Shown here piece after piece: positions 1-64,000 of a stretch of DNA of 64,000 bases (the stretch's first letter is position 1; each line of letters begins with the position of its first letter). Origin of the DNA: Burkholderiales bacterium (GTDB taxonomy: Bacteria > Pseudomonadota > Gammaproteobacteria > Burkholderiales > SG8-41); the NCBI GenBank assembly GCA_030683105.1, contig JAUXMZ010000043.1:1-64000 (forward strand), written 5' to 3'. The notes beneath the pieces were generated by a model. The model saw nothing but the letters and a program-made list of their open reading frames with translations. It ran no database searches and was not told the origin of the DNA. The position numbers were made by a program, and so were the translations under genes.

Positions 1-819
1 GCCCGCGTACCAGTTCTGCACCGTCGAGTACTTGATGTCGGCGCGCTCGAGCGCCACCAGTTCCACCACCGCCGCATGCAACTGGTTGGTGTCGAACTTG
101 GGCGCGGTGCAGCCTTCGAGATAGGACACCGTGGCGCCGTCTTCGGCGATGATCAGCGTGCGCTCGAACTGCCCCGATTCCTGGGTATTGATGCGGAAAT
201 AAGTCGACAGCTCCATCGGGCATTTGACGCCCTTGGGGATGAAGCAGAACGAGCCGTCGGTGAACACGGCGGAGTTGAGCGCGGCATAGAAGTTATCGCC
301 CGCCGGCACCACGCTGCCCATGTACTTGCGCACCAGTTCGGGATGCTCGCGCACCGCTTCGGAGATCGAACAGAAAATAATGCCGACGTCCGCGAGCTTC
401 TGCTTGTAAGTCGTCGCCACCGACACCGAATCGAAAATCACGTCGACCGCGACTCCGGCCAGCGCCGCGCGCTCGTTCATCGGCACGCCGAGCTTCTCGA
501 AGGTGCGCAGCAGTTCGGGGTCGACCTCGTCCATGCTTTTGAGCTTCTTCGGCTTCGGCGCGGAGAAATAAATGATGTTCTGGAAATCGATTTTCGGGTA
601 TTTGACGTTGGGCCAGACAGGCTCGGTCATCGTCAGCCAGTGGCGATAGGCTTTCAGCCGGAACTCGAGCAGCCAGTCCGGCTCGTTTTTCTTGGCCGAA
701 ATCATGCGGATGGTGTCTTCGCTCAGGCCCTTGGGCGCGGATTCGGTCTCGATATCCGTCACGAACCCGTGCTTGTAGGGCTGGTTGACCAGGTTTTCCA
801 GTGCTGTTGTAGAACTCAT
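1..819 (-). CDS. sufB: Fe-S cluster assembly scaffold subunit SufB (partial, C-terminus off the left edge)
   Basis: SufB is the core scaffold of the SufBCD complex, on which iron-sulphur clusters are built in the cytoplasm. The 273 residues visible match the N-terminal half of the family (usually about 480 residues), with the characteristic stretches [32 protein letters not shown] and [20 protein letters not shown]. The ATG at 819 is preceded by AAGGA. The gene is the last visible member of a minus-strand run iscR-iscS-iscA-sufB, so sufC and sufD are expected beyond the edge. The conserved C-terminal Cys and His used for cluster assembly lie outside the window. Identification is secure; completeness cannot be judged. 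Confidence 0.95.
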
Positions 820-836
820 CTCAATTCCTTAAAACC

Positions 837-935
837 TTCACCGCAGAGGCGCAAAGATGCAAAGATTTCGCGAAGAGAAAACAAGATAAAAATCATTGTT
901 CGTGTTTTGCGTTTCCTCTGCGCCTTTGCGGTAAA
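837..935. repeat. Inverted-arm intergenic repeat R1 (sufB-iscA junction)
   Basis: The left arm ACCGCAGAGGCGCAAAG is followed by a second GCAAAG unit. The right arm CTCTGCGCCTTTGCGGT is its near-perfect reverse complement, around an AT-rich centre. The pair would fold as a long imperfect hairpin in the operon mRNA. It belongs to the same structural class as the repeats at 1288, 2530, 24640, 26861, 28735, 32167, 35296 and 39653, although the unit sequences differ. Confidence 0.75.
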
Positions 936-939
936 GATG

Positions 940-1275
940 TCACGCCTTTTCTTTAACACTGAAGCTCTCGCCGCAGCCGCAGGTCGCATCGACATTCGGA
1001 TTCTCGATCTTGAACGCCTCTTTCAGGCCTTCCTTGCGAAAATCCAGCACCGCGCCGTCGATCGTGGCCAGGCTTTGGGCGTCGATCACCAGTTTCGCGT
1101 CGTGCGCTTCGAACGTGGCATCGTCGGGGCGGACCTCGTCGGCGAAGTCAAACACATAGGCCCAGCCCGAACACCCGACTTTCTTGATGCCGAGCCGCAG
1201 CCCGACGCCGCTGCCGCGCTTCGCAAGCTGCGTCCGGATCTGTTTTGCCGCGCTTTCAGTCAGTTGTATCGCCAT
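940..1275 (-). CDS. iscA: A-type iron-sulphur carrier protein (IscA/SufA/HesB family)
   Basis: A-type carriers bind an iron or iron-sulphur cluster and pass it to apo-proteins. The 111-residue length is typical. The three ligand cysteines are present at C35 (GCSGW) and C99/C101 (CGCG near the C-terminus), the family pattern C-x63-CxC. It lies between the desulfurase and sufB genes in the same orientation, with hairpin repeats on both sides. Because it serves a SufB-based machine it could equally be named sufA or erpA; the sequence does not decide among these paralogues. Confidence 0.9.
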   Translation of the reverse strand: MAIQLTESAAKQIRTQLAKRGSGVGLRLGIKKVGCSGWAYVFDFADEVRPDDATFEAHDAKLVIDAQSLATIDGAVLDFRKEGLKEAFKIENPNVDATCGCGESFSVKEKA

Positions 1276-1287
1276 ACTTCACCTCTC

Positions 1288-1375
1288 AAATTAGCCACAG
1301 AGGACACAGAGACAGTCATGAACCTTTTGTCTCGGGTTTGTTTTTCTCTGTGATCTCTGTGACCTCTGTGGCAAA
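1288..1375. repeat. Inverted-arm intergenic repeat R2 (iscA-iscS junction)
   Basis: The left arm is GCCACAGAGGACACAGAGACA. The right arm, CTCTGTGATCTCTGTGACC followed by TCTGTGGC, is its degenerate inverted copy. Both are built of 8-9 base CACAGAG-type units. The element fills almost the whole gap between the two genes and uses the same CTCTGTG unit as the repeat at 35296-35452. Confidence 0.8.
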
Positions 1376-1381
1376 TAATTT

Positions 1382-2527
1382 TTAAACCGCAATCGACGCC
1401 ATGCGCCGCAGGCGCTGCACCACGCCCGCCAGCGCACTCAGAAATTCATCCACCTGCTCCACGGTGTTCGCAGCACCGGCGCTGAAACGAACTGCTCCGC
1501 GCGCCAGTTCCGGTGCAACACCCATCGCCAGCAACGTCGCGGAAGGCTCGGTGCTCGTGCTCGAACACGCCGCCCCGGCCGCCACTGCATAACCCACCTT
1601 GTCGAGCTCGATTACCAGCGCTTCACCGTCTATGCCCTTGATCGAAAAATAGGACGTATTCGGAATGCGCGCAGCCTTGGTCCCGAAAATCACCGCGCCC
1701 TTAGTCTTCAACCCGCGTTCCAATCTCTCGCGCATGGCAGCGAGCCGCGGAGCCAGTTCGTCAATGCGCGCCGCCGCCAGTTCGCACGCCGCACCAAAGC
1801 CAACGATCGCCGGGACGTTCTCGGTGCCGGAGCGCTGCCCCCGCTCGTGGCCGCCGCCGGAGATCAGCGGCCGCAATTCCAGCCGCTTGTCTACGACCAG
1901 AGCGCCCGCACCTTTGGGACCGTAGATCTTGTGCGCCGAGAGCGTCATGGCCTGAACGTTGAGTGCATTAAAATCGACGGCTATCTTGCCCAGCGCCTGC
2001 ACCGCATCGGTGTGCATCAGGGCGCCGGCCGCGCGCGCCCGCTCACCCACCGCGGCAACGTCCTGAATCACGCCGGTCTCGTTGTTGGCCAGCATCACGG
2101 ACATGAGCCCGGTCGGCTCCCGCAGTGCGGCCTCGACATCGGCCAGATCCACCGCGCCATCGCGCGTCACCGCCAGTTTTCTCGGCTTCCAGCCCGCTCG
2201 GGCCAGTTCCTGCGCCGGCTGGGCGACGCACGGGTGCTCTATGCTGCTCACGGCAATCTGACCCGGCGACAGGTAGGACGCCGCACCTTTGATGAACAGG
2301 TTATTCGCCTCCGTGCCGCCGCTGGTGAAAATCACCTGCGCCGGTTGCACCCCGATGAGCGCCGCAACCTGCTCGCGCGCCCGGTCTACCGCCTTGCGCG
2401 CGACAGTACCAAACTCATGGCGGCTCGAGGCATTGCCGAACTCGTCACGCAGGTACGGCAACATCGCCTCGAAAACCCTGTCATCGAGTGGTGTCGTCGC
2501 GTTATGGTCGAAGTAGACGTGTGTCAT
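1382..2527 (-). CDS. iscS: Cysteine desulfurase, group I (IscS/NifS type)
   Basis: This PLP enzyme takes sulphur from cysteine as an enzyme-bound persulfide and hands it to the scaffold, here presumably SufB. Visible features are the N-terminal YFDHNATTPLD motif, the PLP-binding lysine K200 in SAHKIYGPKG, and the catalytic C321 in AAGAACSSTSTEPS, whose loop is of the group I type. At 381 residues it lacks the longer IscS C-terminus that contacts IscU, and no iscU gene follows. This fits a NifS-like enzyme working with SUF proteins. The ATG at 2527 gives the normal N-terminus. Confidence 0.93.
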   Translation of the reverse strand: MTHVYFDHNATTPLDDRVFEAMLPYLRDEFGNASSRHEFGTVARKAVDRAREQVAALIGVQPAQVIFTSGGTEANNLFIKGAASYLSPGQIAVSSIEHPCVAQPAQELARAGWKPRKLAVTRDGAVDLADVEAALREPTGLMSVMLANNETGVIQDVAAVGERARAAGALMHTDAVQALGKIAVDFNALNVQAMTLSAHKIYGPKGAGALVVDKRLELRPLISGGGHERGQRSGTENVPAIVGFGAACELAAARIDELAPRLAAMRERLERGLKTKGAVIFGTKAARIPNTSYFSIKGIDGEALVIELDKVGYAVAAGAACSSTSTEPSATLLAMGVAPELARGAVRFSAGAANTVEQVDEFLSALAGVVQRLRRMASIAV

Positions 2528-2529
2528 AT

Positions 2530-2632
2530 GAAAAACGAATGGACAGGATGCACAGGATTTTCCAGGATTAAAACGACTTGCAATCCATCGAAATACTTAG
2601 ATCTTCATCCTGTAAATCCTGTCGATTAGCTG
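2530..2632. repeat. Inverted-arm intergenic repeat R3 (iscS-iscR junction)
   Basis: The left arm contains GGACAGGATGCACAGGATT. The right arm, CATCCTGTAAATCCTGTC, is the inverted version. The unit is ACAGGAT(T/G), unlike the CACAGAG unit of the neighbouring repeat, yet the overall design is the same. It separates the regulator gene from the biosynthetic genes of the operon. Confidence 0.75.
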
Positions 2633-2638
2633 TTCAAC

Positions 2639-3121
2639 TCAGACGGAAACCGCCACGCGCTTTCCCGCCACCAGGCGCATGTCCTGCACCTGCGACACGC
2701 CGCTGTCCTTGGATTTCTGGTTATCGACCAGCTGGCGCAGGGTCACCGATTCGAGGTAATCAAATATGCGCGAGGTCAGCGTGGCCCACAGATCGTGCGT
2801 CAGGCATTTTTCTTCATCGCGGCAGTTTTCCTTGCCGGCGCACTGGGTGGCATCGATCGGTTCGTCGACGGCGAGGATGATTTCGGCGACCGTCATGTTG
2901 CTCATGTCCTTCGCCAGGCAATAACCGCCGCCCGGGCCGCGCACGCTCTCGACCAGTTGGTGGCGCCGCAGTTTGCCGAATAGTTGCTCGAGATATGACA
3001 GCGAAATTTTCTGGCGCGAGCTGATTTCGGCCAGCGTTACTGGCCCGCTGCCATCACGCATCGCCAGATCAACCATCGCGGTAACAGCAAAACGTCCCTT
3101 GGTTGTTAGTCTCATGGCCAC
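2639..3121 (-). CDS. iscR: Rrf2-family iron-sulphur cluster regulator IscR
   Basis: IscR carries a [2Fe-2S] cluster and represses Fe-S biogenesis genes when clusters are plentiful. The protein has the Rrf2 winged helix at the N-terminus (MRLTTKGRFAVTAMVDLA) and the recognition region ISLSYLEQLFGKLRR. The cluster ligands C94, C100 and C106 with H109 match the CysCysCysHis set of the family. The 160-residue length is normal. It is the first gene of the operon and a type-1 IscR box covers its promoter, so autoregulation is likely. Confidence 0.95.
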   Translation of the reverse strand: MAMRLTTKGRFAVTAMVDLAMRDGSGPVTLAEISSRQKISLSYLEQLFGKLRRHQLVESVRGPGGGYCLAKDMSNMTVAEIILAVDEPIDATQCAGKENCRDEEKCLTHDLWATLTSRIFDYLESVTLRQLVDNQKSKDSGVSQVQDMRLVAGKRVAVSV

Positions 3122-3159
3122 CTCTTATAAATATCTATATAAAACAATATGATATATCG

Positions 3160-3187
3160 ATAATTAATACACGACTATTTTTGTCAA
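3160..3187 (-). promoter_or_regulatory. Predicted sigma-70 promoter of the iscR operon
   Basis: On the minus strand TTGACA (3182-3187) is followed after 16 bases by AATTAT (3160-3165), ending about 38 bases before the iscR ATG. The perfect -35 box lies inside the IscR-type palindrome, so repressor binding would block the polymerase. Confidence 0.6.
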
Positions 3188-3191
3188 GAAT
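3167..3191 (-). promoter_or_regulatory. IscR type-1-like operator in front of iscR
   Basis: Minus-strand half-sites ATTCTTGAC and AGTCGTGTAT are separated by an A-rich centre. Compared by eye with the E. coli type-1 consensus (ATASYYGAC, then TR, three A/T, Y, then AGTCRRSTAT), 22 of 25 positions agree. The site overlaps the promoter, which is the arrangement expected for repression by [2Fe-2S]-IscR. Confidence 0.7.
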
Positions 3192-3207
3192 ACCTTACCC
3201 GATAAAT

Positions 3208-3933
3208 TCAGTCAACCATTTTGTTCAAATGGCTGGCATCGAATTTTGCTGCGTGCTGCCCCTCTATCTGCAGGCCGAGGCGCTTTAATTCGGCAAGAAT
3301 CTGGTCTATGCGCTTGTCGATATCGACGCTGTGATTGACGAGCTCGTGGATAGCCCTGGCCACGGGGTCGTTGCCATCTTTGCCCACCGCATAAGCCTCA
3401 AAGCGACCGCTCGCGGCAGCGCGCTCTTCGACGATATGCGCGGGTATGCCGATCGCGGTGGCGCCCGGCGGCACTTCTTTCACCACCACCGCGTTGGAAC
3501 CGATCTTGGCACCGTCGCCGATCAGAATCGGTCCCAGTATCTTGGCGCCGGCGCCGACCACCACGTTGTTGCCCAGCGTCGGATGGCGTTTGCCTTTGTT
3601 CCATGAGGTGCCGCCCAGCGTGACGCCGTGATACAAGGTGCAGTCATCGCCGATCACCGCGGTCTCGCCGATCACCACCCCCATGCCGTGATCGATGAAA
3701 AACCGCCGCCCTATGGTTGCGCCCGGATGAATCTCTATGCCCGTCAGCCCGCGCCCAAGATGAGAAACCAGGCGCGCGATCCAGTTAAATCCAGCGCCCC
3801 ACAACCTATGCCCGAGACGATGGAACAACATCGCATGAAAACCCGGGTAGCAGGTGATGACTTCCCATGTGTTGCGTGCCGCCGGATCGCGCTCGAATAC
3901 CACCGCGATTTCTTCCTTGATTCGGGAAAACAT
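3208..3933 (-). CDS. cysE: Serine O-acetyltransferase CysE
   Basis: CysE makes O-acetylserine from serine and acetyl-CoA, the carbon skeleton for cysteine synthesis, which feeds the neighbouring desulfurase. The C-terminal half shows the left-handed beta-helix hexapeptide repeats with [34 protein letters not shown] and [12 protein letters not shown]. The ATG at 3933 gives 241 residues and has AGGGAA upstream; a longer frame to 3969 has no comparable ribosome site. The gene has its own promoter with an IscR-like box, and a 74-base gap holding the iscR promoter follows it. Confidence 0.95.
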
Positions 3934-3968
3934 TAGAGTTCCCTGATATTTGAACGAAAAATCATACA

Positions 3969-3993
3969 ATAACCTAGTAATTCAATCAACTAT
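3969..3993 (-). promoter_or_regulatory. Second IscR type-1-like box, upstream of cysE
   Basis: Minus-strand half-sites ATAGTTGAT and TACTAGGTTAT match the type-1 consensus at 21 of 25 positions by eye. It lies just downstream of the predicted cysE -10 box, where bound protein would hinder initiation. This is weaker than the box at 3167, but two such sites 800 bases apart are unlikely to be chance. Confidence 0.5.
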
Positions 3994-4008
3994 AGGCTTA
4001 AAATTGTA

Positions 4009-4037
4009 ATTATATCCATAAAAACATGTTGTTACAA
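4009..4037 (-). promoter_or_regulatory. Predicted cysE promoter
   Basis: On the minus strand TTGTAA (4032-4037), a 17-base spacer and a perfect TATAAT (4009-4014) precede cysE, in an AT-rich gap after trmJ. Confidence 0.6.
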
Positions 4038-4051
4038 AGATTCTTCACGTC

Positions 4052-4795
4052 TTATTTGTTCTGACCGCGTTTTCTCGGATTGGCCAGTGTTTTGAGTATC
4101 CCGCGCAGAATATTGACCTCATCAGTTTCCAGTTGCGTGCGCGAAAAAAGCCGGCGCAGACGCGGCATAAGTTTCTTGGGATGCTCGGAGTCGAGGAAAC
4201 CGGTTGTGCTCAGGGTACTTTCAAGATGCCCGAAAAACCCCTCGACATCCTGATGGCTCGCGAGCACCTGCGGCTTGCTGCCGGGCGCCTCATCGCTCAG
4301 CGCAGCCATCCGCAGTTCATAGGTAAATACCTGGACCGCCGCGGCCACATTGAGCGACGAATACTCCGGGTTGGCGGGGATGGCCGCGACCAGACGGCAC
4401 TTGTTTACATCCGCCGTGGTCAGTCCCGAGGACTCGTTGCCGAAGACCAGCGCCACGGGATGGGTGCGCGCGATATCGACCAGTTGCGCCGCCGCGTTCC
4501 GTACCGTGACCGCCGGCACCGCAATTTCGCGGCTGCGCGCCGAACATGCCACAGAGAACATCGTGCCCTCCAGCGCCTCGTCAAGGCTGCCGCAAACCCG
4601 GGCGTTGTCCAGCACAGAGGTGGCGCGGGAAGCGCGCCACTGCGCCTCGGGATCGGGAAAACGCCGCGGGTTGACCAGAACCAACTGCGACAAACCCATG
4701 GTTTTCAGCGCGCGCGCCGCCGCCCCGATATTGCCGGGATGGCTGGTTTCACACAGCACGATGCGGATGTTCCCGAGTGTAGCGTCTGGACTCAT
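4052..4795 (-). CDS. trmJ: tRNA (cytidine/uridine-2'-O-)-methyltransferase TrmJ
   Basis: TrmJ methylates the 2'-hydroxyl of position 32 in certain tRNAs. It belongs to the SPOUT (TrmH-type) superfamily with a C-terminal knot. The opening IRIVLCETSHPGNIGAAARA carries the RNA-binding N and R residues. The knot motifs LVFGNESSGLT and IPANPEYSSLNVAAAVQV provide the S-adenosylmethionine site. The 247 residues match the family. Its position before iscR/cysE and opposite suhB repeats the arrangement known from gammaproteobacterial isc loci. Confidence 0.92.
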   Translation of the reverse strand: MSPDATLGNIRIVLCETSHPGNIGAAARALKTMGLSQLVLVNPRRFPDPEAQWRASRATSVLDNARVCGSLDEALEGTMFSVACSARSREIAVPAVTVRNAAAQLVDIARTHPVALVFGNESSGLTTADVNKCRLVAAIPANPEYSSLNVAAAVQVFTYELRMAALSDEAPGSKPQVLASHQDVEGFFGHLESTLSTTGFLDSEHPKKLMPRLRRLFSRTQLETDEVNILRGILKTLANPRKRGQNK

Positions 4796-4951
4796 TTTTT
4801 TCAGGGACCCTTACCAATATGGGCGCGATTCACTACAATACGCGCTCTTTACGCCGGGAATACCCCGGTTCGTTCTCTTACGTTCTCTTAAAATCATGAT
4901 GGTCTGTCGTTGTCCGGTCGTTGCCGGAGACCGCCAGCCGGGGGCTATACC

Positions 4952-5758
4952 TTGAATACACATCCCATGCTCAATATCGCGATCAAGGCCGCGCGCCGCG
5001 CCGGCGGGATCATCAACCGCGCCACCCGCAATCTCGACATCGTCGCAGCCAGGGAAAAATCGGCCAACGATTACGTTTCCGAAGTGGACCAGGAGGCCGA
5101 ACAGGCCGTCATCCGGACCCTGCGCGAAGCGTACCCCGACCATTCGATTCTAGCAGAGGAAAGCGGCGCCTCCGGCAATTCCGAATACCAGTGGATCATC
5201 GATCCGCTCGACGGCAACACCAAATTCCTGCACGGTTTCCCGCAGTACGCGGTGTCGATCGCGCTCGCGCACAAAAGCGTGATCACCCAGGCCGTGATTT
5301 ACGATCCCGGCCGCAACGATCTGTTCACCGCCACGCGCGGCCGCGGCGCGTTTCTCAACGATACCCGCCTGCGCGTGAGCAAACGCACCACACTCAAGCC
5401 CAGCCTGATCGGAACCGGCTTCCCGTTCCGCCAGTTCGATCACGTCGATACCTATCTCGCGATGTTCCGCGACATGATCCAGCACACTGCCGGCGTGCGC
5501 CGGCCGGGCTCCGCCGCGCTCGATCTGGCTTACGTCGCGGCAGGACGGCTGGACGGGTTCTGGGAGCTGGGCCTTTCCCCGTGGGATATCGCCGCGGGCG
5601 CCCTGCTCATCACCGAGGCCGGGGGGCTCATCGGCGACCTGGAAGGCAACGACCAGCACATGAAAAGCGGCAACGTCGTGGCGGGCAATCCCAAAGTTTT
5701 TGTTGAGATGCTGAAACTGCTCGCGCCGCATCTGACGCCCGCGCTCAGGAAAAAGTAA
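4952..5758 (+). CDS. suhB: Inositol-1-monophosphatase / antitermination factor SuhB
   Basis: This is a Mg-dependent phosphatase of the inositol monophosphatase family; in enterobacteria SuhB also acts in rRNA antitermination. The metal-site motifs are [22 protein letters not shown] and [16 protein letters not shown] chose the TTG at 4952, which has GGGGG seven bases upstream and yields 268 residues starting [11 protein letters not shown]. coli SuhB is 267 residues and starts MHPMLNIA. The ATG at 4967 has no ribosome site. The gene is divergent from trmJ. Confidence 0.93.
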
Positions 5759-5764
5759 ATAGCC

Positions 5765-6388
5765 TCAGGCCCGGCTTTCGCGTTCGCGCGCCCTGACCAG
5801 TGCGGGTCGCGCCAGCATGCGATCCGTATAAGTGCCGAGCTCCGGGTCCGGCAACCCGATACGCGCCGAGCGCGCCCAGCTCAGGGTGTGTGCGATCAGG
5901 ATGTCGGCGGCGCTAAAGCACCCGCCCACCGCGTAGTCGCGGCCCTGCAAGTGCCCTGCCAGAACCTGCGCTGCCACTCCGAACTCCCACTCTGCCGTCG
6001 CCAGTATCGCCGGCACGCGCTTGTCCTGCGGCAGGACGAAACGATGCTTGGCGATGTTCCACAGCGGTTGTTCCAGCTCGCTCAGGACAAAGCAGCACCA
6101 GCGATGAAATTCCCCGCGCGTCTGCAACTTGTCTAAAGCCGGCACCAGGCCGGAGGCGGGAAATTTCTCCCCCAGGTAGTTGAGAATCGCCACCGACTCG
6201 GTGAGCGTGAAATCGCCGTCGACCAGCACCGGCACCTTGCCGGCGGGATTAATCGCAAGATAGGCAGGACTGCGGCCCTCGCCCTTGAACAGGTCGACTT
6301 TCACGTATTCGTACTCGGCGCCGATTTCCTCCAGCGCCCACACCACGCGCATCGAGCGCGAGTTTGCCATGCCAAATGTTTTAAGCAC
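5765..6388 (-). CDS. Glutathione S-transferase family protein
   Basis: The N-terminal thioredoxin-fold half shows MRVVWALEEIGAEYE, the cis-proline segment GKVPVLVDG and the glutathione-contacting LTESVAILNYL. An all-helical C-terminal half follows, for 207 residues in total. The substrate is unknown. It starts 12 bases after the end of the TPR lipoprotein gene in the same direction and converges on suhB with only a few bases between. Confidence 0.9.
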   Translation of the reverse strand: MLKTFGMANSRSMRVVWALEEIGAEYEYVKVDLFKGEGRSPAYLAINPAGKVPVLVDGDFTLTESVAILNYLGEKFPASGLVPALDKLQTRGEFHRWCCFVLSELEQPLWNIAKHRFVLPQDKRVPAILATAEWEFGVAAQVLAGHLQGRDYAVGGCFSAADILIAHTLSWARSARIGLPDPELGTYTDRMLARPALVRARERESRA

Positions 6389-6400
6389 TCATCCCCCCGA

Positions 6401-7090
6401 TTACTTGCGCTGCGGCAATAGCTTCGAAAGCCCCGCGGCCAGGCCGGGATCGAGCGTCTCCAGCACTTTTACGATATCTGCGGCCTCGGCATAGCGCTCC
6501 TGCCGGACATAGACTCGCCCCATGCCGAACCAGGCCTGCGCGAACTCCCGGTTCAGCCTGAGTGCCTGCTGATAGCCGTCGAGCGCAGGTTGCAGCCGAC
6601 CCATGTCGCCGAAGCTTTCGCCCAGCAGGAAGAACGTCACCGGCACATCCTGCCTGATATTCAGCGCGTTGTTGAGCGTGTGCACCGCGCGCTCCGGCTG
6701 GCCTGCCGAACGATAGGCCTGCGCCAGCAGGTTCCACCAGGTGATTTCATCGGGTGCGAGCCGTACCGCCTCGGCGTAACACTCGATCGCGCGCGGATAG
6801 CGCTCGAGCCGGGAATACGCGTAACCGGCCATGGTCCACCAGTCGGCATTGGATTTATCCTGGGCGAGATTTTCCTCGGCGAAGCGCGCCAGCCCTTCCC
6901 AGTCGCCGCGCCGCTCGAAATCCGCAAGGCGTTGGCGGTTGCCATCGCTGACGCCCTCGAGATGGCTCAGCATGATGGGCACGGTACCATTGGGCATCAG
7001 CGCGAACAGCAGTTGTGTCTGTGGCGTGCACGCGGCGAGCGCGAGCAGCAAGGCCAGGCCGGTCAATCTTATTTCTTTGCGTATCAGCAT
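6401..7090 (-). CDS. TPR-repeat lipoprotein
   Basis: An N-terminal signal peptide ends in the lipobox LALAAC, predicting a lipid-anchored periplasmic protein. Residues about 80-215 contain several tetratricopeptide repeats (WWTMAGYAYSRLERYPRAIE, WWNLLAQAYRSAGQPERA, FFLLGESFGDMGRLQPALD, AWFGMGRVYVRQERYAEAA). Such proteins usually scaffold envelope complexes. No specific partner is evident, and the neighbours (dadA, glutathione transferase) do not suggest one. Confidence 0.85.
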   Translation of the reverse strand: MLIRKEIRLTGLALLLALAACTPQTQLLFALMPNGTVPIMLSHLEGVSDGNRQRLADFERRGDWEGLARFAEENLAQDKSNADWWTMAGYAYSRLERYPRAIECYAEAVRLAPDEITWWNLLAQAYRSAGQPERAVHTLNNALNIRQDVPVTFFLLGESFGDMGRLQPALDGYQQALRLNREFAQAWFGMGRVYVRQERYAEAADIVKVLETLDPGLAAGLSKLLPQRK

Positions 7091-7121
7091 GTCGTCTGCA
7101 TGTTGCCAAAAATAAACAGAA

Positions 7122-8375
7122 TTACAATGAAAACCGGAAATCGACTTCAGGCCGGTTGCCGCTGATGATATCCGCTATCGCCCGGCCCGAGCCGCATGCC
7201 AGCGTCCAGCCCAGCGTGCCGTGTCCGGTGTTCAAAAACAAATCAGGATACCTCGTGCCGCCGATCAGCGGCACGTTGCCCGGTGTCGCCGGCCGCAGTC
7301 CTGCCCACAACTCCGCACGGCCGCGATCTCCCGCCTCGGGAAACAATTCAAATACGCGCCGCACAATGGCTTCGCATCGAACAGGGTTGATTGCCGTGTC
7401 ATAGCCCGCAAGCTCAGCCGTGCCGGCGATGCGCAACCGCTCGCCCAGGCGCGAGAACACCAGCTTGTGGGACTCGTCGGTCAGACTGACCGTGGGCGCC
7501 TGGTACTGCGGGCCTGTCGGCAAGGTCACCGAGTAGCCTTTGACCGGATAGACGGGGATAGCGATGCCGACCCGGTTCAAAAGCTGCGCGCTGTAACTGC
7601 CGAGCGCGACGATATAAGCATCTGCGCACAGAGTGTCCGCGCCGCCCTGCGGCGGCTCGACCTCGACACCGGCGATGCCGCCGCCTGCCCGACGCAAGTG
7701 CCGCACGCAGTGGGAATAGCGGAACATCACGCCCCGCGCTTCGCACAGCGCGGCCAGCCGCTGCGTAAATACAAGAACATCTCCCGATTCGTCACCGGGT
7801 GCGTAGATGCCACCGGCGAGCCGCGACTGGGCATAGCCCAGCGCCGGCTCTATGATTGCGCATTCCCGGGCGGTTTTGACTTCGCGCTCGCACCCCCAGG
7901 CCCGCATGGCCTCAGCCAACGCGGCGGCGCGCTGAAGCTCCCGCGGATCGGTGTAAAAACTAAGTATGCCGCGCGCCAGTTCATCGTAAGCGATGCTGGT
8001 TTGCTGCCGCAGCACCCGCAGCGCATCGGCACTGTAGCGCGCCAGCGCAAATATCTGGCGGGCATTCTCACGCGCGCGATGCGGCAGGCACTCGAACAGA
8101 AAGCGCGCGCCCCACACCCATTGCGCGAGATCGGCGCGCGGCCGGAACAGCAATGGTGCGTCCTCGCGGCCCAGCCACTTTAACAATTTCCTGAACACAT
8201 CGGGATTCGCCCACGGTTCAGCATGGGACACCGAGATCTGCCCACCGTTGGCAAAACTGGTTTCCAATCCCGCGGCCGGCTGCCGATCCACTACCGTGAC
8301 CTCATGGCCCGCCTGGCGCAGGTACCAGGCGCTGCACACGCCCTCGACCCCGGCACCGAGAATAATGACTTTCAT
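7122..8375 (-). CDS. dadA: D-amino acid dehydrogenase (DadA-type FAD enzyme)
   Basis: This flavoenzyme oxidatively deaminates D-amino acids and passes electrons to the respiratory chain. The FAD-binding fingerprint GAGVEG (residues 7-12) opens the protein, followed by VVDRQPAAGLETSFANGGQ, a DadA signature. The C-terminus has GLRPATPGNVPLIGGTRYPD and the dinucleotide-contacting GHGTLGWTLACGSG. The 417-residue length is standard. No alanine racemase gene lies beside it. The PAS/GGDEF/EAL gene is 12 bases upstream on the same strand. Confidence 0.92.
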   Translation of the reverse strand: MKVIILGAGVEGVCSAWYLRQAGHEVTVVDRQPAAGLETSFANGGQISVSHAEPWANPDVFRKLLKWLGREDAPLLFRPRADLAQWVWGARFLFECLPHRARENARQIFALARYSADALRVLRQQTSIAYDELARGILSFYTDPRELQRAAALAEAMRAWGCEREVKTARECAIIEPALGYAQSRLAGGIYAPGDESGDVLVFTQRLAALCEARGVMFRYSHCVRHLRRAGGGIAGVEVEPPQGGADTLCADAYIVALGSYSAQLLNRVGIAIPVYPVKGYSVTLPTGPQYQAPTVSLTDESHKLVFSRLGERLRIAGTAELAGYDTAINPVRCEAIVRRVFELFPEAGDRGRAELWAGLRPATPGNVPLIGGTRYPDLFLNTGHGTLGWTLACGSGRAIADIISGNRPEVDFRFSL

Positions 8376-8387
8376 GTCTGCTGCGAA

Positions 8388-11234
8388 TTACCGCGCTTTC
8401 CTGGCGGCGACCCACGCCTCGAACTCGCTTCCCGGCATGGGCTTCGCGTATAGGTAGCCCTGGGCTTCTTCGCAGCCGATGCTGCTCAGAAACACCGCCT
8501 GTGCCTCGTTTTCCACGCCCTCCGCGATGATATGCATGCCGAGACTGTGTCCCATGCTCACGATGGCGCGGGCAATCGCCACGGCGTCTGGGTCGCCCGG
8601 CAGATCGCGCACGAATGACTGGTCGATCTTCAACCGCTGCGTCGGGAACTGCCTCAGGTAGGACAGGCTGGAGTAACCGGTTCCGAAATCATCAATCGCA
8701 AGCTTTACCCCGAAGGCATCGAGGCGCCTCAATATATCGAGCATGGAAGAGACGCCTTCCATCACCACGGACTCCGTGACTTCGAGCTCCAGATTGGCCG
8801 GCAGCAGTCCGGATGCATCGAGCGCGCGTTTAACCACTTCAAGGAAATCCGCCTGGCGAAATTGCACGGCCGAAACATTCACCGAGACATGCGCGTCGAG
8901 GATGTCCTGCTCCCGCCAGTCACGGGCTTGACGGCATGCCTCGCGCAGGATCCACTCGCCGATCTCGAGAATGAGCCCGCTCTCTTCAGCCACCGGGATG
9001 AATCGCAGCGGCGAAATCAGACCGTGCCGGGGGTGACGCCAGCGCGCGAGCGCCTCGGCGCCGATGACACGGCCGCTCGCGAGATCGATCTGCGGCTGAT
9101 AGGCGACGAAAATCTCACCGCGCGCGCAGGCGCCCCGCAATTCAGATTCAAGGTGCAGCCGCTCCGCCGCCCTCGCGCCCATCGCCTCGGAGTAAAACTG
9201 GTAGCGGTTTCGTCCGCCGCCCTTGGCGGCGAACATTGCCGTGTCGGCGAGACGCAACAGTTCGCCGGCATCCTGCCCGTTCTCCGGATAGATGGCAATG
9301 CCGATGCTGGCGGTCAGCACCAGTTCATGTTCGTTGAGACGATACGGATCGGACACGTCCCTGATGATCTTTTCCGCGACGCGGGCCGCATCCTCCGCGG
9401 CGTTGATCTCACTCAACAACACCACGAATTCGTCGCCGCCAACCCGGCTCGCGGCATCGGATTCGCGTATGGCAGATTTAATGCGCATCGCCGCTGCTTT
9501 CAGCAACTGGTCGCCCACAGCGTGCCCCAGCGTATCGTTGACGAACTTGAACTTGTCCAGGTCAACATACAGCAGCGCCAGCCGGCCGCCATGCCGCGCG
9601 GCGTGCGCAACCGCCACCTCGACGCGGTCGTTGAGCAGGACGCGGTTGGGAAGATCGGTGAGCAGATCATGTTGCGCGAGATGCTCAATCCGCTGCTCCG
9701 CCGCCTTGCGTTCGGTGATGTCGGTGCCGACGCCGCGGTAGCCTTTGAACGCGCCGGACTCGTCGAACATCGGATCGCCGCTCACCGAGATATAACGCTC
9801 GGTGCCGTCCACGCCGATGCGCGAGAGTTCGAAATTCCGGAACGGCAGGTGCGCATCGAGCACCGCGCGGTGCGCCTGCCAGCCCACCTCGTCCGGCGAA
9901 ACATACGAAATTTCCCAGCGTCGATCTCCGATCTGCGCACCCTGCTGGAACACCGACACCGTGCTAACCTTCCTGTCGGCCGAACCGCGCGCCGTGAGCC
10001 GGTGCTCGACGTCGCTCTCCCAGTAGAAGTCGGAAGACATCTCGGTCAAGCTGCGGAATCGTGCTTCGCTCTCGCGCAGATCCTCCTCCGTTCGCTCGCG
10101 CGCAGCCTCGCGGGCGAAGTTGTCGAGCGCAAAGCTGATATTCGCCGCCATCTCAACCAGCAGGCGGCGCGCAGCTTCGTCAAAGGCGCCGGCCTCGCTG
10201 GCATACAGGTTAAGAACGCCGATAGGGGCGCCATTCCGACACAGCGGCAGCGCGGCCGATGCGCCCCAGCCGAAACGCGCGCCACGCTCATGCCATGGCG
10301 CGGTGACCGGGTCATTCCGAAAATCCTGGCACCAGTACGGCTGGTTCTCGCGGATGGTAATGCCGGACGGGCCGCTTCCGGCAAAATCGTCGGCATCCGC
10401 CGAAATCCGGATACCTTCCAGATATTCCATGCCCTCGCCGTATGAGGCAACGGGCCTGACCCGCTTGCCCGCTTCGTCCAGCAATCCGATCCATGCCATC
10501 TTCATGCCGCCGAACTGCACCGCGGCGCGGCAGATTTTCGGGAACAATTCCTCCTCGCTGGCGCAGCGCACGACGGCCTCGTTGCTTTGGCTCAATGCGG
10601 CGTAAAACCGGGTCAGCCGCTGGAATTTCGCTTCGGCTGCCTTGCTCCCGCTGATGTCCTGCACCGTGGCAACGAAGAAATCCACCGCGCCATCGGGCTT
10701 TCGTATGCATTTGACGTCGATGGTGGCGAACACGACAGTGCCGTCCTTGCGGATGAAGCGCTTGTCCATCGTGTAGCCTTCGGACTCCCCGCGCATGACG
10801 CGCTCGAACTCGGCGACATCCCTGCCCAGGTCCTCCGGATGGGTCATCTCCGCCCAGCTCTTTCCGGCAAGCTCTTCGCGCGAATAGCCGAAAATGGCGC
10901 ACAAGCGGTCGTTGAACTGCACCCAGCGTTTCGTCGCGGCCGAGGTGATCGCCATGCCGCTGAAGGGCAGGTTGTAGAAATGCTGGAGCAGGCGATCCGC
11001 TGTTGTCTTCTGAACCAGCGATGCCAGACTTTGCGCGTGCCATACTCTGAGCACCAGGTAGAGCAACCCGCTGGTGACGGCGACGAACGCCAGGCCCTTG
11101 ATCAGTTCGATGCGGCCCTGGAGCAGCGGATCGTCGACGGCGAACGACAACAGTGCGCCGGAAGCGACAATCCACAGCGCGGCCAAGGCCGCATAAATCA
11201 GGGCTATGCCGGCGGGAGTAAGCCGCTTAGGCAT
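8388..11234 (-). CDS. Membrane PAS/GAF/PAS sensor with GGDEF and EAL domains
   Basis: This is a cyclic-di-GMP turnover protein of 948 residues. Two N-terminal membrane segments (about 8-30 and 42-64) are followed by PAS (about 85-200, YSREELAGKSW), GAF (about 220-380), a second PAS (about 390-520), GGDEF and EAL. The diguanylate cyclase motif GGDEF is intact near residue 599 (SRVGGDEFVVLL), and the phosphodiesterase motif EAL is intact near 725 (GAEALARWRHP), so both activities are possible. The signal sensed is unknown. It borders an accessory block that carries a pilus operon. Confidence 0.93.
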   Translation of the reverse strand: MPKRLTPAGIALIYAALAALWIVASGALLSFAVDDPLLQGRIELIKGLAFVAVTSGLLYLVLRVWHAQSLASLVQKTTADRLLQHFYNLPFSGMAITSAATKRWVQFNDRLCAIFGYSREELAGKSWAEMTHPEDLGRDVAEFERVMRGESEGYTMDKRFIRKDGTVVFATIDVKCIRKPDGAVDFFVATVQDISGSKAAEAKFQRLTRFYAALSQSNEAVVRCASEEELFPKICRAAVQFGGMKMAWIGLLDEAGKRVRPVASYGEGMEYLEGIRISADADDFAGSGPSGITIRENQPYWCQDFRNDPVTAPWHERGARFGWGASAALPLCRNGAPIGVLNLYASEAGAFDEAARRLLVEMAANISFALDNFAREAARERTEEDLRESEARFRSLTEMSSDFYWESDVEHRLTARGSADRKVSTVSVFQQGAQIGDRRWEISYVSPDEVGWQAHRAVLDAHLPFRNFELSRIGVDGTERYISVSGDPMFDESGAFKGYRGVGTDITERKAAEQRIEHLAQHDLLTDLPNRVLLNDRVEVAVAHAARHGGRLALLYVDLDKFKFVNDTLGHAVGDQLLKAAAMRIKSAIRESDAASRVGGDEFVVLLSEINAAEDAARVAEKIIRDVSDPYRLNEHELVLTASIGIAIYPENGQDAGELLRLADTAMFAAKGGGRNRYQFYSEAMGARAAERLHLESELRGACARGEIFVAYQPQIDLASGRVIGAEALARWRHPRHGLISPLRFIPVAEESGLILEIGEWILREACRQARDWREQDILDAHVSVNVSAVQFRQADFLEVVKRALDASGLLPANLELEVTESVVMEGVSSMLDILRRLDAFGVKLAIDDFGTGYSSLSYLRQFPTQRLKIDQSFVRDLPGDPDAVAIARAIVSMGHSLGMHIIAEGVENEAQAVFLSSIGCEEAQGYLYAKPMPGSEFEAWVAARKAR

Positions 11235-11710
11235 CGGGGGGTAAGTTCATCGTTGAGTCACGTGAGAGCGAAGTCGCCCTAATTTATTGCCGGCCGATAA
11301 ATATACCTTCGCTTCATCATCAATCAAATCGTTATTCTTCGAAAATGAATGGTCGCGCCAACATCGGGAACAATTCGAATGCGCGCTGCACGCTGGCTTC
11401 TCATCACAATCGTCTGATTTCATTGTTATATTCGGCATGTACCGCCGTGCCGGCTGTGCGCAGCCGCTGGCCCTGACCCGGGACGAGCGCCACGCGCAAA
11501 GGTGCGCGCGCGGCAGTATTTGAGGCCATTGGCCAGGCTTGAGATGTTTGTTGTGGCCGACTCCGACAAGTTGCCAGCCAAGGCTTATATATTATAAGCC
11601 ATTGTATGTATTACATATTTTATCTTTCAGCCGGTCCATGAGATTCAAACTGGCGACCAGTTACCGCAACATGCCGCAGCCGCGGGGCAATCCCCATAGT
11701 ACGGCCCCGC
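11235..11710. other. Gene-poor stretch at the left edge of the accessory block
   Basis: I see no convincing gene. An 8-bp perfect hairpin (GGCTTATA, loop TAT, TATAAGCC) lies at 11582-11600, immediately followed by a second AT-rich partial palindrome (ATGTATTACAT). These could be a terminator or operator. Confidence 0.5.
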
Positions 11711-11875
11711 ATGCGGAATAACCGCGCCGGCACGGTGGCAATATTTATCGTGACAAGTTACGAAAAATATCATGCTCAAATCGCGGGCCGCGAGAAGGAC
11801 CGCGAGTTCACCCGCGAACTGGCACGCCACGACATGATCGACCGGAAAACGCTGATGGAAAAGCGCCCCGTATAA
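11711..11875 (+). CDS. Possible small protein of 54 residues, unrecognised
   Basis: The frame reads MRNNRAGTVAIFIVTSYEK and continues with a highly charged tail rich in Arg, Glu and Asp, ending MEKRPV. There is no clear ribosome site before the ATG; a GTG at 11749 would give 41 residues. The charged, non-repetitive composition looks more protein-like than the other frames here, but there is no known family to cite. Its stop overlaps the start of the inverted repeat at 11875. Confidence 0.25.
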   Translation: MRNNRAGTVAIFIVTSYEKYHAQIAGREKDREFTRELARHDMIDRKTLMEKRPV

Positions 11876-11930
11876 TAGAGTCCCTAACATAATGAAACAC
11901 GTGTGCGTTTAATTAGGTTAGGGACTCTAT
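11875..11930. repeat. Perfect 14-bp inverted repeat with 28-base loop
   Basis: ATAGAGTCCCTAAC (11875-11888) and GTTAGGGACTCTAT (11917-11930) are exact reverse complements. A TATAAT hexamer at 11871-11876 touches the left arm. The structure sits six bases before the mutS-like fragment and may be an operator, a terminator hairpin or part of a recombination site. Confidence 0.65.
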
Positions 11931-11935
11931 ACACC

Positions 11936-12049
11936 ATGAAACCCGAAACCCCGCCGGCCGGCAACCATACCCCGATGATGCAGCACTTGTACAGCGATAT
12001 TTATTTTTCTTTTATAGACAACAAATTAGAAAATCCAGTCACTTTTTAG
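11936..12049 (+). pseudogene. Fragment resembling the 5' end of mutS
   Basis: An ATG-initiated 37-codon frame starts MKPETPPAGNHTPMMQH, then diverges and stops. HTPMMQ at this position is the conserved start of betaproteobacterial MutS, and the intact mutS at 21988 has ETHTPMMQQ. In DNA, 19 of 20 bases agree (11966-11985 against 22018-22037). After CAGCA the similarity ends abruptly and the sequence becomes AT-rich. I read it as a broken mutS start left by insertion or rearrangement, not a working gene. Confidence 0.5.
11966..11985 (+). repeat. Direct repeat, left copy (mutS 5' sequence)
   Basis: CATACCCCGATGATGCAGCA differs from the copy inside mutS at 22018-22037 by one base. Both are in the same orientation and reading frame, and together they bound about 10 kb of accessory genes. 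Confidence 0.6.
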
Positions 12050-12094
12050 TCACTTACGATTGTGCAGGCATGAGAAACGGTGAGCACCTTCACA

Positions 12095-13078
12095 TTAATC
12101 CGAGCGCGGGCGGACATCGATCACAAAACCGTGTATGAGGCTCGTGGCAGACTCTCTGTATTCGCGGGGGGTGGACTCGATACGATACTTTCCGTACTTG
12201 GCGACCAAAGCCTTAATACCCTCGTCTTTCCGGCAAGTGAACACCTGATCTTCGGCGCACTGGACCACTAGGCGGTTCAATCCTCGAACGTCGGCGGGTG
12301 AAGGGTTGTTCCCGAACACCTTTCCGCGTGGTTCCTCTTCCAACAAGCGTTCGATTTCCTTTGGCTCCTTTGGGAAACCTCCCTTTCGTCTGTCCCATGC
12401 GTCCAGCTTGAGTACCAACCCAAGCTTTGGGGTAATGGGCATAAAGCGAGTCATCGGCTCCCCGAGCACGTCCGAAAGTTGGAGGGCTACCGGATTGTCG
12501 GCGGTGACAAATGGGATGTCGGTCTTGTTCTCAAAAAATACAAAGTTCGAGTGGTACACAAGGGAAGCAAAGCCCATGAGGTTGCCCGTCATCTTGGCCT
12601 TGATGCTGTCGGGGTCTGCCACTAGTTTGATCTTCCCTTCTTCAAGCGCAGCAATGCCTTTTTCAAGCCCCTCATCCTTGATCCCACGCTCTTGATTGAT
12701 GATGTTCTTGAACCGGAGTTCTGCACTCTTCATGTTTTGCCATTGTTCTGCGGCGACACGTCGCCACGCCGGTACGCAAGTAACCATGTTCGCAAAGCAG
12801 AGTGCAACCAAGAGACGGATACTTCTGTCCGCGTTTCGCTTGTTTAGCTCCTCGACCACCGGATTCCATTTAGGCTCAAAGAGCCTTCTATACTCGCCGA
12901 GCATTTCCGGCATTCCCTCAATCGCCGGATTGAGGTCGCCGTCCCATTCCCTACAAACGTCGTTCGGCCAGGGAGAAAAGTATTCTCCGCCCTTCTTTTT
13001 TGAGTAGCTGTGGAGCCGTCCCTCAGCATCACCAAAATGCTGTAAGAACGTCCGCGCCACATAGTGATCATTTGCCAC
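12095..13078 (-). CDS. DUF4238 domain-containing protein
   Basis: The N-terminus MANDHYVARTFLQHFGD and the later FVTADNPVAL are typical of DUF4238, whose function is unknown. The 327 residues are full length for the family. The gene is visibly more AT-rich than its core neighbours, which suggests transfer. It forms a minus-strand group with the small Acb2/Tad1-like gene and the Fic gene upstream, with gaps of 39 and 11 bases. Such groups are common in defence-type accessory regions, but a role in defence is inference only. Confidence 0.75.
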   Translation of the reverse strand: MANDHYVARTFLQHFGDAEGRLHSYSKKKGGEYFSPWPNDVCREWDGDLNPAIEGMPEMLGEYRRLFEPKWNPVVEELNKRNADRSIRLLVALCFANMVTCVPAWRRVAAEQWQNMKSAELRFKNIINQERGIKDEGLEKGIAALEEGKIKLVADPDSIKAKMTGNLMGFASLVYHSNFVFFENKTDIPFVTADNPVALQLSDVLGEPMTRFMPITPKLGLVLKLDAWDRRKGGFPKEPKEIERLLEEEPRGKVFGNNPSPADVRGLNRLVVQCAEDQVFTCRKDEGIKALVAKYGKYRIESTPREYRESATSLIHGFVIDVRPRSD

Positions 13079-13117
13079 GAGGATTCTCCGCGCTCTGACA
13101 ACTGGGTAGCTATTCTA

Positions 13118-13330
13118 TTAATTAAAAATAATTCCCTTATTTGCCCACATCAAGGCCTCCTCTAATTTAGTAAGTGCAAGTGATTTGTCTCGACTATCGG
13201 GTACGTTTACTAATGACGCACGTGCAATTTTGAATTGTTCTCGAACGAAATTTATCTTTGCTACCCACGCCTCGGCATGGCTTACCACTGCTTTCGCAAT
13301 CGGCTTGGGTACGTCTGAGGCGCTCTGCAA
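13118..13330 (-). CDS. Small protein resembling the Acb2/Tad1 hairpin family
   Basis: The C-terminal half, with SRDKSLALTKLEEALMWANKG, matches from memory a pattern seen in phage-type Acb2/Tad1-domain proteins. Members of this family bind cyclic nucleotides or Thoeris signals and so blunt host defences. The start is uncertain: TTG at 13330 directly follows an in-frame stop, and a GTG about 16 codons further in is an alternative. There is no strong ribosome site, so coupling to the Fic gene that ends 11 bases earlier is possible. Assignment rests on one motif. Confidence 0.45.
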   Translation of the reverse strand: MQSASDVPKPIAKAVVSHAEAWVAKINFVREQFKIARASLVNVPDSRDKSLALTKLEEALMWANKGIIFN

Positions 13331-13341
13331 TCAATCGATGG

Positions 13342-14493
13342 CTATTTGAGGTTGCCGTGCTCGTCTATCGCCACCGGCGACACGGGCCGCAGCGGTATCG
13401 CGATCTCATACCGCGTATGACGCTGTTCGCCTGAACGTACCAGTGCATGCTTGGCGACCAGATCGGCAAGATCCCTTGTGGCCGTGGCTGGCGACGCGCC
13501 GGTGATGCCCGCGTATTTGCCGGCACTCAAGCCGCCCTCAAAGCCTTGCGGACCTTCGCGCAACATGCGCAGGAGCGCTTTTTTCTGGCGTTCGTTGAGT
13601 TGATCGCGCAAGCGGTCAAGTAAGCGGGTTTTATCGATCAGGAAATCCACCAGCGCAATTGAGCGCCGTTGCGCCTCGATGGCGGTCGCGGCGAACCACG
13701 CGAGCCAAGGCGTGGTCTCTAGCTGTTTGTTGTTCGCTTCCAGAACACCGTAATACGCATTTCGCTTCGCCAGTATGGTCGCGGCCAATGCCGTCAGTGT
13801 CGGGTGTCCGAGGCTTTGCGCGAGGACTTTTTCCGCTATGACCCGGCCGATACGGCCATTGCCGTCCTCGAACGGATGGATGCAGATGAAATACAGATGC
13901 GCGATGCCGGCCCGCGTCAATGCAGGCAAGGGCTCAGCATTTCCCGGTGCCGAGCGATTGAACCAGTCGATGAAACGGGACATTTCAGCCAGCACTGATG
14001 CCGATGGCGGCGCCTCGAAGTGAACCTTGGGGTCGTGGATGGCGCCGGATACCACTTGCATCGGTTCGATATGGGTCCGATAGCTGCCGACGTTCTTGAG
14101 GTCGCGCCGACCCGTCGTCAGCATCCGATGCCACCGGAACAGCATGTCGTGGGAAAACGGTTCAGCAAAAGTGTGATGGAGATCGACCATCATCTCCGAC
14201 ACACCTTGTTCCGCGGCGCCGACCTTGCGCTGGTCGGTCGCGAGTCCCAATTGCCTTCGGATTGAGGATAGGACGCTCGCGCGATCGAGTATTTCCCCCT
14301 CGATTGCCGAGGTCGTCACCGCTTCGGTGCTCATGGCCTCGACCGTGAGCAGCTCGCGGTCCTCGGCCGCGAGATGCTTCGCCGTACCAGCATATTCGCC
14401 CGCTTCGAGCAGAAACAGCGCCTCTGCATTGAGGAGCCGCGCCTGCTTCCAGGAAAACTCCGGCCAGTCGGCTTGTTGCCAGTTCCATTGCAT
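13342..14493 (-). CDS. Fic-domain protein (class II, with C-terminal winged helix)
   Basis: Fic enzymes transfer AMP or related groups to target proteins. The active-site motif HPFEDGNGRIGR (residues 206-217) is complete, with catalytic H206. An N-terminal inhibitory helix carries TSAIEG (61-66), matching the class II pattern (S/T)xxxE(G/N), so activity is probably self-restrained. The C-terminus (about 300-383) looks like a winged-helix DNA-binding domain. A palindrome surrounds its -10 box, which suggests autoregulation. The target is unknown. Confidence 0.88.
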   Translation of the reverse strand: MQWNWQQADWPEFSWKQARLLNAEALFLLEAGEYAGTAKHLAAEDRELLTVEAMSTEAVTTSAIEGEILDRASVLSSIRRQLGLATDQRKVGAAEQGVSEMMVDLHHTFAEPFSHDMLFRWHRMLTTGRRDLKNVGSYRTHIEPMQVVSGAIHDPKVHFEAPPSASVLAEMSRFIDWFNRSAPGNAEPLPALTRAGIAHLYFICIHPFEDGNGRIGRVIAEKVLAQSLGHPTLTALAATILAKRNAYYGVLEANNKQLETTPWLAWFAATAIEAQRRSIALVDFLIDKTRLLDRLRDQLNERQKKALLRMLREGPQGFEGGLSAGKYAGITGASPATATRDLADLVAKHALVRSGEQRHTRYEIAIPLRPVSPVAIDEHGNLK

Positions 14494-14508
14494 GATCGAT
14501 TGGGGCTC

Positions 14509-14565
14509 CTTCTATCGCTCATTATACAGAATAATATGATCGATAGAAGCTTTGTCTATCGCTCA
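14509..14565 (-). promoter_or_regulatory. Operator/promoter of the Fic gene with three half-sites
   Basis: CTTCTATCG (14509-14517) and CGATAGAAG (14541-14549) form a perfect 9-bp inverted repeat that encloses a minus-strand TATAAT (14521-14526). A third half-site, CTATCGCTCA (14556-14565), repeats the first (14512-14521) exactly. The geometry fits binding by the Fic protein's own winged helix. Confidence 0.55.
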
Positions 14566-14656
14566 CTCATGCAAGGCAAGACGTTTCGCGTATCGCTTCT
14601 ATTTGGCGCAATAACGGTCAGGACTTGAATCGAGGCATTTTATGTATATAACGGTA

Positions 14657-14684
14657 TTGCATAGTCATATATATTCCTTATAAT
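14657..14684 (+). promoter_or_regulatory. hipBA promoter, probably giving a leaderless mRNA
   Basis: TTGCAT (14657-14662), 16 bases, then TATAAT (14679-14684). The hipB ATG is at 14692, seven bases after the -10 box, where transcription would normally begin. No Shine-Dalgarno sequence is present. The spacer is an AT-rich near-palindrome suitable for HipB binding. Confidence 0.55.
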
Positions 14685-14691
14685 ACATTTC

Positions 14692-15006
14692 ATGAAACCG
14701 AGTATCCACGAAGCCATACGAGCGCGCCGACTTGCCTTAGGCCTGTCGCAAATCGAGGCTGCGCGCCGCAGCGGCATTCAGCAGCGGCAGGTGTCGACCT
14801 TCGAGCGCGGCGGCGATGTCACGCTATCCACGCTCTTGAAACTGGCACAGGCGCTCGACGTGGAACTCCTGCCTGTTCCGCGGGAGGACACCGCAAAGCT
14901 TGAATCTCTTCTCAAGGCGAAACGCGCGCCGGCGCCTTCAACCTCTCCCCCTTCCCTCCTCGACCGCTACCAGGTAAAAGACGACGAGGAGCCATCAAAT
15001 GGCTGA
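14692..15006 (+). CDS. hipB: HipB-type helix-turn-helix antitoxin
   Basis: Residues about 8-65 form an XRE-type helix-turn-helix (ARRLALGLSQIEAARRSGI, then QRQVSTFERGGDVTLSTLLK). The C-terminal tail is flexible and Pro/Ser/Asp-rich. It represses its own operon and, with HipA, forms a type II toxin-antitoxin pair. The stop overlaps the hipA start by 8 bases, giving tight translational coupling. Confidence 0.88.
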   Translation: MKPSIHEAIRARRLALGLSQIEAARRSGIQQRQVSTFERGGDVTLSTLLKLAQALDVELLPVPREDTAKLESLLKAKRAPAPSTSPPSLLDRYQVKDDEEPSNG

Positions 15007-16252
15007 TGCCCGCGTCCTGAAGATACTGCTGGGCGATGTCCCCGTCGGCCACCTCACCGGCTTTCCAGACGGAAAAAGCCTGTTCGCCTTCGATGACAGC
15101 TACATCGATCTGGGGCCCGGCCGGCCGACCCTGAGCCTGTCCTTCAACACGCCGGGCGACGGGGAAGCGACCGAGCGCAGGCTGCGGGAAATTTATTCGA
15201 GCCGGATGAAGCTGCCGCCTTTCTCCAGCAACCTGTTGCCCGAAGGCGTGCTGCGCGAATACATGGTCAAGCGACTGAAGATCCACCACGACCACGAATT
15301 CGACTTGCTCATGGCCCTGGGCGCGAGCCTGCCCGGCGCAATTCGCGCGCTTCCGGCAGATGAATTGCCGCAGGCCGCCATCAATTACCGGCCTGGCGCC
15401 ACGCCCGCCTTTCCCGACGAGACACCAATCAAATTCTCGCTGGGCGGATCACAACTTAAGTTCTCGATGATCGAGCGCGGCGGGCGCTTCACGCTGGAAA
15501 ATGGCCAAGAGGAATGGATCGTCAAACCCCCTCATCCGACCCATCCGAACATCCCGGCGAACGAGTACACGATGATGCGGCTGGCAGCCGCTGCCGGAAT
15601 ACAAACACCCGAAGTTAAACTGGTGAAACTCGATGATATTGATCTGGCCGGAATGGTCGGCCTCTCGATACCGCAATGGGAAACCTGGGCTTACGCCATA
15701 AAACGTTATGACCGCACTACCGAAGGCCGCGTCCACGTCGAGGACTTCGCGCAGGTTTTCAACGTCTACGGCGACCAGGAATACAAGGCCACAAATTACG
15801 ACACGATAGGCAGGCTGATCTTCGATCTCTTTCCCAATCGCTTCGAGCAGATTGCAGAATTCGTCCGGCGCCTGGTCGTCAACATCCTCATCGGCAACGG
15901 CGACGCTCATCTCAAGAACTGGTCGGTGATCTATCGAGACAAAGTCACGCCCCAGCTAGCGCCGGCATACGACCTGGTATCGACCATACACTACGTCCAG
16001 AACGACAGCCTCGCGCTCAATCTAGGCGGGGAGAAACGCTTCGAGTCCATCGACGAGGCGCATTTCGACCGGCTCGCCCGCCGCATGGAAGCACCACCGA
16101 AATTCGTGCTGGAGACCGTCAAAGAGACAGTGACAACCGCGCGCAAGGAATGGCCCGAAGTTATTCGCGAGATAGGTCTGCCGGAAGACCTGCGTGAACG
16201 CCTATACGGCTATTGGGGCGGGCTTTCCGATCTGCTGCGGATAAGCCAATAG
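14999..16252 (+). CDS. hipA: HipA-type serine/threonine kinase toxin
   Basis: In E. coli HipA phosphorylates glutamyl-tRNA synthetase and causes growth arrest. This 417-residue protein has the N-terminal subdomain 1 (LKILLGDVPVGHLTGFPDGK), the kinase-like core with KFSLGGSQLKFSM, the catalytic-loop equivalent NGDAHLKNWSV (about 299-309) and the metal-binding PAYDLVST. All the expected blocks are present, so it should be active. It stays inside the accessory block and ends just before an inverted repeat at 16321. Confidence 0.88.
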   Translation: MADARVLKILLGDVPVGHLTGFPDGKSLFAFDDSYIDLGPGRPTLSLSFNTPGDGEATERRLREIYSSRMKLPPFSSNLLPEGVLREYMVKRLKIHHDHEFDLLMALGASLPGAIRALPADELPQAAINYRPGATPAFPDETPIKFSLGGSQLKFSMIERGGRFTLENGQEEWIVKPPHPTHPNIPANEYTMMRLAAAAGIQTPEVKLVKLDDIDLAGMVGLSIPQWETWAYAIKRYDRTTEGRVHVEDFAQVFNVYGDQEYKATNYDTIGRLIFDLFPNRFEQIAEFVRRLVVNILIGNGDAHLKNWSVIYRDKVTPQLAPAYDLVSTIHYVQNDSLALNLGGEKRFESIDEAHFDRLARRMEAPPKFVLETVKETVTTARKEWPEVIREIGLPEDLRERLYGYWGGLSDLLRISQ

Positions 16253-16569
16253 CAAATCGCTTACTCCAGGCCGCTTTTTCGCGTTTTGCGAAGCCTGCAT
16301 CTTACAACATGAAAATAAACTACCCCGCCGCAAGCGGCGGGGTATCGAAACCCCAAATCAGCAACTTCTTCACGGCAAGCCGCGGTGAATTTTACAAAAA
16401 TATATTAAAAATCATCAAGTTACGATAATTCCCTTCCTTATGTGTGCCGCACAACAGACGGCGCATAAGCCTTCCCTTATTGTGATCACGTTGCCATTTG
16501 GCACAACCGGTTACGCCAGCAAAAGGCAGATTGGTTCAGATTGGGTTTTTCCTTGAAATGGAGTCATAG
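16253..16569. other. Intergenic stretch between hipA and the pilus operon
   Basis: No gene is visible. A GC-rich palindrome lies at 16321-16344. An 8-bp palindrome GTGATCAC occurs near 16481, about 80 bases before the pilin start, and may be an activator site. A GGAG ribosome site precedes the pilin ATG. Confidence 0.5.
16321..16344. terminator. GC-rich hairpin after hipA
   Basis: TACCCCGCCGC and GCGGCGGGGTA are exact inverted arms separated by AA, so the true loop is about four bases. No T-run follows on the plus strand; a loose T-rich stretch follows on the minus strand. Terminator function is likely but its direction is unclear. Confidence 0.5.
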
Positions 16570-17106
16570 ATGTTTAAGAAATCCGTGTTGAATGTGTCAG
16601 TTGCGGCAGCGCTGCTGCTGGCTTCCGGAATCACGTCTGCAGCGTCGGCAACAACGAGCATCCCTGTGTCGGCCTCGGTTGCGAAGGGCTGCACGATTAG
16701 CGTTGGCGCAACACCGCTGGCGTTCGGTGCGTATGATCCGATCGGCGCCAATGCGACCGCGCCACTGACCGCAACCGGCAGCGTTATCGTCACCTGCGCG
16801 AAGAACTCCAGCGGGCTTACGATCGGCATGGGTCTCGGCTCCCAACCCCTCGCCGGAGTGCGTCAGATGATCAGCGGGGTGGATCTGCTGGCATACGACG
16901 TAGGCCAGCCATCCTCCAACGCCGCGGGCGCGGCGTGTACCTTCCCTGCCACTACGGCGTGGACTGACGTGGCCGTGCTGGCGCTTACCAACCCGCCGAG
17001 CAAGGCGCCACGCACTTACAACGTGTGCGGTTCGATCCCCGCGGGCCAGGACGTTGCGGCAGGCCTCGCGTACACCGACACGGTAGTCGCCACGATTAAC
17101 TTTTAA
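16570..17106 (+). CDS. Spore coat U (SCPU) domain pilin subunit
   Basis: A signal peptide (about 1-24, ending SAASA) precedes an SCPU domain, the fold of CsuA/B-type pilins of archaic chaperone-usher pili. Features are the early Cys pair (KGCTISVG, VIVTCAKNS), the late pair (AACTF, YNVCGSIP) and the C-terminal strand TDTVVATINF, as in subunits that exchange donor strands. It is the first gene of a four-gene operon with chaperone and usher. The ribosome site is GGAG. Confidence 0.88.
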   Translation: MFKKSVLNVSVAAALLLASGITSAASATTSIPVSASVAKGCTISVGATPLAFGAYDPIGANATAPLTATGSVIVTCAKNSSGLTIGMGLGSQPLAGVRQMISGVDLLAYDVGQPSSNAAGAACTFPATTAWTDVAVLALTNPPSKAPRTYNVCGSIPAGQDVAAGLAYTDTVVATINF

Positions 17107-17140
17107 GACCATTTCCGGCTTCCCGCAATTTAACTCAATC

Positions 17141-17893
17141 ATGATCGGTTTTACTTTCCAAGGGGGGCGGCGCTTAGGCGCCGCTCTCTGCTTATTTGCG
17201 CTATTGACGCTACCGCCCGCCGAGGCTGCGGATCTGGGGGTGGAACCGGTTAGCATAGAACTGTCCCCGGAACAGCAGACTGCGGCGATCAAGATCAACA
17301 ATGCCTCGGATCAGCCGACATCGATTCAGATTCAGGCGGTCGCGTGGTCGCAGCTCGACGGGAAGGACGTCTATACCCCGACCAGGGAGCTGCTCGTTGC
17401 GCCACCGATCGTCACCATTGCGCCGAACAGCGAACAGATTATTCGCGCGGCTTTGCGACGGCAGGCGGATCCGGCAAACGAGCTGGCATACCGGATTTTC
17501 CTGCAGGAACTGCCAGCGCCGCCACCGCCGGGCTTTAGAGGACTGCAAGTCGCGTTGCGCATCGGTTTGCCAGTGTTCGTGAAACCACAACAAGGCAAAG
17601 CCGCGCCGAAAATGGTGTGGAGCGTGGCGCGAGCGCCCGATAACAGCCTGGAAGTAACGCTGCAAAATCAGGGTAACGCGCATGTTCAGGTGTCTGATTT
17701 CGCATTCTATATTCCAGGCAAAGACGATCCGATAGCCGGAGAATCGGGATCGAGCTACGTGCTGGCAGGCCAGGCGCGCAAGTGGTTGCTAAAAGCCGAT
17801 TTTCCCGTAAAGACCAATGACGGACGCTTGCGTCTCAAAGCCTACACAGATGCGGGCAACGTCGATGTGGAACTTTCCGCGGGTAAGCCGTAA
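17141..17893 (+). CDS. Periplasmic pilus chaperone (PapD/CsuC-like)
   Basis: Two immunoglobulin-like domains follow a signal peptide (to about residue 29). The N-terminal domain shows GVEPVSIELSPEQQTAAIKI and APPIVTIAPNSEQIIRAAL, with the strand segment that caps pilin subunits. The C-terminal domain runs from about 165. The 250-residue size is normal for archaic chaperones. It escorts the two SCPU subunits to the usher, whose gene overlaps the end of this one. Confidence 0.9.
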   Translation: MIGFTFQGGRRLGAALCLFALLTLPPAEAADLGVEPVSIELSPEQQTAAIKINNASDQPTSIQIQAVAWSQLDGKDVYTPTRELLVAPPIVTIAPNSEQIIRAALRRQADPANELAYRIFLQELPAPPPPGFRGLQVALRIGLPVFVKPQQGKAAPKMVWSVARAPDNSLEVTLQNQGNAHVQVSDFAFYIPGKDDPIAGESGSSYVLAGQARKWLLKADFPVKTNDGRLRLKAYTDAGNVDVELSAGKP

Positions 17894-20300
17894 CCACGCG
17901 GCCGGATTCCTGATCCAGGTCTGCTTGCTCCCGTGCGCAGCGGCGGCCTCCGATAACGGAACGTTTTCCCCATCCGACCCGCCTGCTGAACCGAGACCGA
18001 AGATACCCTTGGAGCCCGGCGCTGCGCCGAAGACCGCTGCCCAGGCCAAGTCTTCCGACACAGCGTTCCAGGAACGCTTGTTGCTCGTCGATATCAACCG
18101 GCAGCAATTGAACGAAACCGTGCTGGTGCTCGAAGACAAAAGCGGGACGTTCTACTTGTCGGGTCGGGACTTGCAGCGGTGGCGGTTGCGGCCGCCCGAC
18201 ATTGGCGCCGCAGTCAAGCACCAAGATGAAACATATTATCCGCTTACCGCGATCGCGGGCATATCGCAGGTATTCGACCCCAGGAAACTTACGCTGATGA
18301 TCGAAGCGCGTCCCGAAGCATTCGCCGAAACAACGCGGGTTGCGCGCTACTCAACGATTCCGGCGCCGGTCAGGTCGGGCCCCGGCGGATTCGTCAACTA
18401 CGACCTTTTTGCCACGCATGTCGAGGATTCGACACAGCGCTCTGGACAGTTCGAGTTGGGCTATTTCAATCGTTTCGGCGTCGGCACCGCCAACGTGCTC
18501 GCGGACGACCTTGGCAGCCATCCCCGCGTGACGCGGCTTGACACCGCCTGGACTGTCGACTATCCGGAAAAACCGCACAGCATGCGTTTCGGCGACGCGA
18601 TCAACCGCCCGGGCACCTGGGGCCGCTCGGTGCGCTTCGGCGGTATCCAATACGGCACCAATTTCGCAACGCAACCGGACTTCGTCACGTTTCCGCCGCA
18701 AAGCGCCGTTGGCCAGGCGGTGTTGCCGTCAACCGTCGACGTGTTTGTCAACAACGCACTGGTGTCGCGCCAGACCGTGCCACCCGGACCGTTCTCGATC
18801 AGCAACCTTCCCGTCGTCACCGGCACCGGCGAAGTGCGGCTCGTGGTACGCGATCTGTTCGGGCGCGAGCAACTGATCACGCGACCGTTCTATGCCAGCC
18901 AGGCGCTGTTGCGCGAAGGCCTCGCGGATTTTTCTTATGAACTCGGTTTCGTGCGCGAGAACTTCGGCATCAACAGCTTCGATTACGGCAGTTGGCTCGG
19001 CACCGGGACTTACCGACGCGGCATGAGCGAACGATTCACCGGTGAAATTCATGCCGAAGCCACGCAAGATCAGGCGACGGCCGGCGGCGGCGGCGACTAC
19101 CTGATGCCGCAAGTCGGTACGATCAGCGGCCATGTTGCCGGCAGCCACAGCCGCTCGAACAACGGCGGGCTGATACTCCTCGGCATCGACCGCCAGGCAC
19201 GGCCGTGGAGCCTTGGCGCACGCACGCAGTGGATGACCAGCGGTTTCACACAGATCGGGCAGCTACCGCAGGCGTTGCCGCCGGTCCAGTTGAGCAGCTT
19301 CAACGTGAGCTATGCGGCGGGCACCGGCAGCGCGGCCGGCGTCGCCTATGTCAGTCAACACAACCGCGACCGGCCCGATGTCCGCGTCGCCACACTGAGT
19401 TACAGCGTCTCGCTCGGCAGATGGGCATCGTTTAGCGTATCTGCAATCCGCAACTTTGTTGACGACAGGACGACCACGGTCTTTGCCACGCTGACCATTC
19501 CACTGGCATCGTCGACCAGCCTCAGCTTCAGTTCGCAGGCCGTTCGCGGCGGAAGCTCCGGCAAGAGCAACGATTTCACCGCCACGCTGCAGCGCAACCT
19601 GCCGCTCGGGGAAGGCTACGGCTATCGATTGTTGTCGCGTTCCGACGCTTCCAAGGAAGCGTCTTATTCGCTGCAGAACAACTTCGGCACCTATACCATC
19701 GGCGCTGCGCAGTCGCTTGGCGCCACCGCAACGCGCCTGGAGGTATCGGGCGGCGTGGCATTGCTCGGCGGTGACGCGTTCCTGAGCCGCCGCATCGATC
19801 AGAGTTTCGCCGTGGCCCGCATCCCGGACTACCCGAACGTGCGCATACTCGCCGACAACCAACCGGCAGGGCGAACTGACGCGAGCGGCAATGCGTTGAT
19901 CCCCCGGCTGCGTGCGTATGACAGAAACGTGATTTCGATCGACCAGCGCGACCTGCCCCTGGATGCGGAAATCGGCGCGCTCAAGATCGAGGTGGTCCCG
20001 TACTTCCGCAGCGGCGTCGACGCAAAATTCCCGATCAAACACTCGCGCGGCGCGACGCTTACCATCCGTCTCGAAGATGGCAAACCATTACCGGTCGGCG
20101 CGACGGTGCGGATGGTCGGAAAGGACGAAATCCATGCGGTCGGTTACGATGGCGAGGTTTATGTCGCCGGCCTCGGCCCGACCAACAGGCTGCGCGCAAG
20201 CTGGCGCGGCCAAAGCTGCGAATTCGACGTTCCGTTCGCTGCGAGTACCGATCCCTTGCCCGATCTCGGTACTTTCATCTGCAAAGGAGTAAAACCATGA
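17865..20300 (+). CDS. Outer-membrane usher of an archaic chaperone-usher pilus (CsuD-like)
   Basis: The usher forms the outer-membrane pore through which pilins are assembled. The mature protein shows the usher N-terminal domain, a beta-barrel with RLDTAWTVDYPEKPHSMRFG, the plug segment VFVNNALVSRQTVPPGPFSI and C-terminal domains ending DLGTFICKG. The ATG at 17865 gives a plausible signal peptide (MWNFPRVSRNHAAGFLIQVC and onward to AAAAS) and 811 residues. The frame is open further upstream to 17817. It overlaps the chaperone gene by 29 bases. Confidence 0.9.
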   Translation: MWNFPRVSRNHAAGFLIQVCLLPCAAAASDNGTFSPSDPPAEPRPKIPLEPGAAPKTAAQAKSSDTAFQERLLLVDINRQQLNETVLVLEDKSGTFYLSGRDLQRWRLRPPDIGAAVKHQDETYYPLTAIAGISQVFDPRKLTLMIEARPEAFAETTRVARYSTIPAPVRSGPGGFVNYDLFATHVEDSTQRSGQFELGYFNRFGVGTANVLADDLGSHPRVTRLDTAWTVDYPEKPHSMRFGDAINRPGTWGRSVRFGGIQYGTNFATQPDFVTFPPQSAVGQAVLPSTVDVFVNNALVSRQTVPPGPFSISNLPVVTGTGEVRLVVRDLFGREQLITRPFYASQALLREGLADFSYELGFVRENFGINSFDYGSWLGTGTYRRGMSERFTGEIHAEATQDQATAGGGGDYLMPQVGTISGHVAGSHSRSNNGGLILLGIDRQARPWSLGARTQWMTSGFTQIGQLPQALPPVQLSSFNVSYAAGTGSAAGVAYVSQHNRDRPDVRVATLSYSVSLGRWASFSVSAIRNFVDDRTTTVFATLTIPLASSTSLSFSSQAVRGGSSGKSNDFTATLQRNLPLGEGYGYRLLSRSDASKEASYSLQNNFGTYTIGAAQSLGATATRLEVSGGVALLGGDAFLSRRIDQSFAVARIPDYPNVRILADNQPAGRTDASGNALIPRLRAYDRNVISIDQRDLPLDAEIGALKIEVVPYFRSGVDAKFPIKHSRGATLTIRLEDGKPLPVGATVRMVGKDEIHAVGYDGEVYVAGLGPTNRLRASWRGQSCEFDVPFAASTDPLPDLGTFICKGVKP

Positions 20301-20812
20301 CAAACCTGAAAATCGGCTTCAACGCCCGTCTCGGCGAAGCCCGGCACCATACGGTGCGCGGACTTTGCAACACCGCGCTCCGCGCGTGTGGCGTGCTGCT
20401 CGCGATCCTGTCGCAACCCGCGCTTGCCGCCAACTGCTCGTTCACATCCGTAACCGCGATCAGCTTTGGCAACTACAACGTTTTTGCCGCTTCCCCCAAC
20501 GACAGCGGCGTTGGCACGATTCAGATCAATTGCAGGGGGGGCGAAGCCAACATGCTCGTGACGCTGAGCACGGGCCAGAGCGGCAATTACGCGGCCCGAT
20601 TGATGAACAGCGGCGCAGATCTCCTGACCTACAATCTTTACACTAACGCCGCCCGTACCGTTATCTGGGGTGATGGTACCGGCGGCGGCAGCACGATGGC
20701 GGCAGACCGAAACAGCACCACAACATTGAGCATATTTGGCCGGATTCCCGGAGGGCAAGACGCGGCAGTCGGCACCTATAGCGACTTCATCATTGCGACC
20801 GTGAACTTTTAA
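20297..20812 (+). CDS. SCPU domain pilin subunit, second copy (likely tip or minor pilin)
   Basis: The signal peptide is long, ending SQPALA near residue 44, and is followed by ANCSFTSVTAISFGNYNVF, the SCPU start. Only one Cys pair is evident (ANCSF, INCRG), fewer than in the first pilin. The C-terminus SDFIIATVNF matches that of the first subunit. The start overlaps the usher stop as ATGA. In archaic systems the subunit after the usher is often the tip adhesin; here it is a single SCPU domain. Confidence 0.85.
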   Translation: MTNLKIGFNARLGEARHHTVRGLCNTALRACGVLLAILSQPALAANCSFTSVTAISFGNYNVFAASPNDSGVGTIQINCRGGEANMLVTLSTGQSGNYAARLMNSGADLLTYNLYTNAARTVIWGDGTGGGSTMAADRNSTTTLSIFGRIPGGQDAAVGTYSDFIIATVNF

Positions 20813-20842
20813 GAGCACGTTTCAAAATAAGCGGTAGCGCGA

Positions 20843-21553
20843 CTAGAGCGGCCGTACCGTCAACATCAACGGCCACGGGTAGTTACCAGGCTGCAGACCG
20901 GGCATAAGAGTAAAACGATAGCTCAACTCGTGGGACATGTTGGGCGCAACCGGGCCGCGCTGTACTACGGTACCCCCATCGGCGCCAAGCTGCGCGGTGT
21001 GACCCAGACCCTTGATTTGCACCGCCTGGAAGGCGTCACCAACAGGATAAAACTCGATCAAGTAGCCGGAACGACTATTGGTGAATACCGAGAAGCGCGT
21101 GGCCGCGGAAATGTCGATATGCCCCTGCGCGATATCGTCCTTCGTAATCGTAAGTTGTGTGGCCTGATACTCCGTTCGCATCCTGGTGCTGGCAACCACG
21201 GTTGCGGAGACCTGTAGATTCGCGCTCACTTGCCCTGCTTCAGCCGGCGGCACGGCTGTTGCAAGCACGGCGGCAACGGACATCGCCGCAAGCAGCTCCT
21301 TGGCAACGAGCTTTTGTTGCAGCAACAAGCCACGCGCTACCTCCCCGAGGGTCGTGTGCCCAGCGGCAATCAGTATTTCTCCGAGCCGCCCGCCAACTGT
21401 CTCCTGTCGCTTAAGCGCCGTACCAAGCTGTTCACGCGTGACTTGGCCGGTCATCACCAGGATGTTGCCAAGACAAGGATTGCCCTCTAACGATGCCGCA
21501 CTGGCGTGGCTCCCCAACTTCAGATCAGCGAAAAGTAAATTGATCACGTTCAT
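20843..21553 (-). CDS. Uncharacterised protein: MshEN-like repeats joined to a periplasmic domain
   Basis: Residues about 25-80 hold two half-repeats (GNILVMTGQVTREQLGTALK and RLGEILIAAGHTTLGEV, then LLLQQ). They resemble the MshEN cyclic-di-GMP-binding domain found at the N-terminus of GspE/PilB ATPases. A hydrophobic segment (about 88-106, ending PPAEAG) is followed by about 130 residues of beta-rich sequence, likely outside the cytoplasm. It lies tail-to-tail with the pilus operon. The combination suggests a membrane-anchored c-di-GMP sensor for pili, but that is inference. Confidence 0.6.
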   Translation of the reverse strand: MNVINLLFADLKLGSHASAASLEGNPCLGNILVMTGQVTREQLGTALKRQETVGGRLGEILIAAGHTTLGEVARGLLLQQKLVAKELLAAMSVAAVLATAVPPAEAGQVSANLQVSATVVASTRMRTEYQATQLTITKDDIAQGHIDISAATRFSVFTNSRSGYLIEFYPVGDAFQAVQIKGLGHTAQLGADGGTVVQRGPVAPNMSHELSYRFTLMPGLQPGNYPWPLMLTVRPL

Positions 21554-21987
21554 TTCAGGCGTCCTATTGGCGCTGGCGGTAGGCAGAGCATCGATTCAGG
21601 ACTTGCAGCTACCTCGATGTCGAGAGCCATCATCCATCCTACATGACAATCCATAAGAACTGGAACTCCAGATTAGTGCCTGTCTCTGGCATTATCAGCA
21701 TATTTGCGCATTTCTTGAATGCGCAATCGACGAAATCATAATATTACCCTTGATTTTATTGCCAATAATTGAGCAGCACCAAGGGAATTCGCGAACGGGG
21801 GTGGAGCGTGCTTATTCACCCGCCACCAAGCCAGTCGGTGCTGCTTGGCCCAAACACCGGGGAGAATGATGGCACTTACGGTTGACACGGGATGGCGCGC
21901 TGAATTGACCTGCCGAGGCTTAACGCATAACTTGCCCGCGGCAGTGGGCGCAGCTGCGAATCATGTCAAAATACGACCCTTCACAGA
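21554..21987. other. Intergenic stretch before mutS
   Basis: No gene is apparent. It contains a perfect 9-bp hairpin at 21704-21726 and GCAGCACC-type sequences in opposite orientation near 21775 and 21838. A possible mutS promoter (TTGACC, 17 bases, TAACTT) lies near 21905. No cyclic-di-GMP riboswitch consensus was found. Confidence 0.45.
21704..21726. repeat. Perfect 9-bp hairpin upstream of the MshEN-like gene
   Basis: TTGCGCATT, loop TCTTG, AATGCGCAA. There is no T-run, so an operator or mRNA structure is more likely than a terminator. Confidence 0.5.
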
Positions 21988-24570
21988 ATGACAGCCATGC
22001 AAAAACCGCTGGAAACTCATACCCCCATGATGCAGCAGTACCTGCGCATCAAGGCACAGCATCCGGACATGCTGGTGTTTTACCGCATGGGGGATTTCTA
22101 CGAACTATTTTTTGACGATGCCGAAAAAGCCGCCCGGCTGCTCGACATCACGCTTACCACGCGCGGCGCATCCGCCGGCGTACCGATCAAAATGGCGGGC
22201 GTGCCCTATCATGCGGCCGAGCAGTATCTCGCCAGGCTGGTGAAGCTGGGCGAATCTGTAGCCATCTGCGAGCAGATCGGCGACCCGAATACCAGCAAAG
22301 GTCCGGTCGAGCGCCAGGTCATGCGCATCGTCACCCCCGGCACGCTCACCGATTCGGCGCTGCTCGAGGACAAGCGCGACAATCTGCTGCTGGCGATACA
22401 CCGCGACCGCGCCACGGCGGGAATCGCCTGGCTGTCGCTCGCGTCCGGCCGCTTCCGGGTGATGGAAACCGCCGTCTCGAATCTCGCGAACGAACTGGAG
22501 CGGTTGCGACCGGCTGAAGTGCTGCTCGCAGACGACGCAGCGTTTCCGGAAATCGACAGTGCCCGCCTGGCGATCCGGCGCCTGCCACCGTGGCATTTCG
22601 ACGAAGAAGCCGCGCGGCGCAACCTGTGCCGGCAGTTCGAGACGCTCGATCTTTCCGGCTTCGGAGCCGATGCGCTTTCGACCGGGGTCGCCGCCGCCGG
22701 TGCGCTGCTCGAATACGCCAAAGCGACGCAAGGCGGTGGCATTGCGCACGTCAGGGCGTTAGGCGTCGAGCAGGAACGCGCCTACGTGCGCATGGACCCG
22801 GCCACCCGCCGCAATCTCGAAATCTCGGAAACCATACGCGGCGAGCCCGCCCCCACGCTGCTCTCGCTGATGGACACCTGCGCCACCGGCATGGGCAGCC
22901 GTTTTCTGCGCCACAGCCTGCACCATCCGCTCACCGACCGCACGCCGCTGCGCGCCCGGCTGGCCGCTGTCGGCGCGCTGGCCGGAGACAACGGCGGCGG
23001 CCCGCACCGCGAACTGCATGCGATCCTGCGGCAATGCGCCGACGTCGAGCGCATCACCGCGCGCATTGCGCTGAAATCGGCACGGCCGCGCGATCTGTCC
23101 GGACTGCGCGAGACGCTGAAGCGCCTGCCCGATCTGAATGCCGTGATCGCGCCCGCCATGACGCCGCATCTTGCAGCGCTCGCCGCCTTGCTCGCGCCGC
23201 AGGATGACCTCGTCACGCTGCTCGAAACCGCGATCCGCCCCGAACCTTCATCGGTGCTGCGCGAAGGCGGCGTCATCGCCGACGGCTTTGATGCCGAACT
23301 CGACGATTTGCGCGACATCCAGAATAACTGCGGGCAATTCCTGCTCGATCTCGAAACGCGCGAACGCGCCCGTACCGGGATCGCCAACCTCAAGGTCGAA
23401 TACAACCGCGTGCACGGCTTTTACATCGAAATCACCCGCGCCCAGGCTGAAAAAGCGCCGGACGACTACCGCCGGCGCCAGACGCTAAAAAACGCGGAGC
23501 GCTACATCACGCCCGAACTGAAAACCTTCGAGGACAAGGCGCTGTCCGCGCAGGAGCGCGCGCTCGCCCGGGAAAAGCTGCTGTACGACAAGCTGCTCGA
23601 TGATCTCGCCGCGCACATCCCGGCGCTGCAGCAGGCGGCGGGCGCTCTGGCCGAACTCGACATGCTCGCGACATTCGCGGAGCGGGCGGTGGCGCTCGAT
23701 CTTAGCGCGCCGGAGTTTGTCGACGACGAACTGATCGGGATCGAAGCAGGCAGGCATGCAGTGGTCGAATCCCAGGTCGACAGCTTCATCGCCAACGACA
23801 CATTATTTTCCGACGCCCGCCGGATGTTGCTGATCACCGGGCCCAACATGGGCGGCAAGTCGACCTACATGCGGCAGGTGGCGCTGATCGCGCTGCTCGC
23901 GCACTGCGGCTCGTTCGTGCCGGCTCGGCGCGTGCGCCTCGGCCCCATCGACCAGATTTTCACGCGCATCGGTGCTGCCGACGACCTGGCCGGCGGCCGC
24001 TCGACCTTCATGGTGGAAATGACCGAGGCCGCCTACATCCTGCACCATGCCACGCCGCAAAGCCTGGTGCTGATGGACGAGATCGGGCGCGGCACCTCGA
24101 CTTTCGACGGGCTGGCGCTGGCGTGGGCGATCGCGCACCATCTGGTCGAAAAAAACCGCTGCTACACGCTGTTCGCCACGCACTATTTCGAACTGACGCG
24201 TCTGGCGGAACGATTCCGTGAGGTGGCCAACGTCCATCTTGACGCCGTCGAACACAAGGATCGCATCGTGTTTCTGCATAGCGTCGAGGAGGGTCCGGCC
24301 AACCAGAGCTACGGCCTGCAGGTGGCGAGCCTCGCGGGCGTGCCGTCCAGCGTGATCCGCGCCGCACGGAAAAACCTGGCCGAGCTTGAGCAGCATGCCG
24401 CCAATGCCAGCCCGCAACGTGACCTGTTCACCTCGCTGCCCGACGAACCTGCTTCAGAGGTGACCACCGACCCTCCGGCGCTGGCATTGCTGCGCGACAC
24501 CGACCCCGACGCGCTCACGCCCAAGCAGGCGCTGGAACTGCTCTACCGCCTCAAGCAGCTCGACAAATAG
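21988..24570 (+). CDS. mutS: DNA mismatch repair protein MutS
   Basis: MutS recognises base mismatches and starts repair with MutL. The 860-residue protein is complete. The N-terminus [20 protein letters not shown] carries the mismatch-contacting [11 protein letters not shown], and the ATPase has Walker [10 protein letters not shown] (about 618-626), Walker [17 protein letters not shown] and the signature ATHYFELT. A second ATG lies three codons in (MTAMQ). A 20-bp stretch near its 5' end is duplicated at 11966, so the gene start may be the junction of an insertion, yet it still reads as intact. Confidence 0.97.
22018..22037 (+). repeat. Direct repeat, right copy (inside the 5' end of mutS)
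   Basis: CATACCCCCATGATGCAGCA, one base different from 11966-11985. It encodes HTPMMQQ of MutS. Confidence 0.6.
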
Positions 24571-24639
24571 AACGCAGGAAAGAAAATGGCCGCCGAGAAG
24601 AGCGGGTGGCCAGAATTGCTGAGCGTGGTACGCTACTCA

Positions 24640-24678
24640 CCAACAACCAATTACTAATTACTAATCACTAATTACTGG
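24640..24678. repeat. Tandem 7-base repeat R4 (mutS-slyD junction)
   Basis: Four near-identical units (ATTACTA, ATTACTA, ATCACTA, ATTACTG) end next to the slyD stop codon. Only direct repetition is seen; no inverted arm is obvious. Confidence 0.65.
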
Positions 24679-24679
24679 T

Positions 24680-25159
24680 TTAATGATGGTGCCCGTGCGC
24701 GCCGTGCACATGGCCGTGGGACAGCTCCTCGCTGGTCGCGGCGCGAACTTCGGAAACAGTGCAGGAAAAATTCAGGGTCTGCCCCGCCAGAGGATGGTTG
24801 CCGTCGACCACCACCTTGTCGTCGGAGATGTCAGTGACGGTGTAGATCAGCGACTCGCCGGAATTTTCGCCTTCGCCCTCGAATTGCATGCCCACCGCAA
24901 TATTCCCGGGAAATTTGTCGCGCGTCTCGATTTGCACCAGCTCGGCGTCGTATTCGCCAAACGCCTCATCCGGCGTCATCCTGACCTCGCAGCTGTCGCC
25001 GACATTTTTCCCGTCAAGCGCCTGCTCCACCATGGGAAAAATACCGTGATGCCCGCCGTGCAGGTAGACCATGGGCTCGTCCCCGGTTTCGATGAGATTG
25101 CCATCGGAATCGGATAGTTCGTATTCCAGCGTGACTACCGTATCTTTTGCTACTTGCAT
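24680..25159 (-). CDS. slyD: FKBP-type peptidyl-prolyl isomerase SlyD
   Basis: SlyD is a cytoplasmic prolyl isomerase and metallochaperone. The FKBP core is split by the IF chaperone insert (about 70-130, EAFGEYDAELVQIETRDKFP). The C-terminus is a short His-rich tail, HGHVHGAHGHHH, which in the family binds nickel and other metals. The 159 residues are typical. Its 5' end overlaps the bcp stop by 10 bases, so the two genes are co-translated. Confidence 0.92.
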   Translation of the reverse strand: MQVAKDTVVTLEYELSDSDGNLIETGDEPMVYLHGGHHGIFPMVEQALDGKNVGDSCEVRMTPDEAFGEYDAELVQIETRDKFPGNIAVGMQFEGEGENSGESLIYTVTDISDDKVVVDGNHPLAGQTLNFSCTVSEVRAATSEELSHGHVHGAHGHHH

Positions 25160-25626
25160 TTACTCATACTCCTTACCATTTCAAGAACTTCTGCAGCATG
25201 GCCGCGGGGATTCACACCGTAGAGCACATGCGTGAGCATGCCCTTGCGATCGATGATGAACGTCGACCGCATTATGCAGGTTATTTTCCTGCCGTCCAGT
25301 TCCTTGTCTTTCAACACGCCGTAACAGCGGCAGACGTCGCCTTCGGCATCGGCCAGCAACTGCACGCACAACCCGTGTTTGTCGCGAAACGAGCCGTGGC
25401 TGAGGCAGTCGTCCATGCTCACGCCCACCACCACAGTCCCGAGCTGCCTGAAATCATCTTCGAGGTCGGTGAAATCAATCGCCTCCGCGGTGCAGGAGGG
25501 CGTGTCGTCCCGGGGATAAAAATACAATACGACATTCTGGCGGCTCTTGAAGCTCGCAAGGCTCACCATATTCATATCAGCGTCGGGCAAATCGAAAGCC
25601 GGCGCAGGTTGACCCGGTTGCAGCAT
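25150..25626 (-). CDS. bcp: Thiol peroxidase of the BCP/PrxQ family
   Basis: This thioredoxin-fold peroxidase reduces hydrogen peroxide and organic peroxides. The peroxidatic cysteine is C45 in DDTPSCTAEAIDF. The resolving Cys five residues later, found in E. coli BCP, is absent (I50), so resolution may use another Cys (CLSHG near 73 or CRCYG) or an external thiol. The 158 residues are normal. It forms an operon with slyD. Confidence 0.9.
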   Translation of the reverse strand: MLQPGQPAPAFDLPDADMNMVSLASFKSRQNVVLYFYPRDDTPSCTAEAIDFTDLEDDFRQLGTVVVGVSMDDCLSHGSFRDKHGLCVQLLADAEGDVCRCYGVLKDKELDGRKITCIMRSTFIIDRKGMLTHVLYGVNPRGHAAEVLEMVRSMSKCK

Positions 25627-25742
25627 AGGCGATTCCGTTTATCTCCTCGTCACGATTCCAGCTGAATTTTTCGATAGTATAGGCCGCGGTCGGAGAATCT
25701 GAAAGAGCCGCGCCACCATCGCAAGAGTTATAATCATGGCGC

Positions 25743-26873
25743 ATGACGAGACAAATCCTGGCCGGGCTTGATGCGGCGGCATTTTTGCGCCTGCACTGGC
25801 AAAAAAAACCTTTGCTTGCGCGCCAGGCATTGCCTGAGTTCACGTCTTTGCTCACGCGCAAGACGCTGTTCGAACTTGCCGCGCGCGACGACGTGCACTC
25901 ACGCCTGGTCACCCGCAACCGCGGACGCTGGCAGATCGAACACGGCCCGTTTGCCGTGCGTGCACTGGCACGACTGCCCAAACGCAACTGGACGCTGCTG
26001 GTTCAGGGCGTCAACCACCTGCTGCCGCGGGCGCAGGAACTGCTCCTCGAGTTCGCTTTCATACCCTACGCCCGGCTCGACGACATCATGGTGAGCTATG
26101 CGCCGCCCGGCGGCGGCGTCGGTCCTCATTTCGACAGTTATGATGTCTTTTTACTGCAGCTTGCGGGAACGCGGCGCTGGCGCGTGAGCGCCCAGCGCGA
26201 CTTGTCATTGGTAGACGGTGCGCCGCTGAAAATTCTGCGCCGCTTCCAGCCGCGGCACGAATGGCTGCTACATCCGGGAGACATGTTATACCTGCCGCCC
26301 CGCTACGCGCACGACGGCGATGCCGTCGATGAGTGCCTGACCTGCTCGATCGGCTTTCGCGCTCCGGGCGCGCAGGAACTGGGCACGAGTTTCCTCGAAT
26401 TCCTGCAGGACAGGCTGGCGCTCGACGGCATTTACCGCGATGCCGACCTCAAGCTTCAGGAACACCCGGCGCAAATCAGCACCGCCATGCTGCAGCAGAT
26501 GCGACGCATGCTGGAACGCATCCGCTGGCAGGACAGCGATATCGCGCAGTTCGCCGGGCAGTTCCTGACCGAACCCAAGCCGCACATCGTGTTCGACCCG
26601 CCGCACCGGCCGCTGTCACCCGCGGCATTCGTCAGCCGAGTGGCACGTCAAGGGGTGCGGCTCGCGCTGAAATCGCAGATGTTGTGCCGCGGCCGGCAGG
26701 TGTTCATCAACGGCGAACGCTGCGTCGTCCACGCTGCCGCAGCGCTGCTGCTGCGCTTCGCTGACCAGCGGCGCCTGCCCCCGAACACTCTCATTCCAGA
26801 AGAGGCCGCGCACTGGCTTTACCAGTGGTACCGCGCGGGTTATATTGAACTGGAAAGATCGGTAAGCCGGTAA
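25743..26873 (+). CDS. roxA: JmjC/cupin ribosomal oxygenase (RoxA/YcfD-like)
   Basis: RoxA is a 2-oxoglutarate/Fe(II) oxygenase that hydroxylates an arginine of ribosomal protein L16. The iron-binding triad is visible: H129 and D131 (GPHFDSYDVF) and H190 (RYAHDGDAV). The size (376 residues) and the C-terminal winged-helix part fit the family. It is divergent from bcp. Its last codons run into the tandem repeat R5, so the repeat unit has contributed to the coding end. Confidence 0.88.
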   Translation: MTRQILAGLDAAAFLRLHWQKKPLLARQALPEFTSLLTRKTLFELAARDDVHSRLVTRNRGRWQIEHGPFAVRALARLPKRNWTLLVQGVNHLLPRAQELLLEFAFIPYARLDDIMVSYAPPGGGVGPHFDSYDVFLLQLAGTRRWRVSAQRDLSLVDGAPLKILRRFQPRHEWLLHPGDMLYLPPRYAHDGDAVDECLTCSIGFRAPGAQELGTSFLEFLQDRLALDGIYRDADLKLQEHPAQISTAMLQQMRRMLERIRWQDSDIAQFAGQFLTEPKPHIVFDPPHRPLSPAAFVSRVARQGVRLALKSQMLCRGRQVFINGERCVVHAAAALLLRFADQRRLPPNTLIPEEAAHWLYQWYRAGYIELERSVSR

Positions 26874-26949
26874 GCGGTAAGCGGAAAAAGCCAGAACCTC
26901 GGCCGACCGCCGGTTTCGCCCCTACTGCTTACTGCTGACCGCTTACGGT
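26861..26949. repeat. Inverted-arm repeat R5 overlapping the end of roxA
   Basis: GGTAAGC-type units (GGTAAGCCGGTAAGC, then GGTAAGCGG) on the left face the inverted units CTGCTTACTGCTGACCGC and TTAC on the right. The left arm supplies the last residues and the stop of roxA. Confidence 0.75.
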
Positions 26950-26957
26950 GTCCAAAC

Positions 26958-27458
26958 ATGGAACCTTCTGGCAACCTGCCCAACGCCGAGTACCGCCGAT
27001 TCGAGAGCATGCTCGAATACGAGGCCGTCATCGACAGCCTGATTCCGCTGACCCAGACCGTGATCCGCGTGTTCGACAAGACGCTAAGCCGCGCCTATAA
27101 CTCGCCGCAGCGTCACGCAGCGCTGAGCCGGTTCCTGCTGGCCAGCCGCACCAACCGGCTGACCATCGTTCTGCACGAAACCGAAACCCTGGAACGAAAC
27201 TGCCCGCGGTTGCTCCTCCTGCTGCAGCAGTTCAGCCACTCGGTCTGCATCCGCCAGACCTTGCGTATGGCCAGTCAAGTCTATGATCCGTTTGTGATTT
27301 TTGATGCCAGCCATTATGTTCACCGGTTTCACTATGACCACATGCGGGCGGCGCAGGGCACCCATGACGTTCTTGGCGCACAACAACTGCTCGACCGCTT
27401 TGAAGAAATCCTGGAAGCTTCCGTGCCCGCAGTTTCGGCCAATGTAAGCGGGTTGTAA
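26958..27458 (+). CDS. Conserved hypothetical protein (DUF7931-like)
   Basis: The protein has 166 residues and no membrane segment. Recognisable stretches are ALSRFLLASRTNRLTIVLHE and the C-terminal YDPFVIFDASHYVHRFHYDH. Proteins of this kind occur beside roxA in betaproteobacteria; I believe the family is DUF7931, function unknown. The fold of these segments resembles phospholipase-D-like proteins only loosely. It directly follows roxA and is separated from it by the repeat R5. Confidence 0.65.
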   Translation: MEPSGNLPNAEYRRFESMLEYEAVIDSLIPLTQTVIRVFDKTLSRAYNSPQRHAALSRFLLASRTNRLTIVLHETETLERNCPRLLLLLQQFSHSVCIRQTLRMASQVYDPFVIFDASHYVHRFHYDHMRAAQGTHDVLGAQQLLDRFEEILEASVPAVSANVSGL

Positions 27459-27629
27459 GAAAAAACACGGCGGCACCAATAAAGTTTAGCGAACATCAAA
27501 CACTTTATTCCCAAGCTCCGCTATAATCCCGCCGCCGGCCAATTTATTACGGTCGTCAATCTCCCCGGTCGGCATTGCCGACAGTGATTTCTGGTGTTAA
27601 CTAACTACTCGTTTAAGGACAATTTCAAC

Positions 27630-27905
27630 ATGAAACGCTCGCTCCTCGTTGCAGCTCTCCTGGCTCTTGGTCTGAGTGCCTGCGGTGAAAAACCCGCTCC
27701 GGCGCCCGCTCCCGCTCCTGCTCCTGCTCCGGCCCCGGCACCCGCTCCTGAAGCGCCGAAAGCTGAAGCTCCCGCTGCTGCTCCGGCAGCCGAAGCGGCC
27801 AAAGACGCTGCCAACTCGGCTGTTGTCGCCAAAGACGCTGCTAAAGATGCCGCTGATTCGGCTGTTATCGCCAAAGACGCCGCCAAAGACGCAATGAAGA
27901 AGTAA
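27630..27905 (+). CDS. Small Ala/Pro/Lys-rich lipoprotein
   Basis: The start ATG at 27630 is preceded by AAGGA; an earlier in-frame ATG gives an implausible N-terminus. The signal peptide ends in the lipobox LGLSAC. The mature part is an (AP)n stretch of about 20 residues, then repeats of the type AAKDAA(N/K)SAV(V/I)AKDAAKDA, likely a helix. The layout, a flexible Pro linker plus a Lys-rich helix on a lipid anchor, suggests an envelope spacer. The terminator follows 18 bases after the stop. Confidence 0.8.
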   Translation: MKRSLLVAALLALGLSACGEKPAPAPAPAPAPAPAPAPAPEAPKAEAPAAAPAAEAAKDAANSAVVAKDAAKDAADSAVIAKDAAKDAMKK

Positions 27906-27923
27906 TTACTGACGCTGCTGTAA

Positions 27924-27951
27924 AAAAAGCCGGCCTGCGGGCCGGCTTTTT
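27924..27951 (+). terminator. Rho-independent terminator
   Basis: AAAAAGCCGGCC, loop TGCG, GGCCGGCTTTTT. The strong GC stem with T-run serves the lipoprotein gene, and the A-run on the left could also serve the convergent hydrolase gene. Confidence 0.92.
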
Positions 27952-27964
27952 CTTGTCATATTCA

Positions 27965-28735
27965 TTAACTTATAGATCGCCAATCAAACCCGGCCTGCTG
28001 ATCGGCCACGCCTATCCACGCCTCTTCGCAATTGAGCGCTTGCGACAGCGCCTGACGGGCCAGCTCAGGTCTATTGTTCTGCTGCGACAAATGGGCCGCG
28101 ATCACGTGCTTGAGCCGGCTGCAGTCGAGGCTGGCCAGCAGCCCGGCGGCGGCGGCATTGTCGAGATGGCCGAAACGCCCTGCAATACGCTGCCTGAGAT
28201 ACGGCGGGTAGCTGCTGTTGGCCAGCATCTCTGAATCGTGGTTGCATTCAATGACCAGCGCCTCAAGTCCCGACAGCATGCTCTCGATATGCGGCGTCGA
28301 GGAACCCGTATCGGTAAGCACGCCAAGGCGGGACACCCCATCGCCAAAAACGAATTGCGCCGGTTCGCGCGCGTCATGCGGCACCGGGTACGGACGCACC
28401 TCGATATCCCCTATGGCAAACGGCGTGTGGCTGTCGATGACCGTGATCTGGGCGATGCGACCGCGCGTACCGTTCAGCGCCGTCAGCGTGCCATGGGTCA
28501 TATAGACGGGAATCCCGAATTTGCGCGCGAGGCGTGTGACGCCGCCGATATGATCGTCATGCTCGTGGGTCACCACGATGGCATCAAGATCACCGGCCTC
28601 GAGCCCGCTTCGCGCCAGACGCGCCTTGACGTCGTTAAGCCCCAGGCCACAGTCAAGTAACACCCGGGTGCGGCCAACTTCCACCACCAGCGCATTGCCC
28701 TGGCTGCCGCTGCCCAGAGATGCAAAACGCATCAT
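27965..28735 (-). CDS. Metallo-beta-lactamase-fold hydrolase (YycJ/WalJ-like)
   Basis: The zinc-binding motif THEHDDH (residues 56-62) and the opening MRFASLGSGSQGNALVVE are those of the YycJ subgroup, thought to be nucleic-acid or cyclic-phosphodiester hydrolases. Other metal ligands appear in ECNHDSEML and AHLSQQN. The 256 residues are full length. It lies downstream of bamC, separated from it by the repeat R6. Confidence 0.85.
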   Translation of the reverse strand: MMRFASLGSGSQGNALVVEVGRTRVLLDCGLGLNDVKARLARSGLEAGDLDAIVVTHEHDDHIGGVTRLARKFGIPVYMTHGTLTALNGTRGRIAQITVIDSHTPFAIGDIEVRPYPVPHDAREPAQFVFGDGVSRLGVLTDTGSSTPHIESMLSGLEALVIECNHDSEMLANSSYPPYLRQRIAGRFGHLDNAAAAGLLASLDCSRLKHVIAAHLSQQNNRPELARQALSQALNCEEAWIGVADQQAGFDWRSIS

Positions 28736-28829
28736 GTGCGGTGAAGGGTAAAGAGTGAAGAGTGCGCTGCGAAGGACGAATGTATGGGTTGCCGGTTTTA
28801 CCCTTCACTCTTCACCCTTCACTCTTCAC
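28735..28829. repeat. Inverted-arm repeat R6 (bamC-hydrolase junction)
   Basis: The left arm is GTGAAGGGTAAAGAGTGAAGAG. The right arm (TTACCCTTCACTCTTCACCC, then TTCACTCTTCAC) repeats the 7-base unit in the opposite sense and abuts the bamC stop codon. Confidence 0.8.
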
Positions 28830-30014
28830 TTATTTGAGCTGCTCGTAGAGCAGCGTCAGAATGCGGGACGAGGTTTCGGACTTCTCATGCACACCGTCTT
28901 TGTTGAGCACATTGACCTCGGCGCCCGCTGTGACTTCTTTCACCAGGATACGATATTGCTCATTGCGGTTCTTGTCGTCACTGCTGCCCCAGAACTTCAG
29001 TTTTGACAGCCAGCCTTTGTCGCCGGTTTTCTTGTTGTCTGTCTCGGGATCGATGTAACGAACGAAGTACAACCCTTTCGAGCGGTCGCGATCCTCGACC
29101 GTGAAGCCAACGCGGTCCAGCGCCAGCCCGACACGCCGCCATGCGCGGTCGAACTGCTCGTCGAGCGCCAGCATTCCCGCCCCGTTCTTGCTGGTGGACA
29201 GCTTTGCCCGCGAGGGGGTCTGGGCTGCCACTAATTGCGCCTGCGCCCTGTCCTCCTGCACGCCGAAGCGCACCATCAGGCGCCGCAGCATTTCCGCTTC
29301 GAGATCGGGATTGGGCGGCCGCGGCTGCCAGCGGGTATCCCGGCTATCCGTGCTGGCGGAGGTATAGACTTCCTCCATGCCGCGATGGCTAATATAGATC
29401 TCCGTCAGGCCGTGCTCGGGACTGCGTTCCAAGCGGGTGCGGAACTTGTCACGTTCCGAGGTCGAATACAGGGAGTCGAGTGCTTTGCCCAGCAGGCCGC
29501 GGATTCCGAAACCCTCATCGATCTTGGCGCGATTCTCTGCCCAGTCGGTCTCCATGACGCCCGCCTCGGGAATCTCGACGTTGACCACAAAACCGGTTTC
29601 CAGCCAGAAATCCTTGACTATCGGCCATATCCTGTCAGGTTCTCCCCTGACGACCAGCCAGCGCTGGGTGCCGGCGCGCTCGATACGCACGTTGTCCTGC
29701 TGCGGCAGCACGGTGGAGTTGACCGCCTGCTTTTGGCCCGAGCGATCCGAGCTGTAAGCGGAAAAAGTCGCCGATCCCTTGGGATTGATGTCGGGCACGA
29801 CGAAACGATCGTCAGTGCTCGGCCGCGTCAGATCAGGCGGGATCTCAAGTTGCGGCAACTGGCTTGTCGATTTGTAATCGATCTTCTTGGTCGGGAGTTC
29901 TATGTTTTTGCAGGACACCAGGGCCAGGCTCGCCGCAGCACAGCCCAGCACGATGAGTACCTTACGCAGTCGCACGCGGTCTGCTCTTGAGTCGCTTCTT
30001 GATATCAGATTCAT
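28830..30014 (-). CDS. bamC: Outer-membrane assembly lipoprotein BamC
   Basis: BamC is an accessory lipoprotein of the BAM complex that inserts beta-barrel proteins. The ATG at 30014 gives a signal peptide with lipobox LALVSC; it overlaps the dapA stop as ATGA, so translation is coupled. The extended N-terminal region ([19 protein letters not shown]) is the segment that binds BamD. Two helix-grip domains follow ([40 protein letters not shown]). The dapA-bamC order is as in enterobacteria. Confidence 0.9.
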
Positions 30015-30895
30015 ATTTTGATTCCAGCCTGAGTCATTGCTTCTCGCACCTGGGCGTGGCACGTATCGGAAAGCGGTGTCAGCGGCAAACGGATGCCGCC
30101 CTTGATCAGCCCCATTTGCTGCACGGCCCACTTGACGGGTATCGGATTGGCCTCGCAAAACAAGTGACGATGCAACCCCAGCAGGCGATTGTTAAGATCG
30201 CGCGCCTTGGCCAGGTCGCCTTTAAGCGCCGCTGCGCACATGTCGTGCATCAGGCGCGGCGTGGTATTGGCGGTGACAGAAATCACGCCGTTGCCGCCCA
30301 ACAGTATCAGGGCCAGTCCGGTCGCATCATCGCCGCTGAACACCAGAAACTCGGCGGGTTTGCGGCGCAACAGCTCGGCGCCGCGTTCCAGATTGGCGGT
30401 TGCATCCTTGATGCCGACGATGTTCGGGATCTGCGCCAGGCGCAACACGGTGTCGTTGGAGATATCAGCAACGGTGCGGCCGGGCACGTTGTAGAGAATT
30501 TGCGGAATATCCACGGCCTCGGCGATCGCCCTGAAGTGGCGATACATGCCTTCCTGGGTCGGCTTGTTGTAATAAGGAACGACCGACAGGCTCATGGCGG
30601 CGCCCGCATCCTTGGCGTAGACCGCAAGTTCAACCGCCTCGCGCGTCGAGTTGGCGCCGGTGCCCGCAATTATGGGAACCCGTTTGGCTGAGTGTTCAAC
30701 CGCGGTCTTGATCAGCAACCGGTGCTCGTCGAAATCCACTGTCGGCGATTCGCCGGTGGTGCCGACGACGACGATGCCGTCGGTGCCTTCCTGGATATGC
30801 CAGTCGACCAGCTTGCGAAATGCATCGAAGTCGAGGCTACCATCCTCCAGCATCGGGGTCACGATTGCGACCAGGCTGCCCTGCAGCTTTGCCAT
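30011..30895 (-). CDS. dapA: 4-hydroxy-tetrahydrodipicolinate synthase
   Basis: DapA condenses pyruvate with aspartate semialdehyde in lysine and diaminopimelate synthesis. The Schiff-base lysine is K163 in GIKDAT, Y135 lies in ILYNVPGRT, and GTTGES (45-50) contacts substrate. The 294 residues match the enzyme. It is the first gene of the dapA-bamC pair. Confidence 0.95.
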
Positions 30896-30931
30896 CTATC
30901 GGATTTTCCTAGAAAAAGGGGCAGTTACGCC

Positions 30932-31153
30932 CTAGGAGTTTGTCGGACTTAGCTCCGACAAACTCCTAAAATGAAAAAAACTAAAGAACAAAGCGAAAAG
31001 AACGGCATGCAAGTGACGTTTGTTCCGGCCAACACGGCGTTTAGACATGCAAAGCTTCTTTCTTAAGCAGCCTGTCGCCGCAAAGTCGATCAACGGCGAT
31101 CCGGTAACACTACCCATTCCGGTGAATGAGGGTCAAGTCCGACGGGCTGCTAG
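30932..31153. mobile_element. MITE-like element or decayed insertion sequence
   Basis: The ends CTAGGAGTTTGTCGGACTT (30932-30950) and, read on the minus strand from 31153, CTAGCAGCCCGTCGGACTT agree at 15 of 19 bases, like terminal inverted repeats. The left end is itself a perfect 15-bp hairpin (30933-30968). A short minus frame starts MSKRRVGRNKRHLHAVLF, but there is no transposase domain. No target duplication longer than the CTAG ends is clear. Confidence 0.5.
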
Positions 31154-31231
31154 CCAAATCGGGTTATTTTACCCCATTCCCCATGGTGGGGGATACCGGT
31201 CAGACCTGGCGAGGGGCGATTGGTTGCACCA

Positions 31232-31265
31232 GTAGCTCGCCGGACTGGGGTCCGGCAAGCTCCTA
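31232..31265. repeat. Second copy of the TAGGAG hairpin end
   Basis: Read on the minus strand, TAGGAGCTTGCCGGAC, then CCCAG, then a matching inverted arm, closely resembles the left end of the element at 30932 in opposite orientation. This suggests nested or repeated insertion of one family. Confidence 0.5.
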
Positions 31266-31297
31266 ATGAGAGCCACGTCCTACAGGCTGCTTGGCGG

Positions 31298-31501
31298 CTA
31301 GCTTTTCTGGCAGCGGTAGAACTGTTTCAGGAACGCGTCGACGTCGGTCCCTGATAGATCAGCCGGCAGTTGGTGACTGGCCCGGCCGAGCGTCTCGGCC
31401 ACGGCGGTCGCCGCCGGGTTCCAACTCGCGCACAGCACTTCCATCCCGTAATCTTCGGGCTGGGAGGGTGCATTGGGCTTGTCCGTGGCTGCCATGATCA
31501 T
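31298..31501 (-). CDS. Small conserved-type hypothetical protein
   Basis: The frame from ATG 31501 gives 67 residues: MIMAATDKPNAPSQPEDYGM, then EVLCASWNPAATAV, ending DVDAFLKQFYRCQKS. Upstream codons to 31621 overlap the methyltransferase gene and look untranslated. The composition is protein-like, with a soluble acidic N-terminus. I do not recognise the family. It follows the methyltransferase gene on the same strand. Confidence 0.5.
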   Translation of the reverse strand: MIMAATDKPNAPSQPEDYGMEVLCASWNPAATAVAETLGRASHQLPADLSGTDVDAFLKQFYRCQKS

Positions 31502-31596
31502 GTCTCGCGTAGTCCGAGTATAAGTGCAATAAATTACGTTCTTATTACACGTAACGACCGACCGCGAAAAAGGTTGAGTTCCGCCAAAAAATAATT

Positions 31597-32136
31597 TCAA
31601 GGGGCCGGATTTATCGCGCAAAGCCGCTGCACCCGCGCCTGCCTGGGCTCGGCGACGAGCACGTCCTCATAGGCGATGACCCCCAGCCGTCCGCGCACAA
31701 GTTCCAGGAGCTCGCCCGGTTGAAGCAGGAAATCGGGGTTGGCAGGGCGGCCATATTTCTCGTTGCCCGCGGCGAAGGTCTCGTAGATCAACACGCCGCC
31801 GGGGGCAAGCGCCGCCAGCAGATGCGGAAACAGCGGGCGATGCAGGTAATTGGCAACCACGATGCCGGCGAAAGTCTGGCCGGCATAAGGCCAGGGGCCG
31901 GATTCAAGGTCGGCGCAGGTTGTGGTGATGTTCGGTATCCCGGCAAGCCCAGCCAGCGCGGCCGCGTTGCGGTCGACCGCCTCGGCCGGGTGGCCACGGG
32001 CAGCGAAGTATCGGGCGTGACGCCCGCCCCCGGCGGCGACGTCCAGCACCCTGCCGCCCGCTGGAACGAGTCCGGCCCAGCGGCATACCCAGGCAGAAGG
32101 TGTATCGGAATGGAGATGAGCAGGCGCGTCGGTCAT
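31597..32136 (-). CDS. Class I SAM-dependent methyltransferase
   Basis: Motif I is VLDVAAGGGRHARYFAARG, followed by VDRNAAAL (acidic residue binding the ribose). The region IVVANYLHRPLFPHLLAALA, then PGGVLIYETFA, matches motifs IV-VI. This is the TehB-like small methyltransferase pattern. The start at 32136 (MTDAPAHLHSD) gives 179 residues; an ATG seven codons earlier is possible. The substrate is unknown. Confidence 0.85.
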   Translation of the reverse strand: MTDAPAHLHSDTPSAWVCRWAGLVPAGGRVLDVAAGGGRHARYFAARGHPAEAVDRNAAALAGLAGIPNITTTCADLESGPWPYAGQTFAGIVVANYLHRPLFPHLLAALAPGGVLIYETFAAGNEKYGRPANPDFLLQPGELLELVRGRLGVIAYEDVLVAEPRQARVQRLCAINPAP

Positions 32137-32166
32137 GGCCCGATTATATGGAAACAATCAAAAGCC

Positions 32167-32355
32167 AAAAAAGAGCCTGAACGCGAAGGTCGCAAAGGTT
32201 CGCTAAGGAGAACTAAAATATTGAAACAAACGCGAATAATAAAATACAGGTAATGCCAATAAGAATTTTGATCTGTTATTTTTTGGTTTTCCTTCGCGTT
32301 ACTTTGCGCCCTTTGCGTTCATGCTCTTTTTGATTTTGCGCCCTTCGCGTTCCAG
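32167..32355. repeat. Inverted-arm repeat R7 (between methyltransferase and hss)
   Basis: The left arm (GAACGCGAAGGTCGCAAAGG, then TTCGCTAAGG) and the right arm (CCTTCGCGTTACTTTGCGCC, then CTTTGCGTT and again CCTTCGCGTTC) are inverted relative to one another around an AT-rich centre. The right arm is longer than the left. Confidence 0.75.
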
Positions 32356-32363
32356 CTTTTGAC

Positions 32364-33782
32364 TTACACCACTCTGAAGTTCTTGAACTGCCACGGATCC
32401 GAAGTATCGACGTCTTCCGGGAAAATCAGCCCGCGGTCCTTGAGCGGTGTCCAGTCGGAATAGACACCCACCTGTTGGCCCAGATACGGGCTGGCCAATT
32501 CCAGCATGCGTTGATAATCCATATCGTCAGGATCCAGAATGCCCGCATCCGGATTTTCCATCGCCCACACCACGCCAGCCATCACGCCTGCCGCAACCTG
32601 CAGGCTGGTGGCATTATTAAAGGGGGCGAGCTTGCGCGCTTCCTGTATCGACAACCGCGAGCCGTACCAGTAGGCGCCCTTGGAATGCCCCATCAGCAGC
32701 GCGCCCAGTTCGTCGATGCCGTCGTAGATCTCGTCCATCAGGATGCGCTTCTTTTCCGGCAGCGCCCAGTTCTTGCCGGCATATTCGTGCACCGACAGCA
32801 CCGTGTTGTCGCACGGATGATAGGCGTAGTGGCAGGTCGGACGGTAGGCGACCCGGTCGCCGTCGCGCACCGTGAAGTAATCGGAAATGGAAATCGCCTC
32901 CGAGTGCGTGATCAGAAAGCCGTGGTAATGCCCTTCCATCGGCGTCCACGAACGCACCTGCACCGAGGCGCCGGGGCGCGTCAGATAAATCGCAGCATCG
33001 CAACCATAGCCGTGGCGCTTGCCGTCGGGCGGGAAATGGGTTTCGTGCGAGCCCCAGCCGAGTTCGCACGGCTGCGTGCCTTCGCCGACGAAACCGTCCA
33101 CCGACCAGGTATTGACGAATTCGAAGCGCTGCTTGCCGGGATTGGCGACCTGGGTATCGCGTTCGGCGCAGTGGACCACTTTCACGCCCAGCTTCATCGC
33201 CAGCTGCGCCCACTCTCCCCGGCCCGTGGGTATTTCAGTTGCGCCGTGGATATCACGCGCCAGGTTGACCAGCGCTTGCTTGACCCAGTGCGAAATCAGC
33301 CCTGGGTTGGCGCCGTGGGTCGGGATCACCGTCGGCCCGCCGTTGGGATACTTATTGCGCAGCGCCAACACCGACTCGCGCAGACCGTAGTTGGATCGGC
33401 GCGAGGCCGACACGCTCTGGTCAGTGTAGCCGCCCAGCCAGGGCTCGATGCAGGTGTCCAGATACATCGCACCCTTGGCATAGCAGTATTCGATCAGCGC
33501 GACGCTGGATACATCTACGGAAAGATTTAGGAGGAAATCGCCTTTGCCCAGCAAAGGGTCGAGCAGCGCGCGGTAGTTGTCACGCGTGAGCGGGCTGACA
33601 ATGAACTTTATGCCGTAGTGACCGGCTTCCTTCTTGCCGCGCTCATCAGCGGTGACGATGGTGATGCGGTCCTTCGGGATGTCGATGTGCCTGAGCAGGA
33701 GCGGGAGTGTGCCCTGCCCGACTGAACCGAAGCCAACGAAGACCAGCTTCCCCTGATATGTAACGTGCTTTTTATTTTCCAT
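32364..33782 (-). CDS. hss: Homospermidine synthase
   Basis: This NAD-dependent enzyme makes sym-homospermidine from putrescine units (EC 2.5.1.44). The N-terminal Rossmann segment is KLVFVGFGSVGQGTLPLLLR. Family blocks include YLDTCIEPWLGGYTD, THGANPGLISHWVKQAL and NNATSLQVAAGVMAGVVWAM. The ATG at 33782 gives 472 residues, the usual size; a GTG at 33848 would add a tail unlike the family. It points to homospermidine as a main polyamine of the host. Confidence 0.92.
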   Translation of the reverse strand: MENKKHVTYQGKLVFVGFGSVGQGTLPLLLRHIDIPKDRITIVTADERGKKEAGHYGIKFIVSPLTRDNYRALLDPLLGKGDFLLNLSVDVSSVALIEYCYAKGAMYLDTCIEPWLGGYTDQSVSASRRSNYGLRESVLALRNKYPNGGPTVIPTHGANPGLISHWVKQALVNLARDIHGATEIPTGRGEWAQLAMKLGVKVVHCAERDTQVANPGKQRFEFVNTWSVDGFVGEGTQPCELGWGSHETHFPPDGKRHGYGCDAAIYLTRPGASVQVRSWTPMEGHYHGFLITHSEAISISDYFTVRDGDRVAYRPTCHYAYHPCDNTVLSVHEYAGKNWALPEKKRILMDEIYDGIDELGALLMGHSKGAYWYGSRLSIQEARKLAPFNNATSLQVAAGVMAGVVWAMENPDAGILDPDDMDYQRMLELASPYLGQQVGVYSDWTPLKDRGLIFPEDVDTSDPWQFKNFRVV

Positions 33783-34317
33783 CTCATAAACTGGGTATCG
33801 CTGTTTTTCGGGAATCTGGAGTCTACCAATTTTCGGCAGTGAACGCACTCAACTTTCATGTCGCAGGCGCAGGATGCATCCACCCAATATGCGCAAGGCA
33901 TGAATGCTGTTATGACGAAGGCGGAGGGATAGACGCGCATCATCAATACGAATGGCGTTTCGCTGTCTGCCGCACATGGCATCATCCGCCCCGACGATGA
34001 AACAAAGCACGCACCGGCCTCCTGCCAATAGGGCCCGTCGTGGATGGTCTGAACAGGCCCAGCGCCGCTGCGGCGAGCGGCCGGCCTCATCCATATAATT
34101 ACAAGATATTGTTTTTATTAAATATTATTATCACATCCTGAACACACATTCCGTAGACACAATGAAATGAAAGCGCTTGCATGTTCGACCGGGTTTTACT
34201 ACTCTTGCGTTGCACACGCAGGCCGGGAAAATAAAAAAAGCCGCGCCCTGTAGAATCCTAAACAAAATAAAAAGTCAGCGTCCGCGTGTGCCCGGAAAAC
34301 CACCAAAGGAGATAAAC
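33783..34317. other. 535-base gap between hss and the transporter operon
   Basis: The gap holds the divergent promoters of hss and the binding-protein gene. Frames crossing it are antisense or lack start signals. An AT-rich stretch near 34100-34140 may hold promoters. Nothing else was recognised. Confidence 0.4.
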
Positions 34318-35280
34318 ATGATTACGCGTCTGCTCAACAGCAAATCCATCGCCGTGCAATTACTTGCGCTCCTGGCCGCAGGCGGCGCCACGGCGACCGC
34401 CACGGCACAGGAAAAATATCCATCGCGCCCCATCGAATTTGTCGTGCCCTGGGGACCCGGCGGCGGCGCCGACCAGTTGGCGCGCAAAATCGCGCCGGGC
34501 CTCGAAAAAGAACTCAAGGTATCGCTGCCGGTGATCAACGTCGCGGGCGCCACCGGTCAGACCGGCCTCACCAAAATGCTCACGTCACCGGCGGACGGTT
34601 ATTCGATTTCCGTGTTGATTGCAGATACGCTCGCGCTGCAGATTGATCCGGCAACCAAATGGAAAATCACCGATATCGTGCCGGCGGCGGTCATGATCCA
34701 GCAGCCGTCGGCATTCTTCGTCGCCGAAAACAGCCCGCTGAAGACCTGGAAAGACGTCGAGGCCGAAGCCAAAAAACGGCCGCTCAAGGTGGGCGTGACC
34801 GGCTTTGGCAGCGCCGACGATCTGCATGTGCTCTACTTCAACGGCAAGGGCCTGCAATTGACGTCGGTGCCGTTTCCCAAGCCGTCGGAACGCTACACCG
34901 CCATCCTCGGCGGACACGCCGACCTGCTCTACGAGCAATTGGGTGACGTCAAAAGTTTCCTCGATGGCAAGCAGATGCGCCCCATAGTCATTTTTGCCGA
35001 AACCCGTTTCCCGGCGTTCGGCAATGTTCCGGTAAGTCATGAACTCGGTCACAAGATCGCGATCAGCCAGTTCCGTGCCATCGTCATGAAGTCCGGTAGC
35101 GACGCGGCGCGCGTCAAAGCGGTGTCGGACGCGCTGGCGCGGGTGGCAGCGACGGACGATTACAAGGCCTGGCTCAAGGACCAGTATGCCGATGAAAAAA
35201 GCTTCGTCGGCGCAGACGGCGCGGTCGCGTTCATGAAGCAGGAACTGGACATCATGCGCCAGTACGCGCCCAAGAAGTAA
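34318..35280 (+). CDS. Tripartite tricarboxylate transporter substrate-binding protein (Bug/TctC family)
   Basis: This periplasmic protein captures a carboxylate and delivers it to TctA/TctB. The ATG at 34318 has a perfect AAAGGAG site; an upstream in-frame start gives no signal peptide. The signal sequence ends ATATAQ. The mature start YPSRPIEFVVPWGPGGGADQ is the Bug fingerprint. At 320 residues it is complete. Together with the following genes, a sulfonated or dicarboxylic acid is a plausible ligand. Confidence 0.92.
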   Translation: MITRLLNSKSIAVQLLALLAAGGATATATAQEKYPSRPIEFVVPWGPGGGADQLARKIAPGLEKELKVSLPVINVAGATGQTGLTKMLTSPADGYSISVLIADTLALQIDPATKWKITDIVPAAVMIQQPSAFFVAENSPLKTWKDVEAEAKKRPLKVGVTGFGSADDLHVLYFNGKGLQLTSVPFPKPSERYTAILGGHADLLYEQLGDVKSFLDGKQMRPIVIFAETRFPAFGNVPVSHELGHKIAISQFRAIVMKSGSDAARVKAVSDALARVAATDDYKAWLKDQYADEKSFVGADGAVAFMKQELDIMRQYAPKK

Positions 35281-35295
35281 GCGCGAAACGGCAAT

Positions 35296-35452
35296 TCAGC
35301 CACAGAGATCACAGAGTTTACAGAGAAAAAAATCTTTTTGTCGTGGTCACCCCGCGGGTGAAGATCTATCTAACGGATCACGACCTTGCTTCTCTCTGTG
35401 TCCTCTGTGTCCTCTGTGTCCTCTGTGTCCTCTGTGTCCTCTGTGGCTAACT
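35296..35452. repeat. Inverted-arm repeat R8 with five CCTCTGTGT units
   Basis: The left arm is GCCACAGAGATCACAGAG followed by TTTACAGAG. The right arm has the 9-base unit CCTCTGTGT in perfect tandem array, then CCTCTGTGGC. It splits the transporter operon between the binding protein and TctB and is the clearest of the nine repeats. Confidence 0.9.
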
Positions 35453-35473
35453 GTTTTTTTCCAAGATAAAAAT

Positions 35474-36046
35474 ATGGCCGCCGGCACACGCCTCGCCAGA
35501 ACCCTTCCCTACGCGATCGTCGGCGCAGCGGCCTGCTATCTGTACTACATCGCCATGAATTTCGAGTTTCACCGCCGCGCCGGCACGCTGGGCCCCGACT
35601 TCTGGCCGAAGGCGATACTCGCGCTGCTGATCGCGACCTGCGCCTATGAAATCGGCAGACGCGTATTTTCCCGCTCGCCTCACAAAGAAGTTGGCGGCGT
35701 GCTCGAAGAACTCGTCGAGGCGTCAGCAGAAACGCACGGCAACATGGGTGGGACTGCCGCAGCCGAAAGCCATCCCTGGCTGCTCGCGGCGGGCATGGCG
35801 CTGACCGCCCTTTATGTGTTCAGCATCCAGACGCTCGGATTTACCCTGGCCACCGCAACCTATCTCGCGCTGTTTATCACGCTGGGCGGCTACCGGCGCT
35901 GGGGCGTGATTGCGGCGACCAGCGTGCTGGGTACGCTGCTGCTGCTGTTTTTTTTCATGAAAGTGGTCTACGTCTCGCTGCCCATAGGCGAAGCGCCGTT
36001 TTCCGCCGTCACCCTGTTCCTGATGCAGGTCATGGGGATACGCTGA
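35474..36046 (+). CDS. Tripartite tricarboxylate transporter small membrane subunit TctB
   Basis: This is the small membrane subunit of the carrier. The N-terminal helix YAIVGAAACYLYYIAMNFEF and GTLGPDFWPKAILALLIATC are typical. A polar insert (about 63-95) precedes three more hydrophobic segments, including LGFTLATATYLALFITLGGY. The 190 residues are slightly long. It is followed by tctA after 3 bases. Confidence 0.88.
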   Translation: MAAGTRLARTLPYAIVGAAACYLYYIAMNFEFHRRAGTLGPDFWPKAILALLIATCAYEIGRRVFSRSPHKEVGGVLEELVEASAETHGNMGGTAAAESHPWLLAAGMALTALYVFSIQTLGFTLATATYLALFITLGGYRRWGVIAATSVLGTLLLLFFFMKVVYVSLPIGEAPFSAVTLFLMQVMGIR

Positions 36047-36049
36047 ATC

Positions 36050-37561
36050 ATGGACGGCACATTGCAGCAGCTTGCCGTCGGCTTCGGCCACGTATTTGAA
36101 CCGGTCAATCTGATGTTCCTGGTGATAGGCATCGTGCTCGGGCTGCTGGTCGCGGTGCTGCCGGGGCTGACGCTGGTGATGGGGGTGGTGCTGGCGCTGC
36201 CTTTCACCTACAACATGCACGTCATCCCGGCCATCATCCTGCTCACCGCCATGTATGTCTCGGGCACCTACGCCGGCGCCTGGACATCCATATTGTTTCG
36301 CGTGCCGGGCGAACCCATCGATGTGCCGCTCTTGTGGGACGGCTATCCGATGGCGCGCAAAGGCGACGCTGCCCAGGCGCTGGGCTGGACCCTGGTGTCG
36401 GCGCTGGCGGGCGGTCTGGTGGCTGCGACCGTCATGGTGCTGCTCGCAAAGCCAGTCGCAAAAATTGCGCTGACGTTCTCCACGCCTGAATATTTTGCGA
36501 TCCTGTTTTTCGGTCTGGCCAGTGTCGTTTCCCTGGGCGGAGCCTCGCTGGCCAATTCGCTGATCAGCCTGTTTGCCGGGCTGTTGATCGCCACCGTCGG
36601 CGTCGATGACACCTATGGCGCGCACCGTTTCACGTTCGGCGTGCCGCTGTTGTCGGACGGCATCGATTATCTGGTGGTGATGGTCGGCGCCTACGGTCTG
36701 GGAGAAGTGTTCCTGCGCCTGGAGCAGGGATTCAAGTCGGCGCCGCTGGAAGCCGTGAAGGAGATCAAGACGCGACTGCCCTCGCTAAGCGAAATTTGGT
36801 CGCGGAAAATGACGTTCGTGCGCGGCAGCCTCGCCGGCATTATCATCGGGCTGGTTCCGGGTGCCGGCGCCACCGTCGCCTCATTTCTTTCCTATGGCAT
36901 TGAAAGCCAGTACGGCAAGCGCCGGAAAGAAATGGGCACCGGAATAGCGGAAGGCATCATCGCGCCCCAGACCGCCGCCACTGCATCGGTCGGCGGCGCC
37001 ATCATTCCGCTGGTCACCATGGGCATACCCGGCAGCGGCGCGACTGCGATCATCCTCGGCGCCTTCCTGCTGCACGGCCTGCAACCGGGACCACAGGTGT
37101 TCGCCACCTCGAGCAACATTATCTACGCCATGTTCGCCTCGGTGTTCGTCGGCATCATCATCATGTGCGTGATCGGCTATTTCGCCACCAAATACATGGT
37201 CAAGGTGCTGGAGTTTCCCGAGGTGATCGTTTCGGCATATGTCGTGATGTGCTGCATACTCGGCGCGTTCGCCGCGCGCAACAACCTCACCGACGTCTGG
37301 CTGCTGGTGATTTTCGGCGTCATCGGCTACCTGTTCGAGCGCTTCCGCTTCCCGGTAACGCCGCTGGTGCTGGGCGTAATTCTGGGTCCGCTCGCCGAAT
37401 CGGCATTCATGACCACCATGATCAGTTTCGGCAACGACTGGACCATCTTTTTCTCGCGGCCGATCAGCGGCACCCTGATGGCGGTTGCGATCTTCACGCT
37501 GATCTATCCCGTGATCAGGCACATGCGGCACCAACGCAAAACGCTCAAATCGTCGAAGTGA
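36050..37561 (+). CDS. Tripartite tricarboxylate transporter large permease TctA
   Basis: TctA is the 12-helix permease of the carrier. Hallmarks are PGLTLVMGVVLALPFTYNM, the glycine-rich IIIGLVPGAGATVASFLSYG and GGAIIPLVTMGIPGSGATAI. At 503 residues it is complete. The substrate is not shown by the sequence; the aldehyde dehydrogenase and CoA ligase genes downstream suggest sulfoacetate or a relative. Confidence 0.92.
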   Translation: MDGTLQQLAVGFGHVFEPVNLMFLVIGIVLGLLVAVLPGLTLVMGVVLALPFTYNMHVIPAIILLTAMYVSGTYAGAWTSILFRVPGEPIDVPLLWDGYPMARKGDAAQALGWTLVSALAGGLVAATVMVLLAKPVAKIALTFSTPEYFAILFFGLASVVSLGGASLANSLISLFAGLLIATVGVDDTYGAHRFTFGVPLLSDGIDYLVVMVGAYGLGEVFLRLEQGFKSAPLEAVKEIKTRLPSLSEIWSRKMTFVRGSLAGIIIGLVPGAGATVASFLSYGIESQYGKRRKEMGTGIAEGIIAPQTAATASVGGAIIPLVTMGIPGSGATAIILGAFLLHGLQPGPQVFATSSNIIYAMFASVFVGIIIMCVIGYFATKYMVKVLEFPEVIVSAYVVMCCILGAFAARNNLTDVWLLVIFGVIGYLFERFRFPVTPLVLGVILGPLAESAFMTTMISFGNDWTIFFSRPISGTLMAVAIFTLIYPVIRHMRHQRKTLKSSK

Positions 37562-37578
37562 AGATAGATGATCAGGTC

Positions 37579-38019
37579 TCAGCGAGGCCGGTAGCGCCAG
37601 GCGCGGGAATAATTACGCGGGAAGGGAGCAAGCGGGTTGCGCGGCCAGTAGCCGGGGTAACCATAGCTGAAGCTGAAACGCGGGCCATGATAAAAGAGGG
37701 CGGGCAGCGGTATGAAGTAACTATAGCTGCGGTAGTCCCGGGACTCGGCTGGCCGCCTGGTATAAGGGCTAGGGACGGGATCTGCTTCGCCTGGTCCTAT
37801 CTCATTCACCACCGGAAGCGGACCCAGCGCCTGGAATTCGCTGTCGCTCAGGCGCCAGACCTCGCCTTCGGCAGGAAACGCTGCTTCCGCGGCCGGCACT
37901 TGCGCACCCATGGTCAGGACCTGGGCCTGCCTTGGCACTGGCATGGCACACCCTGCCACCATCGCTGCCACAGCGTAGCCGCATAATCTTGCCGCACCCC
38001 AGGACCGGATGGTATTCAA
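37579..38019 (-). CDS. Hypothetical lipoprotein, Pro/Tyr-rich
   Basis: A signal sequence with lipobox AAMVAGC is followed by a segment with EVWRLSDSEFQALGPLPVV. The C-terminus is rich in Pro, Tyr, Arg and aromatic residues (FSYGYPGYWPRNPLAPFPRN). There is no known domain. It is antisense to the end of the transporter operon and stands alone; 146 residues. Confidence 0.65.
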   Translation of the reverse strand: MNTIRSWGAARLCGYAVAAMVAGCAMPVPRQAQVLTMGAQVPAAEAAFPAEGEVWRLSDSEFQALGPLPVVNEIGPGEADPVPSPYTRRPAESRDYRSYSYFIPLPALFYHGPRFSFSYGYPGYWPRNPLAPFPRNYSRAWRYRPR

Positions 38020-38221
38020 ACCGTTTTCTCCATGGATTTAAATATTACTCCTTGTGCGTTGGATTGCATCAATCACACCGCGTTCCCTTTCCGGCTAAAA
38101 CGCCAGGCCCGCGGCACGGACTCGGCATGAGCGACAGCGGGCGGTATCATAGTCACTGCCACATGCCATGGCGGCAAGGACGCCGGGCCATGAACGGCTG
38201 CTTACTTAACAGGGATGCCAT

Positions 38222-39652
38222 ATGGCACTGACCACGGATAGCACCAAGGAATCGAACACGGCAAAAGGCATCGTTGCAACGCTGATCAGGCTCGCGCGCG
38301 CCGCACAGAAAGATTATGCGCGCTATACCCAGCAGCAACTCGACGAAGTCGTGACCGCCGCCGGCTGGGCCATCATGAATCCAGAGCACAACCAGGCGCT
38401 GGCCGAGCTTGCGGTAAAAGATACGGGACTGGGCAACGTCGCCGACAAAGTCACCAAGAACCACCGCAAGACGCTGGGGCTGCTGCGCGACCTCCAGGGG
38501 GCGATCTCGACCGGCGTCATCGCCGAATATCCGGAAACCGGCATCACTGAAATCGCGCGCCCGGTCGGCGTGGTCGCGGCGGTCGTGCCCTCGACCAATC
38601 CCGGCGCGACCCCCGCCAACAACATCATCAACGCGCTCAAATGCGGCAACGCGATCATCCTGTCGCCTTCGCCCAAGGGCTACTCGACCGCGGCCCTGCT
38701 GCTCGAGTTCATCCACGCCGAACTGCAGCGCGTCGGAGCGCCTCTCGATTTAGTGCAGCTGCTGCCGCATCCGGCGACGAAGGAATTGTCGACCGAACTC
38801 ATGAAACAGGCCGATCTGGTGGTCGTCACCGGCTCGCAGAACAACGTGCGCGCCGCGTACTCGAGCGGCACGCCGGCGCTCGGCGTCGGCGCCGGCAACG
38901 TCGCGGTCATCGTCGACGATTCCGCCGACTGCGCCGACGCCGCGCGCAAGATCATGCGCTCCAAGATTTTCGACAACGCGACGAGCTGCTCTTCGGAAAA
39001 CAGCGTCATCGTCCATGACAAGGTCTACGACGCCATGCTCGCAGCGCTGGCGAAAGAAGGCGGCGTCCTGCTCACGCCGGCGGAAAAAGCAATGCTGCAG
39101 AAGACAATGTTCCCCGGCGGCAGGCTTTCGCCGGCCATCACCGCGCAATCGGTATCGCGAATCTGCGCTGTGGCGGGCCTGACGCGGCCCGAACTCGTCA
39201 ACGCCCAATGCCTGATGGTGGAGGAAACCGGCACCGGCCACGACTACCCGTTCTCGGGCGAGAAGCTGTCGCCGGTGCTGACGGTCTACCGCGCCGAAGA
39301 TTTCGACCATGCCTTCAATATCATGCGCGGCATCTACGATTACATGGGCAACGGCCACTCGTGCGGCATCTACACCGAGGACGAATCGCACATCCGGCGG
39401 CTCGGCCACGAAATGACGGTGTGCCGCGTGATCGTCAAGCAGGCGCACGCGATCGCCAACGGCGGCAGTTTCGACAACGGCCTGCCGTTTTCGCTGACCA
39501 TGGGCTGCGGCACCTGGGGCGGCAACAGCTTTTCCGACAACCTCAACTACAGGCACTTCATGAACATCACGCGCATCGTGCGCGTGATCCCGCCGCGCGA
39601 ACCGGCGCCGGATGAGATTTTCGGCGCCTATCGCAAGAAATACGGCGTGTAA
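38222..39652 (+). CDS. CoA-acylating aldehyde dehydrogenase, SauS (sulfoacetaldehyde dehydrogenase)-like
   Basis: SauS interconverts sulfoacetyl-CoA and sulfoacetaldehyde (EC 1.2.1.81). The fold is that of acylating aldehyde dehydrogenases, with GVVAAVVPSTNPGATPANNI and the catalytic C256 in DNATSCSSENS. The later block NGGSFDNGLPFSLTMGCGTW is characteristic of this branch. The pairing with a CoA ligase of SauT type two genes on, and a carboxylate transporter before, supports the sulfoacetate assignment. A plain acetaldehyde or other short-chain enzyme remains possible; xsc, which would complete the route, is not in the window. Confidence 0.7.
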   Translation: MALTTDSTKESNTAKGIVATLIRLARAAQKDYARYTQQQLDEVVTAAGWAIMNPEHNQALAELAVKDTGLGNVADKVTKNHRKTLGLLRDLQGAISTGVIAEYPETGITEIARPVGVVAAVVPSTNPGATPANNIINALKCGNAIILSPSPKGYSTAALLLEFIHAELQRVGAPLDLVQLLPHPATKELSTELMKQADLVVVTGSQNNVRAAYSSGTPALGVGAGNVAVIVDDSADCADAARKIMRSKIFDNATSCSSENSVIVHDKVYDAMLAALAKEGGVLLTPAEKAMLQKTMFPGGRLSPAITAQSVSRICAVAGLTRPELVNAQCLMVEETGTGHDYPFSGEKLSPVLTVYRAEDFDHAFNIMRGIYDYMGNGHSCGIYTEDESHIRRLGHEMTVCRVIVKQAHAIANGGSFDNGLPFSLTMGCGTWGGNSFSDNLNYRHFMNITRIVRVIPPREPAPDEIFGAYRKKYGV

Positions 39653-39826
39653 AAGCGAAGACACGAAGGACACAAAGGAACCCCAAAACAAAAAGATATA
39701 TTTAATAAAAACATGGGGTTGCATATATCTCGTGCTTTCGTCTTGGTGCGCAGACCATTGTTGCTAACTTGAGTCTTGTCTCTTTTCCTTCGTGTCCTTT
39801 GTGTCCTTTGTGTCTATGCTTTTCTA
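39653..39826. repeat. Inverted-arm repeat R9 (between the SauS-like and clsB genes)
   Basis: The left arm is GAAGACACGAAGGACACAAA followed by GGAAC. The right arm is CCTTCGTGTCCTTTGTGTCC followed by TTTGTGTC, built of the 9-base unit GTGTCCTTT in tandem. It ends seven bases before the duplicated ligase start. Confidence 0.85.
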
Positions 39827-39832
39827 AAATAA

Positions 39833-39913
39833 ATGAAAACCCTCCGCCACTACGTTGATCTCCGCGCGCACGAGCAGCCCGACGCGCTCTTTGCAGAGCC
39901 GGAATTGTCTTGA
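39833..39913 (+). pseudogene. Duplicated 5' fragment of the SauT-like ligase gene
   Basis: It encodes MKTLRHYVDLRAHEQPDA, then diverges and stops after 26 codons. The intact ligase gene at 41147 starts MKTLRHYVDLRAREQPDA; 50 of the first 54 bases agree. The stop overlaps the TTG start of clsB. The fragment seems to mark where clsB was inserted between the SauS-like and ligase genes; it may now act as a translated leader for clsB. Confidence 0.85.
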
Positions 39914-41076
39914 CGCCGCAATTCGTCGACGGCAACAAGCTGCTGTTGCTGCGCAATGGCACGGACTACTTTCCGGCGTTGCAGCAGGCCATCGACGCGG
40001 CGAAGGGTGAAATCTACCTCGAGACCTACATTTTCCGTGATGACGGGACCGGGCAGGCTATCGCGGCAGCGCTCGCGCGCGCGGCCCGGCGCGGTGTCGT
40101 CGTGCGCGTGCTGGTCGATGGTTTCGGCTGCAAGGACCATTTTGCGGAGATACGCGAGCGCCTGCTTGCGGCCAACGTCCAGGTGTTGATCTACCGGCCC
40201 AAGATTTCGCCGTTGACCCTGCGTCGCAACCGCTTGCGCCGGATGCACCGCAAGCTGGTGGTGATCGACGCGCGCGTGGCCTTCGCCGGCGGAATAAACA
40301 TCATCGACGACATGGATACGCCTGGCGACAACCCGCCTCGCTACGACTATGCGGTGCGCATCGAAGGGCCTTTGCTCGCGCCCATCGTGGAGGAGGTCGA
40401 GCGGCTGTGGTTCCGGGGCGCCCGCGCCTGGGCCAGCCGGCGGCGGCGCCGGCGTGACAAGCGGATTGTCGCGGTCGATGCAGCCCCGCGCGGCAGTCAG
40501 CGCGCGGCCCTGGTGGTGCGCGACAATCTGCGCCACCGCTCCGACATCGAGGACGCCTATCTGGCGGCCATCGGGAAAGCACGTGTGGAAATCATCATCG
40601 CCAATGCCTATTTCTTCCCCGGCGCGCGCTTTCGCCGCGCCCTGCTCGATGCAGCCAGGCGAGGCGTGCGCGTGACATTGCTGCTGCAGGGGCGGGTCGA
40701 ATATTTTCTGCAGCATTACGCCTCGCGCGCCTTCTACGGCCCGCTGCTCGATGCCGGCGTCGAAATATACGAATACAAGCACGGCTTCATGCACGCCAAG
40801 GTCGCGGTGATCGACCAGCGCTGGTCCACGGTCGGGTCGAGCAACATCGATCCGTTCAGCCTGCTGCTGGCGCGCGAAGCCAACATCGTCGTCGATGACC
40901 AGCCATTCGCGCAGGAATTGCGCCGCAACCTGCAGCAGGACATGGCAAGCGGCGCCATGATCATAGCCCAGTCGGCTTGGCGCAACCAACCCTGGCTGGA
41001 GCGGGCATTGATCTGGGCCAGCTACAATTTTGCGCGGATGCTGTTGGGCTTGACCGGATATGCCGAAAGGCAGTGA
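39910..41076 (+). CDS. clsB: Cardiolipin synthase B (phospholipase D superfamily)
   Basis: ClsB-type enzymes join phospholipids to make cardiolipin. Both HKD motifs are intact: H113-K115-D120 (MHRKLVVIDARVAFAGG) and H295-K297-D302 (MHAKVAVIDQRWSTVGSSNID). The start is a TTG at 39910, overlapping the stop of the ligase fragment, so translation may depend on reading that fragment first. At 388 residues the length is normal. It interrupts an otherwise metabolic operon and was probably inserted. Confidence 0.9.
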   Translation: MTPQFVDGNKLLLLRNGTDYFPALQQAIDAAKGEIYLETYIFRDDGTGQAIAAALARAARRGVVVRVLVDGFGCKDHFAEIRERLLAANVQVLIYRPKISPLTLRRNRLRRMHRKLVVIDARVAFAGGINIIDDMDTPGDNPPRYDYAVRIEGPLLAPIVEEVERLWFRGARAWASRRRRRRDKRIVAVDAAPRGSQRAALVVRDNLRHRSDIEDAYLAAIGKARVEIIIANAYFFPGARFRRALLDAARRGVRVTLLLQGRVEYFLQHYASRAFYGPLLDAGVEIYEYKHGFMHAKVAVIDQRWSTVGSSNIDPFSLLLAREANIVVDDQPFAQELRRNLQQDMASGAMIIAQSAWRNQPWLERALIWASYNFARMLLGLTGYAERQ

Positions 41077-41146
41077 ACCTCGGGCTCATCCGCGGCGATT
41101 CAGCTTTTTTTGCATCCTCGCCGCGCTTGCGCTCTAATTGCCAATC

Positions 41147-42655
41147 ATGAAAACCCTCCGCCACTACGTTGACCTGCGCGCGCGCGAGCAGCCCGATGCG
41201 CCGTACCTGATCGCGCCCGAAACCGGCGCGACGCTGAGCTATGGCCAGTTGCAGCGCGGTTCGCGCGATCTGGGCCGCTTCCTGTTGCAGTCGGGATTGA
41301 ACAAGGGCGACAAGGTCGCGCTGATGCTGCACAACGGTTATCAGACCGGGCGGCTGCTGATCGGCGTGATGTACGCCGGCTTTACGGTCGCGCCGCTGAA
41401 CCTGTTGGCGCAGCCCTCGCAACTGGCCTACGTGCTCGAGCATTCCGACACGAAGCTGGTGTTCACCAGCCCGGAGTTTTTCGAGCGCCTGCAGCAAGCG
41501 CTCGAAAAACTTAATCGAAAAATAGAATTAATCGCGATCGACCCGGATGCGGTAATCATTTTCGGCGATGAGACCCGGTCCCCCGACCCGTTGCCGCCCG
41601 TAGCCGAAAATGATGTGGCGCTGCTCATGTACACCTCGGGCACTACCGGCAAGCCCAAGGGCTGCATGCTCACCCACAAGAGCGTGTGCGCCGGCGGCGA
41701 GTTCACCAGCCGCGCCCACGAGCTCACGGCGCAGGATCGCGTGCTGTGCGCGCTGCCGCTCTATCACATCAACGGCCAGATCGTGACCGCGGTGGCGCCC
41801 CTGGTGCATGGCGGCAGCGTGGTCATGCCGCATCGCTTCAGCGTGAGCAACTACTGGGAACTCGTCGCGCAATATCAGTGCACGTGGATCAATGTCGTGC
41901 CCACCATCATCGCCTACCTGCTCAATGCGCCCGATCCGCGCGAAACAGGGCTGGACATTTCGCGCGTGAAATTCTGCCGTTCGGCATCGGCCCCGCTGCC
42001 GCCCGAACTGCACCGCGCGTTCGAGCAGAAATTCGGCATCAGTATCATCGAAACCTTCGGCATGACCGAGACCAACGCGCCATGCTTCACCAATCCGCGC
42101 GAACCGGCACAGCGCAAAATCGGCAGCCCGGGGCAGGCGTTCGGCAACGAAGCAAAAATCATCGATCCCGGAACCGGCAATACGCAGCCCCCGGGCATAC
42201 CGGGCGAAATCATGGTGCGCGGCGACAATGTAATGAAAGGCTATTACAAGGATCCCGTGACTACCGCGAACACCCTTGAGCCCGACGGCTGGATGCACTC
42301 CGGCGATTTGGGCTACATGGACGAGGATGGTTTCGTGTTCGTCACCGGCCGTATCAAGGAACTCATCATCAAGGGCGGCGAGAACATCGCGCCGCGCGAA
42401 ATCGACGAGGCGCTGCTCAGGCATCCCGCGGTGCTGGAAGCCGCCGCCGTCGGCATACCCGACGAGAATTACGGCCAGGAAATTATGGCGTGCGTAATCC
42501 TCAAACCCGGCCATGCCTGCAGCGCCGAAGAACTCACGGCGTTCTCGCAGCGCGAACTCGGCCAGTACAAGACGCCCAAGGTGATCAGGTTTGTCGCCGA
42601 CCTGCCCAAAGGCCCGTCAGGCAAGGTGCAGCGATTGAAGCTGCTCGATCTTTAG
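41147..42655 (+). CDS. AMP-forming acyl-CoA ligase, SauT (sulfoacetate-CoA ligase)-like
   Basis: This enzyme activates a carboxylate with ATP and CoA. The adenylation motif YTSGTTGKPKG (162-172), the FGMTETNAP block, GWMHSGDLGYMDEDGFVFVTGR and the C-terminal catalytic lysine in GPSGKVQRLK are present. The ATG at 41147 gives 502 residues. SauT-like function is inferred from the neighbouring SauS-like gene and transporter; other small acids are possible. Confidence 0.75.
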   Translation: MKTLRHYVDLRAREQPDAPYLIAPETGATLSYGQLQRGSRDLGRFLLQSGLNKGDKVALMLHNGYQTGRLLIGVMYAGFTVAPLNLLAQPSQLAYVLEHSDTKLVFTSPEFFERLQQALEKLNRKIELIAIDPDAVIIFGDETRSPDPLPPVAENDVALLMYTSGTTGKPKGCMLTHKSVCAGGEFTSRAHELTAQDRVLCALPLYHINGQIVTAVAPLVHGGSVVMPHRFSVSNYWELVAQYQCTWINVVPTIIAYLLNAPDPRETGLDISRVKFCRSASAPLPPELHRAFEQKFGISIIETFGMTETNAPCFTNPREPAQRKIGSPGQAFGNEAKIIDPGTGNTQPPGIPGEIMVRGDNVMKGYYKDPVTTANTLEPDGWMHSGDLGYMDEDGFVFVTGRIKELIIKGGENIAPREIDEALLRHPAVLEAAAVGIPDENYGQEIMACVILKPGHACSAEELTAFSQRELGQYKTPKVIRFVADLPKGPSGKVQRLKLLDL

Positions 42656-42745
42656 CGCACTCACTCCACACGATGCCGCTCTGTGAACTAGTTGTCACAA
42701 AACTTGAACCATTCAATAGCCCGTAATCTTTGGGGGCACCATATA

Positions 42746-42759
42746 TTGATCTAGGTCAA
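42746..42759 (+). promoter_or_regulatory. FNR/ANR-type box before the thiol-redox run
   Basis: TTGATctagGTCAA matches the FNR/ANR consensus TTGAT-N4-ATCAA at 9 of 10 positions. It lies 54 bases before the first start codon of the run, a position suited to activation. No strong -10 is visible at the ideal spacing. Confidence 0.55.
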
Positions 42760-42813
42760 ACCAAGTGTCCGGGGCGTTTGCATTCGAACTTTTGCGCGAC
42801 TAGTATCCCCTGC

Positions 42814-43200
42814 ATGACTCTGTCCCGGTTCACCAGGCGTATTGTGGCCACCATTACGGGTATGGCATTGTTGCTGTACCTGGCTACGACTGCCGCCCAT
42901 GCTTGCGTTCTGAGCGCCGCAGCCCCCCAAGACAGCGCCATGCCCGAGCCATGCTGCGAAGCCGCCGCCGAGGTCAGGGCCGCTCCCGAACTGAGTTGTT
43001 GCCAAGCCAATTATTCGTCACTGCAGGCAACGCCGGAAACAGTCAAGGTCGCTGCGCTCGCAGCGGTCGAACTGCCGATGGTCGTGGCGCATCTGGAACC
43101 TGCATTTTCCGCCGGATGTGCAGCTGCAGACGTAACCTTCAATACGGCTCACGCCAACTCCCCTCCGCTGCACACCCTCTACTGCCGTCTGCGTAATTAG
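42814..43200 (+). CDS. Small exported Cys-rich protein, first gene of the thiol-redox run
   Basis: The start at 42814 gives 128 residues with a signal peptide (TGMALLLYLATTAAHA). The mature part has Cys pairs (EPCCEAAAEV and ELSCCQANYS) and ends SPPLHTLYCRLRN. The pattern PP-x5-C-x4-end recurs in the protein at 55440. Small leader proteins of this sort precede many copper and silver operons and are poorly characterised; metal binding is inferred from the Cys content. Confidence 0.65.
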   Translation: MTLSRFTRRIVATITGMALLLYLATTAAHACVLSAAAPQDSAMPEPCCEAAAEVRAAPELSCCQANYSSLQATPETVKVAALAAVELPMVVAHLEPAFSAGCAAADVTFNTAHANSPPLHTLYCRLRN

Positions 43201-43412
43201 ATCTCCGTCCTGACGTTGTGCCGGTGGCCATCGCGGCCGCTGTTTGGCACGACACCTCGATGCGGAGGTTTTTGCATTTCAATCTGGTACGGCAATTCGC
43301 AAGCACGCCGACGCGGCCATGAAATGGCCGGCCAACTCCCGCATCTCCGACACAAGAATCTATTGAAGAATTGCCGCCAATTTTGATATTGGCGGCAAGA
43401 AAAGGAAAGAAA

Positions 43413-43958
43413 ATGGAAACGATAAAGGACACGACGCACAAGAAAATGCTTTATACGCTGATTGCCGTTACGGCAATCGTGATACTGCTCGGCATCTATA
43501 TCAGCCAGGAGAACGCCGCACAGCCCAAGCCGGATGCGAATCGGCCGGTTGCGACAGCCAGCGCATCCGCTGCTGTCGGGGCGTTGGCTTCACCCGGACC
43601 ATTTCACGATTTTGGCAAGATATCAATGGCAGCGGGAAATGTTACGCACCGGTTCACGATCGAAAATACCGGAGGATCTGCAATCACCGTCACCAAGCTC
43701 TACACCTCCTGCATGTGCACGACCGCAACGTTGATCACGCTGGCGGGAAAGAAAGGGCCGTTCGGCATGCCCGGACACACGCCAATCCCGAGCATTACCG
43801 AAATCATGGGGCCGGAAGGCAGAGCCCAGGTGGAAATCGTGTTTGATCCCAAGGCCCACGGACCCGCCGGGGTTGGCCGCATAGAGCGGGTAATCACGGT
43901 TGAAAACAACGCGGGCAAGTCACTCGAACTTGGTTTCGTCGCCATGGTAACGCCGTAA
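43413..43958 (+). CDS. DUF1573 membrane-anchored periplasmic protein
   Basis: An N-terminal membrane anchor (about 12-30) is followed by a Ser/Ala linker and a DUF1573 immunoglobulin-like domain (FHDFGKISMAAGNVTHRFTI). It has a CxC pair at C100/C102 (YTSCMCTTA), at the place where many DUF1573 proteins have cysteines. The ATG at 43413 has AAGGAAAG upstream. Function unknown; the linked CcdA-like gene starts 10 bases later. Confidence 0.82.
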   Translation: METIKDTTHKKMLYTLIAVTAIVILLGIYISQENAAQPKPDANRPVATASASAAVGALASPGPFHDFGKISMAAGNVTHRFTIENTGGSAITVTKLYTSCMCTTATLITLAGKKGPFGMPGHTPIPSITEIMGPEGRAQVEIVFDPKAHGPAGVGRIERVITVENNAGKSLELGFVAMVTP

Positions 43959-43968
43959 GCGAGCCCCC

Positions 43969-44751
43969 ATGAATAAAACCCTGGCGGCGTTAATCGGGTT
44001 CGGCGTACTGCTTTTTGGATCCGTGCTTTTCTTCCAATTCGCAAATGTGGGGACGGCGGCGCTCTGGCAGTTGTCTGACGAGGGCAAGTGGCTGCTGCCG
44101 CTGGTCGCCGTCGCGGCCCTCATAGACAGCATCAATCCCTGCGCTTTTTCGATCCTGATACTCACGATTGCATTTCTCTTCAGCCTGGGCAAATTGCGAT
44201 CGAGCATTCTGGCAATCGGGAGTGCGTACATACTCGGCATCTTCCTGGTCTACATGCTTATCGGCCTCGGAATCCTGCAGGTGCTCCACATTTTCGATAC
44301 GCCGCATTTCATGGCACAGGTCGGCGCATATCTTTTAATTTTGCTCGGTCTGATCAATATCACCAACGAGTTCTTCCCGGCATTCCCCGTCAAGTTGAAA
44401 ATCCCGCAAGCCGCACACCACAAGATAGCAACGTTGATGGAAAAAGGATCGCTTCCCTCCGCGTTTCTTCTGGGCGGCCTGGTGGGGATCTGCGAGTTCC
44501 CATGTACCGGAGGGCCATATCTCATGGTGCTGGGATTGCTTCATGATCAGACGACGTTCACGGTCGGCCTCGGCTATCTCGTGCTTTACAACCTGATCTT
44601 TATCCTGCCGCTGGTGATCATCCTGCGCATTTCAGGCGACAAAGCGATCGTGGAGAAGGTGCAGAAATGGAAGGCCCGGGAAACCAGAACAATGCGGTTC
44701 GGGGGCGGCATCGCCATGGTGCTGCTGGGCCTCGTCATCCTCAGTCTGTGA
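43969..44751 (+). CDS. CcdA/DsbD-type membrane thiol transporter, copy 1
   Basis: CcdA-type proteins carry reducing power from cytoplasmic thioredoxin to the periplasm. There are six or seven membrane helices and cysteines in INPCAFSI (C58) and CEFPCTGGP (C175, C179). C58 and one of the latter pair would form the relay. The CEFPCTGGPY block differs from classical CcdA (compare the copy at 46966) and is typical of the branch often linked to DUF1573 and heavy-metal genes. 260 residues. Confidence 0.85.
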   Translation: MNKTLAALIGFGVLLFGSVLFFQFANVGTAALWQLSDEGKWLLPLVAVAALIDSINPCAFSILILTIAFLFSLGKLRSSILAIGSAYILGIFLVYMLIGLGILQVLHIFDTPHFMAQVGAYLLILLGLINITNEFFPAFPVKLKIPQAAHHKIATLMEKGSLPSAFLLGGLVGICEFPCTGGPYLMVLGLLHDQTTFTVGLGYLVLYNLIFILPLVIILRISGDKAIVEKVQKWKARETRTMRFGGGIAMVLLGLVILSL

Positions 44752-44829
44752 TAACGGTGATGATCGCAACACAATATAAAAGCACAGCCCGCACAATCGA
44801 ATCCACGGACAGATACTGGAGCAAACACA

Positions 44830-45405
44830 ATGAGTGACACCGTTGACACAAGCCGCGCCGGTTCGCAGCGGAGCGTATTTCGCCTGGGGAGTTTTTTGCC
44901 TTTGTTGGTGTTCCTTGGACTGGCGGTAATATTCGGCATCGGGCTGACATTGAATCCAAGGAATATCCCGTCGCCGCTCATCGGCAAGCCTGTGCCTGAA
45001 TTCAACCTGCCTCCGGTCAAGGGCCGCACGCTGGGGCTTTCCAGCACCGACCTCAGAGGCGAGGTATCGCTGGTCAATGTGTTTGCATCCTGGTGCACGG
45101 CCTGTCGTGCGGAGCATCCGCTGCTGATGGAACTCAAGGCAAAAGGCGTAGTCCCTATCCATGGGCTCAATTACAAAGACAAGCCGGACGATGCCGAAAA
45201 ATGGCTGGCCGAACTGGGTGACTCCTATACTCGGACAGGCGCAGACATCGATGGCCGGGTCGGGATAGACTGGGGCGTCTACGGTGTGCCGGAAACCTAT
45301 GTCATCGGCCGTGACGGCCGCATTGCCTACAAGCAAATTGGCCAGTTAACACCAGAAATACTGCGGGACAAAATCGCTCCGCTGATAAACGAGTTGCGCA
45401 AATGA
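44830..45405 (+). CDS. TlpA/CcmG-like periplasmic thioredoxin
   Basis: A membrane anchor (about 21-41) is followed by a thioredoxin fold with the redox pair C89-C92 (FASWCTACRAEH) and the cis-proline segment GVPETYVIG. The length and GRVGIDWGVYGVPE are those of DsbE/CcmG proteins, which reduce apocytochrome c thiols. Lying between two CcdA-type genes, it would be the acceptor of their electrons. Confidence 0.87.
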   Translation: MSDTVDTSRAGSQRSVFRLGSFLPLLVFLGLAVIFGIGLTLNPRNIPSPLIGKPVPEFNLPPVKGRTLGLSSTDLRGEVSLVNVFASWCTACRAEHPLLMELKAKGVVPIHGLNYKDKPDDAEKWLAELGDSYTRTGADIDGRVGIDWGVYGVPETYVIGRDGRIAYKQIGQLTPEILRDKIAPLINELRK

Positions 45406-45469
45406 ACCCGGCCCGGATCGCCCGGGATAAAGACGATAGCGCCAGAATGCATTCAAAGGAGAAGCAAAC

Positions 45470-46411
45470 ATGATGGGTACGACGAGATGGCTGGGGATCC
45501 AGGCCGGTTACGCGCAAGCAGCTGTTATGTCGAGAATTTTTATAGTCGCCCTGGCTATATTCCTCCTGCCAGCGCTCGCCGCCGGCCAGTCAAGCCGCAG
45601 CACTCCCATGGTGAACCCCAGACTTGCAAGCCTGCAGATCGAGATCTGGCCGGAATACGACCGCCCGGCAGCGCTCGTGATACTCAAGGGAGAGTTGGCG
45701 GCGGATGTTCCGCTTCCTGCTGCGGTAGCGCTACGCATCGCGGCTGCGACCGGCGGTCCGACTGCGGTAGCGGCCTCGACCGGGCCGGGTGCCGCACTGT
45801 TCAATCTGAAGCACGAACGAAAAAACGCAGACGACTTCATCACGGTAAGCTTCGAAGCCGCGCAGCGTCTGTTCCACGTCGAGTTTTACGAACCGCTCGC
45901 AACCGCCAAGCCCGAGCGCAGCTATACCTATGTCTGGCCAGGCGACTTTGCAGTGGACCGGCTGCATGTCATTCTCCAGGAACCCGCGGGGGCGCTGTTC
46001 GTAACGGCCCAACCGGGCCTCAATGCCACCACCACAGGCCAAAACGGATTGCGTTACCGGTCCGCGGAACTGGGCGCCCAGAAGGCGGGAACACCACTGC
46101 CCGTCAAGATCAGCTACACCAAGTCGGATCCGCGAACCTCGGAGCAAATTCTTCAGCCCAAAACCCCGGACGTATCGCCTTCGCCGGCCACGAGCCCCAC
46201 TGGCCAATCTCCCCGCTGGTGGGCCCTGGTTTTCGCCATCGCCGCGGCATTGGTCATAGCTGCCTGGGCGGCTTATCTGTGGTGGCGGATTCGCGGGAAG
46301 GCGTCCGTTCCCCAGCCGGGCGGCGCTGGTTTCTGCCCCAAGTGCGGCACCCGGACGGGTTCAGGCGACCGCTTCTGCTCGAAATGCGGCGCGCCACTGG
46401 GAACCGGTTGA
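45470..46411 (+). CDS. Membrane protein with periplasmic domain and C-terminal zinc ribbon
   Basis: The start at 45470 has AAAGGAG. The N-terminal hydrophobic segment (about 20-38) acts as signal or anchor. A beta-rich periplasmic part (about 45-230) follows, then a membrane helix (about 248-270, WWALVFAIAAALVIAAWAAY) and a zinc ribbon FCPKCG-x9-FCSKCG at the end, on the cytoplasmic side by topology. No family name is secure. Its place in the thiol-redox run suggests a sensing or assembly role. Confidence 0.7.
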   Translation: MMGTTRWLGIQAGYAQAAVMSRIFIVALAIFLLPALAAGQSSRSTPMVNPRLASLQIEIWPEYDRPAALVILKGELAADVPLPAAVALRIAAATGGPTAVAASTGPGAALFNLKHERKNADDFITVSFEAAQRLFHVEFYEPLATAKPERSYTYVWPGDFAVDRLHVILQEPAGALFVTAQPGLNATTTGQNGLRYRSAELGAQKAGTPLPVKISYTKSDPRTSEQILQPKTPDVSPSPATSPTGQSPRWWALVFAIAAALVIAAWAAYLWWRIRGKASVPQPGGAGFCPKCGTRTGSGDRFCSKCGAPLGTG

Positions 46412-46432
46412 CGACTTCACGAAAGCGCGCCC

Positions 46433-46879
46433 ATGACCATCATCCTGATCACAACCCTCTCGATACTCGCCATAACGGGGCTGGCATGGCTTGCAAATAA
46501 AATCCTGCCCTTTCCCATTTGCCCTATCTGCGTCGGCATCGCTGCCACATGGATCTGGATGCTGGCAGGGCGGCTTGCGGGTCTTGAGTTCGATAACGCT
46601 ATGCTCGCGATACTGCTGGGCGGATCGGTGGTGGGAATGGGCGATCAGCTTGAAAAGCATCTGCCTGCGGGCCGTTTGCCGCTGCTGTGGAAAACGCTGT
46701 TTATGCCGATCGGTTTCATCGCCGCCTACGGGCTCGCCACAGCGCATTGGACTGTGATGGCGATGGCTGTCGCCGCGCTTCTTCTTCTGACATCGGTATT
46801 TTTTATGCCGCGCCCTCAGTCTGAAAAAAATAACTCCGTTGTCGAAAAGCTTAAAGAAGACATGAAGAAATGCTGCTGA
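46433..46879 (+). CDS. Hypothetical membrane protein with CPIC motif
   Basis: The protein has 148 residues, four predicted helices and the sequence LPFPICPICVGIAATW near residue 26, a Cys pair facing the start of helix 2. The tail ends KKCC. A Cys pair of this kind in a membrane protein next to CcdA and DsbC-like genes suggests a thiol-exchange or metal role. Function is otherwise unknown. Confidence 0.6.
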   Translation: MTIILITTLSILAITGLAWLANKILPFPICPICVGIAATWIWMLAGRLAGLEFDNAMLAILLGGSVVGMGDQLEKHLPAGRLPLLWKTLFMPIGFIAAYGLATAHWTVMAMAVAALLLLTSVFFMPRPQSEKNNSVVEKLKEDMKKCC

Positions 46880-46965
46880 GGATCCCGTCTTCATCCCATC
46901 GCCGGTGTCTCCGATTGACGGATAACGCACCGGCATGGATTTGAAAAAGCCCGGGGCGTGATGCC

Positions 46966-47706
46966 ATGACCGATATATCCAGTTTCGGCCTGCTGACCGC
47001 CTTCGCCGCGGGAATTGTCTCCTTCCTCTCGCCCTGCGTGCTGCCGCTGGTGCCCGCTTATGTTTCCTACATAGCCGGCCACTCGCTGGAGCACTCCCGC
47101 CAGAGGGAAAATTTCTCCCAAAAACTTTCCGCGCTCGCCTTAAGCATATGCTTCGTGCTGGGATTCTCGACGATATTCATCACGCTTGGCGCGAGCGCCA
47201 CCATGCTTGGGCAACTGCTCTTGAGCTACCGCTATGAAACTAATATCGTCGGAGGCGCAATCGTCGTCGTATTCGGCCTCTTTACGACCGGGTTCCTGAA
47301 AATTCCCTGGTTCCAGCACGATTTTCGTCTCCACCCCCATGTCGGGAGTGGACGGCCGCTGGCCGCCTACGTGCTGGGTCTCGCGTTTGGATTCGGCTGG
47401 ACCCCATGCATCGGACCGGTGCTGGGCGCGATACTCACCTTCAGCGCCGTTTCTTCGAACACCGGGAGCGGTATCGCCTTGCTTTCGACGTACGCGCTTG
47501 GGCTCGGTCTGCCGTTTTTGGCGGCGGCGTTATTTACCGGCGGACTTGCGCAGCGTCTCAAGAAGCTGCGTCGCGCAGGACGGGCGCTCCAGATCGGCGC
47601 GGGTGTCATCATGATCGTCATGGGCATTGCCATCATGACCGGACAACTGTCAGCGTTTTCCTACTGGCTGATCGAGGCTTTCCCATTCCTGGCAACGATC
47701 GGATAG
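46966..47706 (+). CDS. ccdA: Cytochrome c biogenesis protein CcdA, copy 2
   Basis: This is a classical six-helix CcdA with SFLSPCVLPLVPAYVS (C24) and GFGWTPCIGPVLGA (C148), the two cysteines that carry electrons across the inner membrane. 246 residues. It is clearly different from the CcdA-like protein at 43969, so the run holds two transporters of the family. Confidence 0.9.
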   Translation: MTDISSFGLLTAFAAGIVSFLSPCVLPLVPAYVSYIAGHSLEHSRQRENFSQKLSALALSICFVLGFSTIFITLGASATMLGQLLLSYRYETNIVGGAIVVVFGLFTTGFLKIPWFQHDFRLHPHVGSGRPLAAYVLGLAFGFGWTPCIGPVLGAILTFSAVSSNTGSGIALLSTYALGLGLPFLAAALFTGGLAQRLKKLRRAGRALQIGAGVIMIVMGIAIMTGQLSAFSYWLIEAFPFLATIG

Positions 47707-47768
47707 GTTTCACCGGGTCATTGTGTGTTTTTCAACCACTGTATTCGGCACTAAATGGAGGACGACGC

Positions 47769-48494
47769 ATGAATCTATCGAAACTGATTTCCGTGGCCTT
47801 CGGCTTGATACTCACGGTAACTGCCATTGCCGGGCAAGCCGATGAACAGCAGATCCGCAAAGTGTTTCAGGCCAAGATTCCGGGAACCAAGGTGCTCAGC
47901 ATACTGAAACTGCCATATACCGGACTTTACGAAGTCTCCATACAAGGCCCGAATGGCCCGGCGGTCTACTACAGCGACGCCTCGGCGCAAGTTATCTTCA
48001 TTGGCAACCTGATCGAAACCCGAACCGAACGAAACCTGACGGACGAACGATTGCGCAAGCTGTCGGCGATCGACTGGAAGGGGCTGCCGTTCCAGTCGGC
48101 AATCACCATCCGGCGCGGCAATGAACGGCGCCAGATCGCAATATTCTCTGACCCAAACTGCCCCTTCTGCCAGCAGTTCGAAAAGGATCTTGATGCCATT
48201 GATGACATCACTATTCACATATTCCCGTACCCGGTCATCAAGCCGGAATCGGTCCGCCAGACCAAATCCGTCTGGTGCTCGAAGGATCGCGCGAAGGCGT
48301 GGAATGACCTTATGCTGAAACGAGTGGAGCCGACCGCGCCAACCGATTGTGAAAATCCGATAGACGAACTGCTCGCGCTTGGCCGGCGGCTCGGAGCAAC
48401 CTCCACGCCGACCTGGTTTTTGCCGAACGGCGAAAAACATCTAGGCGCGCAGCCGATGAATAAGGTTATTCCGATGCTGGACGGAACATCCTGA
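47769..48494 (+). CDS. DsbC/DsbG-like periplasmic disulfide isomerase
   Basis: After a signal peptide (ending TAIAG) comes a dimerisation domain (about 25-85) and a thioredoxin domain with the redox pair C131-C134 (SDPNCPFCQQFEKD). The cis-proline segment is TSTPTWFLPNG. CPFC differs from the CGYC of E. coli DsbC. The ATG at 47769 has GGAGG. It ends the run, followed by a strong hairpin. Confidence 0.88.
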   Translation: MNLSKLISVAFGLILTVTAIAGQADEQQIRKVFQAKIPGTKVLSILKLPYTGLYEVSIQGPNGPAVYYSDASAQVIFIGNLIETRTERNLTDERLRKLSAIDWKGLPFQSAITIRRGNERRQIAIFSDPNCPFCQQFEKDLDAIDDITIHIFPYPVIKPESVRQTKSVWCSKDRAKAWNDLMLKRVEPTAPTDCENPIDELLALGRRLGATSTPTWFLPNGEKHLGAQPMNKVIPMLDGTS

Positions 48495-48527
48495 AAGCGT
48501 TAGCGCAGCCACGGCTCCACCCGCTGT

Positions 48528-48561
48528 CGGGATGCAGCCCGGACCAGGCTGCATCCCGTTT
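48528..48561. terminator. Hairpin between the thiol-redox run and the cus operon
   Basis: CGGGATGCAGCC and GGCTGCATCCCG form a perfect 12-bp stem with a 7-base loop, followed by TTT. It sits between two convergent gene sets and may terminate both. Confidence 0.7.
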
Positions 48562-48577
48562 CCGCCTGTCTTTCCCC

Positions 48578-48712
48578 TTAATTCGGCTTTGCGGTATCAC
48601 GCTCGTACGGTTGCGACGACTGGGTCATATCCTTGGCACCCATCATGCCCATACTGCTTTCGGGACCGCCCATTACCAGCATCACGACCATCACTATCAT
48701 CATCACAGCCAT
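48578..48712 (-). CDS. Tiny Met-rich membrane protein at the end of the cus operon
   Basis: The frame of 44 codons starts MAVMMIVMVVMLVMGGPESS, then SMGMMGAKDMT, ending TAKPN. One membrane helix is studded with methionines, followed by a short polar tail with MGMM. The site CGGAGAAAG seven bases before the ATG is a good Shine-Dalgarno. The Met clusters suggest binding of Cu(I)/Ag(I), as in CusF or CusA. It is below usual annotation limits. Confidence 0.55.
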   Translation of the reverse strand: MAVMMIVMVVMLVMGGPESSMGMMGAKDMTQSSQPYERDTAKPN

Positions 48713-48746
48713 TTCTTTCTCCGGTTAAAAAAACAAGATTAAACAA

Positions 48747-48845
48747 TCAGACTGCATATTTCTCCGCCACAGGTCGACGCGCCTGAGCGGTCCTTGCCGC
48801 CGCCCGTTTGAATTTGATCGGCGGGGGTCTTGCCTGCATGCCCAT
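48747..48845 (-). CDS. Tiny basic ORF after the PII-like gene
   Basis: The frame of 32 codons starts MGMQARPPPIKFKRAAARTA and is very rich in Arg and Lys. It begins eight bases after the PII-like stop, with GGGAGG four bases before the ATG. It could be a real peptide or a chance frame behind a reused ribosome site; its codons resemble those of neighbours. Confidence 0.3.
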   Translation of the reverse strand: MGMQARPPPIKFKRAAARTAQARRPVAEKYAV

Positions 48846-48853
48846 TGCCTCCC

Positions 48854-49192
48854 TCATCGCAGCGGCCGGAATTCGTCGGGTGTAGCCTCGCCTTTCGTGC
48901 GGACCAGAAACAACTTTTCGATCGGCATGACGGCGACTACGCCGTCTCCCGGCAGCCCGGTATGGGCGGCCTCCATGATCGCGGCGGATATGGCTTCCGC
49001 TTCTTCCCGCCGGGTAAACACTTCGAGTCTGACCTCTTCGACCATCCAGTTGCGCGCGAAAAAATCCTGGTAATCGCCGTATCCCTTGACCTTCGAAATA
49101 TTGATACGCTCGACGCCGATCTCCCGCAGTTTTTTCTCGACCTCCTCCAGTTTGTCGACGCGGATGATGGCGATGATAAGTTTGAAGTCCAT
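48854..49192 (-). CDS. PII-like signalling protein of metal-efflux operons (PII-NG type)
   Basis: It has a ferredoxin-like PII fold: MDFKLIIAIIRVDKLEEVEK, the T-loop region GYGDYQDFFARNWMVEE and the C-terminal DGVVAVMPIEKLFLVRTKGE. The T-loop lacks the GlnB uridylylation tyrosine context. PII-like genes of this sort are known beside RND metal exporters. The ATG at 49192 has GGAGG; the cusA stop lies 14 bases upstream. The ligand is unknown. Confidence 0.82.
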   Translation of the reverse strand: MDFKLIIAIIRVDKLEEVEKKLREIGVERINISKVKGYGDYQDFFARNWMVEEVRLEVFTRREEAEAISAAIMEAAHTGLPGDGVVAVMPIEKLFLVRTKGEATPDEFRPLR

Positions 49193-49206
49193 GGCGTCCT
49201 CCCGGG

Positions 49207-52200
49207 TTATTGCGTGACCTTCGTTTGCATGTCCTTGCCGCGGCTGATCGTGAACTCCTTGACCAGCGCGTAAATCGCGGGAATCACGATCAGCGTGAGG
49301 ATGGTCGAGGAGATCATCCCGCCTACCATGGGTGCTGCGATGCGGCGCATCACTTCCGAGCCGGCGCCACTGCCCCACATGATGGGCAGCAGGCCGGCCA
49401 TGATCGCCACCACCGTCATCATCTTCGGCCGCACCCGTTCCACCGCGCCATGCATGACTGATTCGTAAAGATCGGCCGCGGTAACGGTGCGGCCTGCCGC
49501 GTGCTGTCTGGCAGCCATCGCCCTGAACGCCTGGTCCAGATACAGCAGCATCACCACCCCGGTTTCAGCCGCCACCCCGGCGAGCGCTATGAATCCCACC
49601 ACAACCGCAACGCTGACGTTGTAGTCGAGCAGGTACATCAGCCAGACTCCGCCCACCAGCGAAAACGGCACCGACAGCATCACGATCAGCGTTTCGGTGA
49701 GCCGCCGGAAGTTTAAATAAAGCAGCACGAATATCAGCAGCAGGGTCACCGGCACCACGATTTTCATCCGCTCCTTGGCCCGCTCCAGGTACTCGAACTG
49801 GCCGCTCCAGGTGATGTAGTAACCCGGCTGGAATTTCACCTGCTCGCGCACCGCTTTCTGGGCGTCGGCAACGTAGCCGCCGATGTCGCGGCCGCGCATG
49901 TCCACGAAGATGTACGCGGACAGCAGGGCGTTCTCGGTCCGGATACCCGGCGACCCCCGGGTAATCGCCACTTTGGCGACCTGTCCCAGCGGTATCATCG
50001 CGCCGTTCATCACGGGCACCAGCACCTGGGTGGCAATCGCCTGCGGGTCGCTGCGCAGTTCACGCGGGTAGCGCACGCTGACGCCAAACCGCTCGCGGCC
50101 TTCGACGGTGGTCGTCACCGTTTCACCGCCAAGCGCGGTGCCGATCACTTCCTGCAGATCGCCTATCGCCAGCCCGTAGCGCGCGAGCGCCAGCCGGTCG
50201 GGCTCGATATCGAGAAAGTAGCCGCCGGTGATACGCTCGGCGTAGGCGCTGGTCGTGCCCGGGACGGTTTTGACCACGGCCTCGATTTGTTTCGCCAGCT
50301 GCTCCATTTCGGCAAGGTCCTTGCCGAATACCTTGATGCCGATAGGCGTGCGGATGCCGGTGGAAAGCATGTCGATGCGCGCCTTGATCGGCATGGTCCA
50401 GGCGTTGCTGATACCCGGAATCTGCACGGCCTGGTCCAGTTCGGCAATCAGCTTGTCCATCGTCATGCCCGGCCGCCATTCGCTTTCCGGTTTGAGGTTG
50501 ATCACCGTTTCGAACATTTCGATCGGAGCCGGATCGGTCGCGCTGTTGGCCCGGCCCGCCTTGCCGAACGCCGACGCCACTTCAGGGAAGCCCTTGATGA
50601 TCCGGTTCTGGACCTGCATCAGTTCGGCCGCCTTGGTGACCGACATTCCCGGCAGACCCGACGGCATATACAGTAAAGAGCCCTCGTTTAACGTTGGCAT
50701 GAACTCCGTGCCCAGTTTCATCGCCGGAAACACCGATACCGCCATGGCGATGACGGCAGCGATGATAGTGAGCTTTTTCCAGCGCATCACCAGGGCGATG
50801 ACCGGCCGGTAACTCCAGATGAGGAAACGGTTCACCGGGTTTTTCGCCTCAGGCATGATCCGCCCGCGCACGAACAGCAGCATCAGCACCGGAACCAGCG
50901 TGATCGAGAGCAACGCAGCCCCCGCCATGGCAAAGGTCTTGGTGTAGGCAAGCGGGGTGAACAGCCTGCCCTCCTGGGCTTCCAGCGTGAACACCGGCAG
51001 GAAGGAGACGGTGATGATGAGCAGGCTGAAGAACAGCGCGGGACCGACTTCGCGGCACGCCGTGATGATCGCTTCCAGCCGCGACGCCCCCGGCTGCAGC
51101 CGTTCCAGGTGCTTGTGGGCGTTTTCGATCATCACGATCGCGGCATCGATCATCGCGCCGATGGCAATGGCGATGCCGCCGAGGCTCATGATGTTGGAAT
51201 TGAGTCCTAGCAAGCGCATCGCGATGAAGGCGATCAGCACGCCTATTGGCAGCATGATGATCGCGACCAGGGCACTGCGCACATGCAGCAGAAACACGAT
51301 GCACACCAGCGCCACGATCAGGCTCTCCTCGATCAGCGTCACCTTCAGGTTGTTGATGGCGCGATGGATCAGTTCGGAGCGGTCATAGACCGCTTCGATA
51401 CTGACGCCTGGCGGCAGGCCGGGCCCGATTTCCGCAATCTTCGCTTTGATATTGTCGATGACTTCAAGCGCATTCTGGCCGTAGCGCGCCATGGCGATGC
51501 CGGCTACGACTTCGCCTTCGCCATTGAGTTCGGTAATGCCGCGGCGCTCGTCCGGACCAAGTTCCACGCGCGCCACGTCCCGCAACAGCACCGGTATGCC
51601 GCCTTCGGCCTTCACCACCAACTGCTCCAGGTCGGAGACGCTGCGCAGGTAACCGCGTCCGCGCACCATGTACTCGGTCTCCGCCATCTCGACCACGCGC
51701 CCGCCGACGTCGGTATTGCTCATGCGTATCGTTTGCGAGATTTTCGACAGCGGAATGCCGTAGGCCTGCAGCTTGCGCGGATTGACGGTCACCTGGTATT
51801 GCTGGACGAAACCGCCGATGCTCGCCACTTCGGCCACACCCTGCGCCTTGGTGAGCTGATAGCGGATGAACCAGTCCTGCAGGGTGCGCAACTCCGCCAG
51901 TGTGCGATTGGCGCCGAGCACCACGTACTGATAGACCCAGCCCACGCCGGTGGCATCCGGCCCCAGCGCCGGCGTAATGCCGCGCGGCAGGCGCCCGGAA
52001 GCGAAATTAAGGTATTCGAGCACCCGCGAGCGCGCCCAGTAGATATCGGTGCCGTCCTCGAAAATGACATAGACGAAGGACGCGCCAAAGAACGAGAAGC
52101 CGCGCACCACTTTCGAGCGTGGCACACTCAGCATGGCGGTGGTCAGCGGGTAGGTAACCTGGTCTTCCACCACCTGCGGCGCCTGGCCCGGATACTCGGT

Positions 52201-52350
52201 ATAAATGATCACCTGCACATCCGAGAGGTCAGGAATGGCATCAAGCGGCGTCTTGAGAACCGCGTAGACCCCGGCGCCGGTGACAAACAAGGTGCCGAGC
52301 AACACCAAGAAGACGTTGCGCGCCGACCATTCGATAATGCGGTTCAGCAT
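49207..52350 (-). CDS. cusA: CusA-type RND efflux pump for Cu(I)/Ag(I)
   Basis: This is the inner-membrane proton-driven pump of the Cus system, 1047 residues. The transmembrane-4 block GAMIDAAIVMIENAHKHLE, with its essential Asp, is the CusA form rather than the CzcA form. The N-terminal MLNRIIEWSARNVFLVLLG and the Met-rich central region (PSGLPGMSVTKAAELMQVQN) agree. It starts one base after the cusB stop (TGA G ATG). Confidence 0.93.
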   Translation of the reverse strand: MLNRIIEWSARNVFLVLLGTLFVTGAGVYAVLKTPLDAIPDLSDVQVIIYTEYPGQAPQVVEDQVTYPLTTAMLSVPRSKVVRGFSFFGASFVYVIFEDGTDIYWARSRVLEYLNFASGRLPRGITPALGPDATGVGWVYQYVVLGANRTLAELRTLQDWFIRYQLTKAQGVAEVASIGGFVQQYQVTVNPRKLQAYGIPLSKISQTIRMSNTDVGGRVVEMAETEYMVRGRGYLRSVSDLEQLVVKAEGGIPVLLRDVARVELGPDERRGITELNGEGEVVAGIAMARYGQNALEVIDNIKAKIAEIGPGLPPGVSIEAVYDRSELIHRAINNLKVTLIEESLIVALVCIVFLLHVRSALVAIIMLPIGVLIAFIAMRLLGLNSNIMSLGGIAIAIGAMIDAAIVMIENAHKHLERLQPGASRLEAIITACREVGPALFFSLLIITVSFLPVFTLEAQEGRLFTPLAYTKTFAMAGAALLSITLVPVLMLLFVRGRIMPEAKNPVNRFLIWSYRPVIALVMRWKKLTIIAAVIAMAVSVFPAMKLGTEFMPTLNEGSLLYMPSGLPGMSVTKAAELMQVQNRIIKGFPEVASAFGKAGRANSATDPAPIEMFETVINLKPESEWRPGMTMDKLIAELDQAVQIPGISNAWTMPIKARIDMLSTGIRTPIGIKVFGKDLAEMEQLAKQIEAVVKTVPGTTSAYAERITGGYFLDIEPDRLALARYGLAIGDLQEVIGTALGGETVTTTVEGRERFGVSVRYPRELRSDPQAIATQVLVPVMNGAMIPLGQVAKVAITRGSPGIRTENALLSAYIFVDMRGRDIGGYVADAQKAVREQVKFQPGYYITWSGQFEYLERAKERMKIVVPVTLLLIFVLLYLNFRRLTETLIVMLSVPFSLVGGVWLMYLLDYNVSVAVVVGFIALAGVAAETGVVMLLYLDQAFRAMAARQHAAGRTVTAADLYESVMHGAVERVRPKMMTVVAIMAGLLPIMWGSGAGSEVMRRIAAPMVGGMISSTILTLIVIPAIYALVKEFTISRGKDMQTKVTQ

Positions 52351-52351
52351 C

Positions 52352-53968
52352 TCAGTGCCCCTTGTGGTCGGCGGCGCCAGCCGGCGCAGCAGAAACTGGC
52401 GGGTTCACTGCAGGCGAGATGCGGGTAATCACGAACTCGCCCGGCCCGCGCTGCACGATATCGATCGCCACGTTTTGGCCGAGTTTCAAGCCTTTCAGCA
52501 ATGCCCTGTCGCTGACCTGGAATTCCATGGTCATCTCCGCCCATTTGAGGCTCGGAATCGGGCCGTGAGTGATGACGACGGTCCCGTCTTTCGCATCGAT
52601 GCCCTCCAGCTTGCCCTGGGCCTTGTGCACTGTTGAGGCATCAGGTGCCGAACCCGCGGCCGCGTCGCGTTTGATCGGCGTGCTGCCGCTCGCACCGAAC
52701 GACCCCAGCGCCGCCTTCAGATTGCTTTCCGAGTCGATCAGGAAGTTGGCGCTGACCACCACGGTTTCTCCGTCCTTGATGCCGTCCAGCACCTCGACGT
52801 AGCCGTCGGCACGCGCACCGAGCTTCACCGTGCGCGGTTCGAACAAACCCGCGTTAAGCTGCACCAGCACGACCTGCCGCGTGCCGCTGTCGATCACCGC
52901 CGAATCCGGCACCGACAGCGTTTTCGCTTTCGGGCCGCCGGTAAGCAGTTCCACGTTCGCATACATTTCCGGCTTCAGCAGTCCGCCCGGATTGGCCAGC
53001 TCGATACGCACTTTTGCCGTCCGGGTTTCCGGAGTAAGCGTCGGATAAACGAAGGTGACCTTGCCGGCAAACGGTTTGCCCGGATAGGCATTGACCATGA
53101 TTTTCGCGGCTTGGCCGGGCCGGATCAGCGCAAGGTCCTGCTCGAAAATATCCGCCAGCAGCCACAACGACGACAGATCCGAGATCTTGTAAAGCGCCTC
53201 GCCCGGCATGAAGCGCATGCCTTTGAGCGCAGGCTTCTCCAGCACCACTCCGCCTACCGGCGATCGCAGCGTGATCGTCTGCCTGGTGGCGCCTTCCTTT
53301 TGCAGGCGATTCAGCTCGGCATCGGAAATGTCCCAGTTGCGCAACCGTTGCAGCGCGCTTGAGACCAATTGCCGCATGTTGGCCTGGGCTTCCGGGCTGC
53401 CATTCTTGACCGCTTCCACCCCTTTTAATGCAATCAGGTATTCCTGTTGCGCGCTGACCAGTTCCGGGCTGTATACCTCCATCAATGCCTGGCCGCGCGC
53501 CACCGGCTGGCCGGTGGTGTTGATGTGCAGTTGCTCGATCCAACCCTCGAATTTCGGGGCCACCGTGAAGATGCGGCGCTCATCCGGCTGAATGGTGCCC
53601 ACGGCGCGCACGGTTCGGGTCAGATCGCGCAATGACGCGGCTTCCGTTTTCACGCCCAGTTTTTGCACCTTGTCGGTGCTGATTTTCACCGCGGAACCGG
53701 TCGCCTCGGGCTCCTCGCCGTCATAGACCGCAATGTAATCCATGCCCATCTGGTCTTTTTTCGGCGTCTGCGACGTGTCGGGCAAGCCCATCGGGTTGCG
53801 GTAGTACAGAATTTTGCGTTCGGCTTTTTTGGGCGACTCCGCATTGCCTGCGGCGGTTTCCGTTTTCATCCTTGCGCCTTCGTCCTTATGGCTTCCCCAC
53901 CAGTAACCGGCCGCGAGCGCAGCGCCCACCAGGGCCAAAACAAGGATTGAGTTGGCTATCCGCTTCAT
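52352..53968 (-). CDS. cusB: CusB-type periplasmic adaptor fused to a CusF-like domain
   Basis: The adaptor links CusA to CusC. The ATG at 53968 has GGAGA and gives 538 residues with an N-terminal membrane anchor. Residues about 53-82 form a heavy-metal-binding domain (YYRNPMGLPDTSQTPKKDQM, then GMDY). The usual barrel and hairpin domains follow. The C-terminus (about 455-520) is a CusF-like domain with THGPIPSLKWAEMTMEF, including the His, Trp and two Met ligands. Fusion of CusF to CusB makes the pump self-loading. Confidence 0.92.
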   Translation of the reverse strand: MKRIANSILVLALVGAALAAGYWWGSHKDEGARMKTETAAGNAESPKKAERKILYYRNPMGLPDTSQTPKKDQMGMDYIAVYDGEEPEATGSAVKISTDKVQKLGVKTEAASLRDLTRTVRAVGTIQPDERRIFTVAPKFEGWIEQLHINTTGQPVARGQALMEVYSPELVSAQQEYLIALKGVEAVKNGSPEAQANMRQLVSSALQRLRNWDISDAELNRLQKEGATRQTITLRSPVGGVVLEKPALKGMRFMPGEALYKISDLSSLWLLADIFEQDLALIRPGQAAKIMVNAYPGKPFAGKVTFVYPTLTPETRTAKVRIELANPGGLLKPEMYANVELLTGGPKAKTLSVPDSAVIDSGTRQVVLVQLNAGLFEPRTVKLGARADGYVEVLDGIKDGETVVVSANFLIDSESNLKAALGSFGASGSTPIKRDAAAGSAPDASTVHKAQGKLEGIDAKDGTVVITHGPIPSLKWAEMTMEFQVSDRALLKGLKLGQNVAIDIVQRGPGEFVITRISPAVNPPVSAAPAGAADHKGH

Positions 53969-54002
53969 GAGTATCTCCAGAGGTGCAGCATGTTTATTCG
54001 TT

Positions 54003-55373
54003 TCAGAATGATGAACTGCCGGTAACCAGATCGATTTCCGCCAGCGCCTTGTTGTGGCTGGTCGCCGCGGCCGCATAAGCGATTTCGTAATTGAGCACAG
54101 CCATCTGGCTGTCGAGCAGCGTCATGAAATCGACCCGTCCCACCTTGTAGGCGGCAAGCGCCGCTTCTACCGTGAGGCGCGACTGTGGCAGGATGTCGTT
54201 CTGGTAAAGCCGAGCGGAGCGCAGGGATTGTTCGGCAGCGGCGACCTGCTGGCGCAGTTTAGCGCCCAGTTCGTTGCGTTGTGCCTCGTACATCATCCTG
54301 GCCTGATCGCGCATGGCCTGGGCCTCGGCAACGCGCGGCGCAAGCTTGCGGTCGCGCCAGACAGGCAGATTGAAGGCGACGGATAAATTCACCAGATCGG
54401 CGCGCCGGGTGCCGTCAACCGCTGTTTCTCGCTGGCCGTAGGAAAAGCGCACGTCGAAGTCCGGGAAATACTCCTTGCGAGCGAGTTCCAGCGCTTTTTC
54501 ATTGCGGGCTATCGTCCTCTCCAGCGCCAGCAGCTGGGGACGTGTGCGCAGGGCCGATTCGTGCAGCGCCTGCAACTGCAGTTTCGTCTCGCTCAGGGTG
54601 ACGGGCTCGGGCAGCGGCGCCGCAGCATCGATACTGCGTCCCAGTGCGCGATTGATCTCGGCTTCCGCCATCGGGCGCTCGCGGGACAGCTTGATCAGCT
54701 CATCCATCATTTTCGAAAGCTGCGTCTGCGCTTTCAGCACATCGGCCTGGTTGCTCTGGCCCACCGCATAACGGGTTTCGGCGATGCGCAGGAACTGCTC
54801 GATGATCATCCTGTTGTTTTCAACGAAGCGCGTCGAGGAAATCACCAGCCCGAGATCGAAATAGGCCAGCTTCAGGTCGCGGACGATGCGGTTGGCGATT
54901 TCCTGGTAGGTGTGGCCCACCGCCTGCGCTTCACGGGCCGCCACTTCCTCGCGCAATCCCCGCTTGCCGGGATAGGGAATGCGCTGCGACACGCCGATCG
55001 CCTTCATCGTCATGGCCTCGCGGTCCAGTTGCCAGGAGTTGCTTGGCACATTGTAAACACCAGCCTCGAGCATTGGATCTTCGAGCGCACCGGCGGGAGC
55101 TATGCGATGCGATGCCGCCGCCTGGTCCTTGCGGGCGGCCTGGATCTCGGGATTGTTCTGCAGCGCTTCGGCCAGCAGCTTGCTCAGCGGCGTGGCGCTG
55201 TGAACCGCCGGCAATGACTGGCCTGACAATGCCGGCCCGGCCGCAGGAGCAGTCAGCGGCATCCCGAGAACCACAGACCACAGCACGGCTTGAAGATAAT
55301 GCATGGGGAATCTGCGCGTCCCACGCACTTGGCACCACTTCGGGATTGCCCCGGGCAACTGTACTGACGACAT
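54003..55373 (-). CDS. cusC: Outer-membrane channel of the Cus system (CusC/CzcC-like)
   Basis: This is a TolC-type trimeric channel protein. The repeated helix-strand units include LQNNPEIQAARKDQAAASHR and YFPDFDVRFSYGQRE. The ATG at 55373 has GGAGG six bases upstream, which I prefer to the downstream ATG at 55304 without such a site. The signal sequence ends APAAG after a long N-terminal region, with no lipobox. 456 residues. Confidence 0.9.
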   Translation of the reverse strand: MSSVQLPGAIPKWCQVRGTRRFPMHYLQAVLWSVVLGMPLTAPAAGPALSGQSLPAVHSATPLSKLLAEALQNNPEIQAARKDQAAASHRIAPAGALEDPMLEAGVYNVPSNSWQLDREAMTMKAIGVSQRIPYPGKRGLREEVAAREAQAVGHTYQEIANRIVRDLKLAYFDLGLVISSTRFVENNRMIIEQFLRIAETRYAVGQSNQADVLKAQTQLSKMMDELIKLSRERPMAEAEINRALGRSIDAAAPLPEPVTLSETKLQLQALHESALRTRPQLLALERTIARNEKALELARKEYFPDFDVRFSYGQRETAVDGTRRADLVNLSVAFNLPVWRDRKLAPRVAEAQAMRDQARMMYEAQRNELGAKLRQQVAAAEQSLRSARLYQNDILPQSRLTVEAALAAYKVGRVDFMTLLDSQMAVLNYEIAYAAAATSHNKALAEIDLVTGSSSF

Positions 55374-55439
55374 GACACACCTCCGCACGGATAAACAGGC
55401 GGCCGCGACTGCGGCGCGCAACTCACACGCGGAGGAGGA

Positions 55440-55817
55440 TCAAATCAGGAAGCTGCAGAAACGGATGGCTTTGGGTGGATCCCGTACCGGGTCGACGAGG
55501 CTGCGCATTGCCACCAAGGCAAGCGTGTTGTCCGGCGATGGAAGCGGGAGAAGAATCGAAGCGGTCGGCGGCGGCGGCACGGTCAGCGGGGTGGAGGCGG
55601 ACAGGATGTCGCTGTCCGTGCATTGCATCACGCACAGTTTGCTGGCGCTCTCCGCAGGCATCTCGCAATCGCTGTCCATCTGCCCGGTCATTGCGCTGGC
55701 CGCTGCCATCCCCGGCATGAAGCAGGGCTGGGTGGCATATGCCGCCTGTACAAACAGCAACGTAACCACCAGCACGTGGCAGAGTGTGCGCAAAAAACGA
55801 TTGGAATTATTGATCAC
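55440..55817 (-). CDS. Small exported Cys/Met-rich protein, first gene of the cus operon
   Basis: The start is a GTG at 55817 that overlaps the stop of an upstream leader frame as GTGA. The signal peptide (MINNSNRFLRTLCHVLVVTL, onward to YA) is good. The mature part, PCFMPGMAAASAMTGQMDSD, followed by CEMP and CVMQC, is rich in Cys and Met. It ends DPPKAIRFCSFLI, with the same PP-x5-C-x4-end spacing as the protein at 42814. Copper binding is inferred from composition; 125 residues. Confidence 0.65.
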   Translation of the reverse strand: MINNSNRFLRTLCHVLVVTLLFVQAAYATQPCFMPGMAAASAMTGQMDSDCEMPAESASKLCVMQCTDSDILSASTPLTVPPPPTASILLPLPSPDNTLALVAMRSLVDPVRDPPKAIRFCSFLI

Positions 55818-55894
55818 GCTGTTAACCAATGCGAAGCCGGGGCCCAAGGAATGAATGCCTGCACATAGAGCGGTTGATCGTCATAAAAGTTCAT
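55814..55894 (-). CDS. Leader peptide frame of the cus operon, 26 codons
   Basis: It reads MNFYDDQPLYVQAFIPWAPA and ends SHWLTA. Its ATG is about four bases after the predicted transcription start and may be read leaderless. Its stop overlaps the GTG start of the next gene. This geometry fits translational coupling or attenuation. It is too short to judge by composition. Confidence 0.45.
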   Translation of the reverse strand: MNFYDDQPLYVQAFIPWAPASHWLTA

Positions 55895-55905
55895 CTCCGG
55901 GAGGG

Positions 55906-55946
55906 ATTATCCACGAAGTCGTTAGTCTACATTTGATTTAAATCAA
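55906..55946 (-). promoter_or_regulatory. FNR/ANR box and -10 of the cus operon
   Basis: TTGATttaaATCAA (55933-55946) is a perfect FNR/ANR palindrome. On the minus strand GATAAT (55906-55911) lies 31 bases from box centre to -10 centre, the spacing of class II activated promoters. Confidence 0.75.
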
Positions 55947-56168
55947 TAATTTTCACAGGCCGCGCGCACTTCAAGGAAAGTTGTATCGCAGTGTATCAAA
56001 CCCCTCGCCACGCAAGGCTGCGATACCAAAAGCCGCTTTTCGGAAACAGTCTGTTTACAGTTTATTGCTTCAATGGGAACCACTGAGAGAGCCCGGTTAA
56101 ACAGCAATATCGCTGGAACGGGTAATCGAGGTAAACACTCTCCGACACATTTTACAAAGGAAACCATC

Positions 56169-56597
56169 ATGAAAAACCTGAACAAAATCGCCACTGGAAT
56201 CGCCCTTACGGTCAGCCTCGGTCTTGCCGCCACCGCTATTGCCCATCCCTGGCAGATGGGAGGCAACAGGGGCCAGGGTGCTCAGGCCGGGCAGCAGCAG
56301 GGCATGCAGTACGGCGCGCACAAACAAGCGGCCCGCGGCGGCCTGCGTGACGGCGCAGCAGGACGCGGCGCCCAAGGCGCCCAAACCGGGCGGCAATTGA
56401 TGACGACGGAAGAGCGGACCGCAATGAGGGAAAAAATGCGCGCCGCCGCGACACCGGAAGAACGGCAGCAGATCGCCGTGGCCAACCACGCCGAGATGCA
56501 AAAGCGCGCCCAGGAGCAGGGCATCACGCTGCCTGAGCAGCGCGGACCGCGCAATCGCGCCGGCACCGGGCCGAATGCGGCCGTGCCAGCAAACTAA
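56169..56597 (+). CDS. Spy/CpxP-like small periplasmic protein
   Basis: The ATG at 56169 has AAGGAA. The signal peptide ends ATAIA and the mature protein starts HPWQMGGNRGQGAQ. A helical part has LMTTEERTAMREKMRAAATP, then EERQQI, with spacing like the LTxxQ repeats of Spy-type chaperones, which respond to envelope and copper stress. 142 residues; Gln/Gly/Arg-rich. Assignment is by general resemblance. Confidence 0.6.
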   Translation: MKNLNKIATGIALTVSLGLAATAIAHPWQMGGNRGQGAQAGQQQGMQYGAHKQAARGGLRDGAAGRGAQGAQTGRQLMTTEERTAMREKMRAAATPEERQQIAVANHAEMQKRAQEQGITLPEQRGPRNRAGTGPNAAVPAN

Positions 56598-56605
56598 GCA
56601 CGCTG

Positions 56606-56636
56606 GGAGGGGCGGCCGCCGCCCCTCCATTTTTTT
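56606..56636 (+). terminator. Rho-independent terminator
   Basis: GGAGGGGC, loop GGCCGCC, GCCCCTCC, followed by a run of seven T. It ends the Spy-like gene. Confidence 0.9.
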
Positions 56637-56708
56637 ATCCGGGTCCGACACCCCAAGGACACGTACAATACTGATACACCGACTGTGCCAACCAAGGGCC
56701 ATGCCGAC

Positions 56709-57380
56709 ATGAACCGATTCAATACCACCCGACCGCTGCTGATCGTACTGTTGTGCGCACTGCTGCCGGCGCTGCCGGCGGCCGCTCAATCACCGAACAC
56801 CCACGCTCACAGTTTCGGCAACGTACATAAATGGGCGCAGATTTTCGACGATCCGGCCCGCGACGCCTGGCAGAAACCGCACGAAGTCATACAAGCTCTT
56901 GCTCTAAAGCCTGACGCTGTCATTGCCGACATCGGTTCCGGCACCGGCTATTTTTCGGCGCGCTTTGCGAACATGGTGCCCCAGGGCCGGGTCTACGGTA
57001 TCGACACCGAGCCCGACATGGTGAAATACCTCGCGGATCGCGCCAAACGGGAAGGCCTGAAGAACGTCATCGCGGTCGCGGCCCAGCCCGGCAACCTGCA
57101 ACTGCCGGAAAAGGCGGACCTGATCATCCTCGTCGATGTCTACCATCATGTCGACAGTCGCGAGACGTATTTCCGTAACCTCCAGAATTCATTGAAAGCG
57201 GGCGGCCGTCTCGCTGTCATCGATTTCCGCATGGATTCGCGCGTAGGCCCGCCCAAGTCTTCCCGCATCGCGCCGGAGCAGGTCAAAGCCGAGTTGCAGC
57301 GCGCCGGCTATGTCCTGCGCGAAGAGCACGCATTCCTGCCTGACCAGTATTTCCTGGTGTTCCAGCCCGGCAAGCCCTGA
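56709..57380 (+). CDS. Exported class I methyltransferase-like protein
   Basis: A clear signal peptide (MNRFNTTRPLLIVLLCALLP to PAAAQ) precedes a SAM-binding fold with ADIGSGTGYFSARFA and VYGIDTEPDM. Motif IV-like DLIILVDVYHHV and the C-terminal FRMDSRVGPPKSSRI complete the domain. SAM is not known in the periplasm, so its export is odd. The start at 56709 is chosen for the signal peptide. 223 residues. Confidence 0.8.
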   Translation: MNRFNTTRPLLIVLLCALLPALPAAAQSPNTHAHSFGNVHKWAQIFDDPARDAWQKPHEVIQALALKPDAVIADIGSGTGYFSARFANMVPQGRVYGIDTEPDMVKYLADRAKREGLKNVIAVAAQPGNLQLPEKADLIILVDVYHHVDSRETYFRNLQNSLKAGGRLAVIDFRMDSRVGPPKSSRIAPEQVKAELQRAGYVLREEHAFLPDQYFLVFQPGKP

Positions 57381-57617
57381 AATTCGCCTTCAGAGCCAAA
57401 ACCATGATATCCACGCAAGTCGGCGCGACATGACATCATCTTTGTCATCATGCGCGCTGGCACGGAACGTCGTGCGAGAACTCGATTCCGGCATTGCTCT
57501 GCTGGCGCCCGCTGTCTCGCAACGACTGCGTCTGAGCCGTGAACTGGCCATGCGGCATTACACAAACAAGCGTGATCAATCGGGTAAGCACTATCCTCCA
57601 ACCGCCAAGGAGCCGCC

Positions 57618-57968
57618 ATGCTCTATTACGCAGTAAAACTGCTGCTTTCCGCCGGCATCATCGTCGTGGTGTCGGAAGTCGCCAAGGTCAACACCGGACT
57701 GGGCGCGCTGATCAAATCCCTGCCGCTGATCTCCATCATCGCCATGATCTGGCTTTACGTCGATACTCAGGACACCGGCAAGATCGCCGAACTGTCGGCG
57801 AGCACATTCTGGCTGGTGTTGCCGACGCTGCCGATGTTCCTGGTGCTGCCGGCGCTGCTCAAATCCGGTATGGGGTTCTATTTAAGCCTGGGCCTGTCGA
57901 TCGGCGTCATGCTCGCATGCTATCTCGTGGCCATTCCCATCCTTGCCCGCTTCGGCATTACTATTTGA
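57618..57968 (+). CDS. DUF3147 membrane protein
   Basis: The protein has four helices, starting MLYYAVKLLLSAGIIVVVSE, with SLPLISIIAMIWLYVDTQDT as a family block. Function unknown. The ribosome site AAGGAG lies six bases upstream. The gap before it (57381-57617) shows no other gene. Confidence 0.8.
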   Translation: MLYYAVKLLLSAGIIVVVSEVAKVNTGLGALIKSLPLISIIAMIWLYVDTQDTGKIAELSASTFWLVLPTLPMFLVLPALLKSGMGFYLSLGLSIGVMLACYLVAIPILARFGITI

Positions 57969-58079
57969 GTTTTCTCATGCCGCCGGAACTATCACCTGTC
58001 ACTGCCGAACTTTTCCTGCAAGCCACTGTCAAGCTTTGGCTGTTGCCAAGTAATCTTCATTTACTCTAGAATCCCGCTC

Positions 58080-58439
58080 GTGCTCAGACTCGCCTATAAA
58101 ATATTGATCGTGTCATTGCTGCTGGTCATGCCCATCCAGGGTATTGCCGCATCGGTATCGCACTTGCTATGCGCAACCTCGACTGCCACTGAATCCCTGG
58201 ACGTGAGATCGGTGCATCAGCACGATGGCAGTGCCGGCGTACAGGAGCACGACCATGAAGGCAGCAACGATGGCAACAATAACTACGCCGGACACCTGTC
58301 GTGTCATCAGGTTACTTCCCACATAACGAGCATCACAGTCCTGACCTTGGTCAGTAACCTGTCCGTCTACCACCCCCCTAGCCTTACTTCTCCCAGGCTG
58401 TTCTTTCCTGAACAGCCGCAGCGACCCCCCCGAGCGTAA
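58080..58439 (+). CDS. Small exported His-rich protein
   Basis: A GTG start at 58080 gives a signal peptide (YKILIVSLLLVMPIQGIAA) and a mature part with HQHDGSAGVQEHDHEGSND and LSCHQVTSHITS. His and Asp clusters suggest metal binding. It heads the run that continues with the TolC-family, oxidase and cupredoxin genes. 119 residues. Confidence 0.6.
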   Translation: MLRLAYKILIVSLLLVMPIQGIAASVSHLLCATSTATESLDVRSVHQHDGSAGVQEHDHEGSNDGNNNYAGHLSCHQVTSHITSITVLTLVSNLSVYHPPSLTSPRLFFPEQPQRPPRA

Positions 58440-58541
58440 CCACGCAATCCTCCGGATAACGATCCGGAGCCCAAGCTATTGGCAGCACCGGCGAAATCGC
58501 CTGCTGTCGCTGTGCGTGATGTTACTCTAGAGAGGTCATAA

Positions 58542-58898
58542 GTGGTTGTTTATAATAGATTATTATTTGCTATTGCTATTGCTGTTGCGGCTGTGATTCC
58601 GTCGGCGCTGGCGCAACAGGCTGCGCGCCCCAATCCATCGGATCCTGCGGCAACCGTGCCCCCTGCCAACTATGATTCGCCTTTCGCCGGTTACGTCCCG
58701 CACCAGGATCAGGAAGTCGCTTCGTGGCGCGGCATCAACGACGAGGCGGCACGCATCGGCGGTCACATCGGGATACTGCGTCAATCCGGCATGCATGGCA
58801 GCAATCCCCCCGCTGGACCCGCTGGCCCATCCACCACGCCATCACCCGCCAGACCCGCTATGCCAGCCATGCCCGGCCACGGCGCCGGCATGAAGTAG
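58542..58898 (+). CDS. Hypothetical exported protein before the TolC-family gene
   Basis: The GTG at 58542 has GAGAGG. A signal peptide ends ALAQQ. The mature protein has PPANYDSPFAGYVPHQDQEV and a low-complexity Pro/Ala/Met/His tail (PAMPAMPGHGAGMK). Tail motifs of this kind bind Cu in some proteins. The next gene starts 13 bases later. Confidence 0.6.
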   Translation: MVVYNRLLFAIAIAVAAVIPSALAQQAARPNPSDPAATVPPANYDSPFAGYVPHQDQEVASWRGINDEAARIGGHIGILRQSGMHGSNPPAGPAGPSTTPSPARPAMPAMPGHGAGMK

Positions 58899-58911
58899 GA
58901 GTGCCTCAACA

Positions 58912-60342
58912 ATGAAAATAATTCCCAACCTGAAAACAATCCGGCCCAGAACGCTGGCACTGGTATTGAGCGCCGTCTTTCTTGGCGGTTGTGCGACGTT
59001 GTCCGAGGACGGCGGCTTCGGCAGCGTCCAAACCATGACCAAAGAGCGGCTCGACAAGGACATCAAATGGGTAAAGACCGACCGCGATGCCGAGCAGGTG
59101 CAGGCCACGGTAAAAAAGCTGCTGGCCACGCCGCTCACCGTGGATGCGGCCGTGCAGATTGCATTGCTTAACAATCGCGGCCTGCAGGCAACTTACGCCG
59201 AACTGGGTATCGCCGAAGCCGATCTGGTGCAGGCCGGCCGCTTGCGCAACCCGGGCTTCTCGTTCGCGCGCTCGACTCGCGGCGACGAAGTGGAAATCGA
59301 GCGCACTTTCCTGTTCGACGTGCTCGGACTCATCACCATGCCGATACGCACCGAACTCGAACAGCGCCGCTTCGATCTAGTCAAGATGCGCGTCACCGCT
59401 GAAACGCTGCAGGTGGCTGCAGATGCACGACGGGCATATTTCAGCGCAGTCGCGGCGCAGGAGGGCGTGAAGTACATGGAGCAGGTCAGGCTGGCTGCGG
59501 AAGCCAGCGCCGAACTGGCCCGCCGCATGGCTGCTGCAGGCAATTTCAGCAAACTCAGCCAGGCGCGGGAACAAGTGTTCTACGCCGAGGTAACCGCCCA
59601 GCTTGCCAGAGTCAAACAGAATGCCCTCTCGGAACGCGAACGTTTGACCCGGTTGATGGGATTGTGGGGCGAGGATATCCGTTTTACGCTGCCCGAGCGC
59701 CTGCCCGACCTGCCCAAAATGGCTCGCGAGATGTCTGACCTCGAAACCCAGGCCCTGAAACAGCGCCTCGACGTTCAGGGTGCGATGAAAGACGCCGAGA
59801 ACATCGCGGCATCCCTCGGGCTCACCAAGGCCACGGGCTACCTCAACGTGCTCGAAGTCGGCTACACGCGCACCAGCGAGACTGGACAGCCGTTCAAGCG
59901 CGGTTATGAAATCGAACTGCGGCTGCCGATCTTCGACTGGGGTGGCGCCCGCGTGGCGCGCGCCGAGCATACCTACATGCAGGCGGTGAACCATGCCGCT
60001 GATATTGCCGTAAAAGCCCGCTCCGAAGTGCGCGAAGCCTATAACGCCTATCGCACCGCGTTCGACCTCGCAAAACACTATCGCGATGAAATCGTCCCGC
60101 TCAGAAAGCGCATTTCCGAGGAAAACCTGCTGCGCTACAACGGCATGCTGATCGGCGTGTTCGAACTGCTGGCCGATGCGCGCCAGCAGATCGCGAGCGT
60201 CAACAGCTATATCGAAACGCTGCGCGATTACTGGCTGGCAGAATCCAATTTGACGCTGGCGCTGACCGGCAAATCGCCCGGCGCCATGAAAATGGGTGGC
60301 GGCATGCAGGCCGCCGCTGAAACAGCCGGCGCTGGCCACTGA
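58912..60342 (+). CDS. TolC-family outer-membrane lipoprotein
   Basis: The lipobox FLGGC (C27) predicts lipidation. A TolC-type helical-barrel pattern follows, with VQIALLNNRGLQATYAELGI and YEIELRLPIFDWGGARVARA. It is a second channel besides cusC and has no RND pump gene at its side. The C-terminus MKMGGGMQAAAETAGAGH is Met/Gly-rich. 476 residues. Partnering with the oxidase downstream is suggested by order only. Confidence 0.87.
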   Translation: MKIIPNLKTIRPRTLALVLSAVFLGGCATLSEDGGFGSVQTMTKERLDKDIKWVKTDRDAEQVQATVKKLLATPLTVDAAVQIALLNNRGLQATYAELGIAEADLVQAGRLRNPGFSFARSTRGDEVEIERTFLFDVLGLITMPIRTELEQRRFDLVKMRVTAETLQVAADARRAYFSAVAAQEGVKYMEQVRLAAEASAELARRMAAAGNFSKLSQAREQVFYAEVTAQLARVKQNALSERERLTRLMGLWGEDIRFTLPERLPDLPKMAREMSDLETQALKQRLDVQGAMKDAENIAASLGLTKATGYLNVLEVGYTRTSETGQPFKRGYEIELRLPIFDWGGARVARAEHTYMQAVNHAADIAVKARSEVREAYNAYRTAFDLAKHYRDEIVPLRKRISEENLLRYNGMLIGVFELLADARQQIASVNSYIETLRDYWLAESNLTLALTGKSPGAMKMGGGMQAAAETAGAGH

Positions 60343-60361
60343 ATCCTGGGAGCATAAAAAA

Positions 60362-61753
60362 ATGACTACACGACGTAATTTTCTTCGGACCGCTGGGGGC
60401 GCACTGCTGGGCGCGGCGACTGTCAGCAAGGTTGCGCAAGCCAGCGTGCCGGAAGCACCGATCCAGACCACGCCCGACACCCAGCCACCCCTCTCACCGC
60501 CCAACGGCCGTCCCTACCAGCCGGTGGTGACGTTGAACGGCTGGACGCTGCCCTGGCGCATGAACAACGGCTGGAAGGAATTTCACCTGATCGCCGAACC
60601 GGTGCGCCGGCAGATGGCGCCGGGCATGACCGCGCACTTATGGGGGTACAACGGGCAGTCGCCCGGCCCCACGCTTGAATGCGTCGAAGGCGACAAGGTG
60701 CGCATTTTCGTCACCAACAAGCTGCCCGAGCACACCACCATACACTGGCACGGCATACTGCTGCCCTCGGGCATGGACGGCGTCGGCGGGCTGTCGCAAC
60801 CGCAGATCCCCGTGGGCAAGACCTTCGTCTACGAATTCGAGATGAAGAAATCCGGCACTTTCATGTACCACCCGCACGCCGACGAAATGGTGCAGATGGC
60901 CATGGGCATGATGGGGTTCCTCGTGGTACATCCGAAGAATCCGAACTTCATGCGCGTTGACCGCGATTTCGTGTTCCTGATCAACGCTTATGACATCGAT
61001 CCGGGCAGCTTTACGCCCAAGATCGCCACCATGTCCGATTTCAATCTGTGGTCGTGGAACAGCCGGGTATTTCCCGGAATCTCCCCGCTGGTGGTGCGCC
61101 AAGGCGATCGCGTGCGCGTGCGCATGGGCAATCTGACCATGACCAACCACCCGATCCACATGCACGGTTACGACTTTGCCGTGACCTGCACCGATGGCGG
61201 CTGGGTGCCGAAGAGCGCGCAGTGGCCCGAGGTCACGATCGACATTCCGGTGGGCGCGATGCGCGCTTTCGAGTTCGACGCGATCTATCCGGGAGATTGG
61301 GCGTTCCACTGCCACAAATCTCACCACACGATGAACGCGATGGGCCATAACGTGCCGACCATGATCGGCGTCGACCATCGCGGCGTGGCGCAGAAAATCA
61401 TCAATCTCGTGCCCGACTACATGGTCATGGGCGAGCGCGGCATGGCCGACATGGCCGAGATGGAAATGCCGCTGCCCGACAACACGCTGCCGATGATGAC
61501 CGGCACCGGCCCTTTCGGCCCGATCGAGATGGGCGGCATGTTCTCGGTGGTCAAGGTGCGCGAGGGGCTGGCGCGCAACGACTACAAGGATCCGGGCTGG
61601 TACAAGAATCCGCCGGGCACCGTGGCGTACGAGTGGCAAGGCGCATTGCCGGTTGCAGAGCGCTCCGCCGCCGCGTCACGACGGACAGCCGGGTCTGCGG
61701 CCCCGGAACGCGAACTGCGCGCGCGAAAACCATCAGGTCAAGCCGGACATTAA
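60362..61753 (+). CDS. Tat-exported multicopper oxidase
   Basis: A twin-arginine signal (TTRRNFLRTAGG) leads to the copper sites HWHG (H128, H130), YHPHADEM (H170, H172), HPIHMHG (H263, H266, H268) and HCHKSHHTMNAM (H316, C317, H318, H322, M327). All ligands of the type 1, 2 and 3 sites are present. With 463 residues it is shorter than three-domain CopA/CueO. The likely role is oxidation of Cu(I) to Cu(II). The start at 60362 has GGGAG. Confidence 0.9.
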   Translation: MTTRRNFLRTAGGALLGAATVSKVAQASVPEAPIQTTPDTQPPLSPPNGRPYQPVVTLNGWTLPWRMNNGWKEFHLIAEPVRRQMAPGMTAHLWGYNGQSPGPTLECVEGDKVRIFVTNKLPEHTTIHWHGILLPSGMDGVGGLSQPQIPVGKTFVYEFEMKKSGTFMYHPHADEMVQMAMGMMGFLVVHPKNPNFMRVDRDFVFLINAYDIDPGSFTPKIATMSDFNLWSWNSRVFPGISPLVVRQGDRVRVRMGNLTMTNHPIHMHGYDFAVTCTDGGWVPKSAQWPEVTIDIPVGAMRAFEFDAIYPGDWAFHCHKSHHTMNAMGHNVPTMIGVDHRGVAQKIINLVPDYMVMGERGMADMAEMEMPLPDNTLPMMTGTGPFGPIEMGGMFSVVKVREGLARNDYKDPGWYKNPPGTVAYEWQGALPVAERSAAASRRTAGSAAPERELRARKPSGQAGH

Positions 61754-61789
61754 CCGATTCAATCAACTCAAATCACAAGGAGCGTTTTG

Positions 61790-62281
61790 ATGAAGCAGAT
61801 GTTTAAAACAGTATTTTTTGCCACCTTTCTTGCCTCTGGCACAGCGGGCGCCCATGGCGACACCCATAAAACAGAAAAGAAGCCCATGGTGGCATTCGAA
61901 GAGAAGCCTTTTGGCAAGCCGGGTGAGAACAGTAAAGTTACGCGCACGATTCAGGTCGACATGAGCGACACGATGCACTTCAACCCTGAACATATCCGCC
62001 TCAAACCTGGCGATACGGTAAAATTCATCGCCAGAAACAAGGGCAGGATCATGCACGAAATGGTGCTCGGCACCATGAAGGAACTCAAGGAGCACCATGA
62101 GCTCATGAAAAAGTTTCCCAACATGGAACACGACGAACCTTACATGGCCCATGTGCCGCCCGGAAAAAGCGAAGAACTCGTGTGGCAATTCACCAAGCCC
62201 GGCGAGTTCTTCTTTGCCTGCCTGATTCCCGGTCACCTGGAAGCGGGGATGATCGGCAAAATCACCGTCGGGAAACGCTGA
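61790..62281 (+). CDS. Periplasmic cupredoxin
   Basis: A signal peptide ends in TAGAH, followed by an azurin/plastocyanin-like domain. The C-terminal copper loop is C-x4-H-x4-M (FACLIPGHLEAGM), and an upstream His is in GRIMHEMVL. The ATG at 61790 has AAGGAG. It could carry electrons from, or copper to, the oxidase encoded before it. Confidence 0.88.
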   Translation: MKQMFKTVFFATFLASGTAGAHGDTHKTEKKPMVAFEEKPFGKPGENSKVTRTIQVDMSDTMHFNPEHIRLKPGDTVKFIARNKGRIMHEMVLGTMKELKEHHELMKKFPNMEHDEPYMAHVPPGKSEELVWQFTKPGEFFFACLIPGHLEAGMIGKITVGKR

Positions 62282-62344
62282 AATACAATTTCTGAAGCAA
62301 AACGCCTGAAACCAACCCCTAGTACTTTTATTAAAAGGAATATC

Positions 62345-62635
62345 ATGAAAAAAATCACCGCGCTTATCCTTGCAGTCTTTCTTTCAGGTGCTGCGCTCGC
62401 GCAGGCGGCGGAAACATTGAGCGATGGAGAAGTCCGCAAAATCGACAAGGATGCCGCCAAACTCACCATCAAGCATGGCCCCATCCGCAATCTCGACATG
62501 CCGGGCATGACCATGGTTTTTCGCGTCAAAGACAAGGCGATGCTCGATCAGGTCAAGGCGGGCGAGAAGATCAAATTTCAGGCCGAGAACATCAACGGCG
62601 CCCTGACCGTAACTCAGATGGAACCGGCAAAGTAG
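62345..62635 (+). CDS. CusF-like periplasmic copper chaperone
   Basis: The ligand positions correspond to H44, M55 and M57 in KHGPIRNLDMPGMTMVF. The Trp that stacks on Cu(I) in E. coli CusF is replaced by M52, which would change the site to His-Met3. The signal peptide ends ALAQA. 96 residues. The CusF domain fused to CusB keeps the Trp. Confidence 0.88.
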   Translation: MKKITALILAVFLSGAALAQAAETLSDGEVRKIDKDAAKLTIKHGPIRNLDMPGMTMVFRVKDKAMLDQVKAGEKIKFQAENINGALTVTQMEPAK

Positions 62636-62720
62636 GATCCGTGTACAAGCAGGCTTCCGTCATCAGCGCAAATCCTGTGCTGATGCGGAAACCTGGATTT
62701 TGGGAAACCGACCTACGACG

Positions 62721-63983
62721 ATGATGGCTATGAAACGCCTCCGCTCGTGTTTATTGCTTGCGCTTGCCATGACTGTTGCGGCTATCGCGATCACGCCGTC
62801 CACCGGCCGGGCCGGGCAGCCGCTAAACAACGCGCGTCCTGGAAGCGCCGACGCCCAGCTGAAAGCCGTTCTGGAAAAAATCGCCCAAACACAACTGGAT
62901 GCGGCGCTCGATGGGGCCAATCAACTCACCAGCAGCTATCCCACGTTCCGCCTTGGACACCTCGTGCGCGGTGATCTGCTCCTGGCACGCGGCAGGCCGA
63001 TCGCGGAATTCGGCAACACCGGGCATGTTGCCCGTGAGCGCCTCGATGAACTGCGGGCAGAGGTCTCCGTCAGGGTGCGTGCTTATAGTGACCATCCTCC
63101 CCAGGGTCTTGTCCCGCGTTATCTGCTGCAATTTGCGCCTGCGCAACAGCACGCTGTCGTGGTCGACGCCAGCCGCGCGCGCGTTTATGTCTATGAGAAT
63201 TCGAATGGCACGCCGCGTCTGGTGGAGGACTATTACACCACTCTGGGCAAACGCGGCATCGAAAAGGAGCGCGAGGGCGACCAAAAAACCCCTATCGGAG
63301 TCTACGAAATAACCTCCAAGATTCCCGGCAGCAAGTTGCCCGACCTGTACGGCTGGGGGGCATTCCCGATCAATTATCCAAACGCATGGGACAGAATGCG
63401 CGGGAAAACAGGTTACGGTATCTGGCTCCATGGCGTGCCTTCGGACACTTACGCGCGCGCGCCTGCCGCGAGCGACGGCTGTATCGCGCTTGCGAACCCG
63501 GACATCGAGGAACTGAGCAGGCGCGTGCAGGTGGGCACCACGCCGGTGATCATCGCGGATCGCGTCGAGTGGATAGCGCCTGACGCCTCGCGCACTGAAC
63601 GCGATTTGTTCATGCGACAACTTGAAACGTGGCGCACGGACTGGGAGAGCCTCGACACCAATCGATACCTTGCGCACTATTCGCGTGATTTCCGTTCTGG
63701 CAGCATGGATATCGCCGCCTGGCGCGGGCACAAGCAGCGAGTCAACACGGCGAAAACCCGGATTAAAGTTACCCTGGCGAATGTGAGCGTGTTCCGCAAC
63801 CCGGGGAAGCAAGGCCTGATCGCGGTCACGTTCGATCAGGATTATCGCTCGAACAATCTCACCCAGCAGACGCGCAAGCGTCAGTACTGGATCGAGGAGG
63901 ACGGACGCTGGAAGATCGCCTATGAGGCGCCGACCCAGGGCGCCAAGCTCGTCCTGCCCGAATCGTTCCCGGGAAGGTCATGA
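62721..63983 (+). CDS. L,D-transpeptidase (YkuD) with C-terminal NTF2-like domain
   Basis: The catalytic motif HGVPSDTYARAPAASDGCIA lies at about 239-258. An N-terminal exported helical region and a C-terminal domain (about 310-415, LETWRTDWESLDTNRYLAHY) of the NTF2/SnoaL type frame it. Such enzymes cross-link peptidoglycan or attach lipoproteins. The ATG at 62721 is one of three close candidates (62721, 62724, 62730). Confidence 0.85.
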   Translation: MMAMKRLRSCLLLALAMTVAAIAITPSTGRAGQPLNNARPGSADAQLKAVLEKIAQTQLDAALDGANQLTSSYPTFRLGHLVRGDLLLARGRPIAEFGNTGHVARERLDELRAEVSVRVRAYSDHPPQGLVPRYLLQFAPAQQHAVVVDASRARVYVYENSNGTPRLVEDYYTTLGKRGIEKEREGDQKTPIGVYEITSKIPGSKLPDLYGWGAFPINYPNAWDRMRGKTGYGIWLHGVPSDTYARAPAASDGCIALANPDIEELSRRVQVGTTPVIIADRVEWIAPDASRTERDLFMRQLETWRTDWESLDTNRYLAHYSRDFRSGSMDIAAWRGHKQRVNTAKTRIKVTLANVSVFRNPGKQGLIAVTFDQDYRSNNLTQQTRKRQYWIEEDGRWKIAYEAPTQGAKLVLPESFPGRS

Positions 63984-64000
63984 ATCGGCGCCCGTTTCTC
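63980..64000 (+). CDS. Start of an unidentified gene (partial)
   Basis: An ATG overlaps the transpeptidase stop as ATGA and reads MNRRPFL to the edge of the window, with GGGAAGG upstream. The overlap supports a translationally coupled next gene. Nothing more can be said. Confidence 0.4.

What the first reader, a model, noticed from the sequence alone, without database searches (positions are those of the whole stretch)
42746..64000. FNR-boxed copper export and thiol-disulfide block of about 21 kb
Two opposed runs, each with an FNR/ANR-type box at its head (42746 and 55933), combine a thiol relay (two CcdA-type proteins, TlpA-like, DsbC-like, DUF1573, zinc-ribbon and CPIC membrane proteins) with CusCBA. 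A further plus-strand run adds multicopper oxidase, cupredoxin and CusF-like genes. Copper damages periplasmic thiols and is most toxic as Cu(I) at low oxygen, so co-induction would make sense. I know of no named system with this whole set. Gene content is seen; a joint function is inference.
Basis: partly seen in the sequence, partly recalled or inferred. Interest (0 to 1): 0.8.

Follow-up and report, generated by a model that had tools for sequence, protein, structure and literature searches.

The report
Patescibacteria-shared copper and thiol gene island
The stretch is a real copper-export island carrying a set of thiol-handling membrane genes whose closest wider relatives sit beside copper pumps in tiny-genome Patescibacteria, which suggests that a redox cassette for surviving copper at low oxygen has passed between distant bacterial groups.

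Summary
The gene content is confirmed: a plus-strand thiol run (42814-48494), a minus-strand CusCBA-PII run (55847-48854) and a plus-strand TolC-oxidase-CopI-CusF run. The island continues past the window, with a copper-family ATPase at contig ~71-73.5 kb.

The copper-thiol link is supported. In relative G024 both runs form one 12-gene run on one strand. In all 9 proteobacterial loci examined that carry the thiol run, copper genes lie in the stretch fetched. A motif scan of 84,980 genomes found the core cassette DUF1573-CcdA1-CPIC mainly in Patescibacteria. There a copper-family P1B ATPase lies within 10 kb in 22 of 30 genomes (1.0 expected), and a CsoR-family repressor in 11 of 31 stretches.

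The FNR boxes also hold up: one heads the Cus operon in 5 of the 6 genomes examined, and the genome encodes an FNR-type protein with cluster cysteines.

Not supported: conservation of the whole block. Of 14 relatives with a close CusA, 11 lack a close CcdA1.

Best reading: a copper-dedicated trans-membrane thiol relay, functionally like Scs but built from other parts and shared by transfer with Patescibacteria. Whether it moves electrons or Cu(I) is open.

The parts
42746..42759 (+). FNR-type box TTGATCTAGGTCAA (1 mismatch), 41 nt upstream of a -10-like TAGTAT
   Evidence: same 41-nt spacing upstream of the Cus operons of G024, G005, G013 and G001
42814..43200 (+). small exported Cys-rich protein (CysP); its relatives head the Cus operon in G024 and G005
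   Evidence: HYC_CC_PP 20.7 bits, below cut-off 28; 32% and 27% identity to L055 and L057
43371..43398 (.). perfect 10-bp dyad TTGCCGCCAA-8-TTGGCGGCAA just before the DUF1573 gene; role unknown
43413..43958 (+). DUF1573 protein, likely membrane-anchored, invariant CxC (C100, C102; 30 of 30)
43969..44751 (+). CcdA1: divergent CcdA/DsbD-type membrane protein, invariant C58, C175, C179 (34 of 34)
44830..45405 (+). DsbE/CcmG-family periplasmic thioredoxin; second copy, the ccm cluster has its own
45470..46411 (+). exported/membrane protein with C-terminal zinc ribbon
46433..46879 (+). CPIC: five predicted membrane helices, invariant ICPxC (C30, C33) and a CC tail; family found mainly in Patescibacteria
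46966..47706 (+). CcdA2: canonical CcdA (DsbD_TM), C24 and C148
47769..48494 (+). DsbC-type disulfide isomerase
48854..49192 (-). PII-family protein (PII-NG type by position), last gene of the Cus run; joins CusA to DUF1573 in G024
49207..52350 (-). CusA-type heavy-metal RND pump
52352..53974 (-). CusB adaptor with C-terminal CusF domain
54003..55307 (-). CusC/TolC-type outer-membrane channel
55440..55847 (-). small exported Cys/Met-rich protein heading the Cus run
   Evidence: relatives at the same place in L059, L063, L064; 23-34% identity
55933..55946 (.). exact FNR-type box TTGATTTAAATCAA; GATAAT 21 nt downstream on the minus strand
58542..58898 (+). small exported protein; its relative precedes TolC2-MCO-CopI in L049
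58912..60342 (+). TolC-type outer-membrane protein (TolC2)
60362..61753 (+). multicopper oxidase
61790..62281 (+). CopI-type cupredoxin
62345..62635 (+). CusF-type copper-binding protein

Best explanation
This is a low-oxygen copper-detoxification island containing a copper-dedicated trans-membrane thiol relay. SHOWN by sequence: the relay's core, DUF1573-CcdA1-CPIC, is a conserved cassette that travels with copper exporters, with copper-family P1B ATPases in Patescibacteria and with CusCBA, such ATPases, or oxidase/CopI/CusF genes in these proteobacteria. FNR-type boxes with conserved promoter spacing head the Cus operons. INFERRED: at low oxygen FNR raises both runs. Electrons from cytoplasmic thioredoxin pass through CPIC (ICPxC and CC tail, predicted on the cytoplasmic face) and the CcdA proteins to periplasmic partners: the CxC of DUF1573, DsbE and DsbC. 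These keep periplasmic Cu(I)-binding thiols reduced, so that Cu(I) can be held and handed to the exporters, while DsbC repairs disulfides scrambled by copper. The cassette reached these proteobacteria by horizontal transfer, most likely from Patescibacteria, once or twice.
For: G024 has a single 12-gene co-directional run from CysP and CusC to CcdA2, with DUF1573 directly after CusA-PII. PII-DUF1573 adjacency recurs in G013, and CusA-PII-CusF-CcdA2 in G005. Copper genes lie within the fetched stretch in 9 of 9 proteobacterial loci with the run. In 31 Patescibacteria or unnamed stretches, DUF1573-CcdA1-CPIC occurs in that order and strand in 24 (5 more have CcdA1-CPIC), CNHG in 25, a P1B ATPase in 18, a CsoR-family gene in 11. 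The ATPase lies within 10 kb of CcdA1 in 22 of 30 genomes against 1.0 expected; the most in 200,000 simulations was 8. Copper specificity of the ATPases: TIGR01511 (copper) is above cut-off and above the cadmium model in 4 of 4 tested (L065, L053, L058, L036); of 16 ATPases in these stretches 8 have a CPC and 6 a CPH motif, and 15 have NX6YNX4P (meaning of the motifs recalled). Cysteines are invariant in CcdA1, DUF1573 and CPIC. FNR boxes; FNR-type protein with CxxCxxxxxC plus a further Cys. A ccm cluster with its own CcmG-type and CcmH proteins lies elsewhere on the contig, so the run's DsbE is a second copy. Tree: both proteobacterial clades fall among Patescibacteria.
Against: No expression or biochemical data. 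A close CcdA1 is absent from 11 of the 14 relatives that carry a close CusA, so export does not need it. No FNR box with 2 or fewer mismatches was found just upstream of the separate thiol runs of G005, G013, G034 and G035, nor in the 280 bp held upstream of the G006 Cus operon. Only 5 of the 11 Patescibacteria CsoR-family proteins have the C-H-C copper set; the other 6 have C-H-H (fingerprint recalled), so their metal is uncertain. The scan for relatives used a CPIC motif, so phyla with CcdA1 but no CPIC were not sampled; donor and direction of transfer rest on a midpoint-rooted tree with several weak forks. CcdA1 members match DsbD_TM at E<=0.001 in only 5 of 22 and SfLAP in 14 of 22. In the window CPIC is separated from CcdA1 by two genes, and in five relatives with the run CPIC was not found.
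Confidence: 0.7

Rival explanations
1. The thiol run is a cytochrome c maturation or cuproenzyme (oxidase, nitrite reductase) assembly module: CcdA-DsbE reduces apo-protein cysteines before heme or copper insertion, and the copper genes are merely neighbours.
For: DsbE is above the DsbE/CcmG-family cut-off. The accessory CNHG protein of relatives has a domain whose only Z>=5 match is CcmH (Z 5.3, 78 of 82 residues, rmsd 3.3; Foldseek E 2.0). TlpA reduces Sco and the CuA site of subunit II (PMC9145763, passages). Multicopper-oxidase-type genes recur in L032, L046, L049, L055 and the window, and L055 (G024) also holds an ORF that looks by eye like a c-type cytochrome.
Against: The genome has a ccm cluster with its own CcmG-type and CcmH proteins. 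In Patescibacteria the recurrent neighbours (families in 3 or more stretches) are ATPases and CsoR-family genes; an oxidase-type gene was seen in one (L046). The nearest oxidases (window, L032, L049) sit with CopI and/or CusF. CNHG is absent from the own genome.
Confidence: 0.15
2. The cassette is a chance passenger: islands in draft genomes collect metal and redox genes, and the adjacency has no functional meaning.
For: Whole-block synteny is not conserved in most relatives; order varies among G024, G013, G034 and the window; the genomes are drafts or MAGs.
Against: Linkage recurs with different copper genes in two distant groups, also in a MAG assembled to one 3.64-Mb chromosome record (L040: ATPase 3.4 kb from CcdA1).
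Confidence: 0.08
3. CPIC, CcdA1 and DUF1573 handle Cu(I) itself rather than electrons: their conserved CPxC, CC, Cys trio and CxC form a Cu(I) transfer path to the P1B ATPase or CusCBA, and DsbE/DsbC are add-ons in proteobacteria.
For: Motifs rich in paired cysteines; CPIC predicted with both Cys pairs on the cytoplasmic side, where P1B ATPases take Cu(I) (recalled); ATPase linkage.
Against: CcdA1 is a profile relative of CcdA/DsbD (hhalign E 1.2e-5, probability 81), a thiol-electron carrier; Trx-like genes follow in 10 of 31 stretches.
Confidence: 0.2

Closest known systems
ScsABCD (suppressor of copper sensitivity), Salmonella, Proteus, Caulobacter
   Same: Copper tolerance through a membrane thiol reductase (ScsB) that keeps a thioredoxin-fold periplasmic protein (ScsC) reduced; ScsB-ScsC resembles DsbD-DsbC and ScsC binds Cu(I) (PMC8900818, passages)
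   Different: Here the carriers are two short CcdA-type proteins without the two periplasmic ScsB domains, plus DUF1573, CPIC and a zinc-ribbon protein; linked to CusCBA and P1B ATPases; FNR boxes, whereas scsABCD is under CpxR (title in a reference list seen)
CusCFBA copper/silver efflux
   Same: CusA, CusB, CusC and CusF homologues; role under anaerobiosis (PMC8966772, passages)
   Different: A CusF domain is fused to CusB; a PII gene closes the operon; FNR-type box; in G024 the operon runs on into the thiol genes; no CusRS among the genes scanned here
CcmG-CcmH-CcdA thiol branch of cytochrome c maturation
   Same: DsbE/CcmG and CcdA families; CNHG in relatives has a weak CcmH-like fold match
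   Different: A separate ccm cluster exists on the contig; the run is tied to copper export
CsoR-CopA copper operons
   Same: A CsoR-family gene and a copper-family ATPase are co-directional with the cassette in many Patescibacteria
   Different: I know of no such operon with DUF1573-CcdA1-CPIC-CNHG (recalled; a csoR-cueA divergon was seen only in a search listing, PMC5057107)

Membership tests
Scs system | ScsB: three-domain DsbD-like protein with periplasmic alpha and gamma domains | tested here: not met
   CcdA1 and CcdA2 are 260 and 246 aa, membrane domain only
Scs system | ScsC: thioredoxin-fold periplasmic protein with CXXC in the same locus | tested here: inconclusive
   A DsbC with CPFC is present, nearest to Dsb-type structures; not tested against an ScsC model
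Scs system | copper-protective function | not testable with these tools
   no expression or phenotype data
CusA/CzcA heavy-metal RND pump | full-length RND permease above the family cut-off | tested here: met
   TIGR00914 1232.9 bits, cut-off 701.45
CusA/CzcA heavy-metal RND pump | copper/silver specificity | tested here: inconclusive
   CusF domain on CusB and neighbouring CusF, CopI and oxidase; pump methionines not examined
CcdA/DsbD_TM | CcdA2: Pfam PF02683 and two membrane cysteines | tested here: met
   66.8 bits, cut-off 27.1; C24 and C148 in 9 of 9
CcdA/DsbD_TM | CcdA1: same | tested here: inconclusive
   window member below cut-offs; 5 of 22 members match PF02683 at E<=0.001; profile match to CcdA2 E 1.2e-5, probability 81; cysteines invariant
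FNR regulon | box at promoter distance, conserved in relatives, and an FNR-type protein with cluster cysteines | tested here: met
   5 of 6 Cus operons examined; 41-nt spacing at five boxes; L066 CSTCSLHELC and a further Cys (comparison with E. coli FNR recalled)
FNR regulon | expression depends on FNR and oxygen | not testable with these tools
   none
cytochrome c maturation (System I) | CcmF/CcmH partners in the same locus | tested here: not met
   none in the run; CcmF and CcmH at contig ~87-90 kb
copper CsoR repressor (Patescibacteria loci) | C-H-C copper-binding set (recalled) | tested here: inconclusive
   C-H-C in L020, L025, L026, L037, L053; C-H-H in L022, L024, L029, L033, L038, L048; L029 best match RicR, below cut-off

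The most novel reading that the evidence does not exclude
DUF1573-CcdA1-CPIC(-Trx-CNHG) is an unnamed copper-homeostasis cassette of Patescibacteria. It carries reducing power or Cu(I) itself from the cytoplasm across the membrane to copper sites, and it was handed by horizontal transfer from these tiny-genome bacteria to larger proteobacteria, where it was fused into a low-oxygen (FNR) CusCBA operon.
Probability: 0.4. Interest if true: 0.8.

Novelty: new variant of a known kind. Interest (0 to 1): 0.6.

Why it matters
Copper protection by thiol relays is known mainly from Scs. This gives an independent set of parts, seen across many lineages of Patescibacteria and a few proteobacteria, with three uncharacterised families (CPIC, CNHG, divergent CcdA1) that now have a testable role. 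It would also be a case of gene flow between Patescibacteria and ordinary bacteria in a trait of direct ecological use, and would help explain how such reduced cells deal with copper.

Tried and rejected
Whole-block synteny: looked for and not found beyond G024. CPIC had no real relative in 99 relatives (2 of 100 genomes matched, the own one and a marginal stop-containing hit in G016, E 9.6e-4), in the others of 398 genomes drawn from the phylum (1 of 398, the own genome), or in plasmids. CcdA1: 9 of 100 at E<=1e-10 including the own genome, 6 of these at 66% identity or more; 1 of 398 at E<=1e-20, the own genome.

Copper-regulator sites: one 1-mismatch CopR-like site in the window, at 12505, outside the island, and no CueR-like site with up to 3 mismatches (consensus patterns recalled). 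Rfam: nothing in 42600-64000. PADLOC: nothing for three proteins. Structure of CPIC: confident model (mean pLDDT 88.6) but no meaningful PDB match (the Z 5-7 rows look like generic helical bundles). The CcmH-like match of CNHG rests on one chain. Small ORF 48532-48786: no family; I do not count it as a gene, though a 35-residue stretch matches beside CusA in G001 (46%, E 7e-5). L041 (Neobacillus) is a chance motif hit: no window protein matched there. G001's P-type ATPase (L063) lacks the copper signatures and is not counted.

Literature: 0 papers; 3 papers; table passages of one read; 1; 4, listing only; 2; passages of one read; listings only, 15 of 90, 12 of 165, 8 of 96, 10 of 10, 10 of 152. 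None of the 12 listed held the word Patescibacteria and none of the 15 held Candidate Phyla Radiation, so absence from print is weakly tested. The library holds open-licence papers only.

Rows left out: CPIC alignment A1 used 31 of 35 sequences (L021 and L031 are short forms, L053 is cut, L036 was not included); the Cys count used sequences of 140 aa or more (200 for CcdA1): 31 of 35 CPIC, 30 of 33 DUF1573, 34 of 38 CcdA1. CNHG model A2 used 20 of 27; the CcdA1 tree 34 of 38; CcdA1 alignment A3 used 22. In the ATPase distance count, G509 had no CcdA1 match and was left out, so n is 30 of 31; G491 counts as a miss, though a weaker ATPase match (E 2.7e-55) lies on its stretch. One search counts are for 8-kb stretches (two are shorter), so genes beyond the edge are missed.

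'Proteobacterial' and the tree label 'beta' for them are my reading, from kinship and from the titles of L032, L040 and L049.

Full report
OBSERVATION. The window is bases 1-64000 of contig 15 (124,230 bases) of a 4.12-Mb draft genome. Plus run: small Cys-rich exported protein, DUF1573, CcdA1, DsbE/CcmG, zinc-ribbon protein, CPIC, CcdA2, DsbC. From DUF1573 to DsbC the gaps are 10 to 86 nt; there are 212 nt between the small protein and DUF1573. Minus run: small Cys/Met-rich protein, TolC/CusC, CusB with a CusF domain, CusA, PII-type protein. Third run: small protein, TolC, multicopper oxidase, CopI, CusF. The island continues past 64000 with a CusF-like gene, a TM9-type gene and a P1B ATPase of the copper family (TIGR01511, 588.6 bits, cut-off 397).

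FNR BOXES. In the window alone the box count is not remarkable (4 against a mean of 1.33). Across relatives it is. A box with no mismatch stands in front of the Cus operon in the window, G024, G013 and G001, and one with 1 mismatch in G005. G006 has none in the 280 bp held, so 5 of the 6 Cus operons examined. A -10-like hexamer lies 41 nt downstream of the box at 42746 and of the boxes of G024, G005, G013 (its second, 1-mismatch box) and G001. The hexamers match TATAAT in 4 of 6 positions, 5 of 6 in G013, and offsets 15-60 were scanned, with other candidates in G005, G013 and G001, so this is suggestive rather than exact. The 55933 box has GATAAT 21 nt downstream on the minus strand, the class II distance (recalled). 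The own genome holds 25 exact boxes against 0 for the reversed pattern. It encodes a CRP/FNR-type protein with CSTCSLHELC and a further Cys (L066), as in E. coli FNR (recalled). Thiol runs that stand apart from Cus in G005, G013, G034 and G035 have no box with 2 or fewer mismatches just upstream.

LINKAGE IN RELATIVES. CusA at 75% identity or more: 14 of 99 relatives (two of the 14 partial or split). CcdA1 at 66% or more: 5 of 99 (G005, G013, G024, G034, G035). Both: 3. In G024 the order on one strand is CysP-CusC-CusB-CusA-PII-DUF1573-CcdA1-X-zinc ribbon-DsbE-CNHG-CcdA2. G013 has ATPase-PII-DUF1573-CcdA1-X-zinc ribbon-DsbE-CNHG-CcdA2, with CusCBA on another contig. G005 has CusCBA-PII-CusF-CcdA2 on one contig and DUF1573-CcdA1-X-zinc ribbon-DsbE with ATPase and CusF-like genes on another. 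G034 and G035 have an ATPase near the run, the latter cut by the contig edge. Three named betaproteobacterial MAGs found by motif carry DUF1573-CcdA1-CPIC in that order: L032 (oxidase-CopI-CusF-CusF-DsbE-CcdA2 upstream; ATPase 2.9 kb away), L040 (DsbE-CcdA2 upstream; ATPase 3.4 kb away), L049 (CcdA2 downstream, then TolC2-oxidase-CopI-CusF). So all 9 proteobacterial loci with the run, the window included, have copper genes within the stretch examined.

PATESCIBACTERIA. I recalled that the CPIC motif occurs in Parcubacteria-type genomes and tested this with one degenerate DNA pattern over 84,980 species genomes: 35 loci, of which 30 have Patescibacteria-type titles, 1 is an unnamed bacterium, 3 are betaproteobacterial and 1 is a chance hit. 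In the 31 Patescibacteria or unnamed stretches, DUF1573-CcdA1-CPIC is in that order and strand in 24, and 5 more have CcdA1-CPIC; CNHG is in 25, a P1B ATPase in 18, a CsoR-family gene in 11, a thioredoxin-like gene in 10. The genes looked for run one way except in L038. Genome-wide, ATPase matches at E<=1e-60 occur in 29 of these 31 genomes, mostly once. The ATPase lies within 10 kb of CcdA1 in 22 of the 30 that have a CcdA1 match; 1.0 is expected if placed at random, 8 was the most in 200,000 simulations, and the median distance on one contig is 1.8 kb. In the other 8: no ATPase at the threshold (2), 22 kb apart (1), different contigs (5).

ARE THEY COPPER GENES? TIGR01511 (copper ATPase) is above cut-off in 4 of 4 tested and scores above the cadmium model in each. 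Among 16 ATPases in the Patescibacteria stretches, 8 carry CPC and 6 CPH in the membrane motif, 2 neither by my pattern, and 15 carry NX6YNX4P. The CsoR-family proteins are mixed: 5 of 11 have the C-H-C copper set, 6 have C-H-H. There seem to be two layouts: CsoR(C-H-C) with or without a CPC ATPase upstream of the cassette (L020, L025, L026, L037, L053; L048 is upstream but C-H-H), and C-H-H regulator with a CPH-type or unassigned ATPase downstream (L022, L024, L029, L033). So copper is well supported for the ATPases, less so for the second kind of regulator.

TRANSFER. CcdA1 of the window is 79% identical to G013 and still 74% to a Parcubacteria MAG, L042, while the other 397 of 398 genomes drawn evenly from the window's phylum lack it at E<=1e-20. 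In a tree of 34 rows the window clade (5 rows) and L032/L040/L049 (3 rows) are both well supported and both fall within a large clade that otherwise holds Patescibacteria. The label needs two changes; a single origin is seen in 8% of bootstrap trees and is not excluded. The root is by midpoint and sampling followed the CPIC motif, so direction is likely, not shown.

THE PROTEINS. Invariant cysteines: CcdA1 C58, C175, C179 (34 of 34); DUF1573 C100 and C102 (30 of 30); CPIC C30 and C33 (31 of 31), with C147 (30) and C148 (31); 29 of 31 CPIC sequences end exactly in CC. CPIC is modelled as five membrane helices plus a C-terminal helix (mean pLDDT 88.6). Charged residues put loops 1-2, 3-4 and the tail on the cytoplasmic side (mean K+R 2.0, 2.8 and 5.9, against 0 to 0.7 elsewhere), so ICPxC and the CC tail would face the cytoplasm together. 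CcdA1 and CcdA2 are profile relatives. CNHG (absent from the own genome) has CC...C invariants and a domain whose only Z>=5 match is CcmH, a suggestive partner for DsbE. The genome has a ccm cluster of its own: CcmB, CcmC-type, CcmE, CcmF, CcmG-type, CcmH, CcmI-type (CcmA and CcmD not checked).

MECHANISM. Copper is more toxic without oxygen and Cu+ aggregates Cys- and His-containing proteins (PMC9040851, abstract). Cus is the anaerobic envelope exporter in enterics (PMC8966772, passages). A review names thiol:disulfide oxidoreductases as periplasmic copper targets, citing work on DsbC under copper stress (PMC7558416, passages). On that footing the best reading is a copper-dedicated relay from cytoplasm to periplasm. 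The gene linkage and conserved cysteines are shown; the electron path and the FNR response are inferred.

KNOWN KINDS. Scs works in a like manner (PMC8900818, passages), but its defining three-domain ScsB is not met here. PII-NG genes beside metal RND pumps are known (PMC7726332, passages), so that part is ordinary. DUF1573 occurs in a list of selenoprotein families with a UGC motif (PMC9312934, a table passage), in keeping with a redox-active CxC. Searches for DUF1573 with CcdA and copper (0 papers) and DUF1573 with copper (3 papers) showed no description of the cassette; searches with Patescibacteria, Parcubacteria or Candidate Phyla Radiation and copper terms were read as listings only and test this weakly.

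Noticed in passing
L069 8948-15518 (contig 15, ~84.9-91.5 kb): Cytochrome c maturation cluster (CcmB, CcmC-type, CcmE, CcmF, CcmG-type, CcmH, CcmI-type), followed by an ethylbenzene-dehydrogenase-type gene (16564-17868). The exact FNR box at contig 85419 falls inside the CcmB gene, so it may not be a promoter site.
   Followed up: partly
contig 15, 55933-121864: 7 of the genome's 25 exact FNR boxes lie on this one 124-kb contig, which suggests a wider low-oxygen gene region.
   Followed up: no
43371-43398: Perfect 10-bp inverted repeat with 8-nt loop just before the DUF1573 gene; possible operator or leader hairpin.
   Followed up: no
L055 9270-9767, L058 7366-7863 and relatives: Protein X (about 166 aa, GETWCITKHLL stretch, CC near its end) follows CcdA1 in five relatives; no Pfam match above cut-off and no match in the window.
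   Followed up: partly
L065 4604-5107, L037 6843-7355: A small membrane protein (TM9) without Pfam match recurs near the cassette in both Patescibacteria and proteobacteria, including the window's own contig (9 loci).
   Followed up: partly
L020, L026, L037, L053 against L022, L024, L029, L033: Two layouts of the Patescibacteria cassette: C-H-C regulator with CPC ATPase upstream, or C-H-H regulator with CPH-type or unassigned ATPase downstream.
   Followed up: partly
38222-42655: Aldehyde dehydrogenase, cardiolipin-synthase-type and acyl-CoA-ligase genes border the island on its left.
   Followed up: no
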